A model generated the notes under the pieces. The model was not told the DNA's origin and did not search any database. It was given only the letters and a program-made list of their open reading frames with translations. 64,000 bases of DNA from Nannobrachium achirus (taxonomy: Eukaryota; Chordata; Actinopteri; Myctophiformes; Myctophidae): the NCBI GenBank assembly GCA_963921795.1, contig OY997655.1:8932166-8996165 (forward strand). The letters run 5' to 3'. A program made the position numbers and the translations under genes. This document shows positions 1 through 64,000 of this stretch, piece after piece (position 1 is the first letter of the stretch; the number at the start of each line of letters is the position of its first letter).

Positions 1-2708
1 GCTAAGACTGGAGTAATATGTTCTCTTATCTTAGTTTTAGTTAAAACTCTGGCTGCCGCATTTTGAACAAGTTGTAGTCTGTCAGTTGTTTTCTTTGGCA
101 GACCAGAGAGAAGTGCGTTGCAGTAATCCAGCCGAGAGAAAACGAAAGCGTGGATCAGCGTTTTTGCATCGTTCAGCGACAGATAAGCTCTAATTCGTGC
201 AATATTTCTAAGGTGAAAGAAGGCAATCTTCGTGACATGATTAATGTGTGTATTAAAATTTAATTCAGCATCAATGATCACCCCCAGGTTCTTTACAGAG
301 GTGTTACTTTCTTTAGCCAGGTTACCAAGTCTACTTATTATTGATTCTCTTTGGGCAGTAGAACCAATTATGAGAACTTCTGTCTTGTCCTCATTTAGCT
401 TGAGAAAGTTCTCACTCATCCATTATTTTATGCTAGACACGCACGTCAGCAATGGGTCTAGAGCACAGGGGTCATCCGGAGCCACCGAAAGGTACAACTG
501 GGTGTCATCAGCATAGAAATGGAAATTCACACCGTGAGCGGAAATAAGTTCTCCCAGCGGCAGTATATAGAGGGAGAATAATACAGGTCCAAGAATTGAG
601 CCCTGTGGAATACCAGAGCAGATCTTGTGTTTGTTTGACTCAAAGTCAGCTAGATTAACAAAGTAGCTTCTGCCTGTTAGGTAAGAGTAAAACCAGGACA
701 GAGCAGTCCCAGACAGTCCTACCCAGTGTTCGAGACGTTGTATTAGAATTGTATGGTCGATTGTGTCAAAAGCCGCCGTTAGGTCCAGCAGTAGGAGAAC
801 GGACACATCTTTGTTGTCAGCAGCCACCCTAAGATCATTAATAACTTTTACAAGTGCAGTTTCTGTGCTGTGTCCTTTCCTGAAGCCGGATTGGAATTTG
901 TTGTGCACCTTATTGTTCTGCAGAAACACATCCAATTGATGAAAGATAATTTTTTCAAGGACCTTGCCCAGAAAAGGTAAATTAGAGATGGGTCTATAAT
1001 TACCCAGCACGGACGGGTCAAGGTTGGGTTTCTTGAGTAAGGGTTTAACTACAGCCGTTTTCAGTGAGTCTGGAAAGACACCTGATTGTATAGAGCTATT
1101 TACTATTTTTAGGATATCTTCAATAACACAGTCTACAACCTCTTTGAGAAACGGCGTGGGTATTGCATCCAGCGAGCAAGAAGATGATGTCATTTGCGAT
1201 ATGGTTTTACGAAGTTCCTCTTCATCAATTGCACGAAATGATACTAGGCTCCCCCTAGATTTATCGACACTTTTACACATGGCACCATTAACCGCATTTG
1301 CATTTGTGACAGTATTATTCAGAATACCAGCTCGAATGTTCTCAATTTTGTTGTCAAAGAAGGATGCAAACTCATTACACTTTGCTTTAGAGGCAAGGAG
1401 TGACTGCTTGTAGGACTGGGGAGGGTTTAAAAGGCGTTCAATGGTAGAGAATAAGACCCTAGCATTGTTCTTATTGTCATTAATGATTCCGGAAAAATAG
1501 GCCTGCCTAGCCAGACGCATGGCTTTATTGTAAGCGGCTGTTGAAGACTTAAAAATCTGTAGGTGGATAGTTAGTTTATTTTTTCTCCAAGCTCGCTCTG
1601 CTCTGCGGCATTGTTTTTTGAGTGAACGTATATGATCGTTTATCCAGGGTGTCACTTTGGAGTTAAGTTTCTTTTTAGTTTTCATAGGAGCTACTATATC
1701 CAGAGCTGACTCTAAGTTAAGATTAAAACGGTGAACCATATCATTTACTGAGTTAATATCAGGAAGAGGGGGTGAACATGCAAAATGGCAAGCAAACTCT
1801 TCTGCTGAAGAAGATCCGAAAAATCTCCTTTTTATAGTATATTCTCTATTATTTCTTTCTAAATCGGAGACAGTCATATTAAAACACAGTAAATAATGGT
1901 CTGATAGGTCAGGCTTAGCGATGATTCTGTCCATAGAAATATTTAGCCCTTTAGAGATCACAACATCAAGAGTGTGGCCTTGATTGTGGGTTGGCCCGGT
2001 AACATGCTGAACAAAATCAAGGGAATGCAATAATTGTACAAAACTCATAGCCATAAGATCTGTAACAATGTCTACATGTAGATTTGTATCGCCAGCAATA
2101 AGGGTTCTCTCATAGTCCGTGGAACAGATAGATAGAAGTTCTGATATTTCTGTAAGAAATAAGGATTTGCTACATTTTGGTGGGCGATATATCGTAATCA
2201 TTAGAACAGAGGATTTACTCTCAAATAAGTTAGCTTGATATTCAAAGGATGAAAAACTTCCAAAATACAGGGGCTTGAATTTAAAAATATCAGAGAAAAT
2301 GTATGCCAAGCCTCCGCCTCTTTTTCCTTCTCGCACTGATTGAATAAAATGATAGTTTGGTGGACAGGCGACGCCTAGTGCAACAGCTCCATCTGAGCCC
2401 AGCCATGTCTCTGTTAAAAAAATGATATCTAATTTTTCTTCACAGATTATATCATGTACAGAGGATGGCTTGTTTAAAAGTGACCTGATGTTAAAAAGTG
2501 CCAGGTTTATTTTATGACATTTTACTGTACTATAGCCCCTACAGGGAATGCACGTTAAATTAGCTAAATTAGCAGAGCCACTGCTTGTCCTGGACACTCT
2601 ATTTGAAATTACAGTAGAAATGTTGTGAGCCTGCTTAATAAAAGCGCCTAGAGGAGCCTCGGGTCCAGATACGTTAGTTGCTGGGTATAATATCGGACCC
2701 AGCTGACA
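1..2708 (-). pseudogene. LINE ORF2: endonuclease/reverse transcriptase with one nonsense codon
   Basis: The frame is open from just after the TGA at 2709-2711 but has no ATG near its beginning. In order it shows endonuclease motifs (FNIRSLL, TETWLG, AGDTNLHVD, SDHYLL), then RT motifs (FRKGHSTETAL, LLLDLTAAFDTIDH, GIPQGSILGP, FYADD). A TAA at 425-423 replaces one codon just before the WMSENFLKLNEDKTE block, after which the same frame stays open to base 1, through a FVFSRLDYCNALLSGLP block typical of L2/CR1 C-termini. Such enzymes nick target DNA and copy the RNA in place. This copy would make a protein truncated after the YADD motif, so it is probably inactive unless the stop is a sequencing error. 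Confidence 0.85.
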
Positions 2709-3263
2709 TCAACGGCTGAACGTATTGTCCAGTTGGGAGGCCCAGGTCTTCTGTCGTTGTGGTCGTTGAGGGATGGGTGGGGGCGAAAGCACCCAGGCCA
2801 CAGATTTCTGGGGCACGGCGGGGTCAATTTCAGGCGTTTTCAAGGATGGTGGTTGTGGAGCCGGGCGTTTGGCCTGTGGTGGTTGTGGCGCCGGGCCTTT
2901 GACCGGGCGTCTGGCCGGGGTCATTTTTAGCGCAGTGTTAATGAGTTCATTCATTCCATTCGTGAATTCTAGAAGAGGCATTGGAGATAGGGAGAAAGAG
3001 GAGGATTGGGGTGATGGGGCCTGTTCTTCCTCATTGGTTGACTCATGGTTCGGGCCAGTCATGGCCGAGTCCATGGCTGTTGACTCTCCATTGTCTGTTC
3101 CCAGTTCACTCTGTTCGGTTGTGCCAGCTCCCTCTTCTTCTTCTTCTGTCAACTCTCCGTTGTCAGTTGCCAGTTCACTTTGCTCACGGTTCGGGCCAGC
3201 CACGGCTGAAGCAGAGAATCCACAAAACTCTTCTTCATTACTTTCCTCTTCCATAGTCTGCAT
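2709..3263 (-). CDS. LINE ORF1-like acidic/proline-rich protein
   Basis: About 184 residues from the first ATG (3263); a second ATG follows at 3254. The first half is rich in Glu and Ser, with a twice-repeated EQSEL-TDNGE block. The second half is proline-rich with PAPQPP repeats. No zinc knuckle, esterase or coiled-coil signature is evident, so it does not look like a standard L2 ORF1. It ends in TGA in the same frame as the downstream endonuclease/RT region. It could therefore be a separate ORF1 or the N-terminus of one long polyprotein that has acquired a stop or uses readthrough. The position directly 5' of the LINE enzyme region supports LINE origin; function is unknown. Confidence 0.6.
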   Translation of the reverse strand: MQTMEEESNEEEFCGFSASAVAGPNREQSELATDNGELTEEEEEGAGTTEQSELGTDNGESTAMDSAMTGPNHESTNEEEQAPSPQSSSFSLSPMPLLEFTNGMNELINTALKMTPARRPVKGPAPQPPQAKRPAPQPPSLKTPEIDPAVPQKSVAWVLSPPPIPQRPQRQKTWASQLDNTFSR

Positions 3264-3311
3264 ACAGCACAATATTGTACTTTCTGAGTAATGTTATCTG
3301 GGTTGGGCGCA

Positions 3312-3816
3312 GTGTTGGGGAAGTTAAAGTTACATAAAATGTAACTGAGTTACATAACTAAGTTACATTTTGCTGTAACTTGCTGGTAACTGCGTTACAT
3401 TCATATTTATGTAACTCGTCAAGTAACTGAGATACTTTTTGGGTCATTTTTGGCTCAAGTTGCAAGTTACAAGAAGTTACAAACGAAGTTATAATTTTAC
3501 ATTTAAGTTTTGTTAAGATTGACGATCAAATGTCCTCAACAGACATCATTTTCATAACGTTTTGAAATAAAACATAATACTCAGTTGAGACTGGGCATAA
3601 TTTCTGCTGGTATGTGACTTTTTTTGTAGGATATTATACTTTGTTTCATGTACACCAAATGTGGAAGAAAAGTTACTCGAGTTACTTTTTCTATATAACT
3701 TGAAAGTTTATAAGTTACATTTCTCCTGGGGTATAACTTTAACTTGATCAAGTTACTGCCATGGTGAGTTACTTGTAACTGTACAAGTTACGCTTTCAAA
3801 GTAACTTCCCCAACAC
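3312..3816. mobile_element. Short non-autonomous DNA transposon, GTGTTGGGGAAGTTA ends
   Basis: The segment begins GTGTTGGGGAAGTTA and ends with the inverted sequence TAACTTCCCCAACAC. Its body is full of GTAACT/AGTTAC words on both strands. Flanks GGGCG on both sides may be a degraded target duplication. Similar GTGTTGGGG-ended elements are common in fish and usually assigned to hAT; the superfamily here is inferred. Confidence 0.6.
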
Positions 3817-4704
3817 GGGCGGCTGCACAACAGAAAGGTGAAGCTTTTGGTCATGCTTCACATGATATCACAGTATATAGAATATAAATGCTAAGACGGA
3901 AATCATTTCCCAGTGGATTCCTCGCGACTCGCGTCACGGCAACCACACTTGCAATTTCCCCCCAAATCTTTTCAGAAACAGACGATCTACTCGCATCACG
4001 ATCTTGTCATGCATGAGCTTCTACAGTTGTGCTTGAAATTATTCAACCCTCTCTGACAAATTTGTTCATTAGAGTAACCACTGTTCCTTTGACATAGAAC
4101 TTGTGAACTATGCTCAAAACTGTACTTTTTTCCCCCTGTCCATTCCTTAAACTTAGCCATGTTTCTAACTGCTCTAATCACAGTCAACAAGTCAACAAAC
4201 TTCTAGTCAGGCCAGGTTGCACATCTGATGCATCTATTTAAGCCCTTGATTAGTCGATTGCAGTTGATTACAGATGATGCATTGAATAAAAATTAAAAAA
4301 CAATGAATGTTACTTTTGTTGAGCTATTTACGTTGTTCTTGTATGATTTATTTATTTAATTCAGTTGTTTGTGAATTTAGCCAATAAACCAGATTCGCTA
4401 CCGTTCCGTGACCCATTTATAGAAAGTTTCAAACGTGGAGATACGAGGTTTCTGCCCGACAGAAGCAAGTGTGACTTGTACTCCAACCCACCCCATTATC
4501 TTCTTTCTGTTCCTGCTTGCCTTTGCGGTTCAAAGCGCATCTCTTATGTTCCCCCTGATGCCTAACAAGCGCTCCAGCCATCTATTTCAATTACAACTAA
4601 CTACGGTAATATGGAAATATGGCTGCTTTGAGGCTGTTATGATTACGCGCAGCGTGTGCAGAAAATCTTCCAGGACCTTTCCGACCCAGAAAAAAATATA
4701 ATAT
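3817..4704. other. Gene-poor spacer with a transposon end fragment
   Basis: No convincing gene is visible. At 4428-4465 there is an isolated right end of the T-type element described at 13342 (GGAGATACGAGGTTTCTGCC), showing that a copy once reached this site. Confidence 0.5.
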
Positions 4705-4744
4705 CCCATTTAGGCCTTAGCATTGTTGAATGCTTTAACCAGTG

Positions 4745-4816
4745 AAAAATAGCAGATATACAAGCTCACAGCGCGGCACCGAGTGCCGCGCTGCGAGCTT
4801 TTGATCTGCTATTTTT
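4745..4816. repeat. Hairpin repeat, class A
   Basis: A 72 bp inverted repeat with arms starting AAAAATAGCAGATATACAAG and a tip around GCGGCACCGAGTGCCGC. The right arm has a few mismatches (TTTTGATC in place of TTGTAGATC). Confidence 0.85.
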
Positions 4817-5175
4817 GAGAAAGTCGTGAAAATGTGTGCAAATCTTTGAATATTATGTATTTTCAAAGCGAACGTTTGTAACTCAAATTTTGCTTCTGGG
4901 TGGTCCCTGGAACTAGATATTTTGAGATGGGGGTCCGTGGCCAAATACATATCATTTTGGGGGTCCTTCACATGAAAAGGTTTGAGAACCACTGACATAG
5001 TAGTCTCTGAAGAACAGACTAACTGAGCTCCAGTTAAGTGAAAAGGACCTTTTCTTTGACGATGGCTATAGCCAGATTGCTGACATATAGAAACATGTGT
5101 TTTTCAAAAAAATCTTAGAAGGATTCAAAAGACACTTATAGAATCGGGTCAAAAGTCCAATTTTCGCGATTTTTC

Positions 5176-5248
5176 AAAAATAGCAGATCTACAAGCTCGC
5201 AGCGCGGCACTCGGTGCCGCGCTGTGAGCTTGTATATCTGCTATTTTT
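5176..5248. repeat. Hairpin repeat, class A
   Basis: A 73 bp near-perfect inverted repeat: arm AAAAATAGCAGATCTACAAG, tip GCGGCACTCGGTGCCGC. It forms the right subterminal hairpin of the P-type element at 4705-5303. Confidence 0.87.
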
Positions 5249-5616
5249 CAATAGTTAAAGCATAAAATAATGATAATCAATTTGTGTACCCGTTCTGAAT
5301 GGGATATACTACGATGCTCTCTCTCTCTCTCTTTGTTTGTCTGCTCTCTCTCCAGAAAACACATTTACACAGAACTCGGCAGCCCAGCATTAGAGAGCAT
5401 AAAAAAACATACAAACATGAAAAAGTAAAAAGACGCTTTTTTTCCTCTCTCTCCTGTGGACAGAGAAATGATACTGTAGTGGCTTCTTCTGACGTCGTAG
5501 AACCAATGAATTAATAATGGCGTTTTAGTTCAAACCCGTGAGCTTCACAGAACGAATGCATAATGTCATTGGTTTTAAACCACTTCTACTGTACCATATA
5601 TACTGTAACATAATAC

Positions 5617-5854
5617 TTTGTTGACAGGTGGAAACCTTGCATGTTATTCATTTTTTTAAAACGCTTTAAAATAGTGAAAATAGCCAATCTACAAGCACAC
5701 AACAACGCCGATGCGAGGCGTTGTGTGCTTGTGGATCGGCTATTTTCACTCCGTTTGTGCAACACTCTCATATGATGAAGTAGGGCTTTAAATTAACAAA
5801 AAACATAGGCCTACACATTTTAAACTTGGAGATACAAGGTTTCTAACTGATATC
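5617..5854. mobile_element. T-type element with central hairpin, degraded
   Basis: The left end is TTGACAGGTGGAAACCTTGC and the right end GGAGATACAAGGTTTC; these are inverted copies of each other around GAAACCTTGTAT. A hairpin occupies the centre. Related copies lie at 7661, 13342 and 26852. No ORF is present. Confidence 0.6.
5674..5749. repeat. Hairpin repeat, class B variant
   Basis: Arms run from GTGAAAATAGCC to GGCTATTTTCAC, with CAAGCACACAAC and a GCCGATGCGAGGC tip. The stem reads CACAC where the hairpins of hAT-like elements read CTCAC. It lies at the centre of a T-type element. Confidence 0.8.
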
Positions 5855-6107
5855 ATGAGCCTATACTTACTTTTTTAAATTTTTTTGCTTGAAATTTCTG
5901 ATTAGCCAGCTCACGCCACTTCACGTTGCGGCGGTTGTAGATCTGCAATGTTTTTGACGAATGCATTTTTGTCCACCCAATGTTGGCCCATTGTGACATT
6001 CCCTCTTGCTATTGTGTTCAAGTAAACTGAACGGCAAATTGAATATGCAAATTAGTATTATTAGGCTACATTGCAGCATGTTGTGATTGCACTTTGACAA
6101 ACTATAT

Positions 6108-6708
6108 CGGGGGTCTTCAACGTTTTCAGGCCAAGGACCCCTTAGTTGAGGGAGAGAATTAGCAGGGACCCCCACAACCTTTTCATAGATTCCATATAGT
6201 GTCATCGTTTGACAGCACGATCATCAGTGTATTTTGGATTCATGTCAATTTGTGTTTTCAGATATTTAACCACCTGAACCGTCAACACTAAATAAACATG
6301 ACCTTTCACTCTGTACTTAGTCTGCTCTTTTTCCCCTACACCAAAGCTCTTTGCCAAAAATAGCCGATCTACAAGCTCACAACGCCTCGCAGTGCGAGGC
6401 GTTGTGAGCTTGTAGATCGGCTATTTTTGGCTTAAGTTCTCAGAATAAGGACACTAGTGTTCACATGGTTAACCCATTCAGGCCGGGAACACATTTTGCT
6501 GTTTGGGAGGGGCTTACAGTACATGTACAGTATGTAGCAACATATTTGTTTTGTAGGCTTATTTCTGATTTAGCCCTATTCTATAGCTTAGGTCTAAATG
6601 GGTATATAGAAAAGGAGAACGTTTCTATCACACAAAGATTTGGAGGACCCCCTGTAGTAACTCTGAGGACCCCCCTAGGGGTCCCGGACCCCCTGTTGAA
6701 GACCACTG
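6108..6708. mobile_element. Non-autonomous hAT-like element with 8 bp target duplication
   Basis: The ends CGGGGGTCTTCAAC and GTTGAAGACCACTG are inverted and flanked by AACTATAT at 6100-6107 and 6709-6716. An 8 bp duplication fits hAT transposition. The body has no transposase; its centre is the longest perfect hairpin of the window (6353-6431). Relatives are at 30124-30559 and 58472-58720. Confidence 0.85.
6353..6431. repeat. Perfect 79 bp hairpin, class B
   Basis: Two 39 bp arms pair without mismatch around a single G. The arms start GCCAAAAATAGCCGATCTAC and the tip is CCTCGCAGTGCGAGG. It lies near the centre of the hAT-like element at 6108-6708. The absence of any mismatch suggests recent formation or active correction of the arms. 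Confidence 0.95.
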
Positions 6709-6849
6709 AACTATATTGAACTTTGGATAAACTGTGGTGTGCTCTGTAATGTTGGCTGTGATGCTAAGGACAGAAAGAAATGATTGCACTGTTGTCGTGC
6801 AATCCCTTAACCCATTTAGGCCTACAATTATTGAATGCTTTAACTATTG

Positions 6850-6922
6850 AAAAAAAGCAGATCTACAAGCTCACAGCGCGGCACCGAGTGCCGCGCTGCG
6901 AGCTTGTAGATCTGCTATTTTT
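6850..6922. repeat. Hairpin repeat, class A
   Basis: Arms AGCAGATCTACAAGCTC and its complement, with tip GCGGCACCGAGTGCCGC. It is the left subterminal hairpin of the P-type element at 6811. Confidence 0.85.
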
Positions 6923-7181
6923 GAAAAATCGTGAAAATGTGTGCACATTTTTCAATATATATTTTTCAAAGCAGACTTTTGTAACTCAAATCTCTGCTTC
7001 TGGGGGGTCCCTGGAACAACATATTTTAAGATGGGGGTCTGCGGCCGAAAAAAATGTGATTTTGGGGGTCCTTGACATGAAAAAGTTTGAGAACAGCTGA
7101 TTTAGAGGAAGGATTTAGAAGTCGGGTCAAAGATCGGGTCAAAGATATTCAAAGACTTGCACTTCATTTTCACGATTTTTC

Positions 7182-7254
7182 AAAAATAGCAGATCTACAA
7201 GCTCGCAGCGCGGCACTCGGTGCCGCGCTGTGAGCTTGTATATCTGCTATTTTT
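7182..7254. repeat. Hairpin repeat, class A
   Basis: AAAAATAGCAGATCTACAAG arm with tip GCGGCACTCGGTGCCGC, almost identical to 5176-5248. It is the right subterminal hairpin of the P-type element at 6811. Confidence 0.87.
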
Positions 7255-7556
7255 CTAAAGTTAAAGCATAAAATAATGGTTAAAGTGGTTAAAATCTAAC
7301 GCGACTCGGGCGCGTTCCAGGTATTTGAGAGTTAATGTTTATCTGTCTTTGATGAGCTGTCAGACCTGAAGGCTGAACCCTATTATTATTATTATTACAA
7401 TCAACACATTAATTTGCCGGCAGCACTCCCAACGGGCCATGCAGGAACATGCAGAGACATTTAGACTGGCAGGGGCTGACATTTCTAAAGGGGCACTTCT
7501 GCTCTGATTTATAATTTTTCTTATTTAACCCACCCTCAACCTTTTCAAGTCAAGGA

Positions 7557-8125
7557 CAGGGGTCGGCAACCCAAAATGTTGAAAGAGCCATATTGGACCA
7601 AAGAAACTAAAAACAAATCTGTCTGGAGCCGCAAAAAATTATAAAAGCCTTATATATCATCGTTGTCGGGTGGAAACCTTGTATGTCAAAAACTTCGTTT
7701 TGTATGTATCATTTACAAAAGTGCGAGGCGTTGTGTGCTGTCTGCTGTTTTCACTAGTTTTGTGCGTCAGTCTTGTATGATGAAGCAGGACTTAACTTTG
7801 CAAAACAAAAAACATACAAATTTGAAACTTGGAGATACAAGGTTTCTGCCTGACAGTGACGATATATTAAAAGTCTATATTAGCTATATTAGCCTGCTTT
7901 CAACATGACTAAGTAGGCTACAAATACATAATGAGCATTACATTTAATATTTATTCTACACATTTTTACAGCATTGGAAAGCGTTAAGAATGCTTGTGTC
8001 ATGTTTGTCCTCCTACAGAAACCATATTAAAACAAAAAATATATATTTTTCCCTTAATACATTTTTGAAAAAGCTCCAGGGAGCCACTAGGGTGGTGCTA
8101 AAGAGCCGCGGGTTGCTGACCCCCG
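7557..8125. mobile_element. hAT-like element with CAGGGGTCGGCAACC ends
   Basis: It starts CAGGGGTCGGCAACCC and ends GGGTTGCTGACCCCCG, a clear inverted pair. It sits inside the P-type element at 7520-8455 and contains a T-type segment (7661-7861). No coding region. Confidence 0.65.
7661..7861. mobile_element. T-type element, hairpin half lost
   Basis: Ends CGTTGTCGGGTGGAAACC and GGTTTCTGCCTGACAGTGAC. The centre keeps only GTGCGAGGCGTTGTGTGCTG from the hairpin. It is nested in the hAT-like element 7557-8125. Confidence 0.6.
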
Positions 8126-8274
8126 CCCTAGGCCTAGAATGATATATATTTGACTGCGGACCGCCATCTCAAAATATATTTGCTCCAGGAACCCGGGGAA
8201 AGAAAGATTTGAGTTAAAAATGTTTTCTTGGTAAAAGATGTATTCAAAGATTTCCAAGATTTTCAATATTATTC

Positions 8275-8437
8275 AAAAATAGCAGATCTACAAGCTTGCA
8301 GTGAACCTCTATGGAAGTGTCGCCACTCCGACAATAAGAAGTCAATATCGGAGTGGCAACATGTCGTAATGGAGACATGTCCCTGATTGCAGCACTGCAC
8401 TTGGTGCTGCGCTGTGAGCTTGTATATCTGCTATTTT
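8275..8437. repeat. Hairpin repeat split by an insertion
   Basis: The left arm AAAAATAGCAGATCTACAAG and the right arm CTTGTATATCTGCTATTTT are intact but separated by extra DNA containing GGAGTGGCAACATGTCG, which is similar to GGAGTGGCAACACGTCG at about 40736. Confidence 0.7.
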
Positions 8438-8691
8438 GTAATAGTTAAAGCATAAGTGACGCGGAAGCATTCCCTAGCCCAAAAAGCGGGAGCTTGTTGA
8501 TCAGCTATTTTCGGGTTGCACGACCGCGTGCTCAACTATAGCATATTCCAAGCCTTTAATGGACATGTGTGGCGTATGGCATGGATTTCTACACAGAGCG
8601 ATTATTATTTCAACTTAAAATGCTGCATTCAAAATGTTCAGGAGAGTTTGGAAAAAAAGGCATTTCTCTTCAACCCTGCCTTCAGGTAGGG

Positions 8692-9216
8692 CAGGGGTGG
8701 GCAACTTTGATGATGGAGAGGGCCACAATATTTCCACCTTCACTCCAGAGGGCCACATTGCATATTGCTATGTTCTACTTTGTCATTCTAGTATCTCATA
8801 CAATAGAAGCACAAATAGCAGATCTACAAGCTCAAAACGCATCGCGCTGCGATGCGTTTTGAGCTTGTAGATCGGCTATTTTTGCTGCTTTTGAATTGGA
8901 ATCCTGTTTTCTTTTTTTTTTTTTGGAATCCTGAAATGTAAATTTTGATTTAATTTCAGATGCATTTAGTTATATACTCATGTTAACTTTATGAACTTAA
9001 ATACAAATACATTGGACATAAAAAAAAGACATTTTAATACTACTATACTAGTCATTAAGCTACTAATATAGACTAAAGGAATTAATGCAGGTCATGTTTG
9101 TAATTGTAACAGATGAAATAAATAATATATTCAGAATTCCGGTATTAACCTGCGGGCCGCATTAAGTGAGGGTGGGGGCCGCATGTGGCCCCCGGGCCTC
9201 ATGTTGCCCATGTATG
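8692..9216. mobile_element. hAT-like element with 8 bp target duplication AGGTAGGG
   Basis: The ends CAGGGGTGGGCAAC and GTTGCCCATGTATG are inverted; AGGTAGGG lies at 8684-8691 and again at 9217-9224. The element is 525 bp and non-coding, with a hairpin about 120 bp from its left end. A second copy in the other orientation is at 16993-17684. Confidence 0.88.
8813..8881. repeat. Hairpin repeat, class C
   Basis: Arms AAATAGCAGATCTACAAGCT with tip ACGCATCGCGCTGCGATGCGT. Relative to class B, both members of several tip base pairs are changed together. It lies inside the hAT-like element 8692-9216. Confidence 0.88.
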
Positions 9217-9408
9217 AGGTAGGGCATGGAGAGAGGATTTGCGTTTCTTTTTCACCATAGTAAATTGTGCATTCATGGTCTGGAGAGGATCGAGGGTAAA
9301 AGGGCAGAGGCTCATGCAAGCCCCCTTTGATGTGTGCCGGGGCGTCGCACCAAATTCTGGGCCCCGGGTACAAGGATTCACTGTGGGGCCCCTGTGCTTT
9401 AACTATTG

Positions 9409-9481
9409 AAAAATAGCAGATATACAAGCTCACAGCGCGGCACCGAGTGCCGCGCTGCGAGCTTGTAGATCTGCTATTTTT
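9409..9481. repeat. Hairpin repeat, class A
   Basis: Arms AAAAATAGCAGATATACAAG with a class A tip; a few mismatches between arms (GATATA opposite TAGATC). Confidence 0.85.
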
Positions 9482-9732
9482 GAGAAATCATGAAAATCGT
9501 TGAATATTTCAAATCCTTCTAAGGTTTTTTTTTTGAAAAATCTATGTTTCGATGGCAGTGGTTCTCAAACCTTTTCATGTGAAGGACCCCCAAAATGGTA
9601 TGTATTTGGCCACGGACCCCCATCTCATAATATTTAGTTCCAGGGACCCCCCCAGAAGCAAAATTTTAGTTACAAATGTTCGCTTAAAAAATACATATAT
9701 TCAAAGATTTGAACAAATTTTCTCGACTTTTC

Positions 9733-9805
9733 AAAAATAGCAGATATACAAGCTCACAGCGCGGCACCGAGTGCCGCGCTGTGAGCTTGTATATCTGCTA
9801 TTTTT
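9733..9805. repeat. Perfect 73 bp hairpin, class A
   Basis: Two 35 bp arms pair without mismatch around the trinucleotide CGA. The arm starts AAAAATAGCAGATATACAAG and ends GCGCGGCAC. Confidence 0.93.
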
Positions 9806-9924
9806 CAATAGCTAAAGTATAACATAATTAAGGCCCCTCCACCTTGGGCCCTAGTAACTCAGTCCCACTTTCCTACCCCGGCTTGTGACGCCCCTGGATG
9901 TGTGCACGTATCTGACTCCCAGTA

Positions 9925-10165
9925 AATAACCTGAAACCGCTCCCTCCACTGGCTCCCGGTTGCAGCCCGCACAGAGTACAACAAAAAAAAAGAACACTGA
10001 TGCTGGCCTTCAAAGCATGCCAAAGGTACGGCACCCCCATACCTGCAAAGCCTGGTCGATCCCTACAACCCTCCTGGCCCCCAAACTGTGGAATAAACTC
10101 CCTGTTGCACTTAGAACTATACAGACTCACTCCCTAGCTTCCGCTGTGGTCTGAAGACTCACCTC
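9925..10165 (+). pseudogene. LINE 3'-terminal coding relic
   Basis: Shifting frames on the plus strand give the conserved C-terminal LINE phrase PPLHWLPVAA (as CTCCACTGGCTCCCGGTTGC), then LAPKLWNKLPVALRTIQTHS and GLKTHLF-like ends. Frameshifts and an A-run at about 9982 break it. It is a short decayed fragment of a CR1/L2- or Rex-like LINE, unrelated in position to the LINE at 1-3263. Confidence 0.7.
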
Positions 10166-10707
10166 TTCTAGCCTCGGAAACCCAGGCTTCTGTAGGCGAT
10201 AGGAAGAAAAAGAGGCCTGGGCGATCGCGTTATGATCGCTGTTGGAGGAAGTGTAGAATTCCCCTAACCAATCAGAGTGCAGAGAGCGTCGCACCGAATG
10301 TGTTGACGTCATGACGCAGCAGCGCTCTCTGCGCTGAGCAGAGGAGCAGAGGGGGGAGGGGGGAGGAGAACACATGCCTTTGGCCAGAGACTCGCGGAGA
10401 GATTCGCCCGCGCCCGCCCATCTGCCTACACAAACTGGTCCGCGTTAGGTTCGAGTGCACCTCTTCGGACTCCCATAACCCATAGCACTTACTGTAGCAC
10501 TTGCCTATCCTCAATGACCATACATGTAATTTAGATGGCATGTTTTTTTTTTGTATTGTACCAGTATGACTCCCTAATCTAGCTTTTACTGAATTCATAG
10601 TTTACTATTTCTATGCATTTGTTGTATTGATGTGTCTAAATCTGTTACTTTTCAAATACAGAAACAGCAAAGGTAGCAGATCTACAAGCTCGAAAAGCAG
10701 AGTCTGT
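10166..10707. other. Spacer with GC-rich patch and a half hairpin
   Basis: No gene is supported. The 10260-10400 stretch is purine-rich with a TGACGTCA word (10302-10309) as in CRE sites. At 10673-10697 one arm of the hairpin family (AGCAGATCTACAAGCTCG) appears without its partner. Confidence 0.4.
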
Positions 10708-11167
10708 TTAAAGGACAACTTTAGTTTTTTTCCAACAAGGGTTCATATTGTAGATTGTAATTAGAGAAAAGAAAAGATGAGAGTTAAAATGTTTTCATTT
10801 ACTGCTTTCTATCATTTTAGCCATTTTAGTATTTAGATTTCAGTGGGTGGGGGCATGCGTATTGCGTACAAGTGGCTAAATGTGTCTTTTTAGACACAAT
10901 AAGCTGACAATTTCTTTGTTACCATTTACACTAGCCCCCATAAGTCACATCTGCCCATGAAAGATTGCAGTGCATCTTGGGAATGGGATTATTGTGTCTA
11001 AAAAGACATATTTAGCCACTTGCATGCATGCCCTAAACTGGGGGCAAGCATGCAAATCATAATCGTTAAAATAACTAAAACGATAGAAAGAAGTAAATGA
11101 AAACATTTTAACACATCTTTTCTTTTCTCTAATTACAATCTAAAATATGAACAAAGTTGTCCTTTAA
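10708..11167. mobile_element. TTAA-flanked foldback element (AAGGACAAC ends)
   Basis: TTAA lies at 10708-10711 and 11164-11167. The ends AAGGACAACTTTAG and AAAGTTGTCCTT are inverted, and the arms continue for about 200 bp (CTGTTTCTATC/GATAGAAAG, TAGCCACTTG, GTGTCTAAAAAGACA). A much shorter relative is at 23635-23759. TTAA targeting is used by piggyBac and Kolobok superfamilies; which one is not decidable here. Confidence 0.8.
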
Positions 11168-11289
11168 ACACTCTTATCTGCAGGACAGCTGCTTTTCTCT
11201 CACAGTGTCCCCCCGGCTCCCCGGTCCTCGCCATCGTTCCAATCACCATAATAATGAATGCTTAATTAATAATTAATGATAGCAATCTG

Positions 11290-11335
11290 AGGATGGATGG
11301 ATGGATGGATGGATGGATGGATGGATGGATGGATG
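11290..11335. repeat. (GGAT)n microsatellite
   Basis: About eleven uninterrupted GGAT units. Confidence 0.95.
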
Positions 11336-11379
11336 CTCGCTCCCACAGAGCTACAGCTCAGATATCTAAGCATCCAGCG

Positions 11380-12159
11380 TAGAGCTTAGAAATTCAGCCC
11401 GAGCCCGACGGGACCCGACGGGTCGGCGCGGCGCGGGCTGGGCCGGGCTCAAATTTCCATGTATATGACGGGCTATGGGTCGGGTCGGGCTTTTATAATC
11501 CGGTAGGCAAGCGCAGCGCAGTATCATGATGTCTCTGTGACTGTGTAAACTGCGCGCTCATGACTCTATGGCTGCACCGCTGCGCTGTTTCGCAACTTGA
11601 CAGTTGAGCGTGAGTGTGTGTGTGCGTGCGCTGTGTGTGTGTGTGTGTGTGGCTGGCTGCTCGCTGCTGTGGCGTGTGCAGTGCATGCATGCGCTGCCAG
11701 CGCTGGTCGAGCAGAGCAGAGCGGAGGACATCGTTGAAACAGTCCACAGACACTTTTTGTATCCTAATAATCATAATAGACGTGAACGTTGTAGCTATAA
11801 TAGCCTGTGCGCCTGCTGTCTGATTTAGCGGCGGCCGTCAGCTGTGTTTTCCAGCAAGGCTTTTTGATTGATTGAAGAATTAGGCTCCGATGTTTATTTG
11901 TTCCATAATTAGCACGGTACTTGCTACAATGTCTTATATAGGTCTATATAAAGACAGTTGGAAAAGGACTCTGTTCTTAACAAATCACCATATGAGAAAA
12001 AAGGCTGCTGCAGCAATTAAGCTTGTTTATAATGTCGGGCTGCGGGCTGTGTCGGTCTCCAATTGTCAATTATGTATCGGGCTTTGGGCCGGGCTCGGGC
12101 TGCCGTTCTGTGGGGTGGGTTGGGCCGGGCTCATTTTTTTAGGCCCGATCTAAGCTCTA
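11380..12159. mobile_element. hAT-like element, TAGAGCTTAGA ends, 8 bp target duplication
   Basis: It starts TAGAGCTTAGA and ends TCTAAGCTCTA; ATCCAGCG flanks it exactly at 11372-11379 and 12160-12167. The 780 bp body has G/C-rich subterminal GGGCTCGGGC-type repeats on both sides and a (TG)n tract at 11610-11650. No transposase frame is present. Confidence 0.9.
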
Positions 12160-12249
12160 ATCCAGCGTTGTCACAGTAAACACAACCACCGCCGTGACAA
12201 ATCTATAGATTTATTACTTTTTGCATCGCGACAGATGGACCTTAACACA

Positions 12250-12715
12250 CCAGTAAGACTCCCTAATCGGGAGATAATTAGCGACCGTCAGGTCGCAGCG
12301 TGATTTTAGGGCAAAATGTGTAGGAGCAGTGTCCAAAAATGTGTTTGAAAAAATCGGCCTGAGGGTGGCGCTATATGGGACAGATCCATGTTGATGACAT
12401 GAGTGTAGACATACTGTGTAGTGATTTGCGTGATTTTAGGGCAACATTCGTAGGAGCAGTGTCCAAAAATTTGTTTTGCAAGAATCGGCCTCATGGTGGC
12501 GCTAGAAGAGGGCCATGTGAGAATTGATGGGTGGAGGTTGTGGTTTGGCAGGCAAGAAATTTGGCATGGATCGGGGCAACAGTTGCGGAGATATGAGCAG
12601 GGCAAAAGTGTGATGTGTGACAGACGGACTGACGGACTGACGGACGGACTGACAGACGGACTAACGGACAGCTGGTCGAGGTTTTGATAGTAATTGCGAC
12701 CTGACGGTCGCAATT
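12250..12715. repeat. G-type repeat with terminal palindromes (copy 1)
   Basis: It starts CAGTAAGACTCCCTAATCGG, whose CTCCC...GGGAG can pair, followed by GCGACCGTCAGGTCGC; it ends with the inverse GCGACCTGACGGTCGC. Internal phrases GGAGCAGTGTCCAAAAATG and TGGTGGCGCTA are duplicated. The right part is rich in GACGGACT units. Other copies: 16325, 36826, 42077 and 42613. I do not recognise the family. Confidence 0.75.
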
Positions 12716-13341
12716 AACAATTAACCCCAGGAACGTATTATTACCTTAACCAATATTTTATGCTTTAACTATTCAAAAATAGCAGATATACAAGCTCACA
12801 GCGCGGCACTAAAAATCTTGACAATTTGCGCAAGTCTTTGAATACATTGACCTGATTCTATAGATGTCCTCCTTCAGTGGTTCTCAAACTTTTTCATGTC
12901 AAAGACCCCTAGAATCATATGTATTTGGCCACCGACCCCATCTCAAAATATCATGTATTAGTGACCCCGTAGAAGCAAATATTTGAGTTAAAAATGTTCG
13001 CTTTAAATATATATATATATATATATTCAAATAAGATTTGCAAAAATGTTCACGATAAAAAAAAAAAGCAGCTCTACAAGAGCTTGTATATCTGCTATCT
13101 TTTCCAATAAGTAAAGCATAAAATAATTCTAGATCATAAAGGAGTAGTTAACCCCCAAAATGACTTTTTCTATTGATTACTCATGCTATGGAGCAGGGAC
13201 GTGCTGGGCCCCTGATTCAGCCCTGGAAAAAGATTTGAAGAGGCCCTCGTTGCGCCCTTAGCGCTGCTGCTACTCAAAGATTTGCCATTTCAGATCATGA
13301 CAAAGTGACAAGCCAGTGGGCCAAGTACATGAGTTATATTT

Positions 13342-13592
13342 CGATGTTGTCAGGTGGAAACCTTGTGTAGTCCAAAACCGTTTGTTTTGTATTTATCATT
13401 TTAAAAGTGAGTTAAACTAGTGAAAAGAGCAGATCTACAAGCACACAACGCCTCGCACCGCTGTATGCTTGTAGATCTGCTGTTTTCACTACTTTTGTGC
13501 AACGGTCTTGTATGATGAAGCAGGGCTTAGCTTTGCAAAAAAACGTACAAATTTGAAACTTGGAGATACGAGGTTTCTGCCCGACAGTGACG
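13342..13592. mobile_element. T-type element, best-preserved copy
   Basis: Left end GATGTTGTCAGGTGGAAACC, right end GGTTTCTGCCCGACAGTGAC; a central hairpin at 13419-13490. About 250 bp, no coding capacity. It is nested inside the hAT-like element 13194-13741. Confidence 0.75.
13419..13490. repeat. Hairpin repeat, class B variant
   Basis: Arms AGTGAAAAGAGCAGATCTAC and GTAGATCTGCTGTTTTCACT; the tip GCCTCGCACCGCTG has lost symmetry. Confidence 0.8.
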
Positions 13593-14002
13593 ATTTACTT
13601 TGTTGGCCGCCTGGCCCCCAAAATGGAACGAAGGCCGACATTTTATTTTAATTTTTTTCCTAATGGCCGGCCTGGACCGGCCGGGAATGAACCGGCCGTT
13701 CGGGAGTTGCCCCGCTTTTCCCAATGGCCAGCACGTCCCTGCTATGGAGACTTGAGTTCAATGATATTTATGAGTTTTTGTTGCATTCCTAAGACAATAA
13801 TTTCATAACAATAAATGTACCCAAATGCATTTGGAATCAAGGAGGGTAAATTGACTAAAATCGATTTTTTGTTAATGTGACAATTTCTGACAAATACAAA
13901 AAAAGATATTATTGAACTCAAGTCTCCATGGCGAGAGTAATCACTAATCAATAGACACAAAAGTCATTTTGGGGGTGAACTACTCCTTTAATGGGTTTAT
14001 AA

Positions 14003-14692
14003 TGTGAAGAAGATTCTGAACTGTGTCCGAGACACACACTATCGGAGGCTGATAAAACATTGTGTGCCTGTTAAAAGCCGGAGAACCAATTCACCATGCC
14101 TTCAACAGAAGTCACACTAATGTTCCGGGTGACTGGCCGGGAGATGATGGCTTTGGTGCCTTATGAAATACTGCTCTCATATCTAATAGAGTGGGTTCAG
14201 GATCCATAGAGTACTGCAGGCCGAAGTCAAGGTCTCCCCTCGGAGCAATAAAGATATTTTACCATTTAAAGAAAAACCCCATTGCTCTTTTTCTAAAGTC
14301 AGTTAATATAAGGACGAAACATGAATAAAATATTAAAGTGTGGATGTTCTGTGGGCCAGGTGGCTCGGAATCGTTTATGATATTTAGTTATAGGCCTATA
14401 TTGGACAGTCTGAGATTTGTAGTCAGGCTCCGAGGCTAGTATTTTCTCGCCTCCTTGGATACATTAATAATTTGCCTTTGGCAGTGTGTGCTCGGTTGGT
14501 GCCCTATGAGTAAAATGCCTATATTTTTCTTTTTCTTTAACACAGATTTAACTTTTCTTTCTTCTTTTCTTTTTCTTCTTTCTTTCTTCTACTTTTTTTT
14601 TTGGGGGGTGTGCTACTACCACTTTCCCACCCAATTTAGTTGTTTTTGCCGATTGATTCTTCCCCACACGCATTTGTGTGCTGTCTCAGCTG
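14003..14692. other. Non-coding spacer
   Basis: I see no gene, paired ends or array. A pyrimidine-rich run (14525-14600) precedes the minisatellite. Confidence 0.4.
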
Positions 14693-15483
14693 TTGTGTCC
14701 TACTGACTCAACCTGCCAGTGAGGAGCCCCCACCGGGAGGACGTACTGTCGTATCCTACTGACTCAACCTGCCAGTGAGTGAGGAGCCCCCACCGGGAGG
14801 ACGTACTGTCGTATCCTACTGACTCACCTGCCAGTGAGGAGCCCCCACCGAGAGGACGTACTGTCGTATCCTACTGACTCAACCTGCCAGTGAGGAGCCC
14901 CCACCGGGAGGACGTACTGTTGTATCCTACTGGCTCAACCTGCCAGTGAGGAGCCCCCACCGGGAGGACGTACTGTTGTATCCTACTGGCTCAACCTGCC
15001 AGTGAGGAGCCCCCACCGGGAGGACGTACTGTTGTATCCTACTGGCTCAACCTGCCAGTGAGGAGCCCCCACCGGGAGGACGTACCGTCGTATCCTACTG
15101 ACTCAACCTGCCAGTGAGGAGCCCCCACCAGGAGGACGTACTGTTGTATCCTACTGACTCACCTGCCAGTGAGGAGCCCCCACCGGGAGGACGTACTGTT
15201 GTATCCTACTGGCTCACCTAGCCAGTGAGGAGCCCCCACCGGGAGGACGTACTGTTGTATCCTACTGGCTCAACCTGCCAGTGAGGAGCCCCCACCGGGA
15301 GGACGCACTGTTGTATCCTACTGACTCAACCTACCAGTGAGGAGCCCCCACCGGGAGGACGTACTGTTGTATCCTACTGGCTCAACCTACCAGTGAGGAG
15401 CCCCCACCGGGAGGACGTACTGTTGTATCCTACTGACTCAACCTGCCAGTGAGGAGCCCCCACCGGGAGGACGTACTGTTGTA
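14693..15483. repeat. Minisatellite, ~56 bp unit, about 14 copies
   Basis: The unit contains CCTACTGACTCAACCTGCC, AGTGAGGAGCCCCCACC and GGGAGGACGTACTGTT. Units differ by single bases (GACTC/GGCTC, GTCGT/GTTGT) and small indels. No continuous reading frame is conserved. The array resumes at 15810. Confidence 0.95.
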
Positions 15484-15795
15484 ATAATAATAATAATGAA
15501 TTGCATTTTTATAGCGCTTTTCTAAGCAAGTTGCGAACTCAAAGCGCTTACAATGGTTCATTCATTCATACATTGGGAGGTGAAGCGGCGAACAGTCAAC
15601 GCCAGCGTCCTCACTTCCCACATTCACACACCAATAGTGGCAACTGACCAGCTGACACCATTGGAGGCAACGCGGGGTTCAGTGTCTTGCCCAAGGACAC
15701 TTCGACATGTAGACAGGAGTAGCCGGGATGTGAACCGCCGACCCACGGACCATTGGCCACCCCGCTCTACTTCCTGAGCCACAGCCGCCCACACA
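15484..15795 (-). mobile_element. tRNA-derived SINE inserted into the minisatellite
   Basis: Read on the minus strand it starts GGCGGCTGTGGCTCAGGAAG, matching a pol III box A (TGGCTCAGGAAG), followed ~45 bp later by a box B-like GGTTCACATCC. The tail holds the pair AGCGCTTTGAG and AGAAAAGCGCTATAAAAATG and a (TTA)n end. This head-body-tail order is that of fish tRNA-derived SINEs, transcribed by RNA polymerase III and moved by a LINE. It splits the minisatellite. Confidence 0.85.
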
Positions 15796-15809
15796 ATCCT
15801 ACTACTACT

Positions 15810-16022
15810 ACTGTATCCTACTGACTCACCTGCCAGTGAGGAGCCCCCACCGGGAGGACTGTACTGTTGTATCCTACTGACTCAACCTGCCAGTGAGGAG
15901 CCCCCACCGGGAGGACGTACTGTTGTATCCTAGTGACTCAACCTGCCAGTGAGGAGCCCCCACCGGGAGGACATACTGTTGTATCCTACTGACTCACCTG
16001 CCAGTAAGGAGCCCCCACCACA
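15810..16022. repeat. Minisatellite, ~56 bp unit, last four units
   Basis: Continuation of the 14693-15483 array beyond the SINE, with the same unit and orientation; the last unit is cut after CCCCCACCA. Confidence 0.93.
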
Positions 16023-16457
16023 CTCCCTGTTTACCCCCAGCCCGTAGGATTACATGCAGTGACAAATATCACCCTCCCTCCTGCTCTGCTGTGGTGGGCA
16101 GACACTTAACTGCACCCTTATTTGCATATCTTTTTGAAAGAGGGGTATTTTGGAATTGTAATATTTCTTTATGACCCAGGGAGTGTGGCTTTGATGTCAG
16201 GACGTAATGATTCACAGTGATTCATAATCCAACTCTGCGACGCGTTGGTGAGCTTGAAGATCTGCACACATTGACTCTAATCATAGTGCATACTGTCAAA
16301 GGAGTCTATGAAGCCGTCTACGAAACCAGTAAGACTCCCTAAATCGGGAGATATGCGACCGACAGGTCGCGTACACAAACTTTAGAAGGCATTGGTAGCC
16401 AATGAGGAGGGAATATGGGAAATGGGACAGATCCATGTTGATGACATGACTCTAGAC

Positions 16458-16984
16458 CAGGGGCATAGTTCTGCCGATTTAAAATGACTCCAATACGGAA
16501 CTAAAACTTCCTATGATTGGCCGCTAGTTGCGCTGTTTTCCCCCCCGGCCGATCGCAAAAACAATTTCCCACCATTGGATCCCATTCATTTCCCCCTTTC
16601 GTTTTCTAACCTTAATTAACATTTTCATGAATACTGTATGGTTCCTATCGCTAGTTAAAAAATGCTTTTCAATCACCATCATATTCGTTTTGTCGAAATG
16701 TGGTCAAATGTATTCTAAAATAAATGATAAAGTTGCGGGGGGGCGTGGCCAACTAAACTGATACCAGCCGGCTGTGTTCTTCATCGTGTGCTGTATTTCG
16801 GGAGGCTCCGACCACATTCTCCCATGTATCCCTGCGTTGCACGTGACCGTTGGCAGCCAATAGCATCTCTGATGCTTTTACAATTCTTATGATGGCGACA
16901 CCCATTCCAAGGGGTAGAAAAGGGCCATTTGCGCTGCATAGAAACCAATGGCTTCGCATCGTCCATATTTTTCTACAGTCTATG
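16458..16984. mobile_element. hAT-like element flanked by CTCTAGAC
   Basis: It starts CAGGGGCATAGTTC and ends TACAGTCTATG; CTCTAGAC lies immediately on both sides (16450-16457, 16985-16992). It holds no transposase. The right flank copy is shared with the next element. Confidence 0.75.
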
Positions 16985-16992
16985 CTCTAGAC

Positions 16993-17684
16993 CATACATG
17001 GGCAACTGGCGGCCCGGGGGCTTAAAGGAGTAGTTCACCCCCAAAATGACTTTTTTTCTATTGATTAGTCACGCCATGGAGACTAGAGTTCAATAATATT
17101 TTTTGGTTTTTGTCACATTCCTAAGACAAAAATTTGATTCGAGTAAATGTACCCCCATTGATTCCGGATGGTGACCCGTTTCGAAACGGGTCACCATCCG
17201 GAACGAATGGGGGTAAATGTATTGTTATCACATTTTTGTCTTAGGAATGCGACAAAAACCAAAAAATATTATTGAACTCTAGTCTCCATGGCATGAGTAA
17301 TCAATAGAAAAAAAGTCATTTTGGGGGTGAACTACTCCTTTAATGGTTACCGCAGTGTGAATGACTATTTTGATTTCAGCTGTTACAATTCAAACATGCA
17401 AACATGACCCGCCTTTATTACTTCAGTCTATATTAGTAGCTTAATATTTTTTCATGTCCAATGTATTTGTATTTAAGTGCATGAAGTTAATAACATATTA
17501 AATGCATTTGAAATTAAATAAAAATTCCAATTCAAGAATAGCGATAAATAATTCAGGATTCCAATTCAAGTGTGACGCTTGTAGATCGGCTATTTTTGCT
17601 ATTTTTGACAGTATGCATTGTGGCCCTCTGGAGTGAGTGTGAAAATATATTGGCCCTCTCCATCATCAAAGTTTCCCACCTCTG
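16993..17684. mobile_element. hAT-like element flanked by CTCTAGAC, with a nested TTAA foldback
   Basis: It starts CATACATGGGCAACTGGC and ends TTTCCCACCTCTG, the same family as 8692-9216 in reverse. CTCTAGAC lies at 16985-16992 and 17685-17692. The element holds the foldback 17022-17343 and a one-armed hairpin remnant (CTTGTAGATCGGCTATTTTT, near 17577). Confidence 0.85.
17022..17343. mobile_element. TTAA foldback element, near-complete 322 bp palindrome
   Basis: TTAA at 17022-17025 and 17340-17343 flank ends AGGAGTAGTTCACCC and GGGTGAACTACTCCT. The two arms stay complementary to a central GGTGACCCGTTTCGAAACGG, with a few indels. It is nested in 16993-17684. Confidence 0.92.
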
Positions 17685-17955
17685 CTCTAGACATACTGTG
17701 TACCACTTTGCGTGATTTTAGGGCAAAATCTGTAGGAGCGGTGTCCAAAAATGTGTTTTGCAAGAATCTGCCTCATGGTGGCGCTAGAAGAGGGCCATGT
17801 GACACATGAGGGGTGGAGGTTGTGGTTTGGCAGCCAAGGAGTGTCTGTGTGCAAAGTTTGGCATTGGGGCAACGGTGGCGGAGATGAGTAGGGGAAAAGT
17901 GTTACGCGACGTGACGTGACAGACAGCTGGTGGAGGTTTTGATAATAACTGACAA

Positions 17956-19391
17956 TCAATGATAAAGTTAAATCTGCAACGTGTGACATACTAGCACGTG
18001 AGCTTGTATCTCTGCTAGTTTTTGACTTGCCAATGCAGAAAATCTCAAACAACACATAATTCCCGGTTTTAAAGGATAGTTGTTAACAACTTGGGTGCCA
18101 AACTCGTTCAGTAACGAGTTAAGGCCACTAGGGGTCACCCTGCCAAAAGGAGTCGTCTCGTTCATGAACGAGACAACAAAGGGTTAACTGTGCAGCGTGC
18201 TGCGTGCATGCTGTGACCTGTGAATGACCCTAGTCATACGTCACCCCGTAGCACAGAGAGAGAGAGAGAAAATGGATGCTCTAGGCTGCATTGATTTCCA
18301 TTCTACTCTGAAACATAAAAAGGGCTTTATCTCTGAATGAGGTGAAAAGAACGCCAGGGAAGCAGAGATCTGATTGTTTTCACGGCGACACTTTACCGCG
18401 ATGGTCGGCCGCGGTTTGGATTTTAGTTTCGCGAGCGTTTGTAAACAAATGGATTTTCTTCCTCAATCGTCAGTGGACACCCACGTGCACACGCACGAAG
18501 CTTCCGAGGCTCTTCAAAATAAAGCGTGAGTGAACGGCGGCAGCAGCAAAAGCTAGAAATGTTAGAAACCTGAGCAGCCCCTGTGTTAAGATGCAGAGAT
18601 ACACAGCTCCCTTGTGGAGGGCAGATCCAGTTTGTAGCAGTCAGACACAGATCACTTCAAGAGACCACGTTTCGCCGCTCCCTTAACGACCCGAGTGCCA
18701 CTTTCGACGCGGTCGACCACCGTGCCATCCGCCCTGGGGGGAGGGGCCGGCCCGTCGTGGCGCGAGGGCAGATTTGATATGGCCCGCGGCTGCCTTCCTA
18801 AAAATGCATTATTTATTACCAGTCTGCCAGTCCAGTCATGTGAAATTCATGTTTTGAGTTTTGAAAATAAACTTTTTGCAAAGCTCCAGAAAGTCTGACT
18901 AAAATGTTTTGCTGTTGTTGTACATCTGTCTGTGTCTGTATGTATGTATTCCATTATGTTTGTATGTCCGTCCGTAGCCCCGTCCAACCCACATTGGGCA
19001 AGATTTTTTTTTTCCTGCTATTGTGTTATTGTTTGTAGTGTAGTCTGTGTACTGAGACCCCCTAGGGGTGCTGGTGCTCAATGAATAAATAATACCTCAC
19101 CTGGACTGATGTAATGCAGTAAAATACACTACAAGACACTGGTTGAGCACATTCATTCATATTCCTAACATGCGCACCCACGCACACACGCACACACGCA
19201 CAGACGCACGCACGCACAGTCGCACGCGCACACAAGCACACCTGCTGACAACATTGAAAGAATCATCCCACCCAGACAGAAGGACAGAATGTAAAATGTT
19301 TTGTTGTGTATGTGGTCTCTTGTCGGGCGCAAACAAACCTCTTATGTCCAAAACTGTTACTTTTAAGGAATTCACAATTCAAAAACAAAAG
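17956..19391. other. Spacer: hairpin fragment, small palindromes, CA-rich tract
   Basis: No gene is supported. 17990-18025 holds a hairpin half (GTGAGCTTGTATCTCTGC). 18093-18170 has two small palindromes (AACTCGTTCAGTAACGAGTT, CTCGTTCATGAACGAG). 18257-18271 is (GA)n, and 19170-19235 is a CACACGC-rich tract. Confidence 0.4.
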
Positions 19392-19453
19392 CAAAAGCAG
19401 CAGATCTACAAGCTCGAGCGACGCATTTCGAGCTTGTAGATCTGCTACTTTTG
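19392..19453. repeat. Hairpin repeat, short-tip form
   Basis: Arms CAGCAGATCTACAAGCTCGA and TCGAGCTTGTAGATCTGCTA with a tip of only about a dozen bases (GCGACGCATT). Confidence 0.85.
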
Positions 19454-19498
19454 TTTTGATGCATTTATGTGACGGCGTGGTATGATGATCACGTAAGG

Positions 19499-19863
19499 CA
19501 GTGGTTCTCAACCTTTTCAGGCCGCGACCCCCCAAATAATCATATTTTAACTGGGGACCCCCCACCCCGACGAGCACTAAGAGTTGAGGTATCATTACAT
19601 TTTGTATAACACGGTTCTATTGTGAAAATAGCAGATCTATATGTTCACAACGCCTCGCGTTGCGAGCATGCTATTTTCACAATTTCTGCCTTTTACAACT
19701 TGGCCAATGTTATAATTTGTCAATTTAGAGGTATTATAAAGTCCTTAAATTGTGCAGATACCGTCTATACACTTAAACTGTATACACTTAAACTGTACAT
19801 TAAGCTAATCATCTGCCAGGCTACCCCACAAAATAATTTGGCCCACATGTTGAGAACCACATT
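19499..19863. mobile_element. hAT-like element with CAGTGGTTCTCAAC ends and central hairpin
   Basis: It starts CAGTGGTTCTCAACC and ends GTTGAGAACCACATT, the Charlie-type terminal sequence. The hairpin 19621-19680 lies in the middle. No clear target duplication. Confidence 0.65.
19621..19680. repeat. Hairpin repeat, class B
   Basis: Outer arms GTGAAAATAGCA and TGCTATTTTCAC, with a tip CGCCTCGCGTTGCG; the middle of the right arm has lost several bases. Confidence 0.75.
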
Positions 19864-20154
19864 TTACGAGAATAAATAAAACAAAACAACAGAACAGAAA
19901 GTTAAAAAATGGATATGAGGTTTCTGACAAACATTGGTTCTCCGACAGATTTCTGGAGCCGGAGGGGGTTGTTGTTTGTAGCTGCTCAGAGATGTGTGTT
20001 ACCCCGGAATGTCTTCACAAAACACAGTCTATCATTGTCACGCTTCGCTAGTCTCTCTCTGTCCGTCTCTCTCTGTCTCTCTCTCTCTTCACTGGACCAC
20101 AATCGCACACGTTCCATTCCGTCTCGCTCTGTCTGTTTCTCTTCACTGGACCAC

Positions 20155-20460
20155 TAGCTCAAACTTTGCTTCTGTGGGGGTCCCTGGAACAACATATTTT
20201 GAGATGGGGAGGGGGGGGGGGGGGGTCCGTGGCCAAATACATATCATTTTGGGGGTCCTTGACATGAAAAAGTTTGAGCACCACTGACATATAGGAACAT
20301 AGGTTTAATGGAACAGTTATAGAATAGGTTAAAAATATTCAAAGACTTTCACAAATAATGTTCACGATTTTTCAAAAATAGCAGATCTACAAGCTCGCAG
20401 CACGGCACTCAGTGCCCGGTCTGCGAGCTTGTATATCTGCTATCTTTCAATATTAAAGCA
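20155..20460. mobile_element. P-type element, right part only
   Basis: A core from CTCAAACTTTGCTTCTG through GTTTGAGCACCACTGACAT to the hairpin 20374-20446. It interrupts duplicated TCTCTTCACTGGACCAC sequence seen on both sides (near 20088 and 20461). A G-run lies at 20209-20225. Confidence 0.55.
20374..20446. repeat. Hairpin repeat, class A
   Basis: Arms AAAAATAGCAGATCTACAAG and CTTGTATATCTGCTATCTTT; the tip GCACGGCACTCAGTGCCCGG is partly decayed. Confidence 0.8.
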
Positions 20461-21129
20461 TGTCTCTTCACTGGACCACTATCGCACACGTTCCATTCCG
20501 TCTCACTCCGTCTCAGCGGGCATAGCATAGCCAGCGTGGAGGCGCAGAGGCGGCCGCAGATACCCAAGTGTGATCTCGCTTCCCTTAGATAAAACACTGA
20601 CTAAAAAACAAAACAACTCCCGACAACAAGAATTGCTCATCCGTAGGTTCCTTGTCCATTCACGGACAGGCAGCCCATCAATCTCCAAGCAGTCACCACC
20701 GTATTAGTCCGGTAAAATTAAGGCAGAGGTTGGACAAAATTGTATTATTTAGTTTTTCAACTGATTCTGTTAGGAAATTACTAGGTCTACTAGCCAGGAT
20801 AAAAAATCTACCATGATCTGCTCACTGCAAATACCCACAGTGGCCAAATCAAGTTGGGCTCCCATCCTACTTAAAAAAATCTGTTTTCACGTAGGATGTG
20901 AGGGGTCTAACTAGGGGTTTGTCATGATGCTGAATCCATTGCAAGCATTTGTTTTGCCCAAAAAAAACATTCATTGGCCCCAGAAAACGCCAACAAAAGA
21001 TGATTTTTTTTATGACTCATCACTTTTCATTCGTCTCCAATAGCGTTTGAGAGATACTATGACGATCTGAACAACGATAAAGTTATAGATATTTGCAAGT
21101 GCCATCTCATGTTTTGAGAGGGGTCCTCC
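20461..21129. other. Non-coding spacer
   Basis: No gene, paired ends or motif beyond the short duplication noted for the preceding element. Confidence 0.4.
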
Positions 21130-22140
21130 CTTACTATGTTCCCCAGGTTCTATGTTCCCCAGGTTCTATGTTCCCCAGGTTCTATGTTCCCCATGTTCTA
21201 TATTCCCAGGTTCTATGTTCCCCAGGATCTATGTTCCCCAGGTTCTATGTTCCCCAGGTTCTATGTTCCCAAGGTTCTATGTTCCCCAGGTTCTATGTTC
21301 CCCAGGTTATATGTTCCCCAGGTTCTATGTTCCCCAGGTTCTATGTTCCCCAGGTTCTATGTTCCCCATGTTCTATATTCCCAGGTTCTATGTTCCCCAG
21401 GATCTATGTTCCCCAGGTTCTGTTCCCCAGGATCTATGTTCCCCAGGTTCTATGTTCCCCAGGTTCTATGTTCCCCAGGTTCTATGTTCCCCAGGTTCTA
21501 TGTTCCCCATGTTCTATATTCCCAGGTTCTATGTTCCCCAGGTTCTATGTTCCCCAGGTTCTATGTTCCCCAGGTTCTATGTTCCCCAGGTTCTATGTTC
21601 CCCAGGATCTATGTTCCCCAGGTTCTATGTTCCCCAGGTTCTATGTTCCCCAGGTTCTATGTTCCCCAGGATCTATGTTCCCCAGGTTCTATGTTCCCCA
21701 GGTTCTGTGTTCTCCAGGTTCTATGTTCCCCAGGTTCTATGTTCCCCAGGTTCTATGTTCCCAAGGTTCTATGTTCCACAGGTTCTATGTTCCACAGGTT
21801 CTATGTTCCCCAGGTTATATGTTCCCCAGGTTATATGTTCCCCAGGTTCTATGTTCCCCAGGTTCTATGTTCCCCAGGATCTATGTTCCCCAGGTTCTAT
21901 GTTCCCCAGGTTATATGTTCCCCAGGTTCTATGTTCCCCAGGTTCTATGTTCCCCAGGTTCTATGTTCCCCAGGTTCTATGTTCCCCAGGATCTATGTTC
22001 CCCAGGTTCTATGTTCCCCAGGTTCTATGTTCCCCAGGTTCTATGTTCCCCAGGTGCTATGTTCCCCAGGTTCTATGTTCCACAGGTTCTATGTTCCCCA
22101 GGATCTATGTTCCCCAGGTTCTATGTTCCCCAGGTTCCGT
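21130..22140. repeat. 16 bp minisatellite, about 62 copies
   Basis: The unit is CCCCAGGTTCTATGTT, with sporadic variants (GGATCT, GGTTATATG, CCAAGG). Because the unit is not a multiple of three and lacks stops, all three plus-strand frames stay open for more than 1 kb. These frames are a by-product, not genes. Confidence 0.97.
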
Positions 22141-22212
22141 GTTACCCACTTCCCAGGTTAGCATTCACCAGCGTTGGCAGGTTAGCATTTCACCAGGTTA
22201 GCATTCACCAGT

Positions 22213-22252
22213 GTTAGTTTTACTGAGGTTAGGGTTACGGTTAGGTTTAGGT
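22213..22252. repeat. Degenerate telomere-like GGTTAG repeats
   Basis: GAGGTTAGGGTTACGGTTAG with further TTAGG words, following the AGGTTAGCATTCACCAG units. Similar tracts are at 24288-24366, 29348-29372 and, inverted, 29503-29552. Interstitial decayed telomere-like repeat or part of a common repeat; not a chromosome end. Confidence 0.6.
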
Positions 22253-22481
22253 GGTAAGTGGGGAACATACAGTATTTACGGTCAGCTGGCATTTCGCCTA
22301 CCCTAAATCTAATTCCTGGCTACTGCTCTGTGTCTGTCTGTCTGTCTCTCTTCACCGGACCACTAGCTCCAACACTCCGTTCCAGCCCGACTGGGTCCCA
22401 GACAGGGTTTGCCAACTACCTGAATTTCAAATAAGGCAACAATCACTCGGTCAGGCATGGCTTATTTCTAAGGAAAATAAG

Positions 22482-23283
22482 CAGTGGTGGAAGAAGTATT
22501 GAATGTGTTTACTTAAGTAAATACTAAATACGTATCCATACCAAGGTTGAAATAATCTGTTACAAGTAAATGTCCGGTGTTGAGCTAGGGTCACACCAAA
22601 CTTTGGTTGCCGGCTTATAAACTCTTTTTGAGCGCAGCATTTTTTTTTTTTTTTTGCAGACAGTTGATTCTAAAAAGCAGCACATTCGGTCCCAATAACT
22701 ATAGTGACCCACCTTTCACTCACTTTCAGGACACTCCTCTCGAAGATGGCGAGATCTCTAACTGCACAGCAGAGACAGAGGGAGACGGAGGAGCCTCGCC
22801 CCAAAGCTCTCAACACACGTTCTGTAGCAACAACCAGTTGTCTCTGCGAGTTGGAAAGTCTGGTGACACAAGGTTAGTTTTCCCTGAATCTTTTTGCTTT
22901 TGGTACTTTAACCCAGCCAGCAACGTCAGGACCTGGACCAATCAGTGACGTCTCCATTGTGGGGATGATCATTACCAGGACGTCATATGGACTTTTTTTT
23001 TGTTTGACAGGATTATTGTTATTGTTTGTAATGTTAGTTGAAATATGGGCATATAAGGTTATATTCTGGAACATATCTAACTAGTTATGATATTATCTCG
23101 CCTAGAATATCACCTGATTTCAACCAACATGAATCCTGTCAAACTAAAAAGTCCATATGACGTCCTTATAATACTTAGGTAAATACTTTTACCTAAGTAT
23201 ATTTTGATTACCAAACCTTTACTTGTAACAGGTTTTTAATTAAGTAAAATAAATAGATAATAAGTACTTTTTCCACCTCCTTT
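22482..23283. mobile_element. Possible non-autonomous element with CAGTGGTGGAAGAAGTA-type ends
   Basis: It starts CAGTGGTGGAAGAAGTATTG and ends AAGTACTTTTTCCACCTCCT, which can pair. The ends carry repeated AAGTAAATACT/AGTATTTACTT words. The interior contains the exon-like stretch 22730-22872. Confidence 0.5.
22730..22872 (+). other. Exon-like segment with splice-site consensus at both ends
   Basis: A 143 bp stretch preceded by CTTTCACTCACTTTCAG (acceptor-like) and followed by GTTAGT (donor-like). Two frames are open; one begins with ATG at 22745 and reads MARSLTAQQRQRETEE. It may be a real exon, or chance splice signals inside a repeat; no protein family is recognised. Confidence 0.3.
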
Positions 23284-23634
23284 AAGAGAGGCACAGCCTG
23301 CGTCTGATCTGCTAAAACCAGGTTACATACAGATAGAGTGAAATCAATGGAGGTCTGACAGTCTTGGTTTCATCCCACTGTCTTTGATCATGAGTGGAGA
23401 TAGACTGTCTATTGCCAGCTCTCGGCTCAGAGACAGAGAGATAGCTGCATTATAACCGCCCTATTTTGTGGAAAGAGCTTCAAACAAAAACTATCGCACC
23501 ATTAAAAAAAAAACACCATGAATAAATAATGCAAAAGGGCTGTGTTTCTTCACAAGCATGAATTTTAGATCTGACAAAGGATCTAAATGTTAGATAAACA
23601 TTGGATAAGTGTGCCTAACACGTTCCCCGACATT

Positions 23635-23759
23635 TTAAAGGACAACTTGTTTTTTTACAACAAGGGTTCATATTTTTGATTGTAATTAGAGAAAAGAAAA
23701 GATGAGTAGGCTATTAAAATGTGAATCCTTGTTGTTAAAAAAACAAAGTTGTCCTTTAA
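23635..23759. mobile_element. Short TTAA foldback element (AAGGACAAC ends)
   Basis: TTAA at 23635-23638 and 23756-23759; ends AAGGACAACTTG and CAAAGTTGTCCTT. The inner parts AACAAGGGTTCATA and GTGAATCCTTGTT are inverted. A 125 bp relative of 10708-11167. Confidence 0.8.
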
Positions 23760-25339
23760 ACGATTCCCGCCTTGTGAAGTGCAGCGGCCCCGTTAACACG
23801 TCCAGGGAGGTGTTAACTGGTTACCATGGTAACCAATAGCCAGAACGATACCGCAGGCGGGAGTGTGAGGGAAAAGACTCAGTTTCCCATGATACCTCGC
23901 GAAGTACCCATCCGGTGACATCCGGCTGTCCATTGAATTGTATTCATGGGTTGCATTTGTAGTCCTACACCGGCCATTTTGAGGACCAACACATGTATTT
24001 TGATTAACATAGAACATTGGTTCTATGCCAATTAGACAAATTGAACACCTGTGTTGGTCCTTAATATGTCCGGTTTAGGACTACAAATGCAACCCATGAA
24101 TTCATCCTGGCTGCAGAAAAAATGATCTTGATCTTCTTTTCTCATATCGTGCGTTTGGTCAAAACAGCCTGTTGGACCATAACTGACACACGGATCATCA
24201 CGGTTGTATTTGTTTCTTCTCCGCGTGAAAGAGGGGACTGCCCATAAGTCAGAAATCTCATTAGTCCTACATCTCATTAGTCCGAATTTAGTTAGGGTTA
24301 GGTTTTAGGGTTAGGTTTAGGCATAGTTTTACTGAGGTTAGGGTTAGGTTTAGGTTTAGGTTTAGCCATAGTATTTTTCACCAGGTTAACCCTTTTTGTG
24401 CCTATCCCGGACAAGTTTGTCTATTTTTCAATCCAATACAATGTTTTTTTAGCTATTTTACTTACCCTGAGCTGCTTGTAGAGATGTGGGTGGTCTTGGC
24501 TCGTCCTACGCTTTCCAACGAGTGATTTTAGATGGTCCGACGATTTATTCCATTGAAAATGGTTTAAAAAAAAGTTTAGAGCCCCCCCCAAAAAACTCAA
24601 TCTATACTGTCGGCGGCGCAACGTATTCCGGGGTGCCTATCCCGCTCTAGTCCGGGATATTTAATCAAATGAATTAATCAATCGGAGGCCTCAGCGAAGC
24701 CCCGGTCTAATTTTCCATCCATGCCCGGGGCCGCGATTCTGTTAACATCGGCCCGTAATCGGGCAACGCTGCCGCACCGCGCCGCCCACTCCAATACAAA
24801 CTCACATCTTTAGAGAAATTTTTCTCTGAACTGTGTTCCCAGGGCAGCGACAAAGTTTTTTTGCGACTAAAATAGCTTCAGATCGGGCTTCTAAAAAATA
24901 AAGAAGCTAATAGCTAACTTCCTCCGGTCTTCATCCATAACAGTGTTTGCAGTGAAATCCCAAGCCACTACTGCCTGTGTCGACGGAAGTTAGAGCGAAG
25001 GCCTATACAGAAATGTCTGGCACTCTAGCGGCACCTTGTGACCCCTGGCATTAAATCAGTTAACATCACCAGATTCTGACTAATGGGATGTACTGTACTG
25101 AGCCTATTGAGATCGGCAGATTTCACCCAAGTTGTTTTCATCTCACTCACTTCACGCAGTCTACTGTCTTCACACATTTAGGAAAACATAGGCATATGCA
25201 TAGCATAACATTTGGAATGCAAGACAGTAACAAGGCAGCAAATCGCAACCGCCCCTTAGTAGCGGGCAGTGGAAAATCACAATGAGTATGAGTGACATGA
25301 GTGATCTGGGCAGCTTGCCCCAGGAAATGTGCCAAGCTC
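23760..25339. other. Spacer without a supported gene
   Basis: 24288-24366 is telomere-like (GTTAGGGTTAGG and GGTTTAGG words). 23935-24085 has an inverted ATTCATGGGTTGCATTTGTA/TACAAATGCAACCCATGAAT pair, a foldback. CpG is fairly frequent at 24650-24800. Confidence 0.4.
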
Positions 25340-25348
25340 AATCGGCAC

Positions 25349-26014
25349 TAGCTCTGGTCCATAGCGTTAGTGGAGTTCTCCCTAACGCTATGTTCCTCTA
25401 CCTCCGTATTCCTTGGCAAAACCGGAACACTCCGCCGTCTGGTCCAAAAATAACAAAAACTGTTTCGCCCCTCATCAAACCAAAGGTATCAGTGGACAGT
25501 TGAAAGCTTACTCTACTTAGTGGACGAGGTCTGAGCCCCCCACCACACGATTAAAATACATTTCTAGGGCAAAATGAAAAATATTCCACCGGATGGAGAC
25601 GCTCTTCCAGGTTTTTACGAAACAGCGCTTCCAACGTTGCAGAGTTGAATAAACACCCAGTGAGACTAATGCTCATTGTAATTCGGTCCTCTGACCTGCG
25701 CGGCAGTAGTGAGTTGGCACCTTGATGGCGACGACAAATAGTGAAAAACGAGAAGAAATGGAGTCTCCATCCGGTAGAATATTTTTCATTTTGCCCTAGA
25801 AATGTATTTTAATCGTGTGGTGGGGGGCTCAGCCCGCGTCCACTAAGTAGAGTAAGCTTTCAACTGTCCACTAATACCCTTGGTTTGGTGAGGGGCGAAA
25901 CAGTTTTTGTTATTTTCGGACCAGACGGCGGGGTTTTCCGGTTTTGCCAAGGAATACGGAGGTAGAGGAACATAGCGTTAGGGAGAACTCCACTAACGCT
26001 ATGGACCAGAGCTA
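25349..26014. mobile_element. Mutator-like foldback element with 9 bp target duplication
   Basis: Two arms of about 255 bp, beginning TAGCTCTGGTCCATAGCG and ending with the inverse, enclose a ~150 bp loop. AATCGGCAC flanks it at 25340-25348 and 26015-26023. Long inverted ends with 9 bp duplications are typical of Mutator-like elements. The arms differ at scattered positions only. The mirrored 66-73 residue frames in each arm are not genes. Confidence 0.85.
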
Positions 26015-26023
26015 AATCGGCAC

Positions 26024-26851
26024 CAACAGTAGGAACAATGAGAATTCGAACAAATGCCATGGCACCGTGAAAGAAAAGATGTTCATCGGACAGTTTTTAC
26101 TATGGTGAAAGAAATGCAAATGCCCAAAGTTTCCGTGCCATACCTGAAGGCAGCATTTAAACTCTCCTGAACTTGAATGCAGCTTCTTATATTGAAAGAA
26201 TTGTCCTCTCTGTGTAGAAATCTAGATGCTGCATGCCACATCTCCAGTATTCACTTGATTATGCTTAGTTCGGTGTGGTATCAAGCGTTGTGAGCTTGGA
26301 GGTCTGCTATTTTCACCAAAAGGCCCTTTTAGGGCCTTTTGCGAGGCGTTGTGTGCTTGTAGATCTGCTGTTTTCACTATTTTAAATCGTTTTTAAAATG
26401 ATAAATACAATACTGGCTTTCAAGCGGTTTCAAGGGGCACACTTGACCCTTCTCAGGGACACACCAAAGGTCCCCAGGCACAGAATGTTAGAGTCTAACA
26501 TTCTCTGCATTTCCCTGTTCCCAACAGAGACGATATATGCAGCTGTGGGGTTGAGCCCGTCTTAATTGGACAGATAGGAGGAACGTAAACATCTCTGAAG
26601 CCATAGCGCTCGGGGAGGATCTCTCCAACGTACGTCACTTAACGGCAGAGATTCCATTGCTCTGCTTTTTAGCATGCTCCGCCACAACTCCGCGCACTGA
26701 CGTAAACATTCACATTAGGATGATGTTATGCTAATCCTTCAACTGATTATTCTTTTAAGAGTTTATACAAGGTGTTATCTCGCGCCTGAGTCTTTATGTT
26801 ATGTTTACCGATTGCTGTGCTTTTAAAAAAATGTTTATCCCTGTATAATAT
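26024..26851. other. Spacer with decayed hairpin
   Basis: 26280-26372 holds two hairpin-family right arms (GTGAGCTTGGAGGTCTGC, GTGTGCTTGTAGATCTGC) around the palindrome AAAAGGCCCTTTTAGGGCC. No gene is supported. Confidence 0.45.
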
Positions 26852-27072
26852 CGTTGTTGTCGAGTGGAAACCTTGTATGTCCAAAAAAACATTTGTTTTC
26901 TGAAGTAGTGAAAGCAGCCGATCTACAAGCACACAACGCCTCTGGGTGCTTGTAGATCTGCTGTTTTCACTGGTTTTGTGCGACAGTCTCGTATGGTGAA
27001 GCAGGGCTTTGCTTTACAAGAAGAACGTACACATTTGAAACGGGAGATACAAGGTTTCTGCCCCACAGCGAC
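26852..27072. mobile_element. T-type element with central hairpin
   Basis: Ends CGTTGTTGTCGAGTGGAAAC and GGTTTCTGCCCCACAGCGAC; hairpin at 26906-26970. No ORF. Confidence 0.65.
26906..26970. repeat. Hairpin repeat, short class B variant
   Basis: GTGAAAGCAGCCGATCTACA and TGTAGATCTGCTGTTTTCAC arms with tip CACACAACGCCTCTGGGTG. Confidence 0.75.
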
Positions 27073-27404
27073 AATCTAATATTTGTATGCAGGGTGTGCG
27101 TATAGTATATTTGTCACTGTTATTTAGTCATTTAGTCACGAGCTGCTGTTAATCCTTTGCATCGCCGCAACATTTATGAAAACCCACGGACTCACTTAAA
27201 CACTTTCTAAATAGCGAAAACTTACAATGTGTCACATTACGATGCCTTGTGAGCTTGTAGCTTGGCTATTTCAAAGCGCAACAAAACATGAATTCTCTTT
27301 TAGTTAGTACTGTTTCTCTTCTCCCCTAGTCCCTCCCGAACATTTTTGTCTAGTTTTTTTTTTTTTTTTTTTTTTATCAAATTGATAATTGCGAACGAAG
27401 GTCG

Positions 27405-27735
27405 CAACGAGTGCCGCGCTGCGAGCTTGTAGATCTGCTATTTTTGAAAAATCGTGAAAATCTGTGCGGAGTCTGAATATTTCAAATCCTTCTAAGGTTT
27501 TTTTGAAAAACCTATGTTTCTATGTCAGTGGTGCTCAAACATTTTCACGTGAAGGACCTCCAAAATGATATGTATTTGGCCACAGACCCCCATCTCAAAA
27601 TATTTAGTTCTAGGGGACCCCCCTCCCCCCAGAAGCAAAATTGGAGTTACAAATGTTTGCTATTTTTCAATAGCTAAAGTATAAAACAATTAAGGCCCCT
27701 CCTCCACCTTGGGCCCGAGTACCTCAGTCCCACAC
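27405..27735. mobile_element. Remnant of a hAT-like element with P-type core
   Basis: A right hairpin half (27410-27445), the CCAAAATGATATGTATTTGG core, then CAATAGCTAAAGTATAAAAC and AAGGCCCCTCCTCCACCTTG, which matches the right end of 9337-9896. The end itself is lost. Confidence 0.55.
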
Positions 27736-28542
27736 AAAGACATGCAGTGACATAACATTTAAATGAAGGAGATACCAGGTTTCATAGACTGTATGCATTT
27801 CCATGTTGATCCAACCACTGCTGCTCAGGGCTGACTGCCAGGCATATTAAAGCCATGCTAACCCTCTAAGGCCCACTGTTGTAATATTACAACGTTTGTA
27901 TTTTATCCAAAAAAAGGTTTAAATCATTTTATTTTAGCTCCCCCTACCACCTAAACATCACCATTGGATTCTATTGTTTAGTATTACAATGCCATTGGCC
28001 ACAATATTTGCATATAAATACCCCCCACAGGGGCTGACATTCACACCTGCCACACCCGCTGACATTCCAGAGTTTTGACGAACAACATCTCACTTTTTCA
28101 TGGAAGCTATTCCTCACAAAAACACAAGTAAAATGCCTGTACTATTTTTTTTGGTGATCATTAGAATGTCTAGAACATGTACATATGTTATTATTGTGAA
28201 AAATATCCCCCATATGTAAATTAGAGCATGATTTATGATTTATGGCTATAAAACCTTACAAAAACATTTTTTTGAAAAAAACATTACATTTTCCTCTTAT
28301 TAGGACTCCTCCAACACCATCTGTTTTTTTTCAATTTTTTATTTCAAGTATTTCTATATTTGGGCATTAGAGGGCTAAACGGCAGCTTAGCGCCACCAGA
28401 TCGAGCCCCCCCCACCGCCCCCCCATGCAAGCATGGAGTATGTAATGACATGTTTTATTTACATGAACACATGGTACAGTATAAATGCCTCTGGTTCCCA
28501 ACATGCAGGTTCCGGGGGACCACCTGGGGTCCAAATGAACGC
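27736..28542. other. AT-rich spacer
   Basis: No gene, paired ends or array recognised. Confidence 0.4.
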
Positions 28543-28914
28543 TTAAAGGGCCAGTTCACCTCTGGGACAACCTGCAAATGAGGGCAACCTCAATGTCTCT
28601 CGAGTATAAATAAAAGGAAGAGAGATCTTATTTAATTGCTGTTTGGGACACGATCAACACAAAAACACAATTTTGTGTTCAATCCGTGTTTTTAGATATT
28701 TTAGTATTTCAGCATGAATGATGATGCATTTTGTATCATATGAGTCATCATGCTTGCATCATATGATGCAAAATGCATCATCATTCATGCTGAAATACTA
28801 ATATATCTCAAAACACGGATTGAACACAAAAAAATAACTCAGGATTGTGCTGATCTTGTCCCAAACAACTATAAAATAAGATCTGGTTGTCCCAGAGGTG
28901 AACTGGCCCTTTAA
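28543..28914. mobile_element. TTAA foldback element (AGGGCCAGTTCACC ends)
   Basis: TTAA at 28543-28546 and 28911-28914. Ends AGGGCCAGTTCACCTCTGGG and CCCAGAGGTGAACTGGCCCT are perfectly inverted and the arms stay complementary to the centre (GATGCATTTTGTATCATATG near 28730). A distinct sequence family from the other TTAA elements here. Confidence 0.9.
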
Positions 28915-28984
28915 CGGGTCTGGAACTCTGAGAGTCTAGCCTACACCAGTAAGACGCCTATAAGGGTGAAATCTGTCTTGGCCA

Positions 28985-29170
28985 TGAATCCCTTTTATGC
29001 CCATATATGGAGATCCCTGCTCTGAGTATCTGATGTCACATAATCCCTTTATGCCCATATATGGAGATCCCTGCTCGGGGTATCTAACATCACTGTGATG
29101 TCACCTGTTATGCCCATATATATGGAGATCCCTGTTCTGAGTATTTGACAAAACGGTGATGTCACAGTGA
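28985..29170. repeat. CArG-type tandem repeat, three units
   Basis: Three ~55-65 bp units carry TTATGCCCATATATGGAGAT followed by CCCTG; perfect CCATATATGG at 29001-29010 and 29055-29064, a longer CCATATATATGG in the third. TGATGTCAC words lie between. The same unit type recurs at 44.1-44.6 kb. Confidence 0.85.
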
Positions 29171-30123
29171 TGTGTCAGGGGAACTACAGTGCCGGGCGTT
29201 ACAGACAGTGAGGGGTTTGGAATAGCCGCACTGGCGTTACATATCAGAGGGGGTGGGGGGGGGGGGGGGGGGGGTCTCCATACCATTCTGTATGGAAGTG
29301 GCAAGTGGGAGGTTTTTGGGTTCTTTGAAATGCTACTGCCCGGAGCTGACAGGGTTAGGGGTTAGGGTTAGTTGATGTCCATCAATCAGTCACCTTAATT
29401 CAAGTGACAGATGCCAAAATGAGGGGTTTGACGATTGTTGGGGACTGTGTCTAACATTTGTTCGACGCAGGGGAATGCTAACCTGGTGAATGTTAACCAC
29501 TATGCCTAAACCTAACCTGGTGAATGTTAACCACTATGCCTAAACCTAACCTCAGTAAAATTAAGATTATACATCTCTGAAACCTGAATCTACGCTATAA
29601 ACCCCAGTAGATTGGGGGTTATACAAGGTTTACCCAACGGTGACAGTATTGTGCTGGCAGATCAACTCTATAACCTGCCTCTTAAATCAGATTAAAGCTG
29701 AACACAGGGGCAGGGAGATCTGGCTGCATCTCCCCTGTAGAGTGGAGCTCATCTGAATAAAGAGACCAATATATTATCCAACTGGACATAACACACCGTT
29801 TACTCTCTAGGCCATTGACCCAGTTTGACAAGTTCGTTTTTTAATGATTTCATTTGTCCTATTGTGTTTTTTCCTCTAGTTTTCATTGTGTTTCATTTTT
29901 GTGTTCTCATTCTGTGTCTTTCTATAACGTTTCACTGCAAAGCTCTTTACTTCAACGGTTTTGTTTTTAATCACTCTATAAATCCAAATGGATTGGGTGT
30001 GAAGGAACACCTGCCGATGGCATGGTACGGCCATGAAAGAGAGCCTGAAATCTGCCGTGCATGACTGTTGGAGCGATGTCCAACTGGTCCCATTTGAAGT
30101 TAGGTTGAGAGGACCGTTTAATG
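29171..30123. other. Spacer with G-run and telomere-like tracts
   Basis: 29249-29275 is a G-run. 29348-29372 and 29503-29552 carry GGGTTAGG or CCTAAACCTAACC words, the latter in a 40 bp duplication with GGTGAATGTTAACCACTATG. No gene supported. Confidence 0.45.
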
Positions 30124-30559
30124 CAGGGGTCTTCAACAGGGCGTCCGGGACCCCTTGGGGGTCCTCAGAGTTACTACAGGGGGTCCTCCAAATCTTTTTT
30201 TCCTTTTTCATATTAACTACTTGAACCCTAGTCGGTGTCCATATTCTGAGAACTTTAGCCAAAAATAGCCGATCTACAAGCTCACAACGCCTCGCAGCGC
30301 CATCGGCTATTTTCGGCAAAAATAGAGGGGAAAAAAGAGCAGAGTAAGTACAGAGTGAAAGGTCAAGTTTATTAAGTATTGACCGTTCAAGTGGTTAAAT
30401 ATCTGAAAACACAAATTGACATGAATCCAAAATACACTGATGATTGTGTTGTCAAACGACAGAACTACAGTATATGGAATCTATGAACAGGTTGTGGGGG
30501 TCCCTGCTTCATCTCTCTCTCAACTAAGGGGTCCTTGGCCTGAACATTGAAGACCCCTG
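30124..30559. mobile_element. hAT-like element, CAGGGGTCTTCAAC ends, damaged hairpin
   Basis: It starts CAGGGGTCTTCAAC and ends TTGAAGACCCCTG, the same family as 6108-6708 in the opposite orientation. The central hairpin (30257-30317) has lost most of its right arm. Confidence 0.75.
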
Positions 30560-30561
30560 CT

Positions 30562-30923
30562 TTAAGGCATTTAGGCCTGAACTCATGTGTCACTTTAGAT
30601 TTGAACCACTTTAACAATTATTTTACGTTTTAACTATTAAAAAAATAGTAGATCTACAATCTCACAGCACTGCACTGCAAGCTTGTAGATCTGCTATTTT
30701 TCCATGTCAAGATCCCCCACATTTACATGTATTTGGCCGCGGACCCCCCATCTCAAGAGATGTTGTTCCAGGGACCACCCAGAAGCAAATATTTGAGTTA
30801 CCAAATGTTAAAAAGATATATTCAAAGACTTGCAAAAATAGCAGCTCGCAGCTCTGTGAGCTTGTATATCTGCTATTTTCCAATAGTTAAAGCATTCAAT
30901 AATTCTAGACCTAAATGGGTTAA
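30562..30923. mobile_element. P-type element flanked by TTAA
   Basis: TTAA at 30562-30565 and 30920-30923; ends GGCATTTAGGCC and CCTAAATGGG. Hairpins at 30640-30702 and, shortened, 30834-30880. It abuts the hAT-like element 30124-30559. Confidence 0.7.
30640..30702. repeat. Hairpin repeat, shortened tip
   Basis: AAATAGTAGATCTACAATCT and CTTGTAGATCTGCTATTTTT arms with a 15 bp tip CACAGCACTGCACTG. Confidence 0.75.
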
Positions 30924-31319
30924 AGTCGCGGTCAAGTTGTTTGGTGGCAGTCTCAACTGGACCACCTTCACGTGAAAACAGTTGGGTTGTTTTCCGAAGT
31001 GCGTCGTTTACCCTCGAGTCATGGATTGTGTTTATTTAACGTGGGCCAGTTGAAACGGGTTCATTTCTTCATCTGTTTTTTTCCATCGCTGAAAAAGTGA
31101 AACAGTTTTGGACAAAACGAGGTTATTTTAACGCGTTCAGACAGAGTGGGCTGCACGGCTGTGTTTTATGTAAATGTAATTTGCCCGTGCAGACAGAGTG
31201 GGCTTATGACTGTGTTTATGTTCATTTAATGTGTTGAGACGGAGTGGGTGGTTGGGATGGTGGCTGCTGCAGCAGAGAGGTACGGTATAGCGCTGTGGGT
31301 GGCAGGCTGTTAGCAAGGG

Positions 31320-33049
31320 CAGTGGCGCAGATCCAATAAATGCATAGGGGGGGACCTGTGCACGGGCGCGCGAAGCGCGCGCGCGCGCCCGATTTCGTTT
31401 TTTTTGCGTGCAGAGATCGGTTTTCGGGCGGTTTTACACCCTCATTTTCCTTCAGATACGGGCATTAACGGTTTTATGATGTATTATTTATTTACTTATC
31501 AAGTTATCACTAGTAGGCCTACTGCAATAACCAACACAACCAAAGCTTAAAACACACTTCAACACAAACACTGACATTAAACAGTCCTCTCGTCATAACC
31601 AACGTTTCTTTCATGTTTCTATGGTTAACTTTTTACCTCAAGAACACCGACTATAGCAGCAATTTGGCACAGCGACCGTTCATCACTCAAAACACTGGCC
31701 ACAATAAAATACAGTATCCTACTCAGAAATCAGAAGCATGACAGCATACAGGCATTAACGGTTTTATGATGTATTATTTATTTACTTATCAAGTTATCAC
31801 TAGTACTGCAATAACCAACACAACCAAAGCTTAAAACACACTTCAACACAAACACTGACATTAAACAGTCCTCTAGTCATAACCAACGTTTCTTTCATGT
31901 TTCTATGGTTAACTTTTTACCTCAAGAACACCGACTATAGCAGCAATTTGGCACAGCGACCGTTCATCACTCAAAACACTGGCCACAATAAAATACAGTA
32001 TCCTACTCAGAAATCAGAAGCATGACAGCATACAGGCATTAACGGTTTTATGATGTATTATTTATTTACTTATCAAGTTATCACTAGTACTGCAATAACC
32101 AACACAACCAAAGCTTAAAACACACTTCAACACAAACACTGACATTAAACAGTCCTCTCGTCATAACCAACGTTTCTTTCATGTTTCTATGGTTAACTTT
32201 TTACCTCAAGAACACCGACTATAGCAGCAATTTGGCACAGCGACCATTCATCACTCAAAACACTGGCCACAATAAAATACAGTATCCTACTCAGAACTCA
32301 GAAGCATGACAGCCGCTCAGCCGTCAGAACACTGAACACACAATACAATAATACAGTCCACAAGCAGTTGGCACAGGTTAGAACAGGCCGCCAGTCCAGA
32401 ACACAATACGGTATAAATGTCATTCATTACCCGGCTTGAGAATTGAAAATCCCTCCTCCTCCTCCTCCTCCTCCTGTCCTCCAGTCCTCTCGTCTCATTC
32501 TCACACACAGCCCAATTAACAACAAAGTAATCCTTTAGCTTCCTTGTCCGGCCAGGGTGGCAAAAAACAACAAAGTAATCCTTTCCTTGTCCAGGATGGC
32601 GGCATTCCTTATTAACTATTTGAAATGGCAGAACCAAAGTTATAAATATTGTGTTCTATTGAGTTTCAGGCTCAGCTGCAGCAGCAGTCTTCTGTCGTTT
32701 CTTAACTTTCATTTCTTGTTGCCAGATTTTGCGAGAGAAACAAGCAGCCAGCTATATGAAAACCAGCCTGGAATATTGTGTTTTTTATATAGCTGGCTGC
32801 TTGTTTCTAAGAACTTGGCAACACAGACCAAACCATTTTGCAGGAAAACAGAGGGGTGTTCTCATATAATAGCATCTATAAATCATTCAAAAAGCATCTT
32901 CGATCGTGTTTAGTGCATGATTTCAGAATTTAGACCACTATGTCCCTGACTGGGGGGGACGGGGGGTCTTCTGGAAGTGAATGGAGGGGACAAAATTGGA
33001 CCTGGAAGGGGACAAAAACACCTTGTCCCCCCCGCCATTTTCGCCTATG
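31320..33049. mobile_element. Element with 284 bp internal tandem units, target duplication AGCAAGGG
   Basis: It starts CAGTGGCGCAGATCC and ends CATTTTCGCCTATG. AGCAAGGG lies at 31312-31319 and 33050-33057, inside the start of the host element 31314-33922. The left end is GC-rich (GCGCGCGCGCGCGCCC). No transposase frame is visible; a hAT affiliation is inferred from the 8 bp duplication and CA...TG ends. Confidence 0.75.
31461..32312. repeat. Three tandem 284-290 bp units
   Basis: Units begin GGCATTAACGGTTTTATGAT at 31461, 31751 and 32035. The first has a 6 bp insertion (AGGCCT); otherwise the units are nearly identical. No frame is conserved. Nested inside 31320-33049. Confidence 0.95.
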
Positions 33050-33930
33050 AGCAAGGGTGTCACAAGGGAGGGGGGAGTGGGACTGAGTTACTAGGGCCCA
33101 AGGTGGAGGGGCCCTAGAAACTTTGACTATTGAAAAATAAGCTTACAGCTTGTAGATCTGCTATTTGAAAAGTCGTGAAAATGTGTGCAAATCTTTGAAT
33201 TAGCGCTGGGATGCGATTACAAAAATTAATCTAATTAATTACAGGCTCTATGATTAATTAACCGCAATTAATCACATTTTAATTGCACATCGATATTTGA
33301 CCTGAGAAGCATTTTTTTCAAGTAAAACACATTTTGTTGTACGAGTGAATCAACGAGTGAGTTTTTTAAATCTAAATTTCGCATCCACTGGGCCAAGCAA
33401 AGCACTCTGATCGGCTACTTCTCCCTTTGCGTTTGTTGTCTCTTCTTGGTTGGTGCATCGCTATGATCGGTATGCCCGAAACTGAAGGTTCTGTGGTGCA
33501 AAAACTAAGTGCGATTAAAATGCGTAAATGTTTTTAATCGCGTTAATTTTCTGTAATTAATTAATCGCAATTAATCAGTTAAAGTCCCAGCCCTACTTTG
33601 AATATGTATGTCTTTTTTTAAGCAAACATTTACTAACTCACAATCTTTTGCTTCTGGGGGGTCCCTGGAAGTGGAACTAAGTATTTTGAGATGGGGGGGG
33701 GTCCGTGGCCAAATACATCTCATTTTGGGGAGCACTCGATGCCGCGCTGTGAGCTTGTATTATCTGCTATTTTTCAATAGTTAAAGCACAAAATAAGGCG
33801 TAATAATGCGTTCCCAGTCTAAATGGGTCAAACCCCCTCCTCCCCCTATGAAGAACATTCATGGGGGGCCCTCAGTGAATCCTTGTACCCATGGGGCCCA
33901 GGATTTGGTGTTACACCCCTGGCTGTTACC

Positions 33931-34276
33931 ATGCAGGTTTAACTATTGAAAAATAGCAGATACACAAGCTCACAGCGCGGCACCGAGTGCCGCGCTGCAA
34001 GCTTGTAGATCTGCTATTTTTGAAAAATCATGAAAATCTTTGAATATTTCAAATCCTTCTGAGTTTCCTTTTTTTTTTGGAAAAACCTATGTTTCTATGT
34101 CAGTTGAGCTCAAACCTTTTCATGTGAAGGAACTCCAAAATGGTATGTATTTGGCCCACGGACCCCCATCTCAAAATATTTAGTTCCAGGGACCCCCCAG
34201 AAGCTAAATTTGAGTTAGAAATGTTCACTTAAAAAATACATATATTCAAAGATTTGCACACATTTTCACGACTTTT
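33931..34276. mobile_element. P-type element fragment with left hairpin
   Basis: Left hairpin at 33949-34021, then the CTCAAACCTTTTCATGTGAA core, ending at a single right-hairpin arm near 34277 (AAAAATAGCAGATCTACGGG) where the sequence changes. Confidence 0.55.
33949..34021. repeat. Hairpin repeat, class A
   Basis: Arms AAAAATAGCAGATACACAAG and CTTGTAGATCTGCTATTTTT; tip GCGGCACCGAGTGCCGC. Confidence 0.85.
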
Positions 34277-34904
34277 CAAAAATAGCAGATCTACGGGAGT
34301 CACGGGAAACCTTGTATAAGCCCCAGAACCAGAAGTTTGCAAAGTATGGATTTGACTAAAACTACAGTCGATTTTGTCAACAAAAATGTGTATATTTTGG
34401 CAGGCCTTGATGGTGTCATAATGATTGATATTACACATGGTTGCATGCTGAAAATAGCAAGGCTTTGTGAACTTGTAGATGATCTGCTATTGTCAGAGTG
34501 CAAGACCCAAACATAAAATGACTTGTTTTAATTTTACTGGATCTCTACTCCACTGGTCCCTCCCCTGATGTTAGTCTATAGTTTTTATTTGTTGATGAAA
34601 GTGTCAATATGATTATTTAGAATTAATGAGGATGAGGATGTCAGCCAAATCCATATTTTGCAAACCTGACATTTGCCTCTGTACTTGTTCTGCTCTTTTT
34701 TTCCCCTTCTACTACAAAACCTCTTCGCTGAAATTAGCTATTGTCTAGACTCTAGAAGATGGCTTTGTTCCAGGCTTAATGGGAAGATGTGAAAAAGACA
34801 ACCCAAAGTTTGGCACAATAATCCTCCCACATGTTTTGTTTGCGTGATCCCATTTTGCTAAGAGATATCTTGTCTAGTTTAATTTGATTTCCCATTGACT
34901 GTTA
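34277..34904. other. Spacer with hairpin half
   Basis: 34448-34495 carries a decayed hairpin arm (GTGAACTTGTAGATGATCTG). No gene is supported. Confidence 0.4.
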
Positions 34905-35936
34905 GGCTGGATTTAGACTGCAGTCAAATCTAGCCTGTATCTGCTTTAGTTCTCAAATCCAATCTTTTGGCCTGAGTGTTCACACTGCATTTGCAAGTGA
35001 CACAGATCTGATCTGTGTGTTCAGACTGATTTTAACAACTTCAACCCAAAGCCGCCCAGCGTAGACATATCTGCTTTGGTTACCGTGGTAACAACGTAGG
35101 CGCCATGACTTTTCTCTCTTTATGTGTTTTTACATTTTTCAGTTTTCCTCTGACATTGCAGTTAGGACCTTGTGAACCCATTTTCTGCCATGCTGTGAAA
35201 TATGTCTTCATAGATTGCCTTAATTGTTCCTGTACATTTCTCATGTACTGAGACATCCCCCCCAAAGTGCTAAAAGGCGTTGAATTTCTCCGTCTGTCCA
35301 CTGAATGCTGCTCGCCATTTCTTCTGTAGTGTAAAACGTATGCAGAACTGTTTTATTTTCATTGCACCCTTGCACTCTTGTAAATCAAAATGCATTTCTC
35401 GCGCTCTGTAATGACATCAGTGGTGCTCGGGTCGCGCTGCAAGTGACGCTTTGCACAGTTTGATAATATGTGACTTGGCTCGTTAGATCAGGTTAGTGCA
35501 TTATTCAGACTGAGACACATCTTTAGAAATCAGATTTGAATCAGATTTGAAACGACCTCTGGATGTGGTTTGTAAAAATCAGATTTCATGTGACCTGCTT
35601 GTGACCCGTCTGCATTTAGACTAATTTAAAGGTGATACACCATGAAATTTCACTTTTCCTATTTTAAAACCTTTTTTGGGGGGTCCCACTAGCACCTTCT
35701 ATCCCATTTCTGACCATTGTGTCTTTCTCTGGTTTTGGGAAGGCGGAGGTTAAAAGCATCCCACGGGTTCTCAAACCTAGCCTCAAACCTTTTGAAAAAC
35801 GTTTTTGGGACATAAACAATATGACATAAATACTTTTTAAATGCATGGTGTATCACCTTTAAGCAAATCAGATTCCAATCTTGATGTGACACAGATCTGA
35901 TTCAGGCTGGATGTGGCTGGCAGTGTAAATCAGGCC
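34905..35936. mobile_element. Harbinger-like non-autonomous element with TTA target duplication
   Basis: It starts GGCTGGATTTAGACTGCAG and ends CTGGCAGTGTAAATCAGGCC, inverted with few mismatches, flanked by TTA at 34902-34904 and 35937-35939. ACACAGATCTGAT is repeated inverted near each end. Three-base TTA/TAA duplications are typical of PIF/Harbinger. No transposase frame. Confidence 0.75.
35626..35862. mobile_element. TTAA element (AGGTGATACACCATG ends) nested in a Harbinger-like element
   Basis: TTAA at 35626-35629 and 35859-35862; ends AGGTGATACACCATG and CATGGTGTATCACCT. A larger copy of the same family lies just 3' of the PDI-derived gene at 46144-46558. Confidence 0.88.
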
Positions 35937-35977
35937 TTAGTCGCGTGCTTGAGTCAAATGTACCTGTAGTTACTTAC

Positions 35978-36157
35978 TCTACCAGCACTGTATGAGTGAT
36001 GGTGGACAGACAGCTTCCTGGATATGAAGGCAACGCACTCCCTCTCAATCAATAACTGTCCTTCACGGTAAAGCTCCTCAGTGTTAAAGGACCTTTCTGG
36101 GGCCGCTTGGTTAACATTTTCCTCACGCTCAGAGTTCAACAAACACTGAGGATTTTC
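35978..36157 (-). CDS. Candidate internal exon of an unidentified host gene
   Basis: A 180 bp segment, exactly 60 codons in one frame without stops, preceded on the minus strand by GCTTCTGCCTCCAACACAG (good acceptor) and followed by GTAAGT (strong donor). Both junctions fall on codon boundaries, so it would be a phase 0-0 exon. It begins ENPQCLLNSE and contains a hydrophilic FNTEELYREGQLLIEREC stretch, with no repeat character. It lies outside the recognised transposons, just beside the Harbinger-like element. I do not recognise the protein. Flanking exons were not found here, which would fit long transposon-filled introns, but chance is not excluded. Confidence 0.45.
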
Positions 36158-36825
36158 CTGTGTTGGAGGCAGAAGCATCAGACCGCATGACCTCCTTTCA
36201 CGCCCCCTGTTATCATTGCTGTCGGGAAAGAAAAAAAGAAAAAAAGAATGGCTTGTTGTAGATTAGCCGTGAAATTTCTATTATTATGATCTGAACCGCA
36301 TTCATTTTACCAGACATCCAGCGCTATATCACGTGGTCTTCATCCCCCATTACCATACTCACCACAGTTCCCAGTGCAATTCTTCAATCTGCATTGGCTG
36401 GGGGTTTCGGCCGACGCATCTTATCCCCGTGCGTTTCGCGTGCGCGATCCGTTCACGTAAATGTCGGCTCAAATAATCCACGTATGACTCAAGAGTAGAT
36501 ATGTGCATTTTCGCTCGCATAGCCCGCAGCACTCCTGCTATGCGAGCACTAACGTATAAACAGAAAATGAACGGCTGCTGGGAGCCTCTGGAAGGAATGG
36601 ACCTGACGTCACTTCTGCTTCATGTCAGACGAGCCATGCGCTATCGATGGACGAGTGGTGACTAGGGAAGGTTAGACGATCGCCGATTTTCGGATAAAAA
36701 TCATTTATTCTGTTTTTAATGACCCAGTACGGTAAAAGACGGCGCGGCTGAGACTCCTTGCTCAGATGTCCGGTATATTCCGGTTTTAATATTAAGGGGC
36801 TCCCCGTGGCTTGCAAAGTGTTAAC
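36158..36825. other. Spacer, possibly intronic
   Basis: No paired ends or coding segment recognised. Confidence 0.35.
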
Positions 36826-37189
36826 ACCAGTAAAACTCCCTAAATCGGGAGCTAAGCGACCATCAGGCCGCATACACAAACTTTAGAAGGCAATGGTAGC
36901 CAATCAGGAGGGAATAAGGGAAATGGGACAGATCCATGTTGATGACATGACTTTAGAGATACTGTGTACCGCTTTGCGTTATTTTAGGGCCAAATTTGTA
37001 GGAGCTGTGTCCAAAGATGTGTTTTGCAAGAATCGGCCTCATGGTGGCGCTAGTAGAGGGCCATGTGAGAAATGAGGGGTGAGGTTGTGGTTGGGCAGCC
37101 AAGGAGTGTGTGTGCAAAGTTTGGCATGGATAGGGGTAACGGTGCCAGAGATATGAGTAGGGGAAAAGTGTGACGCGTGACGTGTGACT

Positions 37190-37243
<54 letters not shown>

Positions 37244-37280
37244 AAGCCGGTGGAGGTTTTGATAGTAACTGCGACCTGAA
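36826..37280. repeat. G-type repeat (copy 3), uninterrupted
   Basis: Starts ACCAGTAAAACTCCCTAAAT and ends at GCGACCTGA. It provides the intact reference that shows where copy 2 at 16325 was interrupted. A (GACA)n tract lies at 37186-37243. Confidence 0.8.
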
Positions 37281-37710
37281 TGGGGCCCAAAAGTTTGAGC
37301 ACCAGTGATCTAGAAACATAGATATTTTCAGAAAACTGAAGGCATTTGTATAATCGGCCTTGGGTCTAAATGGGTTAATTCCCCCCAAAATAAACTCCTT
37401 CTGAATCCGAAACATTAAAACGTGTTATTTTGACACGTGTTGCATAATAATTACTGGAGCCGTCCAACAATAGATGGCAGCGACTGCAGCCTGCTGATTA
37501 ATTCCTCTTTAAACAATGGGCCTGTGTTTTTATGAAAGGCACAATATTTAAAAGTCGTTCCCGGAGACTGCATAATGAAGCTAGGGAGGATGTTTTTTTT
37601 TAATTGAATGTCAGATAAGATGTTCTGTGAAATAAAACTCTACTGAGCGGGGAGACAGTGGCTGTATTTAAAGCATTTAGGCCTAGAATTATTGAATGCT
37701 TTAACCAGTG

Positions 37711-37778
37711 AAAAATAGCAGATATACAAGCTCACAGCGCGGCACCGAGTGCCGTGAGCTTGTAGATCTGCTATTTTT
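37711..37778. repeat. Hairpin repeat, class A with shortened right arm
   Basis: AAAAATAGCAGATATACAAG left arm; right arm GTGAGCTTGTAGATCTGC; the tip has lost about 6 bp. Confidence 0.78.
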
Positions 37779-38104
37779 GGAAAAAGTCGTGAAAATGTGT
37801 GCAAATCTTTGAATATATGTCTTTTTTTAAGCGAACGTTTGTAACTCAAATTTTGCTTCTGGGGCGTCCCTGGAACTAAATATTTTGAGATGGGGACATT
37901 GGGGGTCCGTGGCCAAATAGGCTACATATCATTTTGGGGGTCCTTCACATGAAAAGGTTTGAGAACCACTGACATAGTAGTATCTCAAGTACAGGTCTCT
38001 CAAGAAAAGGACCTGCTGACATGGAAACATAGTTTTGGATTCAAAAGACACTTATGGAATTGGGTAAAAATCAGGTCAAAATTCCAATGTTCAAAAATGT
38101 TCAG

Positions 38105-38164
38105 AAATAGCAGCTCTACAAGCTCGCAGCTTGTGAGCTGTGAGCTTGTATATCTGCTATTTTT
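38105..38164. repeat. Hairpin repeat, decayed tip
   Basis: AAATAGCAGCTCTACAAGCT and AGCTTGTATATCTGCTATTT arms with tip GCAGCTTGTGAGCTG. Confidence 0.75.
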
Positions 38165-38224
38165 CAATAGTTAAAGCATAAAATAATAATACACAATACT
38201 GTGTAGCCGTGCTGAATGGGTTAA

Positions 38225-39470
38225 TAATACAATGATAATAATTGTGTCCGCTTTTATTGTGTTGTGGGAGGAGGGTATTGATGTCCAAGGACATCTGCTC
38301 TGCTGCATGGAATCTGGAATGTCTCCTCTTCATTCAACACAGCCCAAACATATCATAAAACAAGACCATCTACCAAAGCACCAACGTGTCGCAACACTTT
38401 GTGGGCTTTGTGAGCTTGTGTAGATACAGGCCTACTTGAGTGAACTCACTTTGCTATGGGGCTTTTAAGCCGTGACATCATTTTGTAGGCAGAGGAGAAC
38501 TCTGCCCCCAGAGCATTTTCTGTCCCTCGCTATTTCAACAGATCCGAGACAAAAATAACGACTAAAGTATAATTCTAACACTTTCCTTTCAACAACAAAG
38601 AGAAGAAAAATGTGTAAATAGTAAAAATTGTAAAAAGATTCACGGAAACTGGGGGCAGAAAATCTCCTCTGCCTACAAAATGATGTCATACTTAACAGCC
38701 CCATACTTTCCACAACTGCCACTTGCATTGATTAACTCTTTTACTGCCACAGAATTGAACAAAAAGCTCAATCCACTGCCAGCTAAATTGAGAATTGTCG
38801 CTCATCTTTGAAGGCCTACTGGAGAAATTTGGTTTCGACTATAAAGACAACAATTATATGGCAACGAAGAATAGAATGTCTACTTTGCAACAGAAAAAGA
38901 TTTCGAGTTTTTATCTTGTTCTGTTCATTAGCTAGAAGCTGCAGAATGTGGCCTAAAAACAGCTCTTTGAGAACATAAAGCTGAGAAAAATGCATTTTTG
39001 TGAAGAATACATTTTCAGGCAGAAATCTCTCTTTAGCCTTTTATTGTTGGCTTCAGTAACATCACACCTATGATCAGTGGTTGTTTACAAACAAATTCAA
39101 AAAAATAAAAACAAGAAAAAGTGTCTTTTTACACACTTTTAGTGTGTAAGAGAAGTAAGAGCAGTAGTAAGAGCAGTGCAGAACATTGACACAGTGACAT
39201 GAGCTTCAGCCTGAATCCTGCTTCAGCTTTCAGGGTTCTCTTTATCTCACTGTGACACTACTGTGACACTACATGTCTACAGTACAGAGTGTATATGTGT
39301 GTGTGCGTGCGTGCGTGCGTGTGTGTCATTCAGCCTGCACAGGGCCTGGGGCTCCATTCTGTTTCACTCCAGCCAGGCTCCTCCGGAAGGGCTCCACCGG
39401 GTCTGCTGAACTCGTACACGAGCCCATGGTCGATCTGTAAATTATACAAATACATAATTACTATAAAATA
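38225..39470. other. Spacer with one inverted pair
   Basis: 38450-38710 has inverted ends GGGGCTTTTAAGCCGTGACA and TGTCATACTTAACAGCCCC with inner CTGCCCCCAG/CTGGGGGCAG, a probable short foldback element. 39288-39325 is (TG)n/(CG)n. No gene is supported. Confidence 0.45.
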
Positions 39471-39613
39471 CATGAAAAATAGTACACCTTCAAGCTCACA
39501 ACGCGTCACAGCAGAATGCGTGGAGGTTGGGGGCCTACTATTTTCATCAAAAGGCCGTTTTAGAAATGTCAACCTCTGCCTCTCTAACATTCTATGCACT
39601 TCCTGCTTACCAC

Positions 39614-39655
<42 letters not shown>

Positions 39656-40728
39656 ATTATGTAAAAACAGCATTCATGGTCTGGAGAGGGCACTTTTTAC
39701 AGATGGATAAAAGGGCAGGGGCTCAAGCCCCCTTTGATGTCTATGTGAGCATGTGCATGGTGCTAAGTCTGATTTACAGAAAAAAGTTTGTTTTTCCACG
39801 ATGTGGAAATGAAGAAGTAGGCTCATCATCATCGTCGACTCATCATCTAAAATCATAGCCAGGAAAATATCAAATAGTTTATATCTAAACAAATCAATTT
39901 ACAATTTTGACATTTAGCAAATGACTTACAATAAGTTCATATATAACATAAAATGCAGTTATAGTAAATAGTTACCATGCATTTACTGTCACAGTGAAAT
40001 TCCCTTTATACCCTGTATACCTATATAAAATGTCACAATGCAACATAGCTCTGTTTACACAAAGCTGTACTCCCTCCAACTGTATATATGTTCCCCATTT
40101 TCAACAGTTTTTGCCAGACCCATGAAATGGGTAGGCCTACATAAGCAAATGTCGGTCTGTCCCTTTTCTATATAAAGGGTATATATGATGATGACATGAT
40201 GATGACATGCCTACAAAAGGCATGATGTCATAAATGATGATGACAGACAGGGGGTCTGGCACAACCAGGTTGACCTGGTCTAGTTATTTGTAACACTTGC
40301 TTTGGCAATGTAAACGTATGTTTTCTCATGCCAATAAAGCTCCTTTGAATTGAACTGAAAAGCTACATCATCAGCTACTGATGATGATGATGATGATGAT
40401 GATGATGACGATAAAAAGAAACCTCTCCCTCTCTCTCACACACGCACACGCATCGTACGCACGCACACACAAACTAAGCCAATAAATCCTAAATTCCCAT
40501 CAAATAATCCTAGTAGGCTGTGCAGTGCACGTACACTACACGCGGTACGTGCACGCGCGTGATAGGAACTCCACGTGTGTCCTGAGTAGCGACAAAAACA
40601 AACCAAGCACGTGGATCCTAACTGCTTGGATCAAGTTACTGATCCGGTCCGGATACGGAAACATTTCTTGCATGTATGTGTACGTGTAAATAGCCGGATG
40701 CAGTAGGCGGGCTCTAGACCGGATCCCA
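39471..40728. other. Spacer with microsatellites
   Basis: 39475-39546 is a decayed hairpin repeat. (TA)n at 39619-39651 and (GAT)n at 40379-40409. GCATTCATGGTCTGGAGAGG at 39671 is shared with 9266. No gene supported. Confidence 0.45.
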
Positions 40729-40866
40729 ATGTCGGAGTGGCAACACGTCGCAATGGAAAACCGTTACCCTATCTCACTGATCACTGACCATCCCCCCCAT
40801 CCCAGGCTTCCAGTTCCACACGGATGCTCTGTTATCACACAGTATACAACTATATACAGTATACAA

Positions 40867-41446
40867 CTATACAATACATACATGCACTGGATTGGAAGTC
40901 TTACTTTGGACAGTAGAATCGTGGCCTCTGTTCTCCGAGGGGTCTCTACGCGGAAGCCATTCTTCATTGGCCAAATCGCCCAGTTCGTCTGTCTCTTCGC
41001 GGCGGTGGCGGCGGTACATGGGTCTCTGCTGCTGCGGCGATGTGAGCCCCCGGGCGGGGGGATCCATCCTACACGGGGGTCGAGCTCCGTCGGGATCGGT
41101 TTCCACAATATCACGAGGCTCTTGATCCACTTCTGGACCCCGGTTCTTCGCGACTGGCACCATCTTCAATCTTTTTATCTTCAATACCAACGGCTACAGT
41201 GATCTTTTTCTCTTCTTCATCATCATCATCATCATGATCATCATCACGACCACCACCACCATTCGTGGGCGCTGCCTGGTCCTGAGTCACCAACGCGGGT
41301 AGGTTTGTAATCCTAATTCTAACAAAGTTTGTTTCTATCCGTGGATCTGCTCTGCTGCTGGCTGCTGCTCCGGCCAGGGGGGGAGGGTCGCACTTCGGCG
41401 GAATGATACCAGCAAGTTGAGGCTGAGTTGGCCTAATACATCTCAA
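40867..41446 (-). other. CpG-rich segment with two overlapping candidate coding frames
   Basis: On the minus strand, 41446-41111 reads an arginine- and acid-rich frame with a run of aspartates (from a (TCA)n tract at 41217-41235). 41163-40867 reads a second frame starting ATG (MVPVAKNRGPEVDQEP), continuing through RRHRREETDELGDLANEEWL to a GTAAGA donor-like site near 40910. The high CpG content and charged composition resemble a first exon at a CpG island. No family is recognised. Confidence 0.3.
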
Positions 41447-41639
41447 TATTCTAGTACTGCTAAATACTACTACCTACTACAATTACTATACTACTAATAC
41501 TATAAAACAACTGATTTCCGACAAAATGATCGCTTTTACCAACGTTTCTCTCTCTCTTTCTCTACTAACAGCCCGATGCATAAAACAATATAGTCCCTCG
41601 AGGCTGCTAGCAGCTAGCAGTGGCGTCAGTTCAGAACAA

Positions 41640-41702
41640 GCTAAGGTATGGCAACATGACTGGTGTCTGGTGAAGACACCAGTCATGTTGCCATACCTTA
41701 GC
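41640..41702. repeat. Perfect 63 bp hairpin (29 bp arms, 5 nt loop)
   Basis: Arms GCTAAGGTATGGCAACATGA... and the exact complement pair over 29 bp around the loop GGTGA. It is unrelated in sequence to the main hairpin family. It lies within a probable short element with GTGGCGTCAGTT and AATTGACGCCCC ends (about 41621-41795). Confidence 0.9.
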
Positions 41703-42076
41703 AACAGGCACGATGAAAAGTACATTTTTATTATTTCCCCCTGTCAACGTATGGCAGCTGCATACCCCTGCCATACCCAATTGACGCCCCTTAGCTAGGC
41801 AGGCGCAGAGTCGCTCTGGGCAGGCGGAGCCAGGACAGTCTGTTTACTTTTTTTTTTTATGAACGGTTTCCGGCTGTCCTCAAAACGACACCACGACCAA
41901 TTATGCATTCAAAAGTTGCGCAAGGACGTCTTTTATCATAATCCATAAAAAACATCAAACGAACGAACGGCCGTATTGGCCCTACTCGACCTCAAGAATT
42001 GGGGCGAACAGGAACGTTCAAAGCAGTATAAGAGTTAAATGCCATTGTGGTGGTGTAAGAATGTATAGTGATAACT

Positions 42077-42600
42077 ACCAGTAAGACTCCCTAATCGGGA
42101 GATAAGCGACCGTCAGGTCGCAGCGTGATTTTAGGGCAAAATTTGTAGGAGCAGTGTCCAAAAATGTGTTTGAAAAAATCGGCCTCGTGGTGGCGCTATA
42201 TGGGACAGATCCATGTTGATGACATGAGTGTAGACATACTGTGTAGCGATTTGCGTGATTTTAGGGCAAAATCTGTAGTAGTGTCCAAAAATGTGTTTTA
42301 AAAAAATCGGCCTGAAGGTGGCGCTAAATGGGACAGATCCATGTTGATGACATGACTGTAGAAATACTGTGTACCGATTTTAGGGCAACATTTGTAGGAG
42401 CAGTGTCCAAAAATGTGTTTTGCAAGAATCGGCCTCATGGTGGCGCTAGAAGGGGGCCATGTGAAAATTGATGGAGAGTGTGTGCAAAATTTGGCATGGA
42501 TCGGTTGTGGAGATATTCGCAGGGCAAATGTGTGACGTGTGACTGACTGACAGACAGACTGACTGACAGCCGGTGGAGGTTTTTTATAGTAATTACGCAA
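42077..42600. repeat. G-type repeat (copy 4) with triplicated interior
   Basis: The same start as copy 1; the ~120 bp block from GGCAAAATTTGTAGGAGCAG to GTGTAGCGATTTGCG occurs three times with variation. It ends near TTTATAGTAATTACGC, where the terminal palindrome is eroded. Confidence 0.8.
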
Positions 42601-42612
42601 TTTACACCCTAT

Positions 42613-43279
42613 ACCAGTAAGACTCCCTAATCGGGAGATAAGCGACCGTCAGGTCACATGTATACACAAATCCATGTTGATGACATGAGTGGAGACATAG
42701 TGTGTAGCGATTTGTGTGATTTTAGGGCAAAATGTGTAGGAGCAGTGTCCAAAAATGTGTTTTGCAAGAATCGGCCTCATGGTGGCGCTAGAAGAGGGCC
42801 ATGTGAGAAATGAGGGGTGGGGTCTCCGCGTTGCCTTGGCGGACGAATAGGTACCGGCCCCGGCTCTCCCGGACGCTCCTAGCCCGAGTTACGGCATTTT
42901 ATGTGAGCTGCAGTGGAGGGGGTCCTCCACTGGGGGCGCCACCACTTTTGCATCCGTTCTGGAGCACCAGGAGTCGGTGGTCCCCGGGAATTCCCCTTGA
43001 GCAGCCCCTTGGGGTGGTCATTTGGTAATTTTTGCACATTTGGTCTTTTTTACATCTGGGGGTCCCCCAGGGACCTGGGAGTCCCTGGAGCTCCGGTGGT
43101 CCTTGGAGGTTGTAGTTTGGCAGGCAAGGAGCGTGTGTGCAAAATTTGGCATGGATCGGGGCAACGGTTGCGGAGATATGAGCAGGGCAATAGTGTGAGG
43201 TGTGACAGACAGACTGACGGAGGGACTGACTTACAGTTTGTGGAGGTTTTGATAGTAAGTGCGACCTGACGGTCGCAAT
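42613..43279. repeat. G-type repeat (copy 5), directly adjacent to copy 4
   Basis: It starts ACCAGTAAGACTCCCTAATC and ends with GCGACCTGACGGTCGC. About 280 bp of extra GC-rich DNA (42824-43105) is inserted between GAGGGGTGG and AGGTTGTAGTTTGG. Confidence 0.8.
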
Positions 43280-44089
43280 AACAAACTAATCTGACCCCAC
43301 AATGCATGGTGAAAAGTAAATAAACGGCGAGATCTGCGGTTCCTGCGTGACACAGAGACACATGTGTGACTCTCCAAAAACATTGACATTCACGACCAAC
43401 CACGCTGGTGGGTGGGTGGGGGGCTGGGAGGGGCTGTGGGCTTCAAAGTGTAGCTGGCATCGAATGAAAGGTATAAAACCACAGCAGCACCCAGCACCCA
43501 TCCACATCAATGGGTGCTGCGTGGGTGCACCTGTTTCCAGGCACGTGCACACCATTTACAATTTAGGCATTTAGCAGACATAGGCCTAGTAGAGGTAGAG
43601 GAGGTCTTCCCAAACGCGTGTGTGTGTGTCTAAAGTGCCGACACAAAGAGCCATCTCCCGTCCAGCGCCCACTAGAGTCTGAAAACTGCACTATTTGTGC
43701 ATCCTGCTGCACTTTAGGCTGCACTGGACGGCCTGCCATTTTTTTTTTACACCTCTCGATTTGCGCATGTGGAGGGACACCCAAAAGTGGGGGGACACAG
43801 TAGCCTTTCGTTAAACAGGCTCCGGTGCCTATGTTACTAGTAAGTCTAGGGCTCCACCAAAATGATGGCGCCAAAAAAAGAACCGGGGCGAATTTGAGCG
43901 TCCAACGCTGACATTGACGTCGGCAGTGGAGCACCCTTCATTAATTAAAACGGGAGCATTCCCAGCGTTGACGTTGACGCGACGCTCGAAGCGCCCGGTG
44001 GAGCCGCCCCAGGGCGACAAGCGACCTCGCCCTAGAGGGCGAGGTTGCGCCATGTCTTGGCCATCTGGCCGGTGATGTATATCGGACCA
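43280..44089. other. Spacer without a supported gene
   Basis: 43975-44050 is CpG-rich with CTCGCCCTAGAGGGCGAGG, a 19 bp palindrome-like word (44028-44046). No gene or paired element ends recognised. Confidence 0.4.
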
Positions 44090-44592
44090 GTTACCCATAT
44101 ACAGTATGGAGATCCATGGAGATATGCTTTGAGACCACAAACATGCTTAATCAGTTATTCGTTATGTGAAAATGATGACCTCTATCACATCTGACACCAT
44201 ACATACGATCCTTTTTATGCACATACATGGAGATCCCTGTCTGAACCAGCCACACAGATATGGGCTGTCTTCCTCAACAGCACTCCCATAGTCCTGTTAG
44301 ATATGGGCTTAATATTGATGACATCAGGGATCTCCAGATATGGGCATAAAATGGATTCTGTTCGAGTGGTTCCTGTGACATCACACAACATACAATCCCT
44401 TTTATGTCCTTACATGGAGATCCCTATCTGAACCAGCCACACAGATATGGGCCAAGTCTTGGCCATCTGGCCAGTGATGTATATTGATGACATCAGGGAT
44501 CTCCGTAATGGGCATAAAAGGGTTTCTGGGGAATACCCATATATGGGTGTGTCACGGTGATGTCACCCGTGATATCACCTGTGATGTCACAA
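44090..44592. repeat. CArG-type dispersed repeat upstream of the plus-strand PDI-derived gene
   Basis: Units with CATGGAGATCCCTGTCTGAA and CACACAGATATGGGC repeat twice; a perfect CCATATATGG lies at 44537-44546. The final 40 bp (44553-44590) contain GTGATGTCACCCGTGATATC and a further GTGATGTCAC, i.e. three CRE-like palindromes directly before the TATA box region. Confidence 0.7.
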
Positions 44593-44620
44593 GGCTGTGA
44601 TGCTTTGTAGAGTTTGTGGG

Positions 44621-44628
44621 TATAAATA
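44621..44628 (+). promoter_or_regulatory. TATA box of plus-strand PDI-derived gene
   Basis: TATAAATA in the context GTTTGTGGGTATAAATAAG, shared with the minus-strand copy at 61775-61782. It lies 147 bp before the ATG at 44775. Two small stem-loops (44630-44653; 44667-44697) follow in the presumed 5' UTR. Confidence 0.6.
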
Positions 44629-44774
44629 AGAGACAAGTCTAGAGACTTGTCTCAGTGTTTCTTAGCAGTTTACAGTTGTAGCATGCAACTGTAAACTCAG
44701 AGATAGAATAATACCTATACAGCCTGGCACCATTGTTTGTGTAGACTCGAACAACGACATATCTGTGACACAGT

Positions 44775-46091
44775 ATGCCCTACGCTGTGTCATCCCCAAA
44801 TCCCATCCCAGAGGAAGAGGGAGTCCTGGTGCTGAAGAAGAGTAACTTCAACAAGGCGCTGAAAACTCTGGTGGGATTCTATGCTTCGTGTTCGACCCCA
44901 GAGGAGTCCAATGCCGCTAGCATGCTGAAGACAGATATCCGCCTGGGTAAAGTAGACGGCACAGCGGAGATGGAAGCTTTTGTGGAGTGGTTTAAGAAAC
45001 GCCCAGGCCCAGCCGTTGACCACCTGGCCGATGTCGCGCAGGCAGAGTCTATGGTTGCAAACGAAATGGCGGTCATTGGCTTCTTCAAGGATGCCGAATC
45101 TGAGGACGCTCAGGTCTTCGTTAGAGCAGCAGAAGTCATATATCAGGTCATAGACGAGGTCATCCCATTTGGGATGACCTCTGATGACGAGGTGTACTCA
45201 AAGTTAGGGGTGTCCAAGGACGGTGTTGTCCTCTTCAGGAAGTCTGATGAGCGTTGTATCTTTGACGGAGAGCTTGAAGAGCTTACCGCTGTCGACCTCA
45301 TGGAATTCATTGAGGACAACGACCAGTTTCCTCTGGTCGTCGAGTTCTCAAAGCGGACTGCCTATAGGATCTTCAATGCAGTAGTCAAGTCCCACGCCTT
45401 CATGTTAATGTCAAAGGCTGCTACTGACTTTGTGGACAAAATGGACCAATTCAAGAAGGCAGCAAAAGGCTTCAAGGGCAAGATCCTGTTTGTCTTCATG
45501 GACACTGACGTGAACGACAAAATGATAGAGCTCATTGGCCTGAAGAAGGAGCAATACCCCACCATCCTTCTCTTCGAGTTTGAAGACGGGACGATGGCAT
45601 CCATGATGCCAGAAAATGAGGCCATCACCACTGAAAACATTATTAAACTCTGCACACTCTTCACCGAGGACTACCTCATGAGCGAAGACATCCCCAAAGA
45701 CTGGGACAAAAACCCTGTCAAGGTCCTGGTGGGCAAGAACTTCAATGAAGTCGCCTTTGATCCCACCAAGAATGTCTTTGTGGCTTTCTTTGCACCCTGG
45801 TGTGGACTCTGCAGACAACTGGAACACGTCTGGGACAAACTGGGAGAGCAGTACAAGGACAAAGAGGATATCATAGTGGCCAAGATCGACGTGACAGCCA
45901 ATGAACTGCTGTCGATTGAGGTTCAGAGGTACAGCTACCCCACGTTTAAATTCTTCCTTGCGGGAGATGACAGGAAGGTCATGGACTACTGCGGAGAGAG
46001 AACCCTGGAGGGCTTTACCAGATTCTTACCAGAGAGTGGTGGCAAGGAGGGTTGCGTACTGGCTGAAGAGAACCTACATGACGACTTATAA
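44775..46091 (+). CDS. PDI-derived intronless gene, N-terminally degraded copy
   Basis: 438 codons, no introns, clearly related to P4HB/PDIA1: VIGFFKD, DGVVLFRK, FKGKILFVF, WDKNPVKVLVGKNF and GERTLEGFTRFL are family blocks. Domain order: eroded first thioredoxin-like domain (residues ~15-75), two non-catalytic domains (~85-300), a catalytic-type domain with WCGLC (Cys343, Cys346), and a C-terminal HDDL. Compared with 60152-61708, the basic N-terminus and hydrophobic signal are gone; the ATG arose within former coding sequence (ACAGTATGCC against ACAGTTTGTC). The first active site is replaced by YASCSTPEES, with the following domain half deleted in frame. Without a signal it would not enter the ER. 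The frame is otherwise open, so it may be an expressed remnant or a young pseudogene. Confidence 0.8.
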   Translation: MPYAVSSPNPIPEEEGVLVLKKSNFNKALKTLVGFYASCSTPEESNAASMLKTDIRLGKVDGTAEMEAFVEWFKKRPGPAVDHLADVAQAESMVANEMAVIGFFKDAESEDAQVFVRAAEVIYQVIDEVIPFGMTSDDEVYSKLGVSKDGVVLFRKSDERCIFDGELEELTAVDLMEFIEDNDQFPLVVEFSKRTAYRIFNAVVKSHAFMLMSKAATDFVDKMDQFKKAAKGFKGKILFVFMDTDVNDKMIELIGLKKEQYPTILLFEFEDGTMASMMPENEAITTENIIKLCTLFTEDYLMSEDIPKDWDKNPVKVLVGKNFNEVAFDPTKNVFVAFFAPWCGLCRQLEHVWDKLGEQYKDKEDIIVAKIDVTANELLSIEVQRYSYPTFKFFLAGDDRKVMDYCGERTLEGFTRFLPESGGKEGCVLAEENLHDDL

Positions 46092-46143
46092 GGAGGGGGG
46101 CAAACAAAGGTCAAGGCGTAGGCCTACCCACCCTCAGGCACTC

Positions 46144-46558
46144 TTAAAGGTGATACACCGTGAAATTTCACTTTTCCCATTTCTGACCGTTGTGTCTTTC
46201 TCTGGTTTTGAGAAGGCGAAAGTTAAAAGTATCCCACGGGTTCTCAAAACAGGCTATCCGGATTTGCTGCTAAGTTTTTTTTTTTCAAAACATTTTTTTT
46301 CTTCAAAAAGATTTAAAAAATAAATAATAATAATTTAAAAGGATTTTGGGGGGGTGGCGCAGTTCAGGCCAAAGGTGGTACTGGCGCAGTTCAGGCCAAA
46401 GGTGGTACTGCAGCTGAAATGCTCTGAGAGCCATTCAAAAATGAGAGACGCTCTCTATTCAGGAGTGTTAATTTAGCCTCAAACCTTTTGAAAAACGTTT
46501 TTGGGACATAAACAATATGACATAAATACTTTTTAAATGCATGGTGTATCACCTTTAA
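46144..46558. mobile_element. TTAA element (AGGTGATACACC ends), with empty site known
   Basis: TTAA at 46144-46147 and 46555-46558; ends AGGTGATACACCGTG and CATGGTGTATCACCT, same family as 35626-35862. In the other arm of the inverted duplication (near 60095) the site reads CCTGGTTAAGAGTGCC on the plus strand, i.e. uninterrupted. Confidence 0.92.
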
Positions 46559-46786
46559 CCTGTAGGGGTGGGACGATATTGCTATCTCACGATACGATAT
46601 CTATCACGATATTAGGCTCTCGATAACAATAATATCACGATATTCGATATATTGCGATATTCGATATATTGCAAGAAATGTCATCAACGATATATCACGA
46701 TATTTGTAACTGAAAATGAAAAATAACGATAAAGGGCAAAACTCTGGAATTATACACGTATTCCATTAAACTTACAAGATTATCTA

Positions 46787-47765
46787 TCTATAAATGCGAG
46801 AAGTCTCTGTCTGTGTGTGTGTCTGTAATCCGCGTATCTCGAGAACCGTTCGTCCCACCGGCTTCAGATTCGGCACGCGCGTTCCCCGCCGTGGCACAGA
46901 GTGCAGTGCCGGGTCTCGACCCGACCCGACGCGCGGTTTTCCCGAACCGGCGAGAAACGTTCGGAATCTCCTTATGCGGGGTTGATTGTTGACATCAGGC
47001 TGTTCCGGAGGAAATCGGCGAAAGCTCTGACTCATTGTGACATCACTTCATAAAAGGCTCTGACATCACGTACGCCACATGAGTCAACAAAAAATCTCTG
47101 TGAGTGTGTATGTATGTATGTAATCCGCGTATCTCGAGAACCGTTCGTCCCACGGACATGCGCGTTCTCCATATATGGGCATAAAATGAATGCCCCCATA
47201 TATGGGCATAAAATGGATTGCAGACAGACAGATACAGATATCTCCATATATGGACAGAGGCAAACAGATGGTCAAAGATCTCCATATATGGGCATAAAAT
47301 GGACGCAGACAGACAGATACAGATATCTCCATATATGGGCATAAATGGACACAGGCAAACAGATGTTCAAAACGGGTCCTATGACAACAGGTATTAATGA
47401 GGTTTGCATTAAAGGGGGAACCGGCACTGTGTCTGCAACACAGTTGGAGGCACAGACAGATACTCCATATATGGGCATACAATGGACGCAGATAGACAGA
47501 TATCTCCATATATGGGCATAAAATGGACCCAGAACTATAACTGCAGTGATCTCCATATATGGACATAAAATGGACGCTGACAGACAGACAGATACAGATA
47601 TCTCCATATATGGGCATAAATGGACACACGCAGACAGATGGTCAAAACGGGTCCTAAAGGGTGGGGCATTCATTCCCTATTTACATTGTTCCGAGTTGGC
47701 CAGGTCGCCGACTAGACGCTGGGCCGCCCGAAGGGCGTCCCAGCTTCTAGATGCCCAGCTTCTAG
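46787..47765. mobile_element. Helitron-like element
   Basis: It starts TCTATAAATGCGAGAAGTC after an A and ends CTTCTAG before a T. A perfect stem-loop GCTGGG..GCCC-GAA-GGGC..CCCAGC (47718-47744) lies upstream of the end. Helitrons start TC, end CTRR after a hairpin and insert between A and T without duplication, so the structure fits. The interior has a duplicated TATCTCGAGAACCGTTCGTC block and a CArG array. Confidence 0.5.
47165..47640. repeat. Array of CArG-type palindromes
   Basis: Nine perfect CCATATATGG words (47169 to 47613), most in the context TCTCCATATATGGGCATAAA followed by TGGAC and GACAGACAGATACAGATA. Reverse reading gives the same palindrome, so both strands look alike. Confidence 0.92.
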
Positions 47766-48477
47766 TTTTATAAATTGGCTAATAAGTAAATTAATCTTGC
47801 ATCCTCAAACAAACACTGCAACTTTGTAAACTGCCCACAATTTGTCTGTCCAGCACAACAATGGGTAGGCCTACTAACTAATCAATCCATAACTAAAACG
47901 CATTTAGTGAAAATGTAGCCTAATTGTCAAGAAACACATAGCTTAAAATAAGATTGACACATGTAAAAAATGTGCATACATGCAAAGTGCCTCCTCTTAA
48001 CTCATCTGCTGCCATTTAACAATACCTTCGTACTCTCATATGCCAAACTGTCTCCATAGACTTCCATGTAATTCATAGTGCACGGATCATGCACACCCAT
48101 GCCTAGATAATGCACGTGTGTCCACATTGAAATCCGTTCAGGCATTCATGAGATAGCAGCCATTATGTTTTCCTAAAATGTAAACAAAGATGGCTGCCAT
48201 GTTTGAAAGATGGGGTTGCTAGGGGGGTTAAACATACAATTTTGCGATCGCTATCATGCCTACTACATGTTTTGGGGTAAAAAAAAATGAAAAAAGAAAT
48301 TTTTTGAAAAAAAAAAAAAAAAAACGATATTTGCTGGCAATTTATCGATAATTATCGCGGGAGGTAATACCGCCATATATCGCCATATCGATATTTCGTC
48401 CCAGGCCTATTGACCTGGTCTGCCCACAACATCAAAAGCAGTTTTGGTTGCTTCCTCATTGGTTAAAATGTAAAAGT

Positions 48478-48860
48478 CCATATATGGGTATTCCCCGGAA
48501 TCCCTTTTTGAAGCGGTGAAAACCGCTTCCTATGAGTGGCTTTGTGTGTCCCACGCCCATATATGGTCATTTTAGTCCAGAATGAACAGGCTTTTTCAAA
48601 AACAGAATGTCCGTTTAATTACCATATATGGTGATCTCAGTCCAGAATGAACAGGGTTTTTCAAAAACACAATGCATGTCACCTCATGTCCATATATGGT
48701 CACTCCAGGCCAGAATGAACAGGTTTTTTCTGTCCTGTACGTGCAGAATATCAGTCCAGAATGAATAGGCTTTTTCAAAAAGCAAAATGTGTGTCCCATG
48801 TCCATGTATGGTCATTTCAGTTCAGAATGAATAGGCTTTATCTGTCCTGTACGTCCAGAA
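48478..48860. repeat. CArG-type repeats downstream of the plus-strand gene, matching the region upstream of the minus-strand gene
   Basis: Perfect CCATATATGG at 48478, 48557, 48622 and 48690, the last three in ~65 bp units with GTCCAGAATGAACAGG and TTTTTCAAAAACA. 48533-48705 corresponds to the promoter-side sequence at 61798-61909 (minus). It also holds the palindrome GAAGCGGTGAAAACCGCTTC (48514-48533). Confidence 0.8.
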
Positions 48861-48949
48861 TATGTGTGCGGTGTCCCTCCCGGTCAGATGAATGGATACT
48901 TTGAGGATTGGTCAAGCTTCACATGATAATTTGGCCTTCAGGTTTTATC

Positions 48950-49640
48950 TGTCTTGTACATGCATGCCTGTACAAGGCACAATACGAATATACAGATGCT
49001 AACAGAATGGTAAAAAGGAGCATTAAGGCAGACAAGAGTAAATACATTGAAAATCTACCAGAAGAAGCAGAGGAAACGGCAAGAAACGGATAAATGAAAC
49101 AGTTGTACGACATCACCAGAACGATGTCGGGTAAATTTAGTAGGCCACAAAAGAGTTGAAAAATGTAGTAGGCCACAAAGACTGATCAGGGATAAAGATC
49201 AGGAAAACTGTACAACAGTTGAGAAATAGACATAGAGAGACTACTTGGAAGCTATTGAGACACCATGGAGTGCCCACTAAACTAGTGAACATAATTAAAA
49301 ACAGTTATACTAGAATGAACGATAAATAATTATAAAGGGATGCAGTTGACAAACAACTAAGATACCTGCTTGCTGGTCCTCAGACCTCAGACCTGGGAAA
49401 CTGCAATAACTATAGAGGGATGCAGTTGACAAACAACTAAGAGACCAGCAAGCAGGATTCAGAAAGATGCAGTTGACAAACAACTGAGAGACCCAAAGCA
49501 TAGTAGTCCACAAACGAGTTGAAAAATGTAGTAGGCCACAAAGATAACAGGGCCAGATAACAGACCTGGGAAACTGAAATAATTATTGAGGGATGCAGTT
49601 GACAAACAACTAAGAGACCAGCAAGCAGGATTTTTTATAT
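48950..49640 (+). pseudogene. Decayed RTE-like LINE reverse transcriptase fragments
   Basis: In shifting frames: DKSKYIENLPEEAEETARNG followed by MKQLYDITRTMSGKFSRP, then RHHGVPTKLVNIIKNSYTRM, then NYRGMQLT and RDQQAGFRK. These are recognisable RTE-type pre-RT and RT phrases, out of normal order and with stops. The block GGATGCAGTTGACAAACAAC is present several times, so the relic was also locally duplicated. Confidence 0.7.
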
Positions 49641-49734
49641 ATTTTTTTAAAACCTATTATACCGGCTGTCATACCGGCTCTCCAGACAATTCTATACTAA
49701 GATTCACCGCTTTACTTCGAACCAAGGTTTGATT

Positions 49735-49947
49735 TTTTTGCCCATACATGCAGCGCCGGCGGGCCGTATACGCAGACTACGCAGTCTGTGTAAGGCTTCT
49801 GCAGAAAAGGACTAGTGCTGCACGGCTAAAAGTGTTCAAACCGAAATCGCGATGTGAAATCTCGTGATTAGCGAATCGCAAAGGCGGTTTCTCTGCAAAG
49901 TAGATTTCCCAAGCAATAATTTTAGAAATCCCTTCATAATTGACTAA
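49735..49947. repeat. Right end of plus arm of the inverted duplication
   Basis: TTGCCCATACATGCAGCGCC through AGTGCTGCACGG to AAATCCCTTCATAATTGACT is inverted at about 59760-60003. AGTGCTGCACGGYTAAAAGT with AATCGCGATGTGAAATC is a known kind of fish hAT terminus, so part of the arm is itself an element. Confidence 0.75.
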
Positions 49948-50736
49948 ACAATGATCAAATGAAACTCTGGTGACTTTCTCTGCTTCCTAAATACCCGCAC
50001 ATTGCAGCACTGCTGAAAGTGAAAGTGAATGTGATTTTTTTTGGCACAGACGGTGGCTCCGGCCATAGCTGTGGGAACTATAGGTGCTGCAGGTTTTTTA
50101 ATTATTCATTTATATATTTATTTGGGGGGTAGGCGGAGGATTTAGTGCTATATGTATATGTGACTGATGCTGGAGGAACCGTCCAAATGTCGGCAATTTT
50201 AAAAGTCAGGAAATGCGAAATTAAGATTGATTTAAAATGTTCTTTGTTTTTCGTTTTTGTGTATAATTAACAGCTTGAATATAGAAGAGGGTTTTCATTC
50301 CATAAGATATCTTTGTTAAGGTCGCTAAATGTTAACATTATTGTAGCAAAGTTGCCTTGCTTTGGGAGAGTTTTACTGCTGTTTTAGGAGGCGGAGAATG
50401 GAGCTCTTTAGATTTGCATAGCGATTTCACGGGAGCACGATTGGTTTAAGGAATGCATTGTCTCGTATTTCAGCACGCCCATACAGCCTGCTATCTGCTT
50501 GTAAACAGTCTACACACAGTAACTAACTTCATCTCGCTAATGTTAACGGTTTGCTGAAGACAGTATTCTGGAAGGATATATATTTTTTATGTATACATTG
50601 TGATCTCAGTCGCTCTCGGACGCACAAAGAAAACGTGGGGGGAAAAAAAGAAAAGAAAAGCTGCCTTCTCTGTCCTGCGGGAAAAACCACAGATCTTCTC
50701 GTAATGGACAGCGTATCTCACATCTCAGCCTCTCGT
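49948..50736. other. Spacer
   Basis: No gene or paired element ends recognised. Confidence 0.35.
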
Positions 50737-51164
50737 CTGTGGTAAAAAATAAAACCCCGCCGCTCACGAACGCTTCTTACCTTTTGTGAACATTCTGTCC
50801 AAAAAGTAAAGGTCCTATACACTTCTCTCAACTGTTTCCTTTCAAGCGTGGAAGAAAATTCAATCAGCGTGTTGAAATAAAGAGTTTATATCGCTCATTT
50901 TGTCAGCCGGTGCATTATTTTCCCCACTATTATTCGTTTTGTCTATACCACGTGACCAGGGGAGGTAGCGTCTCTAAAAACAAAGGACCGGCTGACAAAA
51001 TGAGCGATATAAACCTTATTTCAACAAGCTGCTTCGATTTTCTTCCAAGCTTATGAAGTAAACAGATGAGAGACCGGCATAGGACCTTTACTTTTTGGAT
51101 ATAATGTTCACAAAAGGCAAGAAGCGTTCGAGAACGGCGGGGCTTTATGTTTTACTACAGACTA
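50737..51164. mobile_element. Foldback element
   Basis: Left AAAACCCCGCCGCTCACGAA pairs with right TTCGAGAACGGCGGGGCTTT; the arms continue for ~190 bp (TTTATATCGCTCATTTTGTC and inverse) around a ~100 bp loop. Target duplication not clear. Confidence 0.75.
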
Positions 51165-53099
51165 GTGGCCTAGCTGCGAGATACGCTATAGCGTTAGCTT
51201 CACGCTAGCGCTGGCTATTTATTATGAGGAGCAGTGGCTAACGGCTAACGCTAATGTTAGCTAGCGCTAGCTGCAGGCTAACGCAGGCATCGTATACACA
51301 ACTGGAATTGTTGCTCTATTGTTGCTCTTCTACAAGCTCACAACGCGAGGCGGTTAAGCCTGTCAGAACCGTCAGATTATCCTTCTGACTGAAGTTACAC
51401 AAACACTGATGATGTTACACATGAAGCAGTTAGCACAGTTAGCCGACCAATTTCGATAGGTCACGAGTTACGGTGTTGCGCACGTGCATTCCCGTAGAAC
51501 AACGTGGACTGACGAAAACTGGTGCCCCATAGAACTTTGTGTCACTATTGGAAGAAATACTTTCCTTTTCTCATTTACTTAAAGTGGACATGACATCCAA
51601 AAATACATTTTGAGTTTTTTTTTGCTTTTTTTAATTTTTAGTTTCCTGGCCTCAATTACACCAAAAAAAACGCAACTTTTGACATGCAGTGGTTTTCCTG
51701 CTATAATGAGTCTCAAACGCGCAGTTCATTGGCTGCTGGACTCCTACGTCGACGTCTATTCACCCCCCCCCCCCCCCCCCCCCCCTCCTCTCTCCCAGTC
51801 TCCCTGTCTGTATTTCTCTCGTAGAGTTATTTCTCCACAGCCCAAGTTTGAGGAAGTGACCTCTTACATTATTGTCCTTTAATTGTAAATATGGGCATAT
51901 AAAATACATTTATCCATTCAAATATCTTATTTAGATCAATATCCTTCATATCAAGTAGTCCGTTTATGCTTTAGTGAAATAATGAAAATCACTTTGTATT
52001 TGCGCACAGCGGAACCTCCCTCCTTCTTACCGACACTCTGTGTCGGCTGTGTCCGACTACTGAGTGCCCTGCTCCCCGGGGTAGAGCTAAGTGGAACCTC
52101 CCTCCCTCCTTTTACCGACACTCTCTGTCGTTGCTGTGACCGACGTGCACAACGCACCCACACAGACAGACAGTAAAAGCGAGCAGACAGTAAAACGCTA
52201 TAACACAAGCAATAGGTGTTTCTCTAAACTGAGGCATTTAGCCAAAATATGTTGCTATAACTAGACTACATAGGACCATGACGTTTGTCTGCATTGCGGA
52301 GCGGAGCTGAACGTTACTGCGGCGCCGACGGTCTACATTGAACTCTGCGAAGGTACATACCGCAGGGCTCCGGTAATGTATCGTTCCCGGGGTAAGAAAA
52401 ACACCCGCGCCTCGGCTCGTATTGACACAATTCCCCGCTGATCATGCAGACGCGTATGCCTCAGGCCAGGGCTTAGCTCAGCCTCTTTAGCTGCCATGGT
52501 TGTGTGTGTGTGTCTGTGTCACAGCCACTGTCTTGTGCGAAAGCAACAAAAATGTGAGCACGCATCTATGTGTGTTGGAGGGGGGCCGCAGATCTGTATG
52601 TGCGTGCGCGTGCGTGTGTGTGTGTGTGTGTGTGGCCACTTTGGGTAGTTTGAGAATCGCTGGCCTATAAGGGCTGAAGTGATAAGTGATTGATTTGTAT
52701 TAATAATCAAAATCTACAAAGTTACTAGTAACTAAAGCCTCCAAATGATTGTAGTGGAGAGATAAAGTGCATTTGCCTCTGAGATGTAGTGGAGTAGAAG
52801 TATAAGAATTGGAAATACTCAAGTAAAGTACAAATATTCAAAATTGTACTCAAGTACATGTACTTACTGCACTATAGGCCTACTAATATTTATTTTGTTA
52901 GAATGAGTGGGAGAGAGAGGCTCCCCTGGTGGTGAGTTTAGAGTATTTCAGGTGACAGACCGTTTTTCATGACACCTAAACAGAGAGAGACACCATGGCT
53001 CCATGGAGTGGATTTTCAAGTTTAAACATTTTAAAACATGTTTTTAGGACCAGGGCAAAGACTTTTATGATTGGTAAAAACAGAATGTCATTTAACCTT
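51165..53099. other. Spacer with GCTAGC-rich palindromes and simple repeats
   Basis: 51190-51290 is dense in GCTAACG/CGTTAGC/GCTAGC words. 51328-51355 is a hairpin-family fragment (CTACAAGCTCACAACGCGAG). 51764-51785 is a C-run; 52605-52634 is (TG)n. No gene supported. Confidence 0.4.
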
Positions 53100-53500
53100 T
53101 AAGTAAAAGTATCAGTAGGCAGTAGCACTGCAAATTAGATATACTCTGTTACAAGTAGAAGTCCGGTATTAAATGAAGTGGTTAATGTATGTTTTGGACT
53201 ATTAAAATCAAAATCTACAAAGCAATAACTAAAGTTTAAAACATACATAAACCACTTTAGCCCTGTTATACCAAGGCTATTTGAAAATAGCCGATCTACA
53301 AGCTCACAACGCATTGCAGTGCGACGCGTTGTGAGCTTGTAGATCTGCTATTTTCAAACATTTTGTACTTTTACTTTTGGTACTTTAAGTACATTTGGAT
53401 ACCAATACTTTTGTACTTTTAATTCTGGACTTTTACTTGTAACAGAGTGATTCTACATTGCAGTATTGATACTTTTACTTAATTATAAAATGTAGGTACT
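53100..53500. mobile_element. Probable non-autonomous element around a central hairpin
   Basis: CTCTGTTACAAGTAGAAGTC (left) and ACTTGTAACAGAGTGATTC (right) are inverted, with AAAGTATCAGTA and TATTGATACTTTTAC outside; the hairpin 53280-53358 is close to the centre. Ends and target duplication are uncertain. Confidence 0.55.
53280..53358. repeat. Hairpin repeat, class B
   Basis: Arms TTTGAAAATAGCCGATCTAC and GTAGATCTGCTATTTTCAAA; tip CGCATTGCAGTGCGACGCG with few mismatches. The only well-preserved hairpin beyond 40 kb. Confidence 0.87.
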
Positions 53501-54525
53501 TTTGTAATACACTATTTTAGTGAAAAATAAAAACTTAAATAATATGCGCTTTTAATTTATTACTGGTATTGTATCTCACCTGCACAATCCACTATTATTA
53601 TCTGGAGCATATTTTGTTGTTTTATCACTTTATTCGCTTACATTAATTTTACATACAGGGATAGTACATTTTGTACTTTTATAGACATTGTTTTCTGGCT
53701 TGAAGCGAGCCCACAATTGTTCCGAAGGAACAATATTTTCTAGTTGCTCTTGTTGTGGCTGGACGGCTCTCTACACTTATTTACTTTTAATTTTATATCA
53801 CATTTGTGTAATATGATCTAACACAGTGCAGGAGCACTTGTTACTGTCAGATTACTTTTGGTTAAACCTGGGATCGAACCGGCGACCTTTTTGGAAAAGC
53901 TAGGTTTAACATCTCAGTGCTTTTTGAAAATACTCGGATACATAATTGCTTGCATTGGGATTTTACATGAAGCTGAGTTAGAATACCATCCTTTCTCTTC
54001 TTTTTCCTCAAGATTTCTCTCCTTTTCTCTTTTTTCTTCTCCCCCCTTCTTCCCCTCCTTCTTCCTTCTTCCCCCCCTCTTACGGTCCATTGTTCCCCAG
54101 CTTAGAATATGAACGAAATAAAAAGAAAATAAACAAAAATAAAAATAAAACAATTCACAGAAGGCTGGGGCTATTGACTGATTTCCAGAAACCTTGGCAT
54201 TCAATGTGTTAATAGGGAACCCCGCGACAAAGGATTGGCCGGGGGACGTCCAAAAACCCCCCCCCCTGCTTCCCCATTGGTCCGGGGGGAGGGGTTGTCG
54301 GCGGCGGGGGGGGGGGGGGGGGGATTCTCACAGGCGGACCGCTTGAGGGAGGAGTCGGAATTTTGGGGTTTGTCGGCGAGGGGAAAACCCCATTGGCTGG
54401 CGATCTGGCTATTATGGATTTTTTGAGCGGCCGATTGGCCTGCACGGTGCGGACGTTATTCCAACCAGTTCCTTTCCCCTCCATCAAGCGCCCCGGCTGG
54501 CCAGGGACTATGCCCCCAGCAGTCC
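53501..54525. other. Spacer with poly-purine/pyrimidine and G-run
   Basis: 53995-54085 is pyrimidine-rich and 54303-54324 a G-run. Proline- or glycine-rich frames here are composition artefacts. No gene supported. Confidence 0.4.
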
Positions 54526-55483
54526 AGGTCTTGAGCAGGTTCTGCTGGTACTAGTAGTCCAGGATGATGGTCTTCACCAGGTTCTGCTGGTACTAGTAGT
54601 CCAGGATGATGGTCTTGAGCAGGTTCTGCTGGTACTAGTAGTCCAGGATGATGGTCTTGAGCAGGTTCTGCTGGTACTAGTAGTCCAGGATGATGGTCTT
54701 CACCAGGTTCTGCTTGTACTAGTAGTCCAGGATGATGGTCTTCACCAGGTTCTGCTGGTGCTAGTAGTCCAGGATGATGGTCTTGAGCAGGTTCTGCTGG
54801 TACTAGTAGTCCAGGATGATGGTCTTGAGCAGGTTCTGCTGGTACTAGTAGTCCAGGATGATGGTCTTCACCAGGTTCTGCTGGTACTAGTAGTCCAGGA
54901 GGATGGTCTTCACCAGGTTCTGCTGGTACTAGTAGTCCAGGATGATGGTCTTCACCAGGTTCTGCTGGTACTAGTAGTCCAGGATGATGGTCTTCACCAG
55001 GTTCTGCTGGTACTAGTAGTCCAGGATGATGGTCTTCACCAGGTTCCGCTGGTACTAGTAGTCCAGGATGATGGTCTTCACCAGGTTCTGCTGGTACTAG
55101 TAGTCCAGGATGATGGTCTTCACCAGGTTCTGCTGGTACTAGTAGTCCAGGATGATGGTCTTCACCAGGTTCTGCTGGTACTAGTAGTCCAGGATGATGG
55201 TCTTAAGCAGGTTCTGCTGGTACTAGTAGTCCAGGATGATGGTCTTGAGCAGGTTCTGCTGGTGCTAGTAGTCCAGGATGATGGTCTTGATGAGGTTCTG
55301 CTGGTACTAGTAGTCCAGGATTATGGTCTTGATGAGGTTCTGCTGGTACTAGTAGTCCAGGATGATGGTCTTGATGAGGTTCTGCTGGTACTAGTAGTCC
55401 AGGATGATGGTCTTGATGAGGTTCTGCTGGTACTAGTAGTCCAGGATGATGGTCTTGAGCAGGTTCTGCTGGTACTAGTAGTC
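54526..55483. repeat. 42 bp minisatellite, 3' side of the ENDOD1-like gene
   Basis: About 23 copies of a 42 bp unit containing CTGGTACTAGTAGTCCAGG and ATGATGGTCTTGAGCAGG or ATGATGGTCTTCACCAGG, plus a local TTGATGAGG variant (55286-55438). The same unit in the same orientation forms 56674-57492. Confidence 0.96.
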
Positions 55484-55535
55484 CACGCCCCCAGCACCCA
55501 CAGCGTCCCCCGGCGGGAATCGAACTCAGGACCTT

Positions 55536-57515
55536 CTATTTCTTAAGGTATGAAGCTATGGCCATGGCCATGGCCAGTTTGATTATGAAATTAATTATGT
55601 CATTATCAGGGACCTGTATCATAACAGACTCTGGCATTTTCACCTTCTTATGAGTCTGGACAGAGACTCTGACGGGTGGGCTACTTTCCTCTTCTTCATT
55701 ATAACACCCAGGAAAACCTCCAAACAATTGGACGTCGTATTTGTAGTCTTGGCTGAGATCAACTTCCAATTCACGCACACCCATCTCTTGTATTGTTAAT
55801 GGTTGACGGGGGTCCTGCAGTGGTTCCTCAAAAGAACCTACGTATGCTATGGAAAAATACTTCTTTTCATTATTCTTGCCGGGCATTTTGTCTTCACAAC
55901 AAACCACAGTAAAAGACTTCCTGGGTTCATTGACTCTCTTAGTGTCATCCAGCCAAGCATCCTGGGAGGGTGCCAATCCGTTCACAAAATATCCTAGTTT
56001 TTTGCAATGTTTTTGTGTTTTGGTGAGTATTAGGATCTCAGCTTCTTTATTCCATTGTGTATTGTGACTTTCTTCTTGAGGCCGAATATTCGTAAGTGCA
56101 TGGGTACTCAATTTTGCCGCTGCAGTTTGAGCTGCATCTCTGTAGTACACATGTCCTTTGGTTTTATTCTTGCCAGTCACAGTCTGCCTTGCTTTCGAGT
56201 AGTCTACAAAAAGCGCCTGTTGCTTACCAAGTTGAATTGATATCTCTTCCTCAATTGATATCTCTTCCTCACTATACCTGTCAGCAAGTTGTTCTTCTAG
56301 GTCCCCGAGTCTCATCATATTAATAGAATGGCTCGGATATCCAAGCTGTGGTTCAATCATCCATGTTTTTTCCCTTGTTTTCTCTGTGGTTTTGGTCGTG
56401 TCGTAAGTATATACACAATATAAAGGAATTCTATTCTGTACGTCATACATGGTGCCAAATCTTGCTTCATCCAGATAATACTGACAGATAGCTTGATATC
56501 GGTCTCCCTTTGTATCTACGAGTTTTGGTTCGTAAAATTGGCCATCCGCCTGGAAGATGAACTGGCGGCAGTGAGAATTGAGTAAATTATCCACAACGCT
56601 ACAGTGAGCAGGACACATGGACAACAACAATATTACAGCCAGAATTAGTCCCAACAGCTGCTGCTTCTTCCCTAGTAGTCCAGGACGATGGTCTTGAGCA
56701 GGTTCTGCTGGACCTCGTAGTCCAGGATGATGGTCTTGAGCAGGTTCTGCTGGTGCTAGTAGTCCAGGATGATGGTCTTCACCAGGTTCTGCTGGTACTA
56801 GTAGTCCAGGATGATGGTCTTCACCAGGTTCTGCTGGTACTAGTAGTCCAGGATGATGGTCTTGAGCAGGTTCTGCTGGTGCTAGTAGTCCAGGACGATG
56901 GTCTTGAGCAGGTTCTGCTGGTACTAGTAGTCCAGGATGATGGTCTTCACCAGGTTCTGCTGGTACTAGTAGTCCAGGATGATGGTCTTGAGCAGGTTCT
57001 GCTGGTACTAGTAGTCCAGGATGATGGTCTTGAGCAGGTTCTGCTGGTACTAGTAGTCCAGGATGATGGTCTTCACCAGGTTCTGCTGGTACTAGTAGTC
57101 CAGGATGATGGTCTTGAGCAGGTTCTGCTGGTACTAGTAGTCCAGGATGATGGTCTTGAGCAGGTTCTGCTGGTACTAGTAGTCCAGGATGATGGTCTTG
57201 AGCAGGTTCTGCTGGTACTAGTAGTCCAGGATGATGGTCTTGAGCAGGTTCTGCTGGTACTAGTAGTCCAGGATGATGGTCTTGAGCAGGTTCTGCTGGT
57301 GCTAGTAGTCCAGGATGATGGTCTTCACCAGGTTCTGCTGGTACTAGTAGTCCAGGATGATGGTCTTGAGCAGGTTCTGCTGGTACTAGTAGTCCAGGAT
57401 GATGGTCTTGAGCAGGTTCTGCTGGTGCTAGTAGTCCAGGATGATGGTCTTCACCAGGTTCTGCTGGTGCTAGTAGTCCAGGATGATGGTCTTTCCTCTT
57501 CTTATCTTCTACCAT
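55536..57515 (-). CDS. ENDOD1-like nuclease-family protein with minisatellite-coded N-terminal repeat
   Basis: About 659 codons from the first ATG (57515). After ~10 basic residues come about 19 repeats of 14 residues (DHHPGLLVPAEPAQ type) coded by the 42 bp minisatellite. Then follow a signal-like LLGLILAVILLLS, and a domain of about 350 residues resembling fish ENDOD1-like proteins: YQAICQYY, RIPLYCVYTYD, WMIEPQL, ALTNIRPQ, RKSFTVVCCEDK and YFSIAYVGSFEEP. These belong to the DNA/RNA non-specific endonuclease fold. The usual RGH catalytic motif reads KGH (His at about minus-strand codon 56153-56151), and the Asn in LTN is kept, so activity is uncertain. A hydrophobic stretch near the C-terminus (FIIKLAMAMAIASYL) may anchor it. 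An 18 bp duplication gives EEISIEEEISI. The true start is doubtful: the usual signal peptide would begin at the hydrophobic stretch, so the repeats could instead be intron or 5' UTR. Confidence 0.65.
   Translation of the reverse strand: MVEDKKRKDHHPGLLAPAEPGEDHHPGLLAPAEPAQDHHPGLLVPAEPAQDHHPGLLVPAEPGEDHHPGLLAPAEPAQDHHPGLLVPAEPAQDHHPGLLVPAEPAQDHHPGLLVPAEPAQDHHPGLLVPAEPAQDHHPGLLVPAEPGEDHHPGLLVPAEPAQDHHPGLLVPAEPAQDHHPGLLVPAEPGEDHHPGLLVPAEPAQDHRPGLLAPAEPAQDHHPGLLVPAEPGEDHHPGLLVPAEPGEDHHPGLLAPAEPAQDHHPGLRGPAEPAQDHRPGLLGKKQQLLGLILAVILLLSMCPAHCSVVDNLLNSHCRQFIFQADGQFYEPKLVDTKGDRYQAICQYYLDEARFGTMYDVQNRIPLYCVYTYDTTKTTEKTREKTWMIEPQLGYPSHSINMMRLGDLEEQLADRYSEEEISIEEEISIQLGKQQALFVDYSKARQTVTGKNKTKGHVYYRDAAQTAAAKLSTHALTNIRPQEESHNTQWNKEAEILILTKTQKHCKKLGYFVNGLAPSQDAWLDDTKRVNEPRKSFTVVCCEDKMPGKNNEKKYFSIAYVGSFEEPLQDPRQPLTIQEMGVRELEVDLSQDYKYDVQLFGGFPGCYNEEEESSPPVRVSVQTHKKVKMPESVMIQVPDNDIINFIIKLAMAMAIASYLKK
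56674..57492. repeat. 42 bp minisatellite, 5' side of and in frame with the ENDOD1-like gene
   Basis: About 19 copies of the same 42 bp unit as 54526-55483. The unit length is a multiple of three and stop-free on the gene strand, so the frame continues through it. Two unit types (GAGCAGG and CACCAGG) alternate irregularly. Confidence 0.95.
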
Positions 57516-57657
57516 CTTCAGTTGGCGTACTGTCTCACCCCGGAGAGAGATGCTAGAGTTCACCTGGCGTGGCTGCTGGTGGACTGATGGAGACTCTGCA
57601 ATTTAATTAATTTATTCAGGATGTGATGTCATCATGATGTCATCATGATGTCAGCAT

Positions 57658-57695
57658 GATGACCTATAACTCCATATATGGAGTTATAGGTCATC
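57658..57695. promoter_or_regulatory. Perfect 38 bp palindrome with CArG core, upstream of the ENDOD1-like gene
   Basis: The two halves, GATGACCTATAACTCCATA and its exact complement, meet in CCATATATGG (57672-57681). It lies about 145-180 bp before the ATG, next to three ATGATGTCATC-type CRE-like words (57621-57656). An SRF-type site is possible; the same core is shared by the dispersed repeat. Confidence 0.7.
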
Positions 57696-57969
57696 TGTAT
57701 CCAAATATGGAGCTTGTAAGGTCAGAATTAGCGAGATGTGTCGGGTATCTTCACATATGGGGTTTCAACATTCAATGTGTAACCATGGCAACCTGTCTGA
57801 TGCCCTGTCATGCGTCGGACGAGGGGACGCTTTGGGTATGCCTACTGTTTCAAGTGTTGGACGCATTGGGTATGGCCAATGGTCTAAGAAGAAAAAAAAA
57901 GTCATTCCCGAAGCGGGATTCGATACTATGAAGGGGTTAATAGCCACCCGACGGTCCCGATCACGCCAC

Positions 57970-58454
57970 TATAAAAGACAGAGCCGCGCCGTCTCAGCCG
58001 CCGATGAGCCCTGGGAGCCGCCGCCGAGGGAGCGGTAATGCACACACTAGATTAAATGAAAACACCTATCCTTTTTTCAACGTGCCTGGCACTTTGGCTG
58101 ACTGGTCAGTGCATACCTGGCAAATCGGGGTCCCGGGTTCGCCTCCCGGCCGTGACGCTACATTGGTGGCAGCGGTGCAGAGGGGAAGTATTCATCCCCG
58201 GCGGCGGTGCAGACCTGTCCGGCTAGTAGTCTACGACTGTTCCCCCCTGAGTTGCGTTTGAACCCCCCGGTTTCAAAGTCGATTTTAGATCCTGGCCGGC
58301 GCGCGTGGTTGCGCTTCCAGGTAGAGGGGACGACTGTAGGCTATACGGTATGTGCGTTGGCTCTCACCAACGTGCCTGGCACTTTGGCTGACTGGTCAGC
58401 GTGCATACCTGGCAAATCAGAGTCCCGGGTTCGCCTCCCGGCCGTGACGCTACA
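57970..58454 (+). mobile_element. Possible LTR-retrotransposon remnant with 85 bp direct repeats
   Basis: TATAAAAG (57970-57977) and ATTAAA (58051-58056) precede an 85 bp block (58078-58162) starting CAACGTGCCTGGCACTTTGG and ending GTGACGCTACA, followed by TTGGTGGCAGCGG, which could be a primer-binding region. The block recurs at 58368-58454. It also contains box A- and box B-like words (TGGCTGACTGG, GGTTCGCCTCC), so a tRNA-like repeat is the main alternative. No gag or pol coding. Confidence 0.4.
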
Positions 58455-58471
58455 GTAGTACTGTTCTAGAG

Positions 58472-58720
58472 CAGGGACCTTCAACGTTTTCAGGCCAAGG
58501 ACCCCTTAGTTGAGAGAGAGATGAATGAAGCACAACCTGTTCATAGATTCCATAATAGTTTCCTTGTTTGACAGCACAATCATCAGTGTATTTTGGATTC
58601 ATGTTAATTTGTGTTTTCAGATATTTAACCACTTGAACCAATACTTTTTCAATACTTAAAACACTTGACCTTTCACTCTGTACTTAGTCTGCTCTTTTTC
58701 CCGTCTACACCAAAGCTAGC
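58472..58720. mobile_element. Partial hAT-like element (6108-6708 family)
   Basis: GCAGGGACCTTCAACGTTTT through TTTCACTCTGTACTTAGTCT matches the left half of 6108-6708; it stops before the hairpin. Confidence 0.7.
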
Positions 58721-59430
58721 CAAAAACCACTGATGTTGTATGTACACTTGCACATTTGATCTGTTTGCCTTCATGCTGCTGCTATCTTTATCTATATCGT
58801 ATTTTATTATCTTGTTTATTTTTGTAATAACGTTGTCAAATAAATATACAGTATATTGTCTATTTTCATCCAAAATGTATTTCAGGTGTTTCAATAATTA
58901 ACCCATTTTGTGCACCTGAAATTAACGGATTAAAATGTCCACAATGCCACCCTCAGGCTGCATTCACGACCGTTGTCTTATTTTGAAGGCCAGAAGTCCA
59001 TAGCGTAAACACTTCCGGTTTGACGTCATCACGTCCTTCACCGGAATTGATCATTGTTTACGTGGCGGATCGGATCGGTGCTTTTCAACATGTGTTATAT
59101 AAGCGAGCATCTGCCTCCATCCTCGCTTTGAAAGTGTTGTTTTAAGATAATGGACATTAAAGATGAGATTCCCCGTCTGCCTCAATGTTATGGGATTACT
59201 ATTTTGTGCTCGTGGATCCGTGATGATGATAAATCAGCGAGGGAGATCGTCTCGGGACCATCCGCGCATGTACCCAATAGGATAACCGCCGTTACAGTAA
59301 TATATTACTTTTCGCGAGACATCTCGCGATTGGCACTGCGAACATCAAAGGGAATTTCGCGAGACATCTCGGGAATGGCACTAAATCGGTTAACACAGTT
59401 CATGTCAAACACTGTTTTAGTCTACCATTA
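58721..59430. other. Spacer with a promoter-like stretch and a 93-codon frame
   Basis: 59094-59100 has a TATATAA-like word, followed by a frame at 59150-59431 (+) starting MDIKDEIPRLPQ. GCGAGACATCTCGCG (59313-59327) and a near copy at 59358 resemble the TCTCGCGAGA core promoter word. No protein family is recognised, so coding status is doubtful. Confidence 0.3.
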
Positions 59431-59759
59431 AAATCTTCCTAGGAGCAAGGTTGAACCCACTTGGATCCCACGTTTATCCCCTATGGTTCCCGCATAGAAT
59501 TGCCTAGGTGGGGCCCAACCAGGGCCCATGTAGAACCCACCTAGAGCCCACACAGGCTAGCCCAAGCAGCTCCCACCTGGGTCCCATATACATTTGCCGA
59601 GGTGGGGCCCACCCAGGGCCCATGTAGAACCCACACAGAGCCCACGTGGGCTAACCCACGAGGGACCCTTGTGGAAACCGCGGACATTCCCACATGGGGC
59701 CCATGTAGGGAAGCCCACCCTGTACCCATGCAGGACCCATGTGGGCGTGCTGGCTGGGT
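59431..59759. repeat. Degenerate GC-rich tandem repeat
   Basis: Irregular repeats of GGGCCCATGTAGAACCCAC, CACATGGGGCCCATG and CCCACGTGGGC-type words. Both strands read proline/glycine-rich frames as a consequence; not coding. Confidence 0.75.
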
Positions 59760-60032
59760 AGTCAATTATGAAGGGATTTCTAAAATTATTGCTTGAGAAG
59801 TCTACTTTGCAGAGAAACCGCCTTTGCGATTCGCTAATCACGAGATTTCACATCGCGATTTTGGTTTGAAAACTTTTAACCGTGCAGCACTAGTCCTTTT
59901 CTGCAGAGGAGGGGGCGGTGGGGGCCTTTTTGGTCGGCGGGGCCTTACGCAGACTGCGTAGTCTGCGTATACAGTCCGCCGGCGCTGCATGTATGGGCAA
60001 AAAAGGGATTCCGGGGAATACCCATATATGGA
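59760..60032. repeat. Minus arm of the inverted duplication, outer part
   Basis: AGTCAATTATGAAGGGATTT through CTACTTTGCAGAG and TGCGTAGTCTGCGTATAC to GCGCTGCATGTATGGGCAA, inverted relative to 49735-49947; then CCATATATGG at 60022-60031, matching 48478. Confidence 0.78.
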
Positions 60033-60151
60033 CTTTTACATTTTAACCAATGAGGAAGCAACCAAAACTGCTTTTGATGTTGTGGGCAGACCAGGTTAAG
60101 AGTGCCTGAGGGTGGGTAGGCCTACGCCTTGACCTTTGTTTGCCCCCCTCC

Positions 60152-61708
60152 TTATAAGTCGTCATGTTGGTTCTCTTCAGCCAGTACGCCACCCTCATTG
60201 CCACCACTCTCCAAGAATCTGGTAAAGCCCTCCAGGGTTCTCTCTCCGCAGTAGTCCATGACCTTCTGGACATCTCCCGCAGGGAAGAATTTAAACTTTG
60301 GGTAGCTGTGAACCTCAATCGACAGCAGTTCATTGGCTGTCATGTCGATCTTGGCCACTATGATATCCTCTCTGTCCTTGTACTGCTCTCCCAGTTTGTC
60401 CCAGACGGGTTCCAGTTGTCTGCAGAGTCCACACCAGGGTGAAACGAAAGCCACAAAGACATTCTTGGTGGGGTCAAAGGCGACTTCTTTGAAGTTCTTG
60501 CCCACCAGGACCTTGACAGGGTTTTTGTCCCAGTCTTTAGGGAGGTATTCGCTTCTGAGGTAGTCCTCGGTGAAGAGTGTGCAGAATTTGATAATGTTTT
60601 CAGTGGTGATGGCCTCATTTTCTGGCATCATGGATGCCATCGTCCCGTCTTCAAGCGCCCAGTGAAGGATGGTGGGGTATTGCTCCTTCTTCAGGTCAAC
60701 GGTCTCGCATTCATTCACGTCAGTGTCTATGAAGACAAACAGGATCTTGCCCTTGAAGCCTTCTGCTGCCTTCTTGAATTGGTCCATTTTGTCCACAAAG
60801 TCAGTAGCAGCCTTTGACATTAACATGAAGGCGTGGGACTTGACATCTGCATTGAAAATCCTATGGGCAGTCTGCTTTGAGAACTCGGTGACCAGAGGAA
60901 GCTGGTTGTTGGCCTCAATGAATTCCATGAGGTCGACAGCGGTAAGCTCTTCAAGGTCTCCATCAAAGATACAACGCTCATCAAACTTCCTGAAGAGGAC
61001 AACACCGTCCTTGGACACCCCTAACTTTGAGTACACCTCGTCATCAGAGGTCAACCCAAATGGGATGACCTCGTCTATGCCCTGATATATGACTTCTGCT
61101 GCTCTAACGAAGACCTTAGCGTCCTCAGATTCTGCATCCTTGAAGAAGCCAATGACCGCCATTTCGTTTGCAACCATAGACTCTGCCTGCACGACATTGG
61201 CCAGGTGGTTAACAGCTGGGCTTGTGCGTTTCTTAAGCCACTTCACAATGTCATAAGCCTGACTACCACCATAATGGTACTCGCTGTATGACTCCTTGTC
61301 TCCTCCCTCGAAGAACAAGATGGTCGGGATCATCGAGACATTGCGGAGCTCCGTCTCCGCTGTGACGTCTACTTTACCCAGGCGGATATCTGAGCCCTCT
61401 GCCTTCAGCATGCCAGCTGCCTTGGCATACTCTGGCGCCAGCTCCTTGCAGGGGACGCACGACGGGGCATAGAATGCCACCAGCAGGTTGGGATGAGTTT
61501 GAAGCGCCTCGTCAAAGTTACTCTTCTTCAGCACCAGGACGCCCTCTTCCTCTGGGATCTCCCTGATCTTCAGCAACCAACTGGCCATCAGTAGTGCACA
61601 TAGGACAAACTGTGTCACAGATATGACCTTGTTCCAGACAGAGGTGTCAAGCTGTATAGGTACTATTCCATTTTTGGGTCTTCTTCGATGCTTCCTTTTT
61701 CTCCGCAT
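60152..61708 (-). CDS. Intronless PDI-like protein with altered active sites
   Basis: 518 codons from an ATG at 61708, no introns. PDI (PDIA1/P4HB) catalyses disulfide exchange in the ER. Order here: very basic residues 1-12; hydrophobic segment ~29-47 (signal or type II anchor); first thioredoxin-like domain with CVPC (84-87); two non-catalytic domains (~170-390); second catalytic-type domain with WCGLC (426-429); C-terminus HDDL, similar to KDEL/HDEL retention signals. Conserved P4HB blocks include LAPEYAKAAG, VIGFFKDAES, FKGKILFVFID and GERTLEGFTRFLESGG. The cis-prolines (128, 470) are present. Both CGHC motifs are changed, the Trp before the first is Ser, and the buried Glu of VEFYAP is Ala in both, so redox activity should differ; it may act mainly as a chaperone. 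Absence of introns suggests an old retrocopy that later duplicated with its promoter. Confidence 0.88.
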   Translation of the reverse strand: MRRKRKHRRRPKNGIVPIQLDTSVWNKVISVTQFVLCALLMASWLLKIREIPEEEGVLVLKKSNFDEALQTHPNLLVAFYAPSCVPCKELAPEYAKAAGMLKAEGSDIRLGKVDVTAETELRNVSMIPTILFFEGGDKESYSEYHYGGSQAYDIVKWLKKRTSPAVNHLANVVQAESMVANEMAVIGFFKDAESEDAKVFVRAAEVIYQGIDEVIPFGLTSDDEVYSKLGVSKDGVVLFRKFDERCIFDGDLEELTAVDLMEFIEANNQLPLVTEFSKQTAHRIFNADVKSHAFMLMSKAATDFVDKMDQFKKAAEGFKGKILFVFIDTDVNECETVDLKKEQYPTILHWALEDGTMASMMPENEAITTENIIKFCTLFTEDYLRSEYLPKDWDKNPVKVLVGKNFKEVAFDPTKNVFVAFVSPWCGLCRQLEPVWDKLGEQYKDREDIIVAKIDMTANELLSIEVHSYPKFKFFPAGDVQKVMDYCGERTLEGFTRFLESGGNEGGVLAEENQHDDL

Positions 61709-61774
61709 GCTTCATCTGTAAACCGCTAAGAAACACTGAATTTTGGGTTCACTGAGACAAGTCTAGAGCCTGTT

Positions 61775-61782
61775 TATTTATA
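61775..61782 (-). promoter_or_regulatory. TATA box of minus-strand PDI-like gene
   Basis: Read on the minus strand: GTTTGTGGGTATAAATAAAC, 67 bp before the ATG at 61708. The same context precedes the plus-strand copy. Confidence 0.65.
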
Positions 61783-61803
61783 CCCACAAACTTTCTGGAG
61801 TGA

Positions 61804-61881
61804 CCATATATGGACATGAGGTGACATACATTGTGTTTTTGAAAAACCCTGTTCATTCTGGACTGAGATCACCATATATGG
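61804..61881 (-). promoter_or_regulatory. Two perfect CArG boxes upstream of the TATA box
   Basis: CCATATATGG at 61804-61813 (22 bp from the TATA box) and 61872-61881. The sequence meets the CC(A/T)6GG consensus bound by serum response factor. Spacing from TATA is like that of CArG-driven promoters, but the same word is part of a dispersed repeat, so function is inferred. Confidence 0.5.
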
Positions 61882-61909
61882 GCGTGATACACACAAAGCC
61901 ACTCATTGG

Positions 61910-63052
61910 TAGGGTTGGGACTCGTTAGGATTTTAACGATTCCGAGTCCTTAGCGATTCCCTCTTAACGATTCCGGTTCCTAACGGTTCTCTTAACGGTT
62001 CCAATATATATATTTTTTCATATTTTCTATCATCCATTATACAATTACATAATACACACAACTTAAACCATGGAAAATCAGCTTTATTAAATTACTGCAC
62101 CCATTTCACTTGGCTTGAACACTGTTCGGTTAGGTAGTCTGGCTGTATGCATGAGTCCAACATGTTTTTTTTTTATGATTTTTTTTCCTAAATAAAACAT
62201 GAACGATTGAGACCATTTAACAGTAGTTGTTTACATAAGCCTAATGGGCGTTCAAACAGTAGTTAGCAGTGATGTTAATAGGTTTTCAATGTAATGGGTC
62301 CCGGGTCCCAGAAAAGTTTTATGAGTCCTCAATAAAATGTGTTTGAGCGCTGTGAGCTTGTAGATCGGCTATTTTCAAAATGTTTGCCTATTTCTTATAT
62401 TTATTTTACAATATGGCTTAGTTTGAACTTAGAACTAGGATTTCTAAATACACTAGGCTACAGATACCCATTTAATTATATTTATATCACTGGGACCCCA
62501 ATTTATATTAACTCATTTAGTGCCACCCCTTTCACCACTAGAGGGCGCCCAGTGGCCAGAGAAAATCCCATAGAGATATGCTGGTATATGCAGAAGCCCT
62601 GCAGCCATGACTTGCCTGAACACTTTCCTTTGTGCATGACTGCATGTACAGGAAGAGGATGAAGTTAGCTTGAAGTTAGCTATTGGCTACCAAGCATTTT
62701 AGAAGCCTTATTTTCGTCAACTTAGCCATGATTAAACCTTGCACACCTCATGCATGGGAAAAAAACAGAGAAGAATGAGCTCTGAAAAATCCAATGCAAT
62801 CCAGAGTGGATTTGTGCAGTTTGTTCACAGCTTTCAAACAAAAAAATCCGATTGGAAATCCGTTCAGGCATTCTTGAGATAATCGCCCTTATGTTTTACA
62901 TGTAATGTAAACAAAAATGGCTGCCCTGTATGTTAGATGGGGTTGTATGGGGGTGGAACATGCAAAATCGCGATTGAAATCATGTTCACCAGATTTGATG
63001 GGGTCCAAAAAAAAAAAAAAAAAATTCAAAAAAAAATTTTTCCAAAAAAAAA

Positions 63053-63090
<38 letters not shown>

Positions 63091-63791
63091 CCCGAACTTG
63101 TTCGGGATAGGCACCCTGTGATACGATCATATATCCCGAACTAATTCGGGATAGGCACTCAATGAGTTAAATGTTACAATATTAGAGTAAAAATGGAACA
63201 GGTCCATTTGGTTCCATTTATTCACTGAGTTACAGACCCATAAAGTTTCCAAAAGATTCCCTTTTACTTTGCTTATTAGCAATATAAAACGTTTTTATAT
63301 TCAGCAAAATGTCAGTAATGGTATTGTCTGCCTCTCATTATTGTCAAGGAAGAAAGTACTGTATGTCGCTGCCTTGCTTAAGTTTCATCAAGGCAAAAAA
63401 AAGCACCCTAAGACACTTCACATGTGTGCGTGGGACGAGGAGGGGGAGCCACCGTTGCACGGAAGTTACTTTCACTTTCAGCTTAGGACAAATGGCAGCT
63501 TTTAATCAATGCACAAGGATTTAAGGACAGACACCACGGTTTGATTTGATCATTGCACAGTCAATTATGAAGGGATTTCAAAAATTAAAACGTCTCCATA
63601 TTCCTTGGGAGGTCTACTTTGCAGAGAATCGCGGCCTTTGCGATTCGCTAATCGCTAGTGTTTTTCTTTTACCGCGATGCGGTGATGAGACCCGTTAAGA
63701 GAATCGGACCGGCAAAAATGATTGACCCGGTTCTGGACCCGCTATCATGGAACCGGGTCCTAAAAAGAACCGGTTTCGGGTCCCAACCCTA
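61910..63791. mobile_element. hAT-like element, TAGGGTTGGGA ends, 8 bp target duplication
   Basis: TAGGGTTGGGACTCG and GGGTCCCAACCCTA ends; CTCATTGG at 61902-61909 and 63792-63799. It interrupts sequence seen uninterrupted at 48514-48550 (CGCTTCCTATGAGTGG). The interior holds a one-armed hairpin (62343-62375), an A/T homopolymer block (63008-63088) and a segment near 62850-63000 shared with 48130-48280. Confidence 0.88.
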
Positions 63792-63799
63792 CTCATTGG

Positions 63800-64000
63800 A
63801 AGCGGTTTTCACCGCTTCAAAAATAAATTATAATTATAATGGGTGTTTTTAATGAATCTATCATGGTTAAAATGAAATTTGAAGTTAATGGGTGTGTGTG
63901 GGGAGAGGCCCTGGGCCTGGAGGGCCTGGTAACATTTACATCAAATATCTAAATATTCAATCAAGCTAATTAAAAACTGTTCAGGGTATTCATAAAAGCC
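63800..64000. other. End of window, AT-rich, no feature
   Basis: The palindrome GAAGCGGTTTTCACCGCTTC (63798-63817), shared with 48514, is the only recognisable element here. Confidence 0.5.

Follow-up and report, generated by a model that had tools for sequence, protein, structure and literature searches.

The window, that is, the whole 64,000-nucleotide stretch of Nannobrachium achirus DNA that was analysed, contains reading frames, tandem repeats and short transposable elements. Positions 423-2708 (-) hold a LINE-type reading frame that includes an endonuclease and a reverse transcriptase domain. The frame at 44769-46091 (+) has thioredoxin domains and looks protein-disulphide-isomerase-like, and it resembles, in inverted orientation, the frame at 60152-61711 (-) (93% over 1.17 kb). 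A tandem repeat array at 21081-22217 is open in all three forward frames, and two tandem-repeat blocks at 54347-57602, open in several frames, adjoin a frame that presumably belongs to an ENDOD1-type gene, which it resembles. ARAGORN identified no tRNA in the window, and there was no Rfam match at gathering scores within it. Table 1 collects the elements that are the subject of this work, which are named by working labels (loci fetched from elsewhere in the genome have numbers beginning with L). One 69-base hairpin is found inside many otherwise different short elements, a distribution that is in part due to nested jumps that were copied along with larger hosts.

Table 1. Hairpin-bearing elements and their parts in the window. 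Position 7280 in the second P-type element is the end of the inverted arm rather than a defined right element end.
Feature	Position	Strand	Basis
P-type element, CCCATTTAGG ends, two hairpins, ATAT on both sides	4705..5303	.	sequence
Hairpin 1 of P-type element 4705..5303	4747..4814	.	
Hairpin 2 of P-type element 4705..5303; its consensus corresponds to hairpin 1 in inverted orientation	5178..5246	.	
T-core copy with hairpin 5678-5745; hAT ends of a host not noticed	5621..5844	+	
F1 hAT-type element, CGGGGGTCTTCAAC end, 8-bp duplication AACTATAT (read directly)	6108..6708	+	
TTAA-bounded unit within F1; CCACCTGAACC at its left end, degenerate right end, hairpin 6358-6426	6270..6468	+	
Second P-type element, left end TTAA-CCCATTTAGGCC; hairpins 6852-6920 and 7184-7252	6811..7280	.	
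CR hAT-like element, CAGGGGTCGGCAAC end	7557..8125	+	
T-core inside CR, flanked by ATAT at either end, degenerate hairpin	7658..7861	+	
F2 hAT-type element, CAGGGGTGGGCAAC end, duplication AGGTAGGG (read directly), hairpin 8813-8881	8692..9216	+	
H3 hAT-type element, duplication GATGTGTG (read directly), P-like core, hairpins 9411-9479 and 9735-9803	9337..9896	+	
T hAT-type element, CAGGGACGTGCTGG ends, duplication CTATGGAG (read directly)	13194..13741	+	
T-core match inside T 13194..13741, hairpin 13424-13485	13338-13594	+	
T-core copy, hairpin 26912-26966	26848..27075	+	
Hairpin of P-type copy	33951..34019	.	
P-type copy, from hairpin 37713-37776 through hairpin 38105-38162	37713..38162	.	
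Hairpin of family F7	53285..53353	.	

The module is a 69-bp palindrome composed of two 33-bp arms and a 3-nt loop. Its 19-base arm has 56 matches in the 64-kb window when up to four mismatches are allowed (26 on the + strand and 30 on the - strand). The search of the arm across the host genome, proposed in the preliminary description, returned 163,724 exact occurrences in 1.66 Gb (81,781 forward, 81,943 reverse), while the reversed-arm control had none on either strand. In the same 288 kb the arm was matched 205 times and two control motifs 0 and 2 times. A chance origin of the arm matches is ruled out by these genome-wide and 288-kb control counts. The arm patterns had no match in GTDB contigs or in viral contigs. 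A sampled set of 338 kb consisted of the window, eight 3-kb loci around exact arms and 25 stretches of 10 kb taken at round coordinates. It contained 190 module instances at up to five mismatches: 86 paired hairpins, 63 right-only and 41 left-only arms. The paired hairpins were exactly 69 bp long in 44 cases, shorter in 35 and longer in seven. Of 87 paired hairpins in the sampled set, 19 lie in the window; together with the unpaired arms there they agree with the earlier estimate of about 35 full or partial copies. Five hairpins folded with their flanks as single-stranded DNA each formed one long hairpin (-39 to -52 kcal/mol), and for each of the five examples none of 200 shuffles was as stable.

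Of the 190 module instances, 49 remained without an assigned carrier. The target duplications of the carriers are of at least three kinds: 8 bp (hAT-type, with many different ends), TTAA (piggyBac-like) and ATAT or ATTT. At least ten sets of element ends were found among them, some nested in others, so that the "at least five" families of the preliminary description were an underestimate. Its three hAT-like ends are all present in the window, and its account of P-type elements with a hairpin near each end was borne out. Duplications of 8 bp flank hosts F1, T, F2, F4, F5, F6, F8, F9 and H3, with one base in eight differing in F5, one T copy and one F1 copy; those of F2 and of H3 in the window were read by hand. 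The corresponding ends are CAGGGGTCTTCAAC in F1, CAGGGACGTGCTGG in T, CAGGGGTTTTCAAA in F8, TAGGGATGGGACCA in F4, TAGGGCATTCACGA in F9, TAGGGCTGTCACGA in F5, CAGGGGTGTCGCAC in H3 and CAGGGGTGGGCAAC in F2 (by hand), and two F6 copies have perfect CAGTGGTTCTCAAC ends and duplications. No 8-bp duplication was seen around the one CR copy examined, at 7557-8126. A scan for an 8-bp duplication (one mismatch allowed) with 14-base inverted ends (three mismatches allowed) was positive for 16 of the 86 paired hairpins; its background, measured at 200 control positions distant from hairpins, was 14 positives (7%) and is not negligible. Two of these 16 hairpins lie in one element (L033), the one at 33951 in the window is a weak positive, and lone weak matches may be due to chance. 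F10 was dropped as a hAT family with CAGGGGCTGACATTT ends; this motif is probably not an element end, because the bases that precede it are likewise similar between copies.

Both kinds of transposase gene are present in the genome. At least 150 hAT-dimerisation and at least 116 piggyBac-type matches were listed among the best candidates scored, all of which pass the family cut-off. Four hAT loci were fetched and ends could be defined for one of them, L034; these differ from the ends of all hairpin-carrying families, and no arm was found in this locus at up to five mismatches. The autonomous hAT in L037 was ruled out as a hairpin carrier; a T element adjoins it. No good pair of TTAA and inverted ends surrounds the piggyBac-type transposase in L012. 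The piggyBac-type matches include a cluster at C2:71346413-71843994, which packs 16 of the at least 116 into 0.5 Mb; in 15 of these the open frame is 528-638 aa long, and the cluster possibly consists of domesticated genes. Domains of the same type also occur in very long open frames at C18:60345001 (2461 aa) and C1:82177671 (3951 aa). Locus L029 contains a 2.85-kb inverted repeat (1-2842 and 5573-8419, 99.5% identity) with arms about 2.7 kb apart.

Nesting was most clearly seen for the T-core, a hairpin-bearing unit of about 250 bp with ends CGTCGTTGTCGGGTGG (inverted ends also given as CGTCGTTGTCGGG) and 4-bp duplications, ATAT or ATTT. T, F8 and CR have about 250 bp around the hairpin in common, and homology stops at the unit's own inverted ends. 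The T element minus the T-core was used to look for T-core-free copies genome-wide. Among the five T relatives fetched, L054 and L056 read GAGTTAT-ATTT-ACTTTG, with a single ATTT, L057 has almost this sequence, and in L053 and L055 a deletion is seen instead. All eight F8 relatives fetched without the T-core have a single ATAT at the junction, with one base change beside it in L068 and L071. The T-core was therefore inserted separately into two hAT families, T and F8, and since their relatives carry single-copy target sites it behaves as a transposon with 4-bp duplications. Some of the T-core-free sites could be precise excisions, in which case the T-core would still be a transposon. CR is likely a third host: 18 of 45 alignment rows, whose bases were not read, span the site without about 200 bp.

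A second kind of nested unit is bounded by TTAA. In several F1 copies (for example L007 and L009) the hairpin is flanked on either side by TTAA and an end resembling CCACTTGAACC, and the F1 (CAGGGGTCTTCAAC) family thus holds a TTAA-bounded hairpin unit. The pattern TTAACCACTTGAACC, followed after 20-50 bases by the arm, has 6,024 exact occurrences genome-wide, as compared with none for the control. The search for an empty site in F1 gave a single row crossing the whole query, which is a deletion, and half-matches may have outranked true empty sites. P-type elements have CCCATTYAG ends. Their duplication is not uniform, as TTAA is found on both sides of the L015 copy and ATAT on both sides of the copy at 4705-5303 in the window; TTAA duplications were recorded for P-type (L015) and for several units inside F1. 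H3 holds a P-like core, and no H3 copy without it was among the best 40 scored candidates. A generic scan for TTAA with 12-base ends was positive for 27 of 86 paired hairpins, mostly through an inner P-type TTAA, and for 15 of 300 controls, and was not used. Single hAT-like ends (CAGTGGTTCTCAAACC) lie between the two hairpins of P-type elements at 4905-4994 and 9556-9720, and the one inside the L015 P-type element matches the F6 end at 73% across 67 bp. piggyBac-like elements have C-rich ends. The TTAA elements were called piggyBac-like because of their TTAA target and their C-rich ends. TTAA is stated to be the piggyBac target in an excerpt of PMC2874221.

In F2, F5, F6 and F9, all of hAT type, the hairpin has merely a short palindromic extension, and no larger nested unit was found around it. 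The hairpins of F6 and F9 are of one subtype (ACATGC), and both have ATTGTGA as a short extension. In F6, 39 of 41 rows match a hairpin-free query across the junction. The 15 hairpin-free copies that were read have 12 different junctions, several of which retain short palindromic stubs; L038, L046 and L049 have the same junction, and so do L041 and L047. These copies look as if deletions had occurred repeatedly at the palindrome centre and some of the shortened copies had then been amplified, and the shared junctions may reflect an old hairpin-free subfamily. The six hairpin-free F2 copies fetched have differing, ragged junctions and also resemble deletions, and the best 40 scored F9 candidates were mostly filled copies of varying hairpin length with no clean hairpin-free site. 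A clean insertion site of the bare hairpin was therefore seen in none of these three sets. The mean divergence among the fetched copies that are free of hairpin or core was 13% in F6, 13% in F8, 17% in T and 21% in F2.

The symmetry of the arms was analysed in 45 modules of exactly 69 bp (39 distinct). Standard pairs made up 92.1% of the pair cells as compared with 86.4% in shuffles, and both members had changed in 13 of the 33 pairs (87 cells, as against a mean of 31.4 in shuffles), values that none of 500 shuffles reached, although these counts are not probabilities because the module sequences are related. The number of further pair types was not unusual (29 versus 27.4 in shuffles, with 113 of 500 as high). 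Arm changes are thus often compensated, and the symmetry persists while the families diverge. The T and P-type consensus arms differ at 8 of 33 positions, and the two arms of T are free of fixed mismatches to each other. The F1 consensus arm is 2-3 of 33 positions away from T, 1-3 from F6/F9 and 5-6 from P-type, so that hairpin similarity does not track the kind of duplication. Mean differences over 33 bases between left and right arms, compared with those between copies in groups partly defined by hairpin letters, were 2.80 versus 1.42 and 2.73 versus 1.44 in P-type (two fixed asymmetries each), 2.00 versus 2.10 in F1 (one), 1.60 versus 1.50 in T (none), 2.00 versus 1.00 in F2 (two), 0.50 versus 0.50 in F6/F9 (two copies) and 6.25 versus 7.18 in unassigned modules. 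These values are equivocal as to the re-copying of arms within copies, and the P-type mismatches, which are constant across copies, argue against strong recent correction.

Similarity drops outside the hairpin. The best 19-bp arms of ten exemplars show 0-2 differences in most pairs, and up to 4 for F10. Flanking sequence at a distance of 15 to 110 bp from the hairpin gave p values of 0.05 or more against shuffled sequences in 41 of the 45 exemplar pairs. T-F4 scored better than all 100 shuffles by way of an offset 23-base match; the values of 0.01-0.02 for F2-F7, F2-PB and F6-F4 and of 0.05 for F6-F9 and T-F2 are unremarkable given 45 tests. F1 and F4 both carry TTGGCAAAGA..TTTGGT beside the hairpin. 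A single common family for all hosts is unsupported, considering these flanks and the differing duplications; the two together do not amount to one family with homologous bodies, the outcome that the preliminary description had named as fatal to its claim.

We consider it probable that the hairpin is the central palindrome of several abundant non-autonomous DNA transposons, which became nested as carriers in hAT MITEs, after which the composites were amplified. According to this explanation the T-core and the TTAA-bounded units (ends CCACTTGAACC or CCCATTTAGG), which are also found within hAT-type miniature elements, inserted there, and hAT transposition would have multiplied the composites and so spread one hairpin through several families, as the copy number suggests. 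The presence of both hAT and piggyBac-type transposase genes was counted in its favour. The preliminary description, which regarded the pattern as out of the ordinary, had offered two options, a module that moves between elements or families that diverged from one ancestor and kept only the hairpin. The module does travel, into T and F8 with the T-core and into F1 with the TTAA unit, and this part is ordinary nesting. For F2, F5, F6 and F9 both options remain, since no larger nested unit was found there. The bare hairpin may have reached these families in a comparable way, with the outer parts of the carrier lost afterwards, or by exchange between hairpins. The symmetry could have been kept because the palindrome helps transposition or because each arm was re-copied from the other in progenitors.

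That the hairpin is instead a functional cis-element, a site for transposase or a host factor or a cruciform that pairs the ends, selected in progenitors while the rest of one ancestor diverged, appears unlikely. The arms are kept symmetric through paired changes, they are nearly identical among exemplars with mostly unalike flanks, and F1 and F4 have the same motif adjoining the hairpin, as would be expected of such an element. However, the carriers probably use different transposases because their target duplications differ, the T-core is nested in T and F8 as the TTAA-bounded unit is in F1, hairpin similarity does not track duplication class (F1 is closer to T and F6/F9 than to P-type), and the one hAT locus with defined ends lacks the arm at the threshold used. 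We are also inclined to doubt, though slightly less so, that the hairpin moves free of a carrier, either as filler in the internal deletions that form MITEs or by recombination at broken hairpin tips, with no duplication. The subtype and extension common to F6 and F9, with little similarity further out (p 0.05), would fit such movement, and central deletions, with 35 of 86 paired hairpins below 69 bp, speak for frequent breakage; yet breakage should lead to loss more readily than to gain, and neither a clear chimera nor a hairpin-level empty site was seen in the F6, F9 and F2 rows. It is very improbable that the bare hairpin by itself constitutes a tiny transposon, one whose inverted ends are its own and which makes a short duplication. 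TA borders the palindrome on both sides in T and F5, and three F6 copies with one hairpin-free junction fit a 3-base AAT repeat. The borders are themselves palindromic and carrier-specific (TTGTGA, AGTGA, GCCAAA, AGTGG), however, so that a duplication is indistinguishable from the palindrome, and the AAT case makes the insert asymmetric and is equally well explained by deletion between short repeats. Going beyond the nesting of carriers, we tentatively suggest that a non-coding palindrome might serve as a portable core that crosses transposase classes by nesting and by capture or exchange at breaks, with arm re-copying to keep its symmetry.

Angel elements and other teleost fold-back MITEs are short, palindromic, high-copy and hairpin-capable, and in this general description, with no sequence compared, the present elements are like them. 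Like hAT-type MITEs, many carriers have 8-bp duplications and CAGNGG- or TAGGG-type ends; unlike them, they have one hairpin in common among families with different ends. The likeness to piggyBac-type MITEs consists of the TTAA duplication and the transposase genes in the genome, and the difference of ends unmatched to an autonomous copy and of one P-type copy flanked by ATAT. The arm letters had no occurrence in the open-access literature searched, and no report of such a common hairpin was found in the literature on palindromic, nested and chimeric or composite MITEs and on Tol2/Angel. The closest precedent found is MER6/MER6A, a Tc1/mariner MITE in which, according to an excerpt of PMC6887750, the V-SINE conserved domain is embedded. 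In both cases a foreign conserved internal module would ride on the amplification of a non-autonomous DNA transposon. As far as that excerpt goes, the MER6 domain is SINE-derived and belongs to one MITE lineage, whereas the module described here is a palindrome that occurs in many MITE families, whose target duplications are of at least three kinds and which it reached partly by nested insertion.

With more than 160,000 exact arms, the hairpin is a very high-copy natural case of inner MITE parts common to several families, and the T-core-free sites reveal one route by which such inner parts spread. A portable palindrome, if the suggestion is true, would be the DNA-transposon counterpart of the conserved cores common to unrelated SINEs. 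Should the bare hairpin prove to be mobile or under selection as well, it would provide a handle on the role of the MITE centre and on how such elements reach enormous copy numbers.
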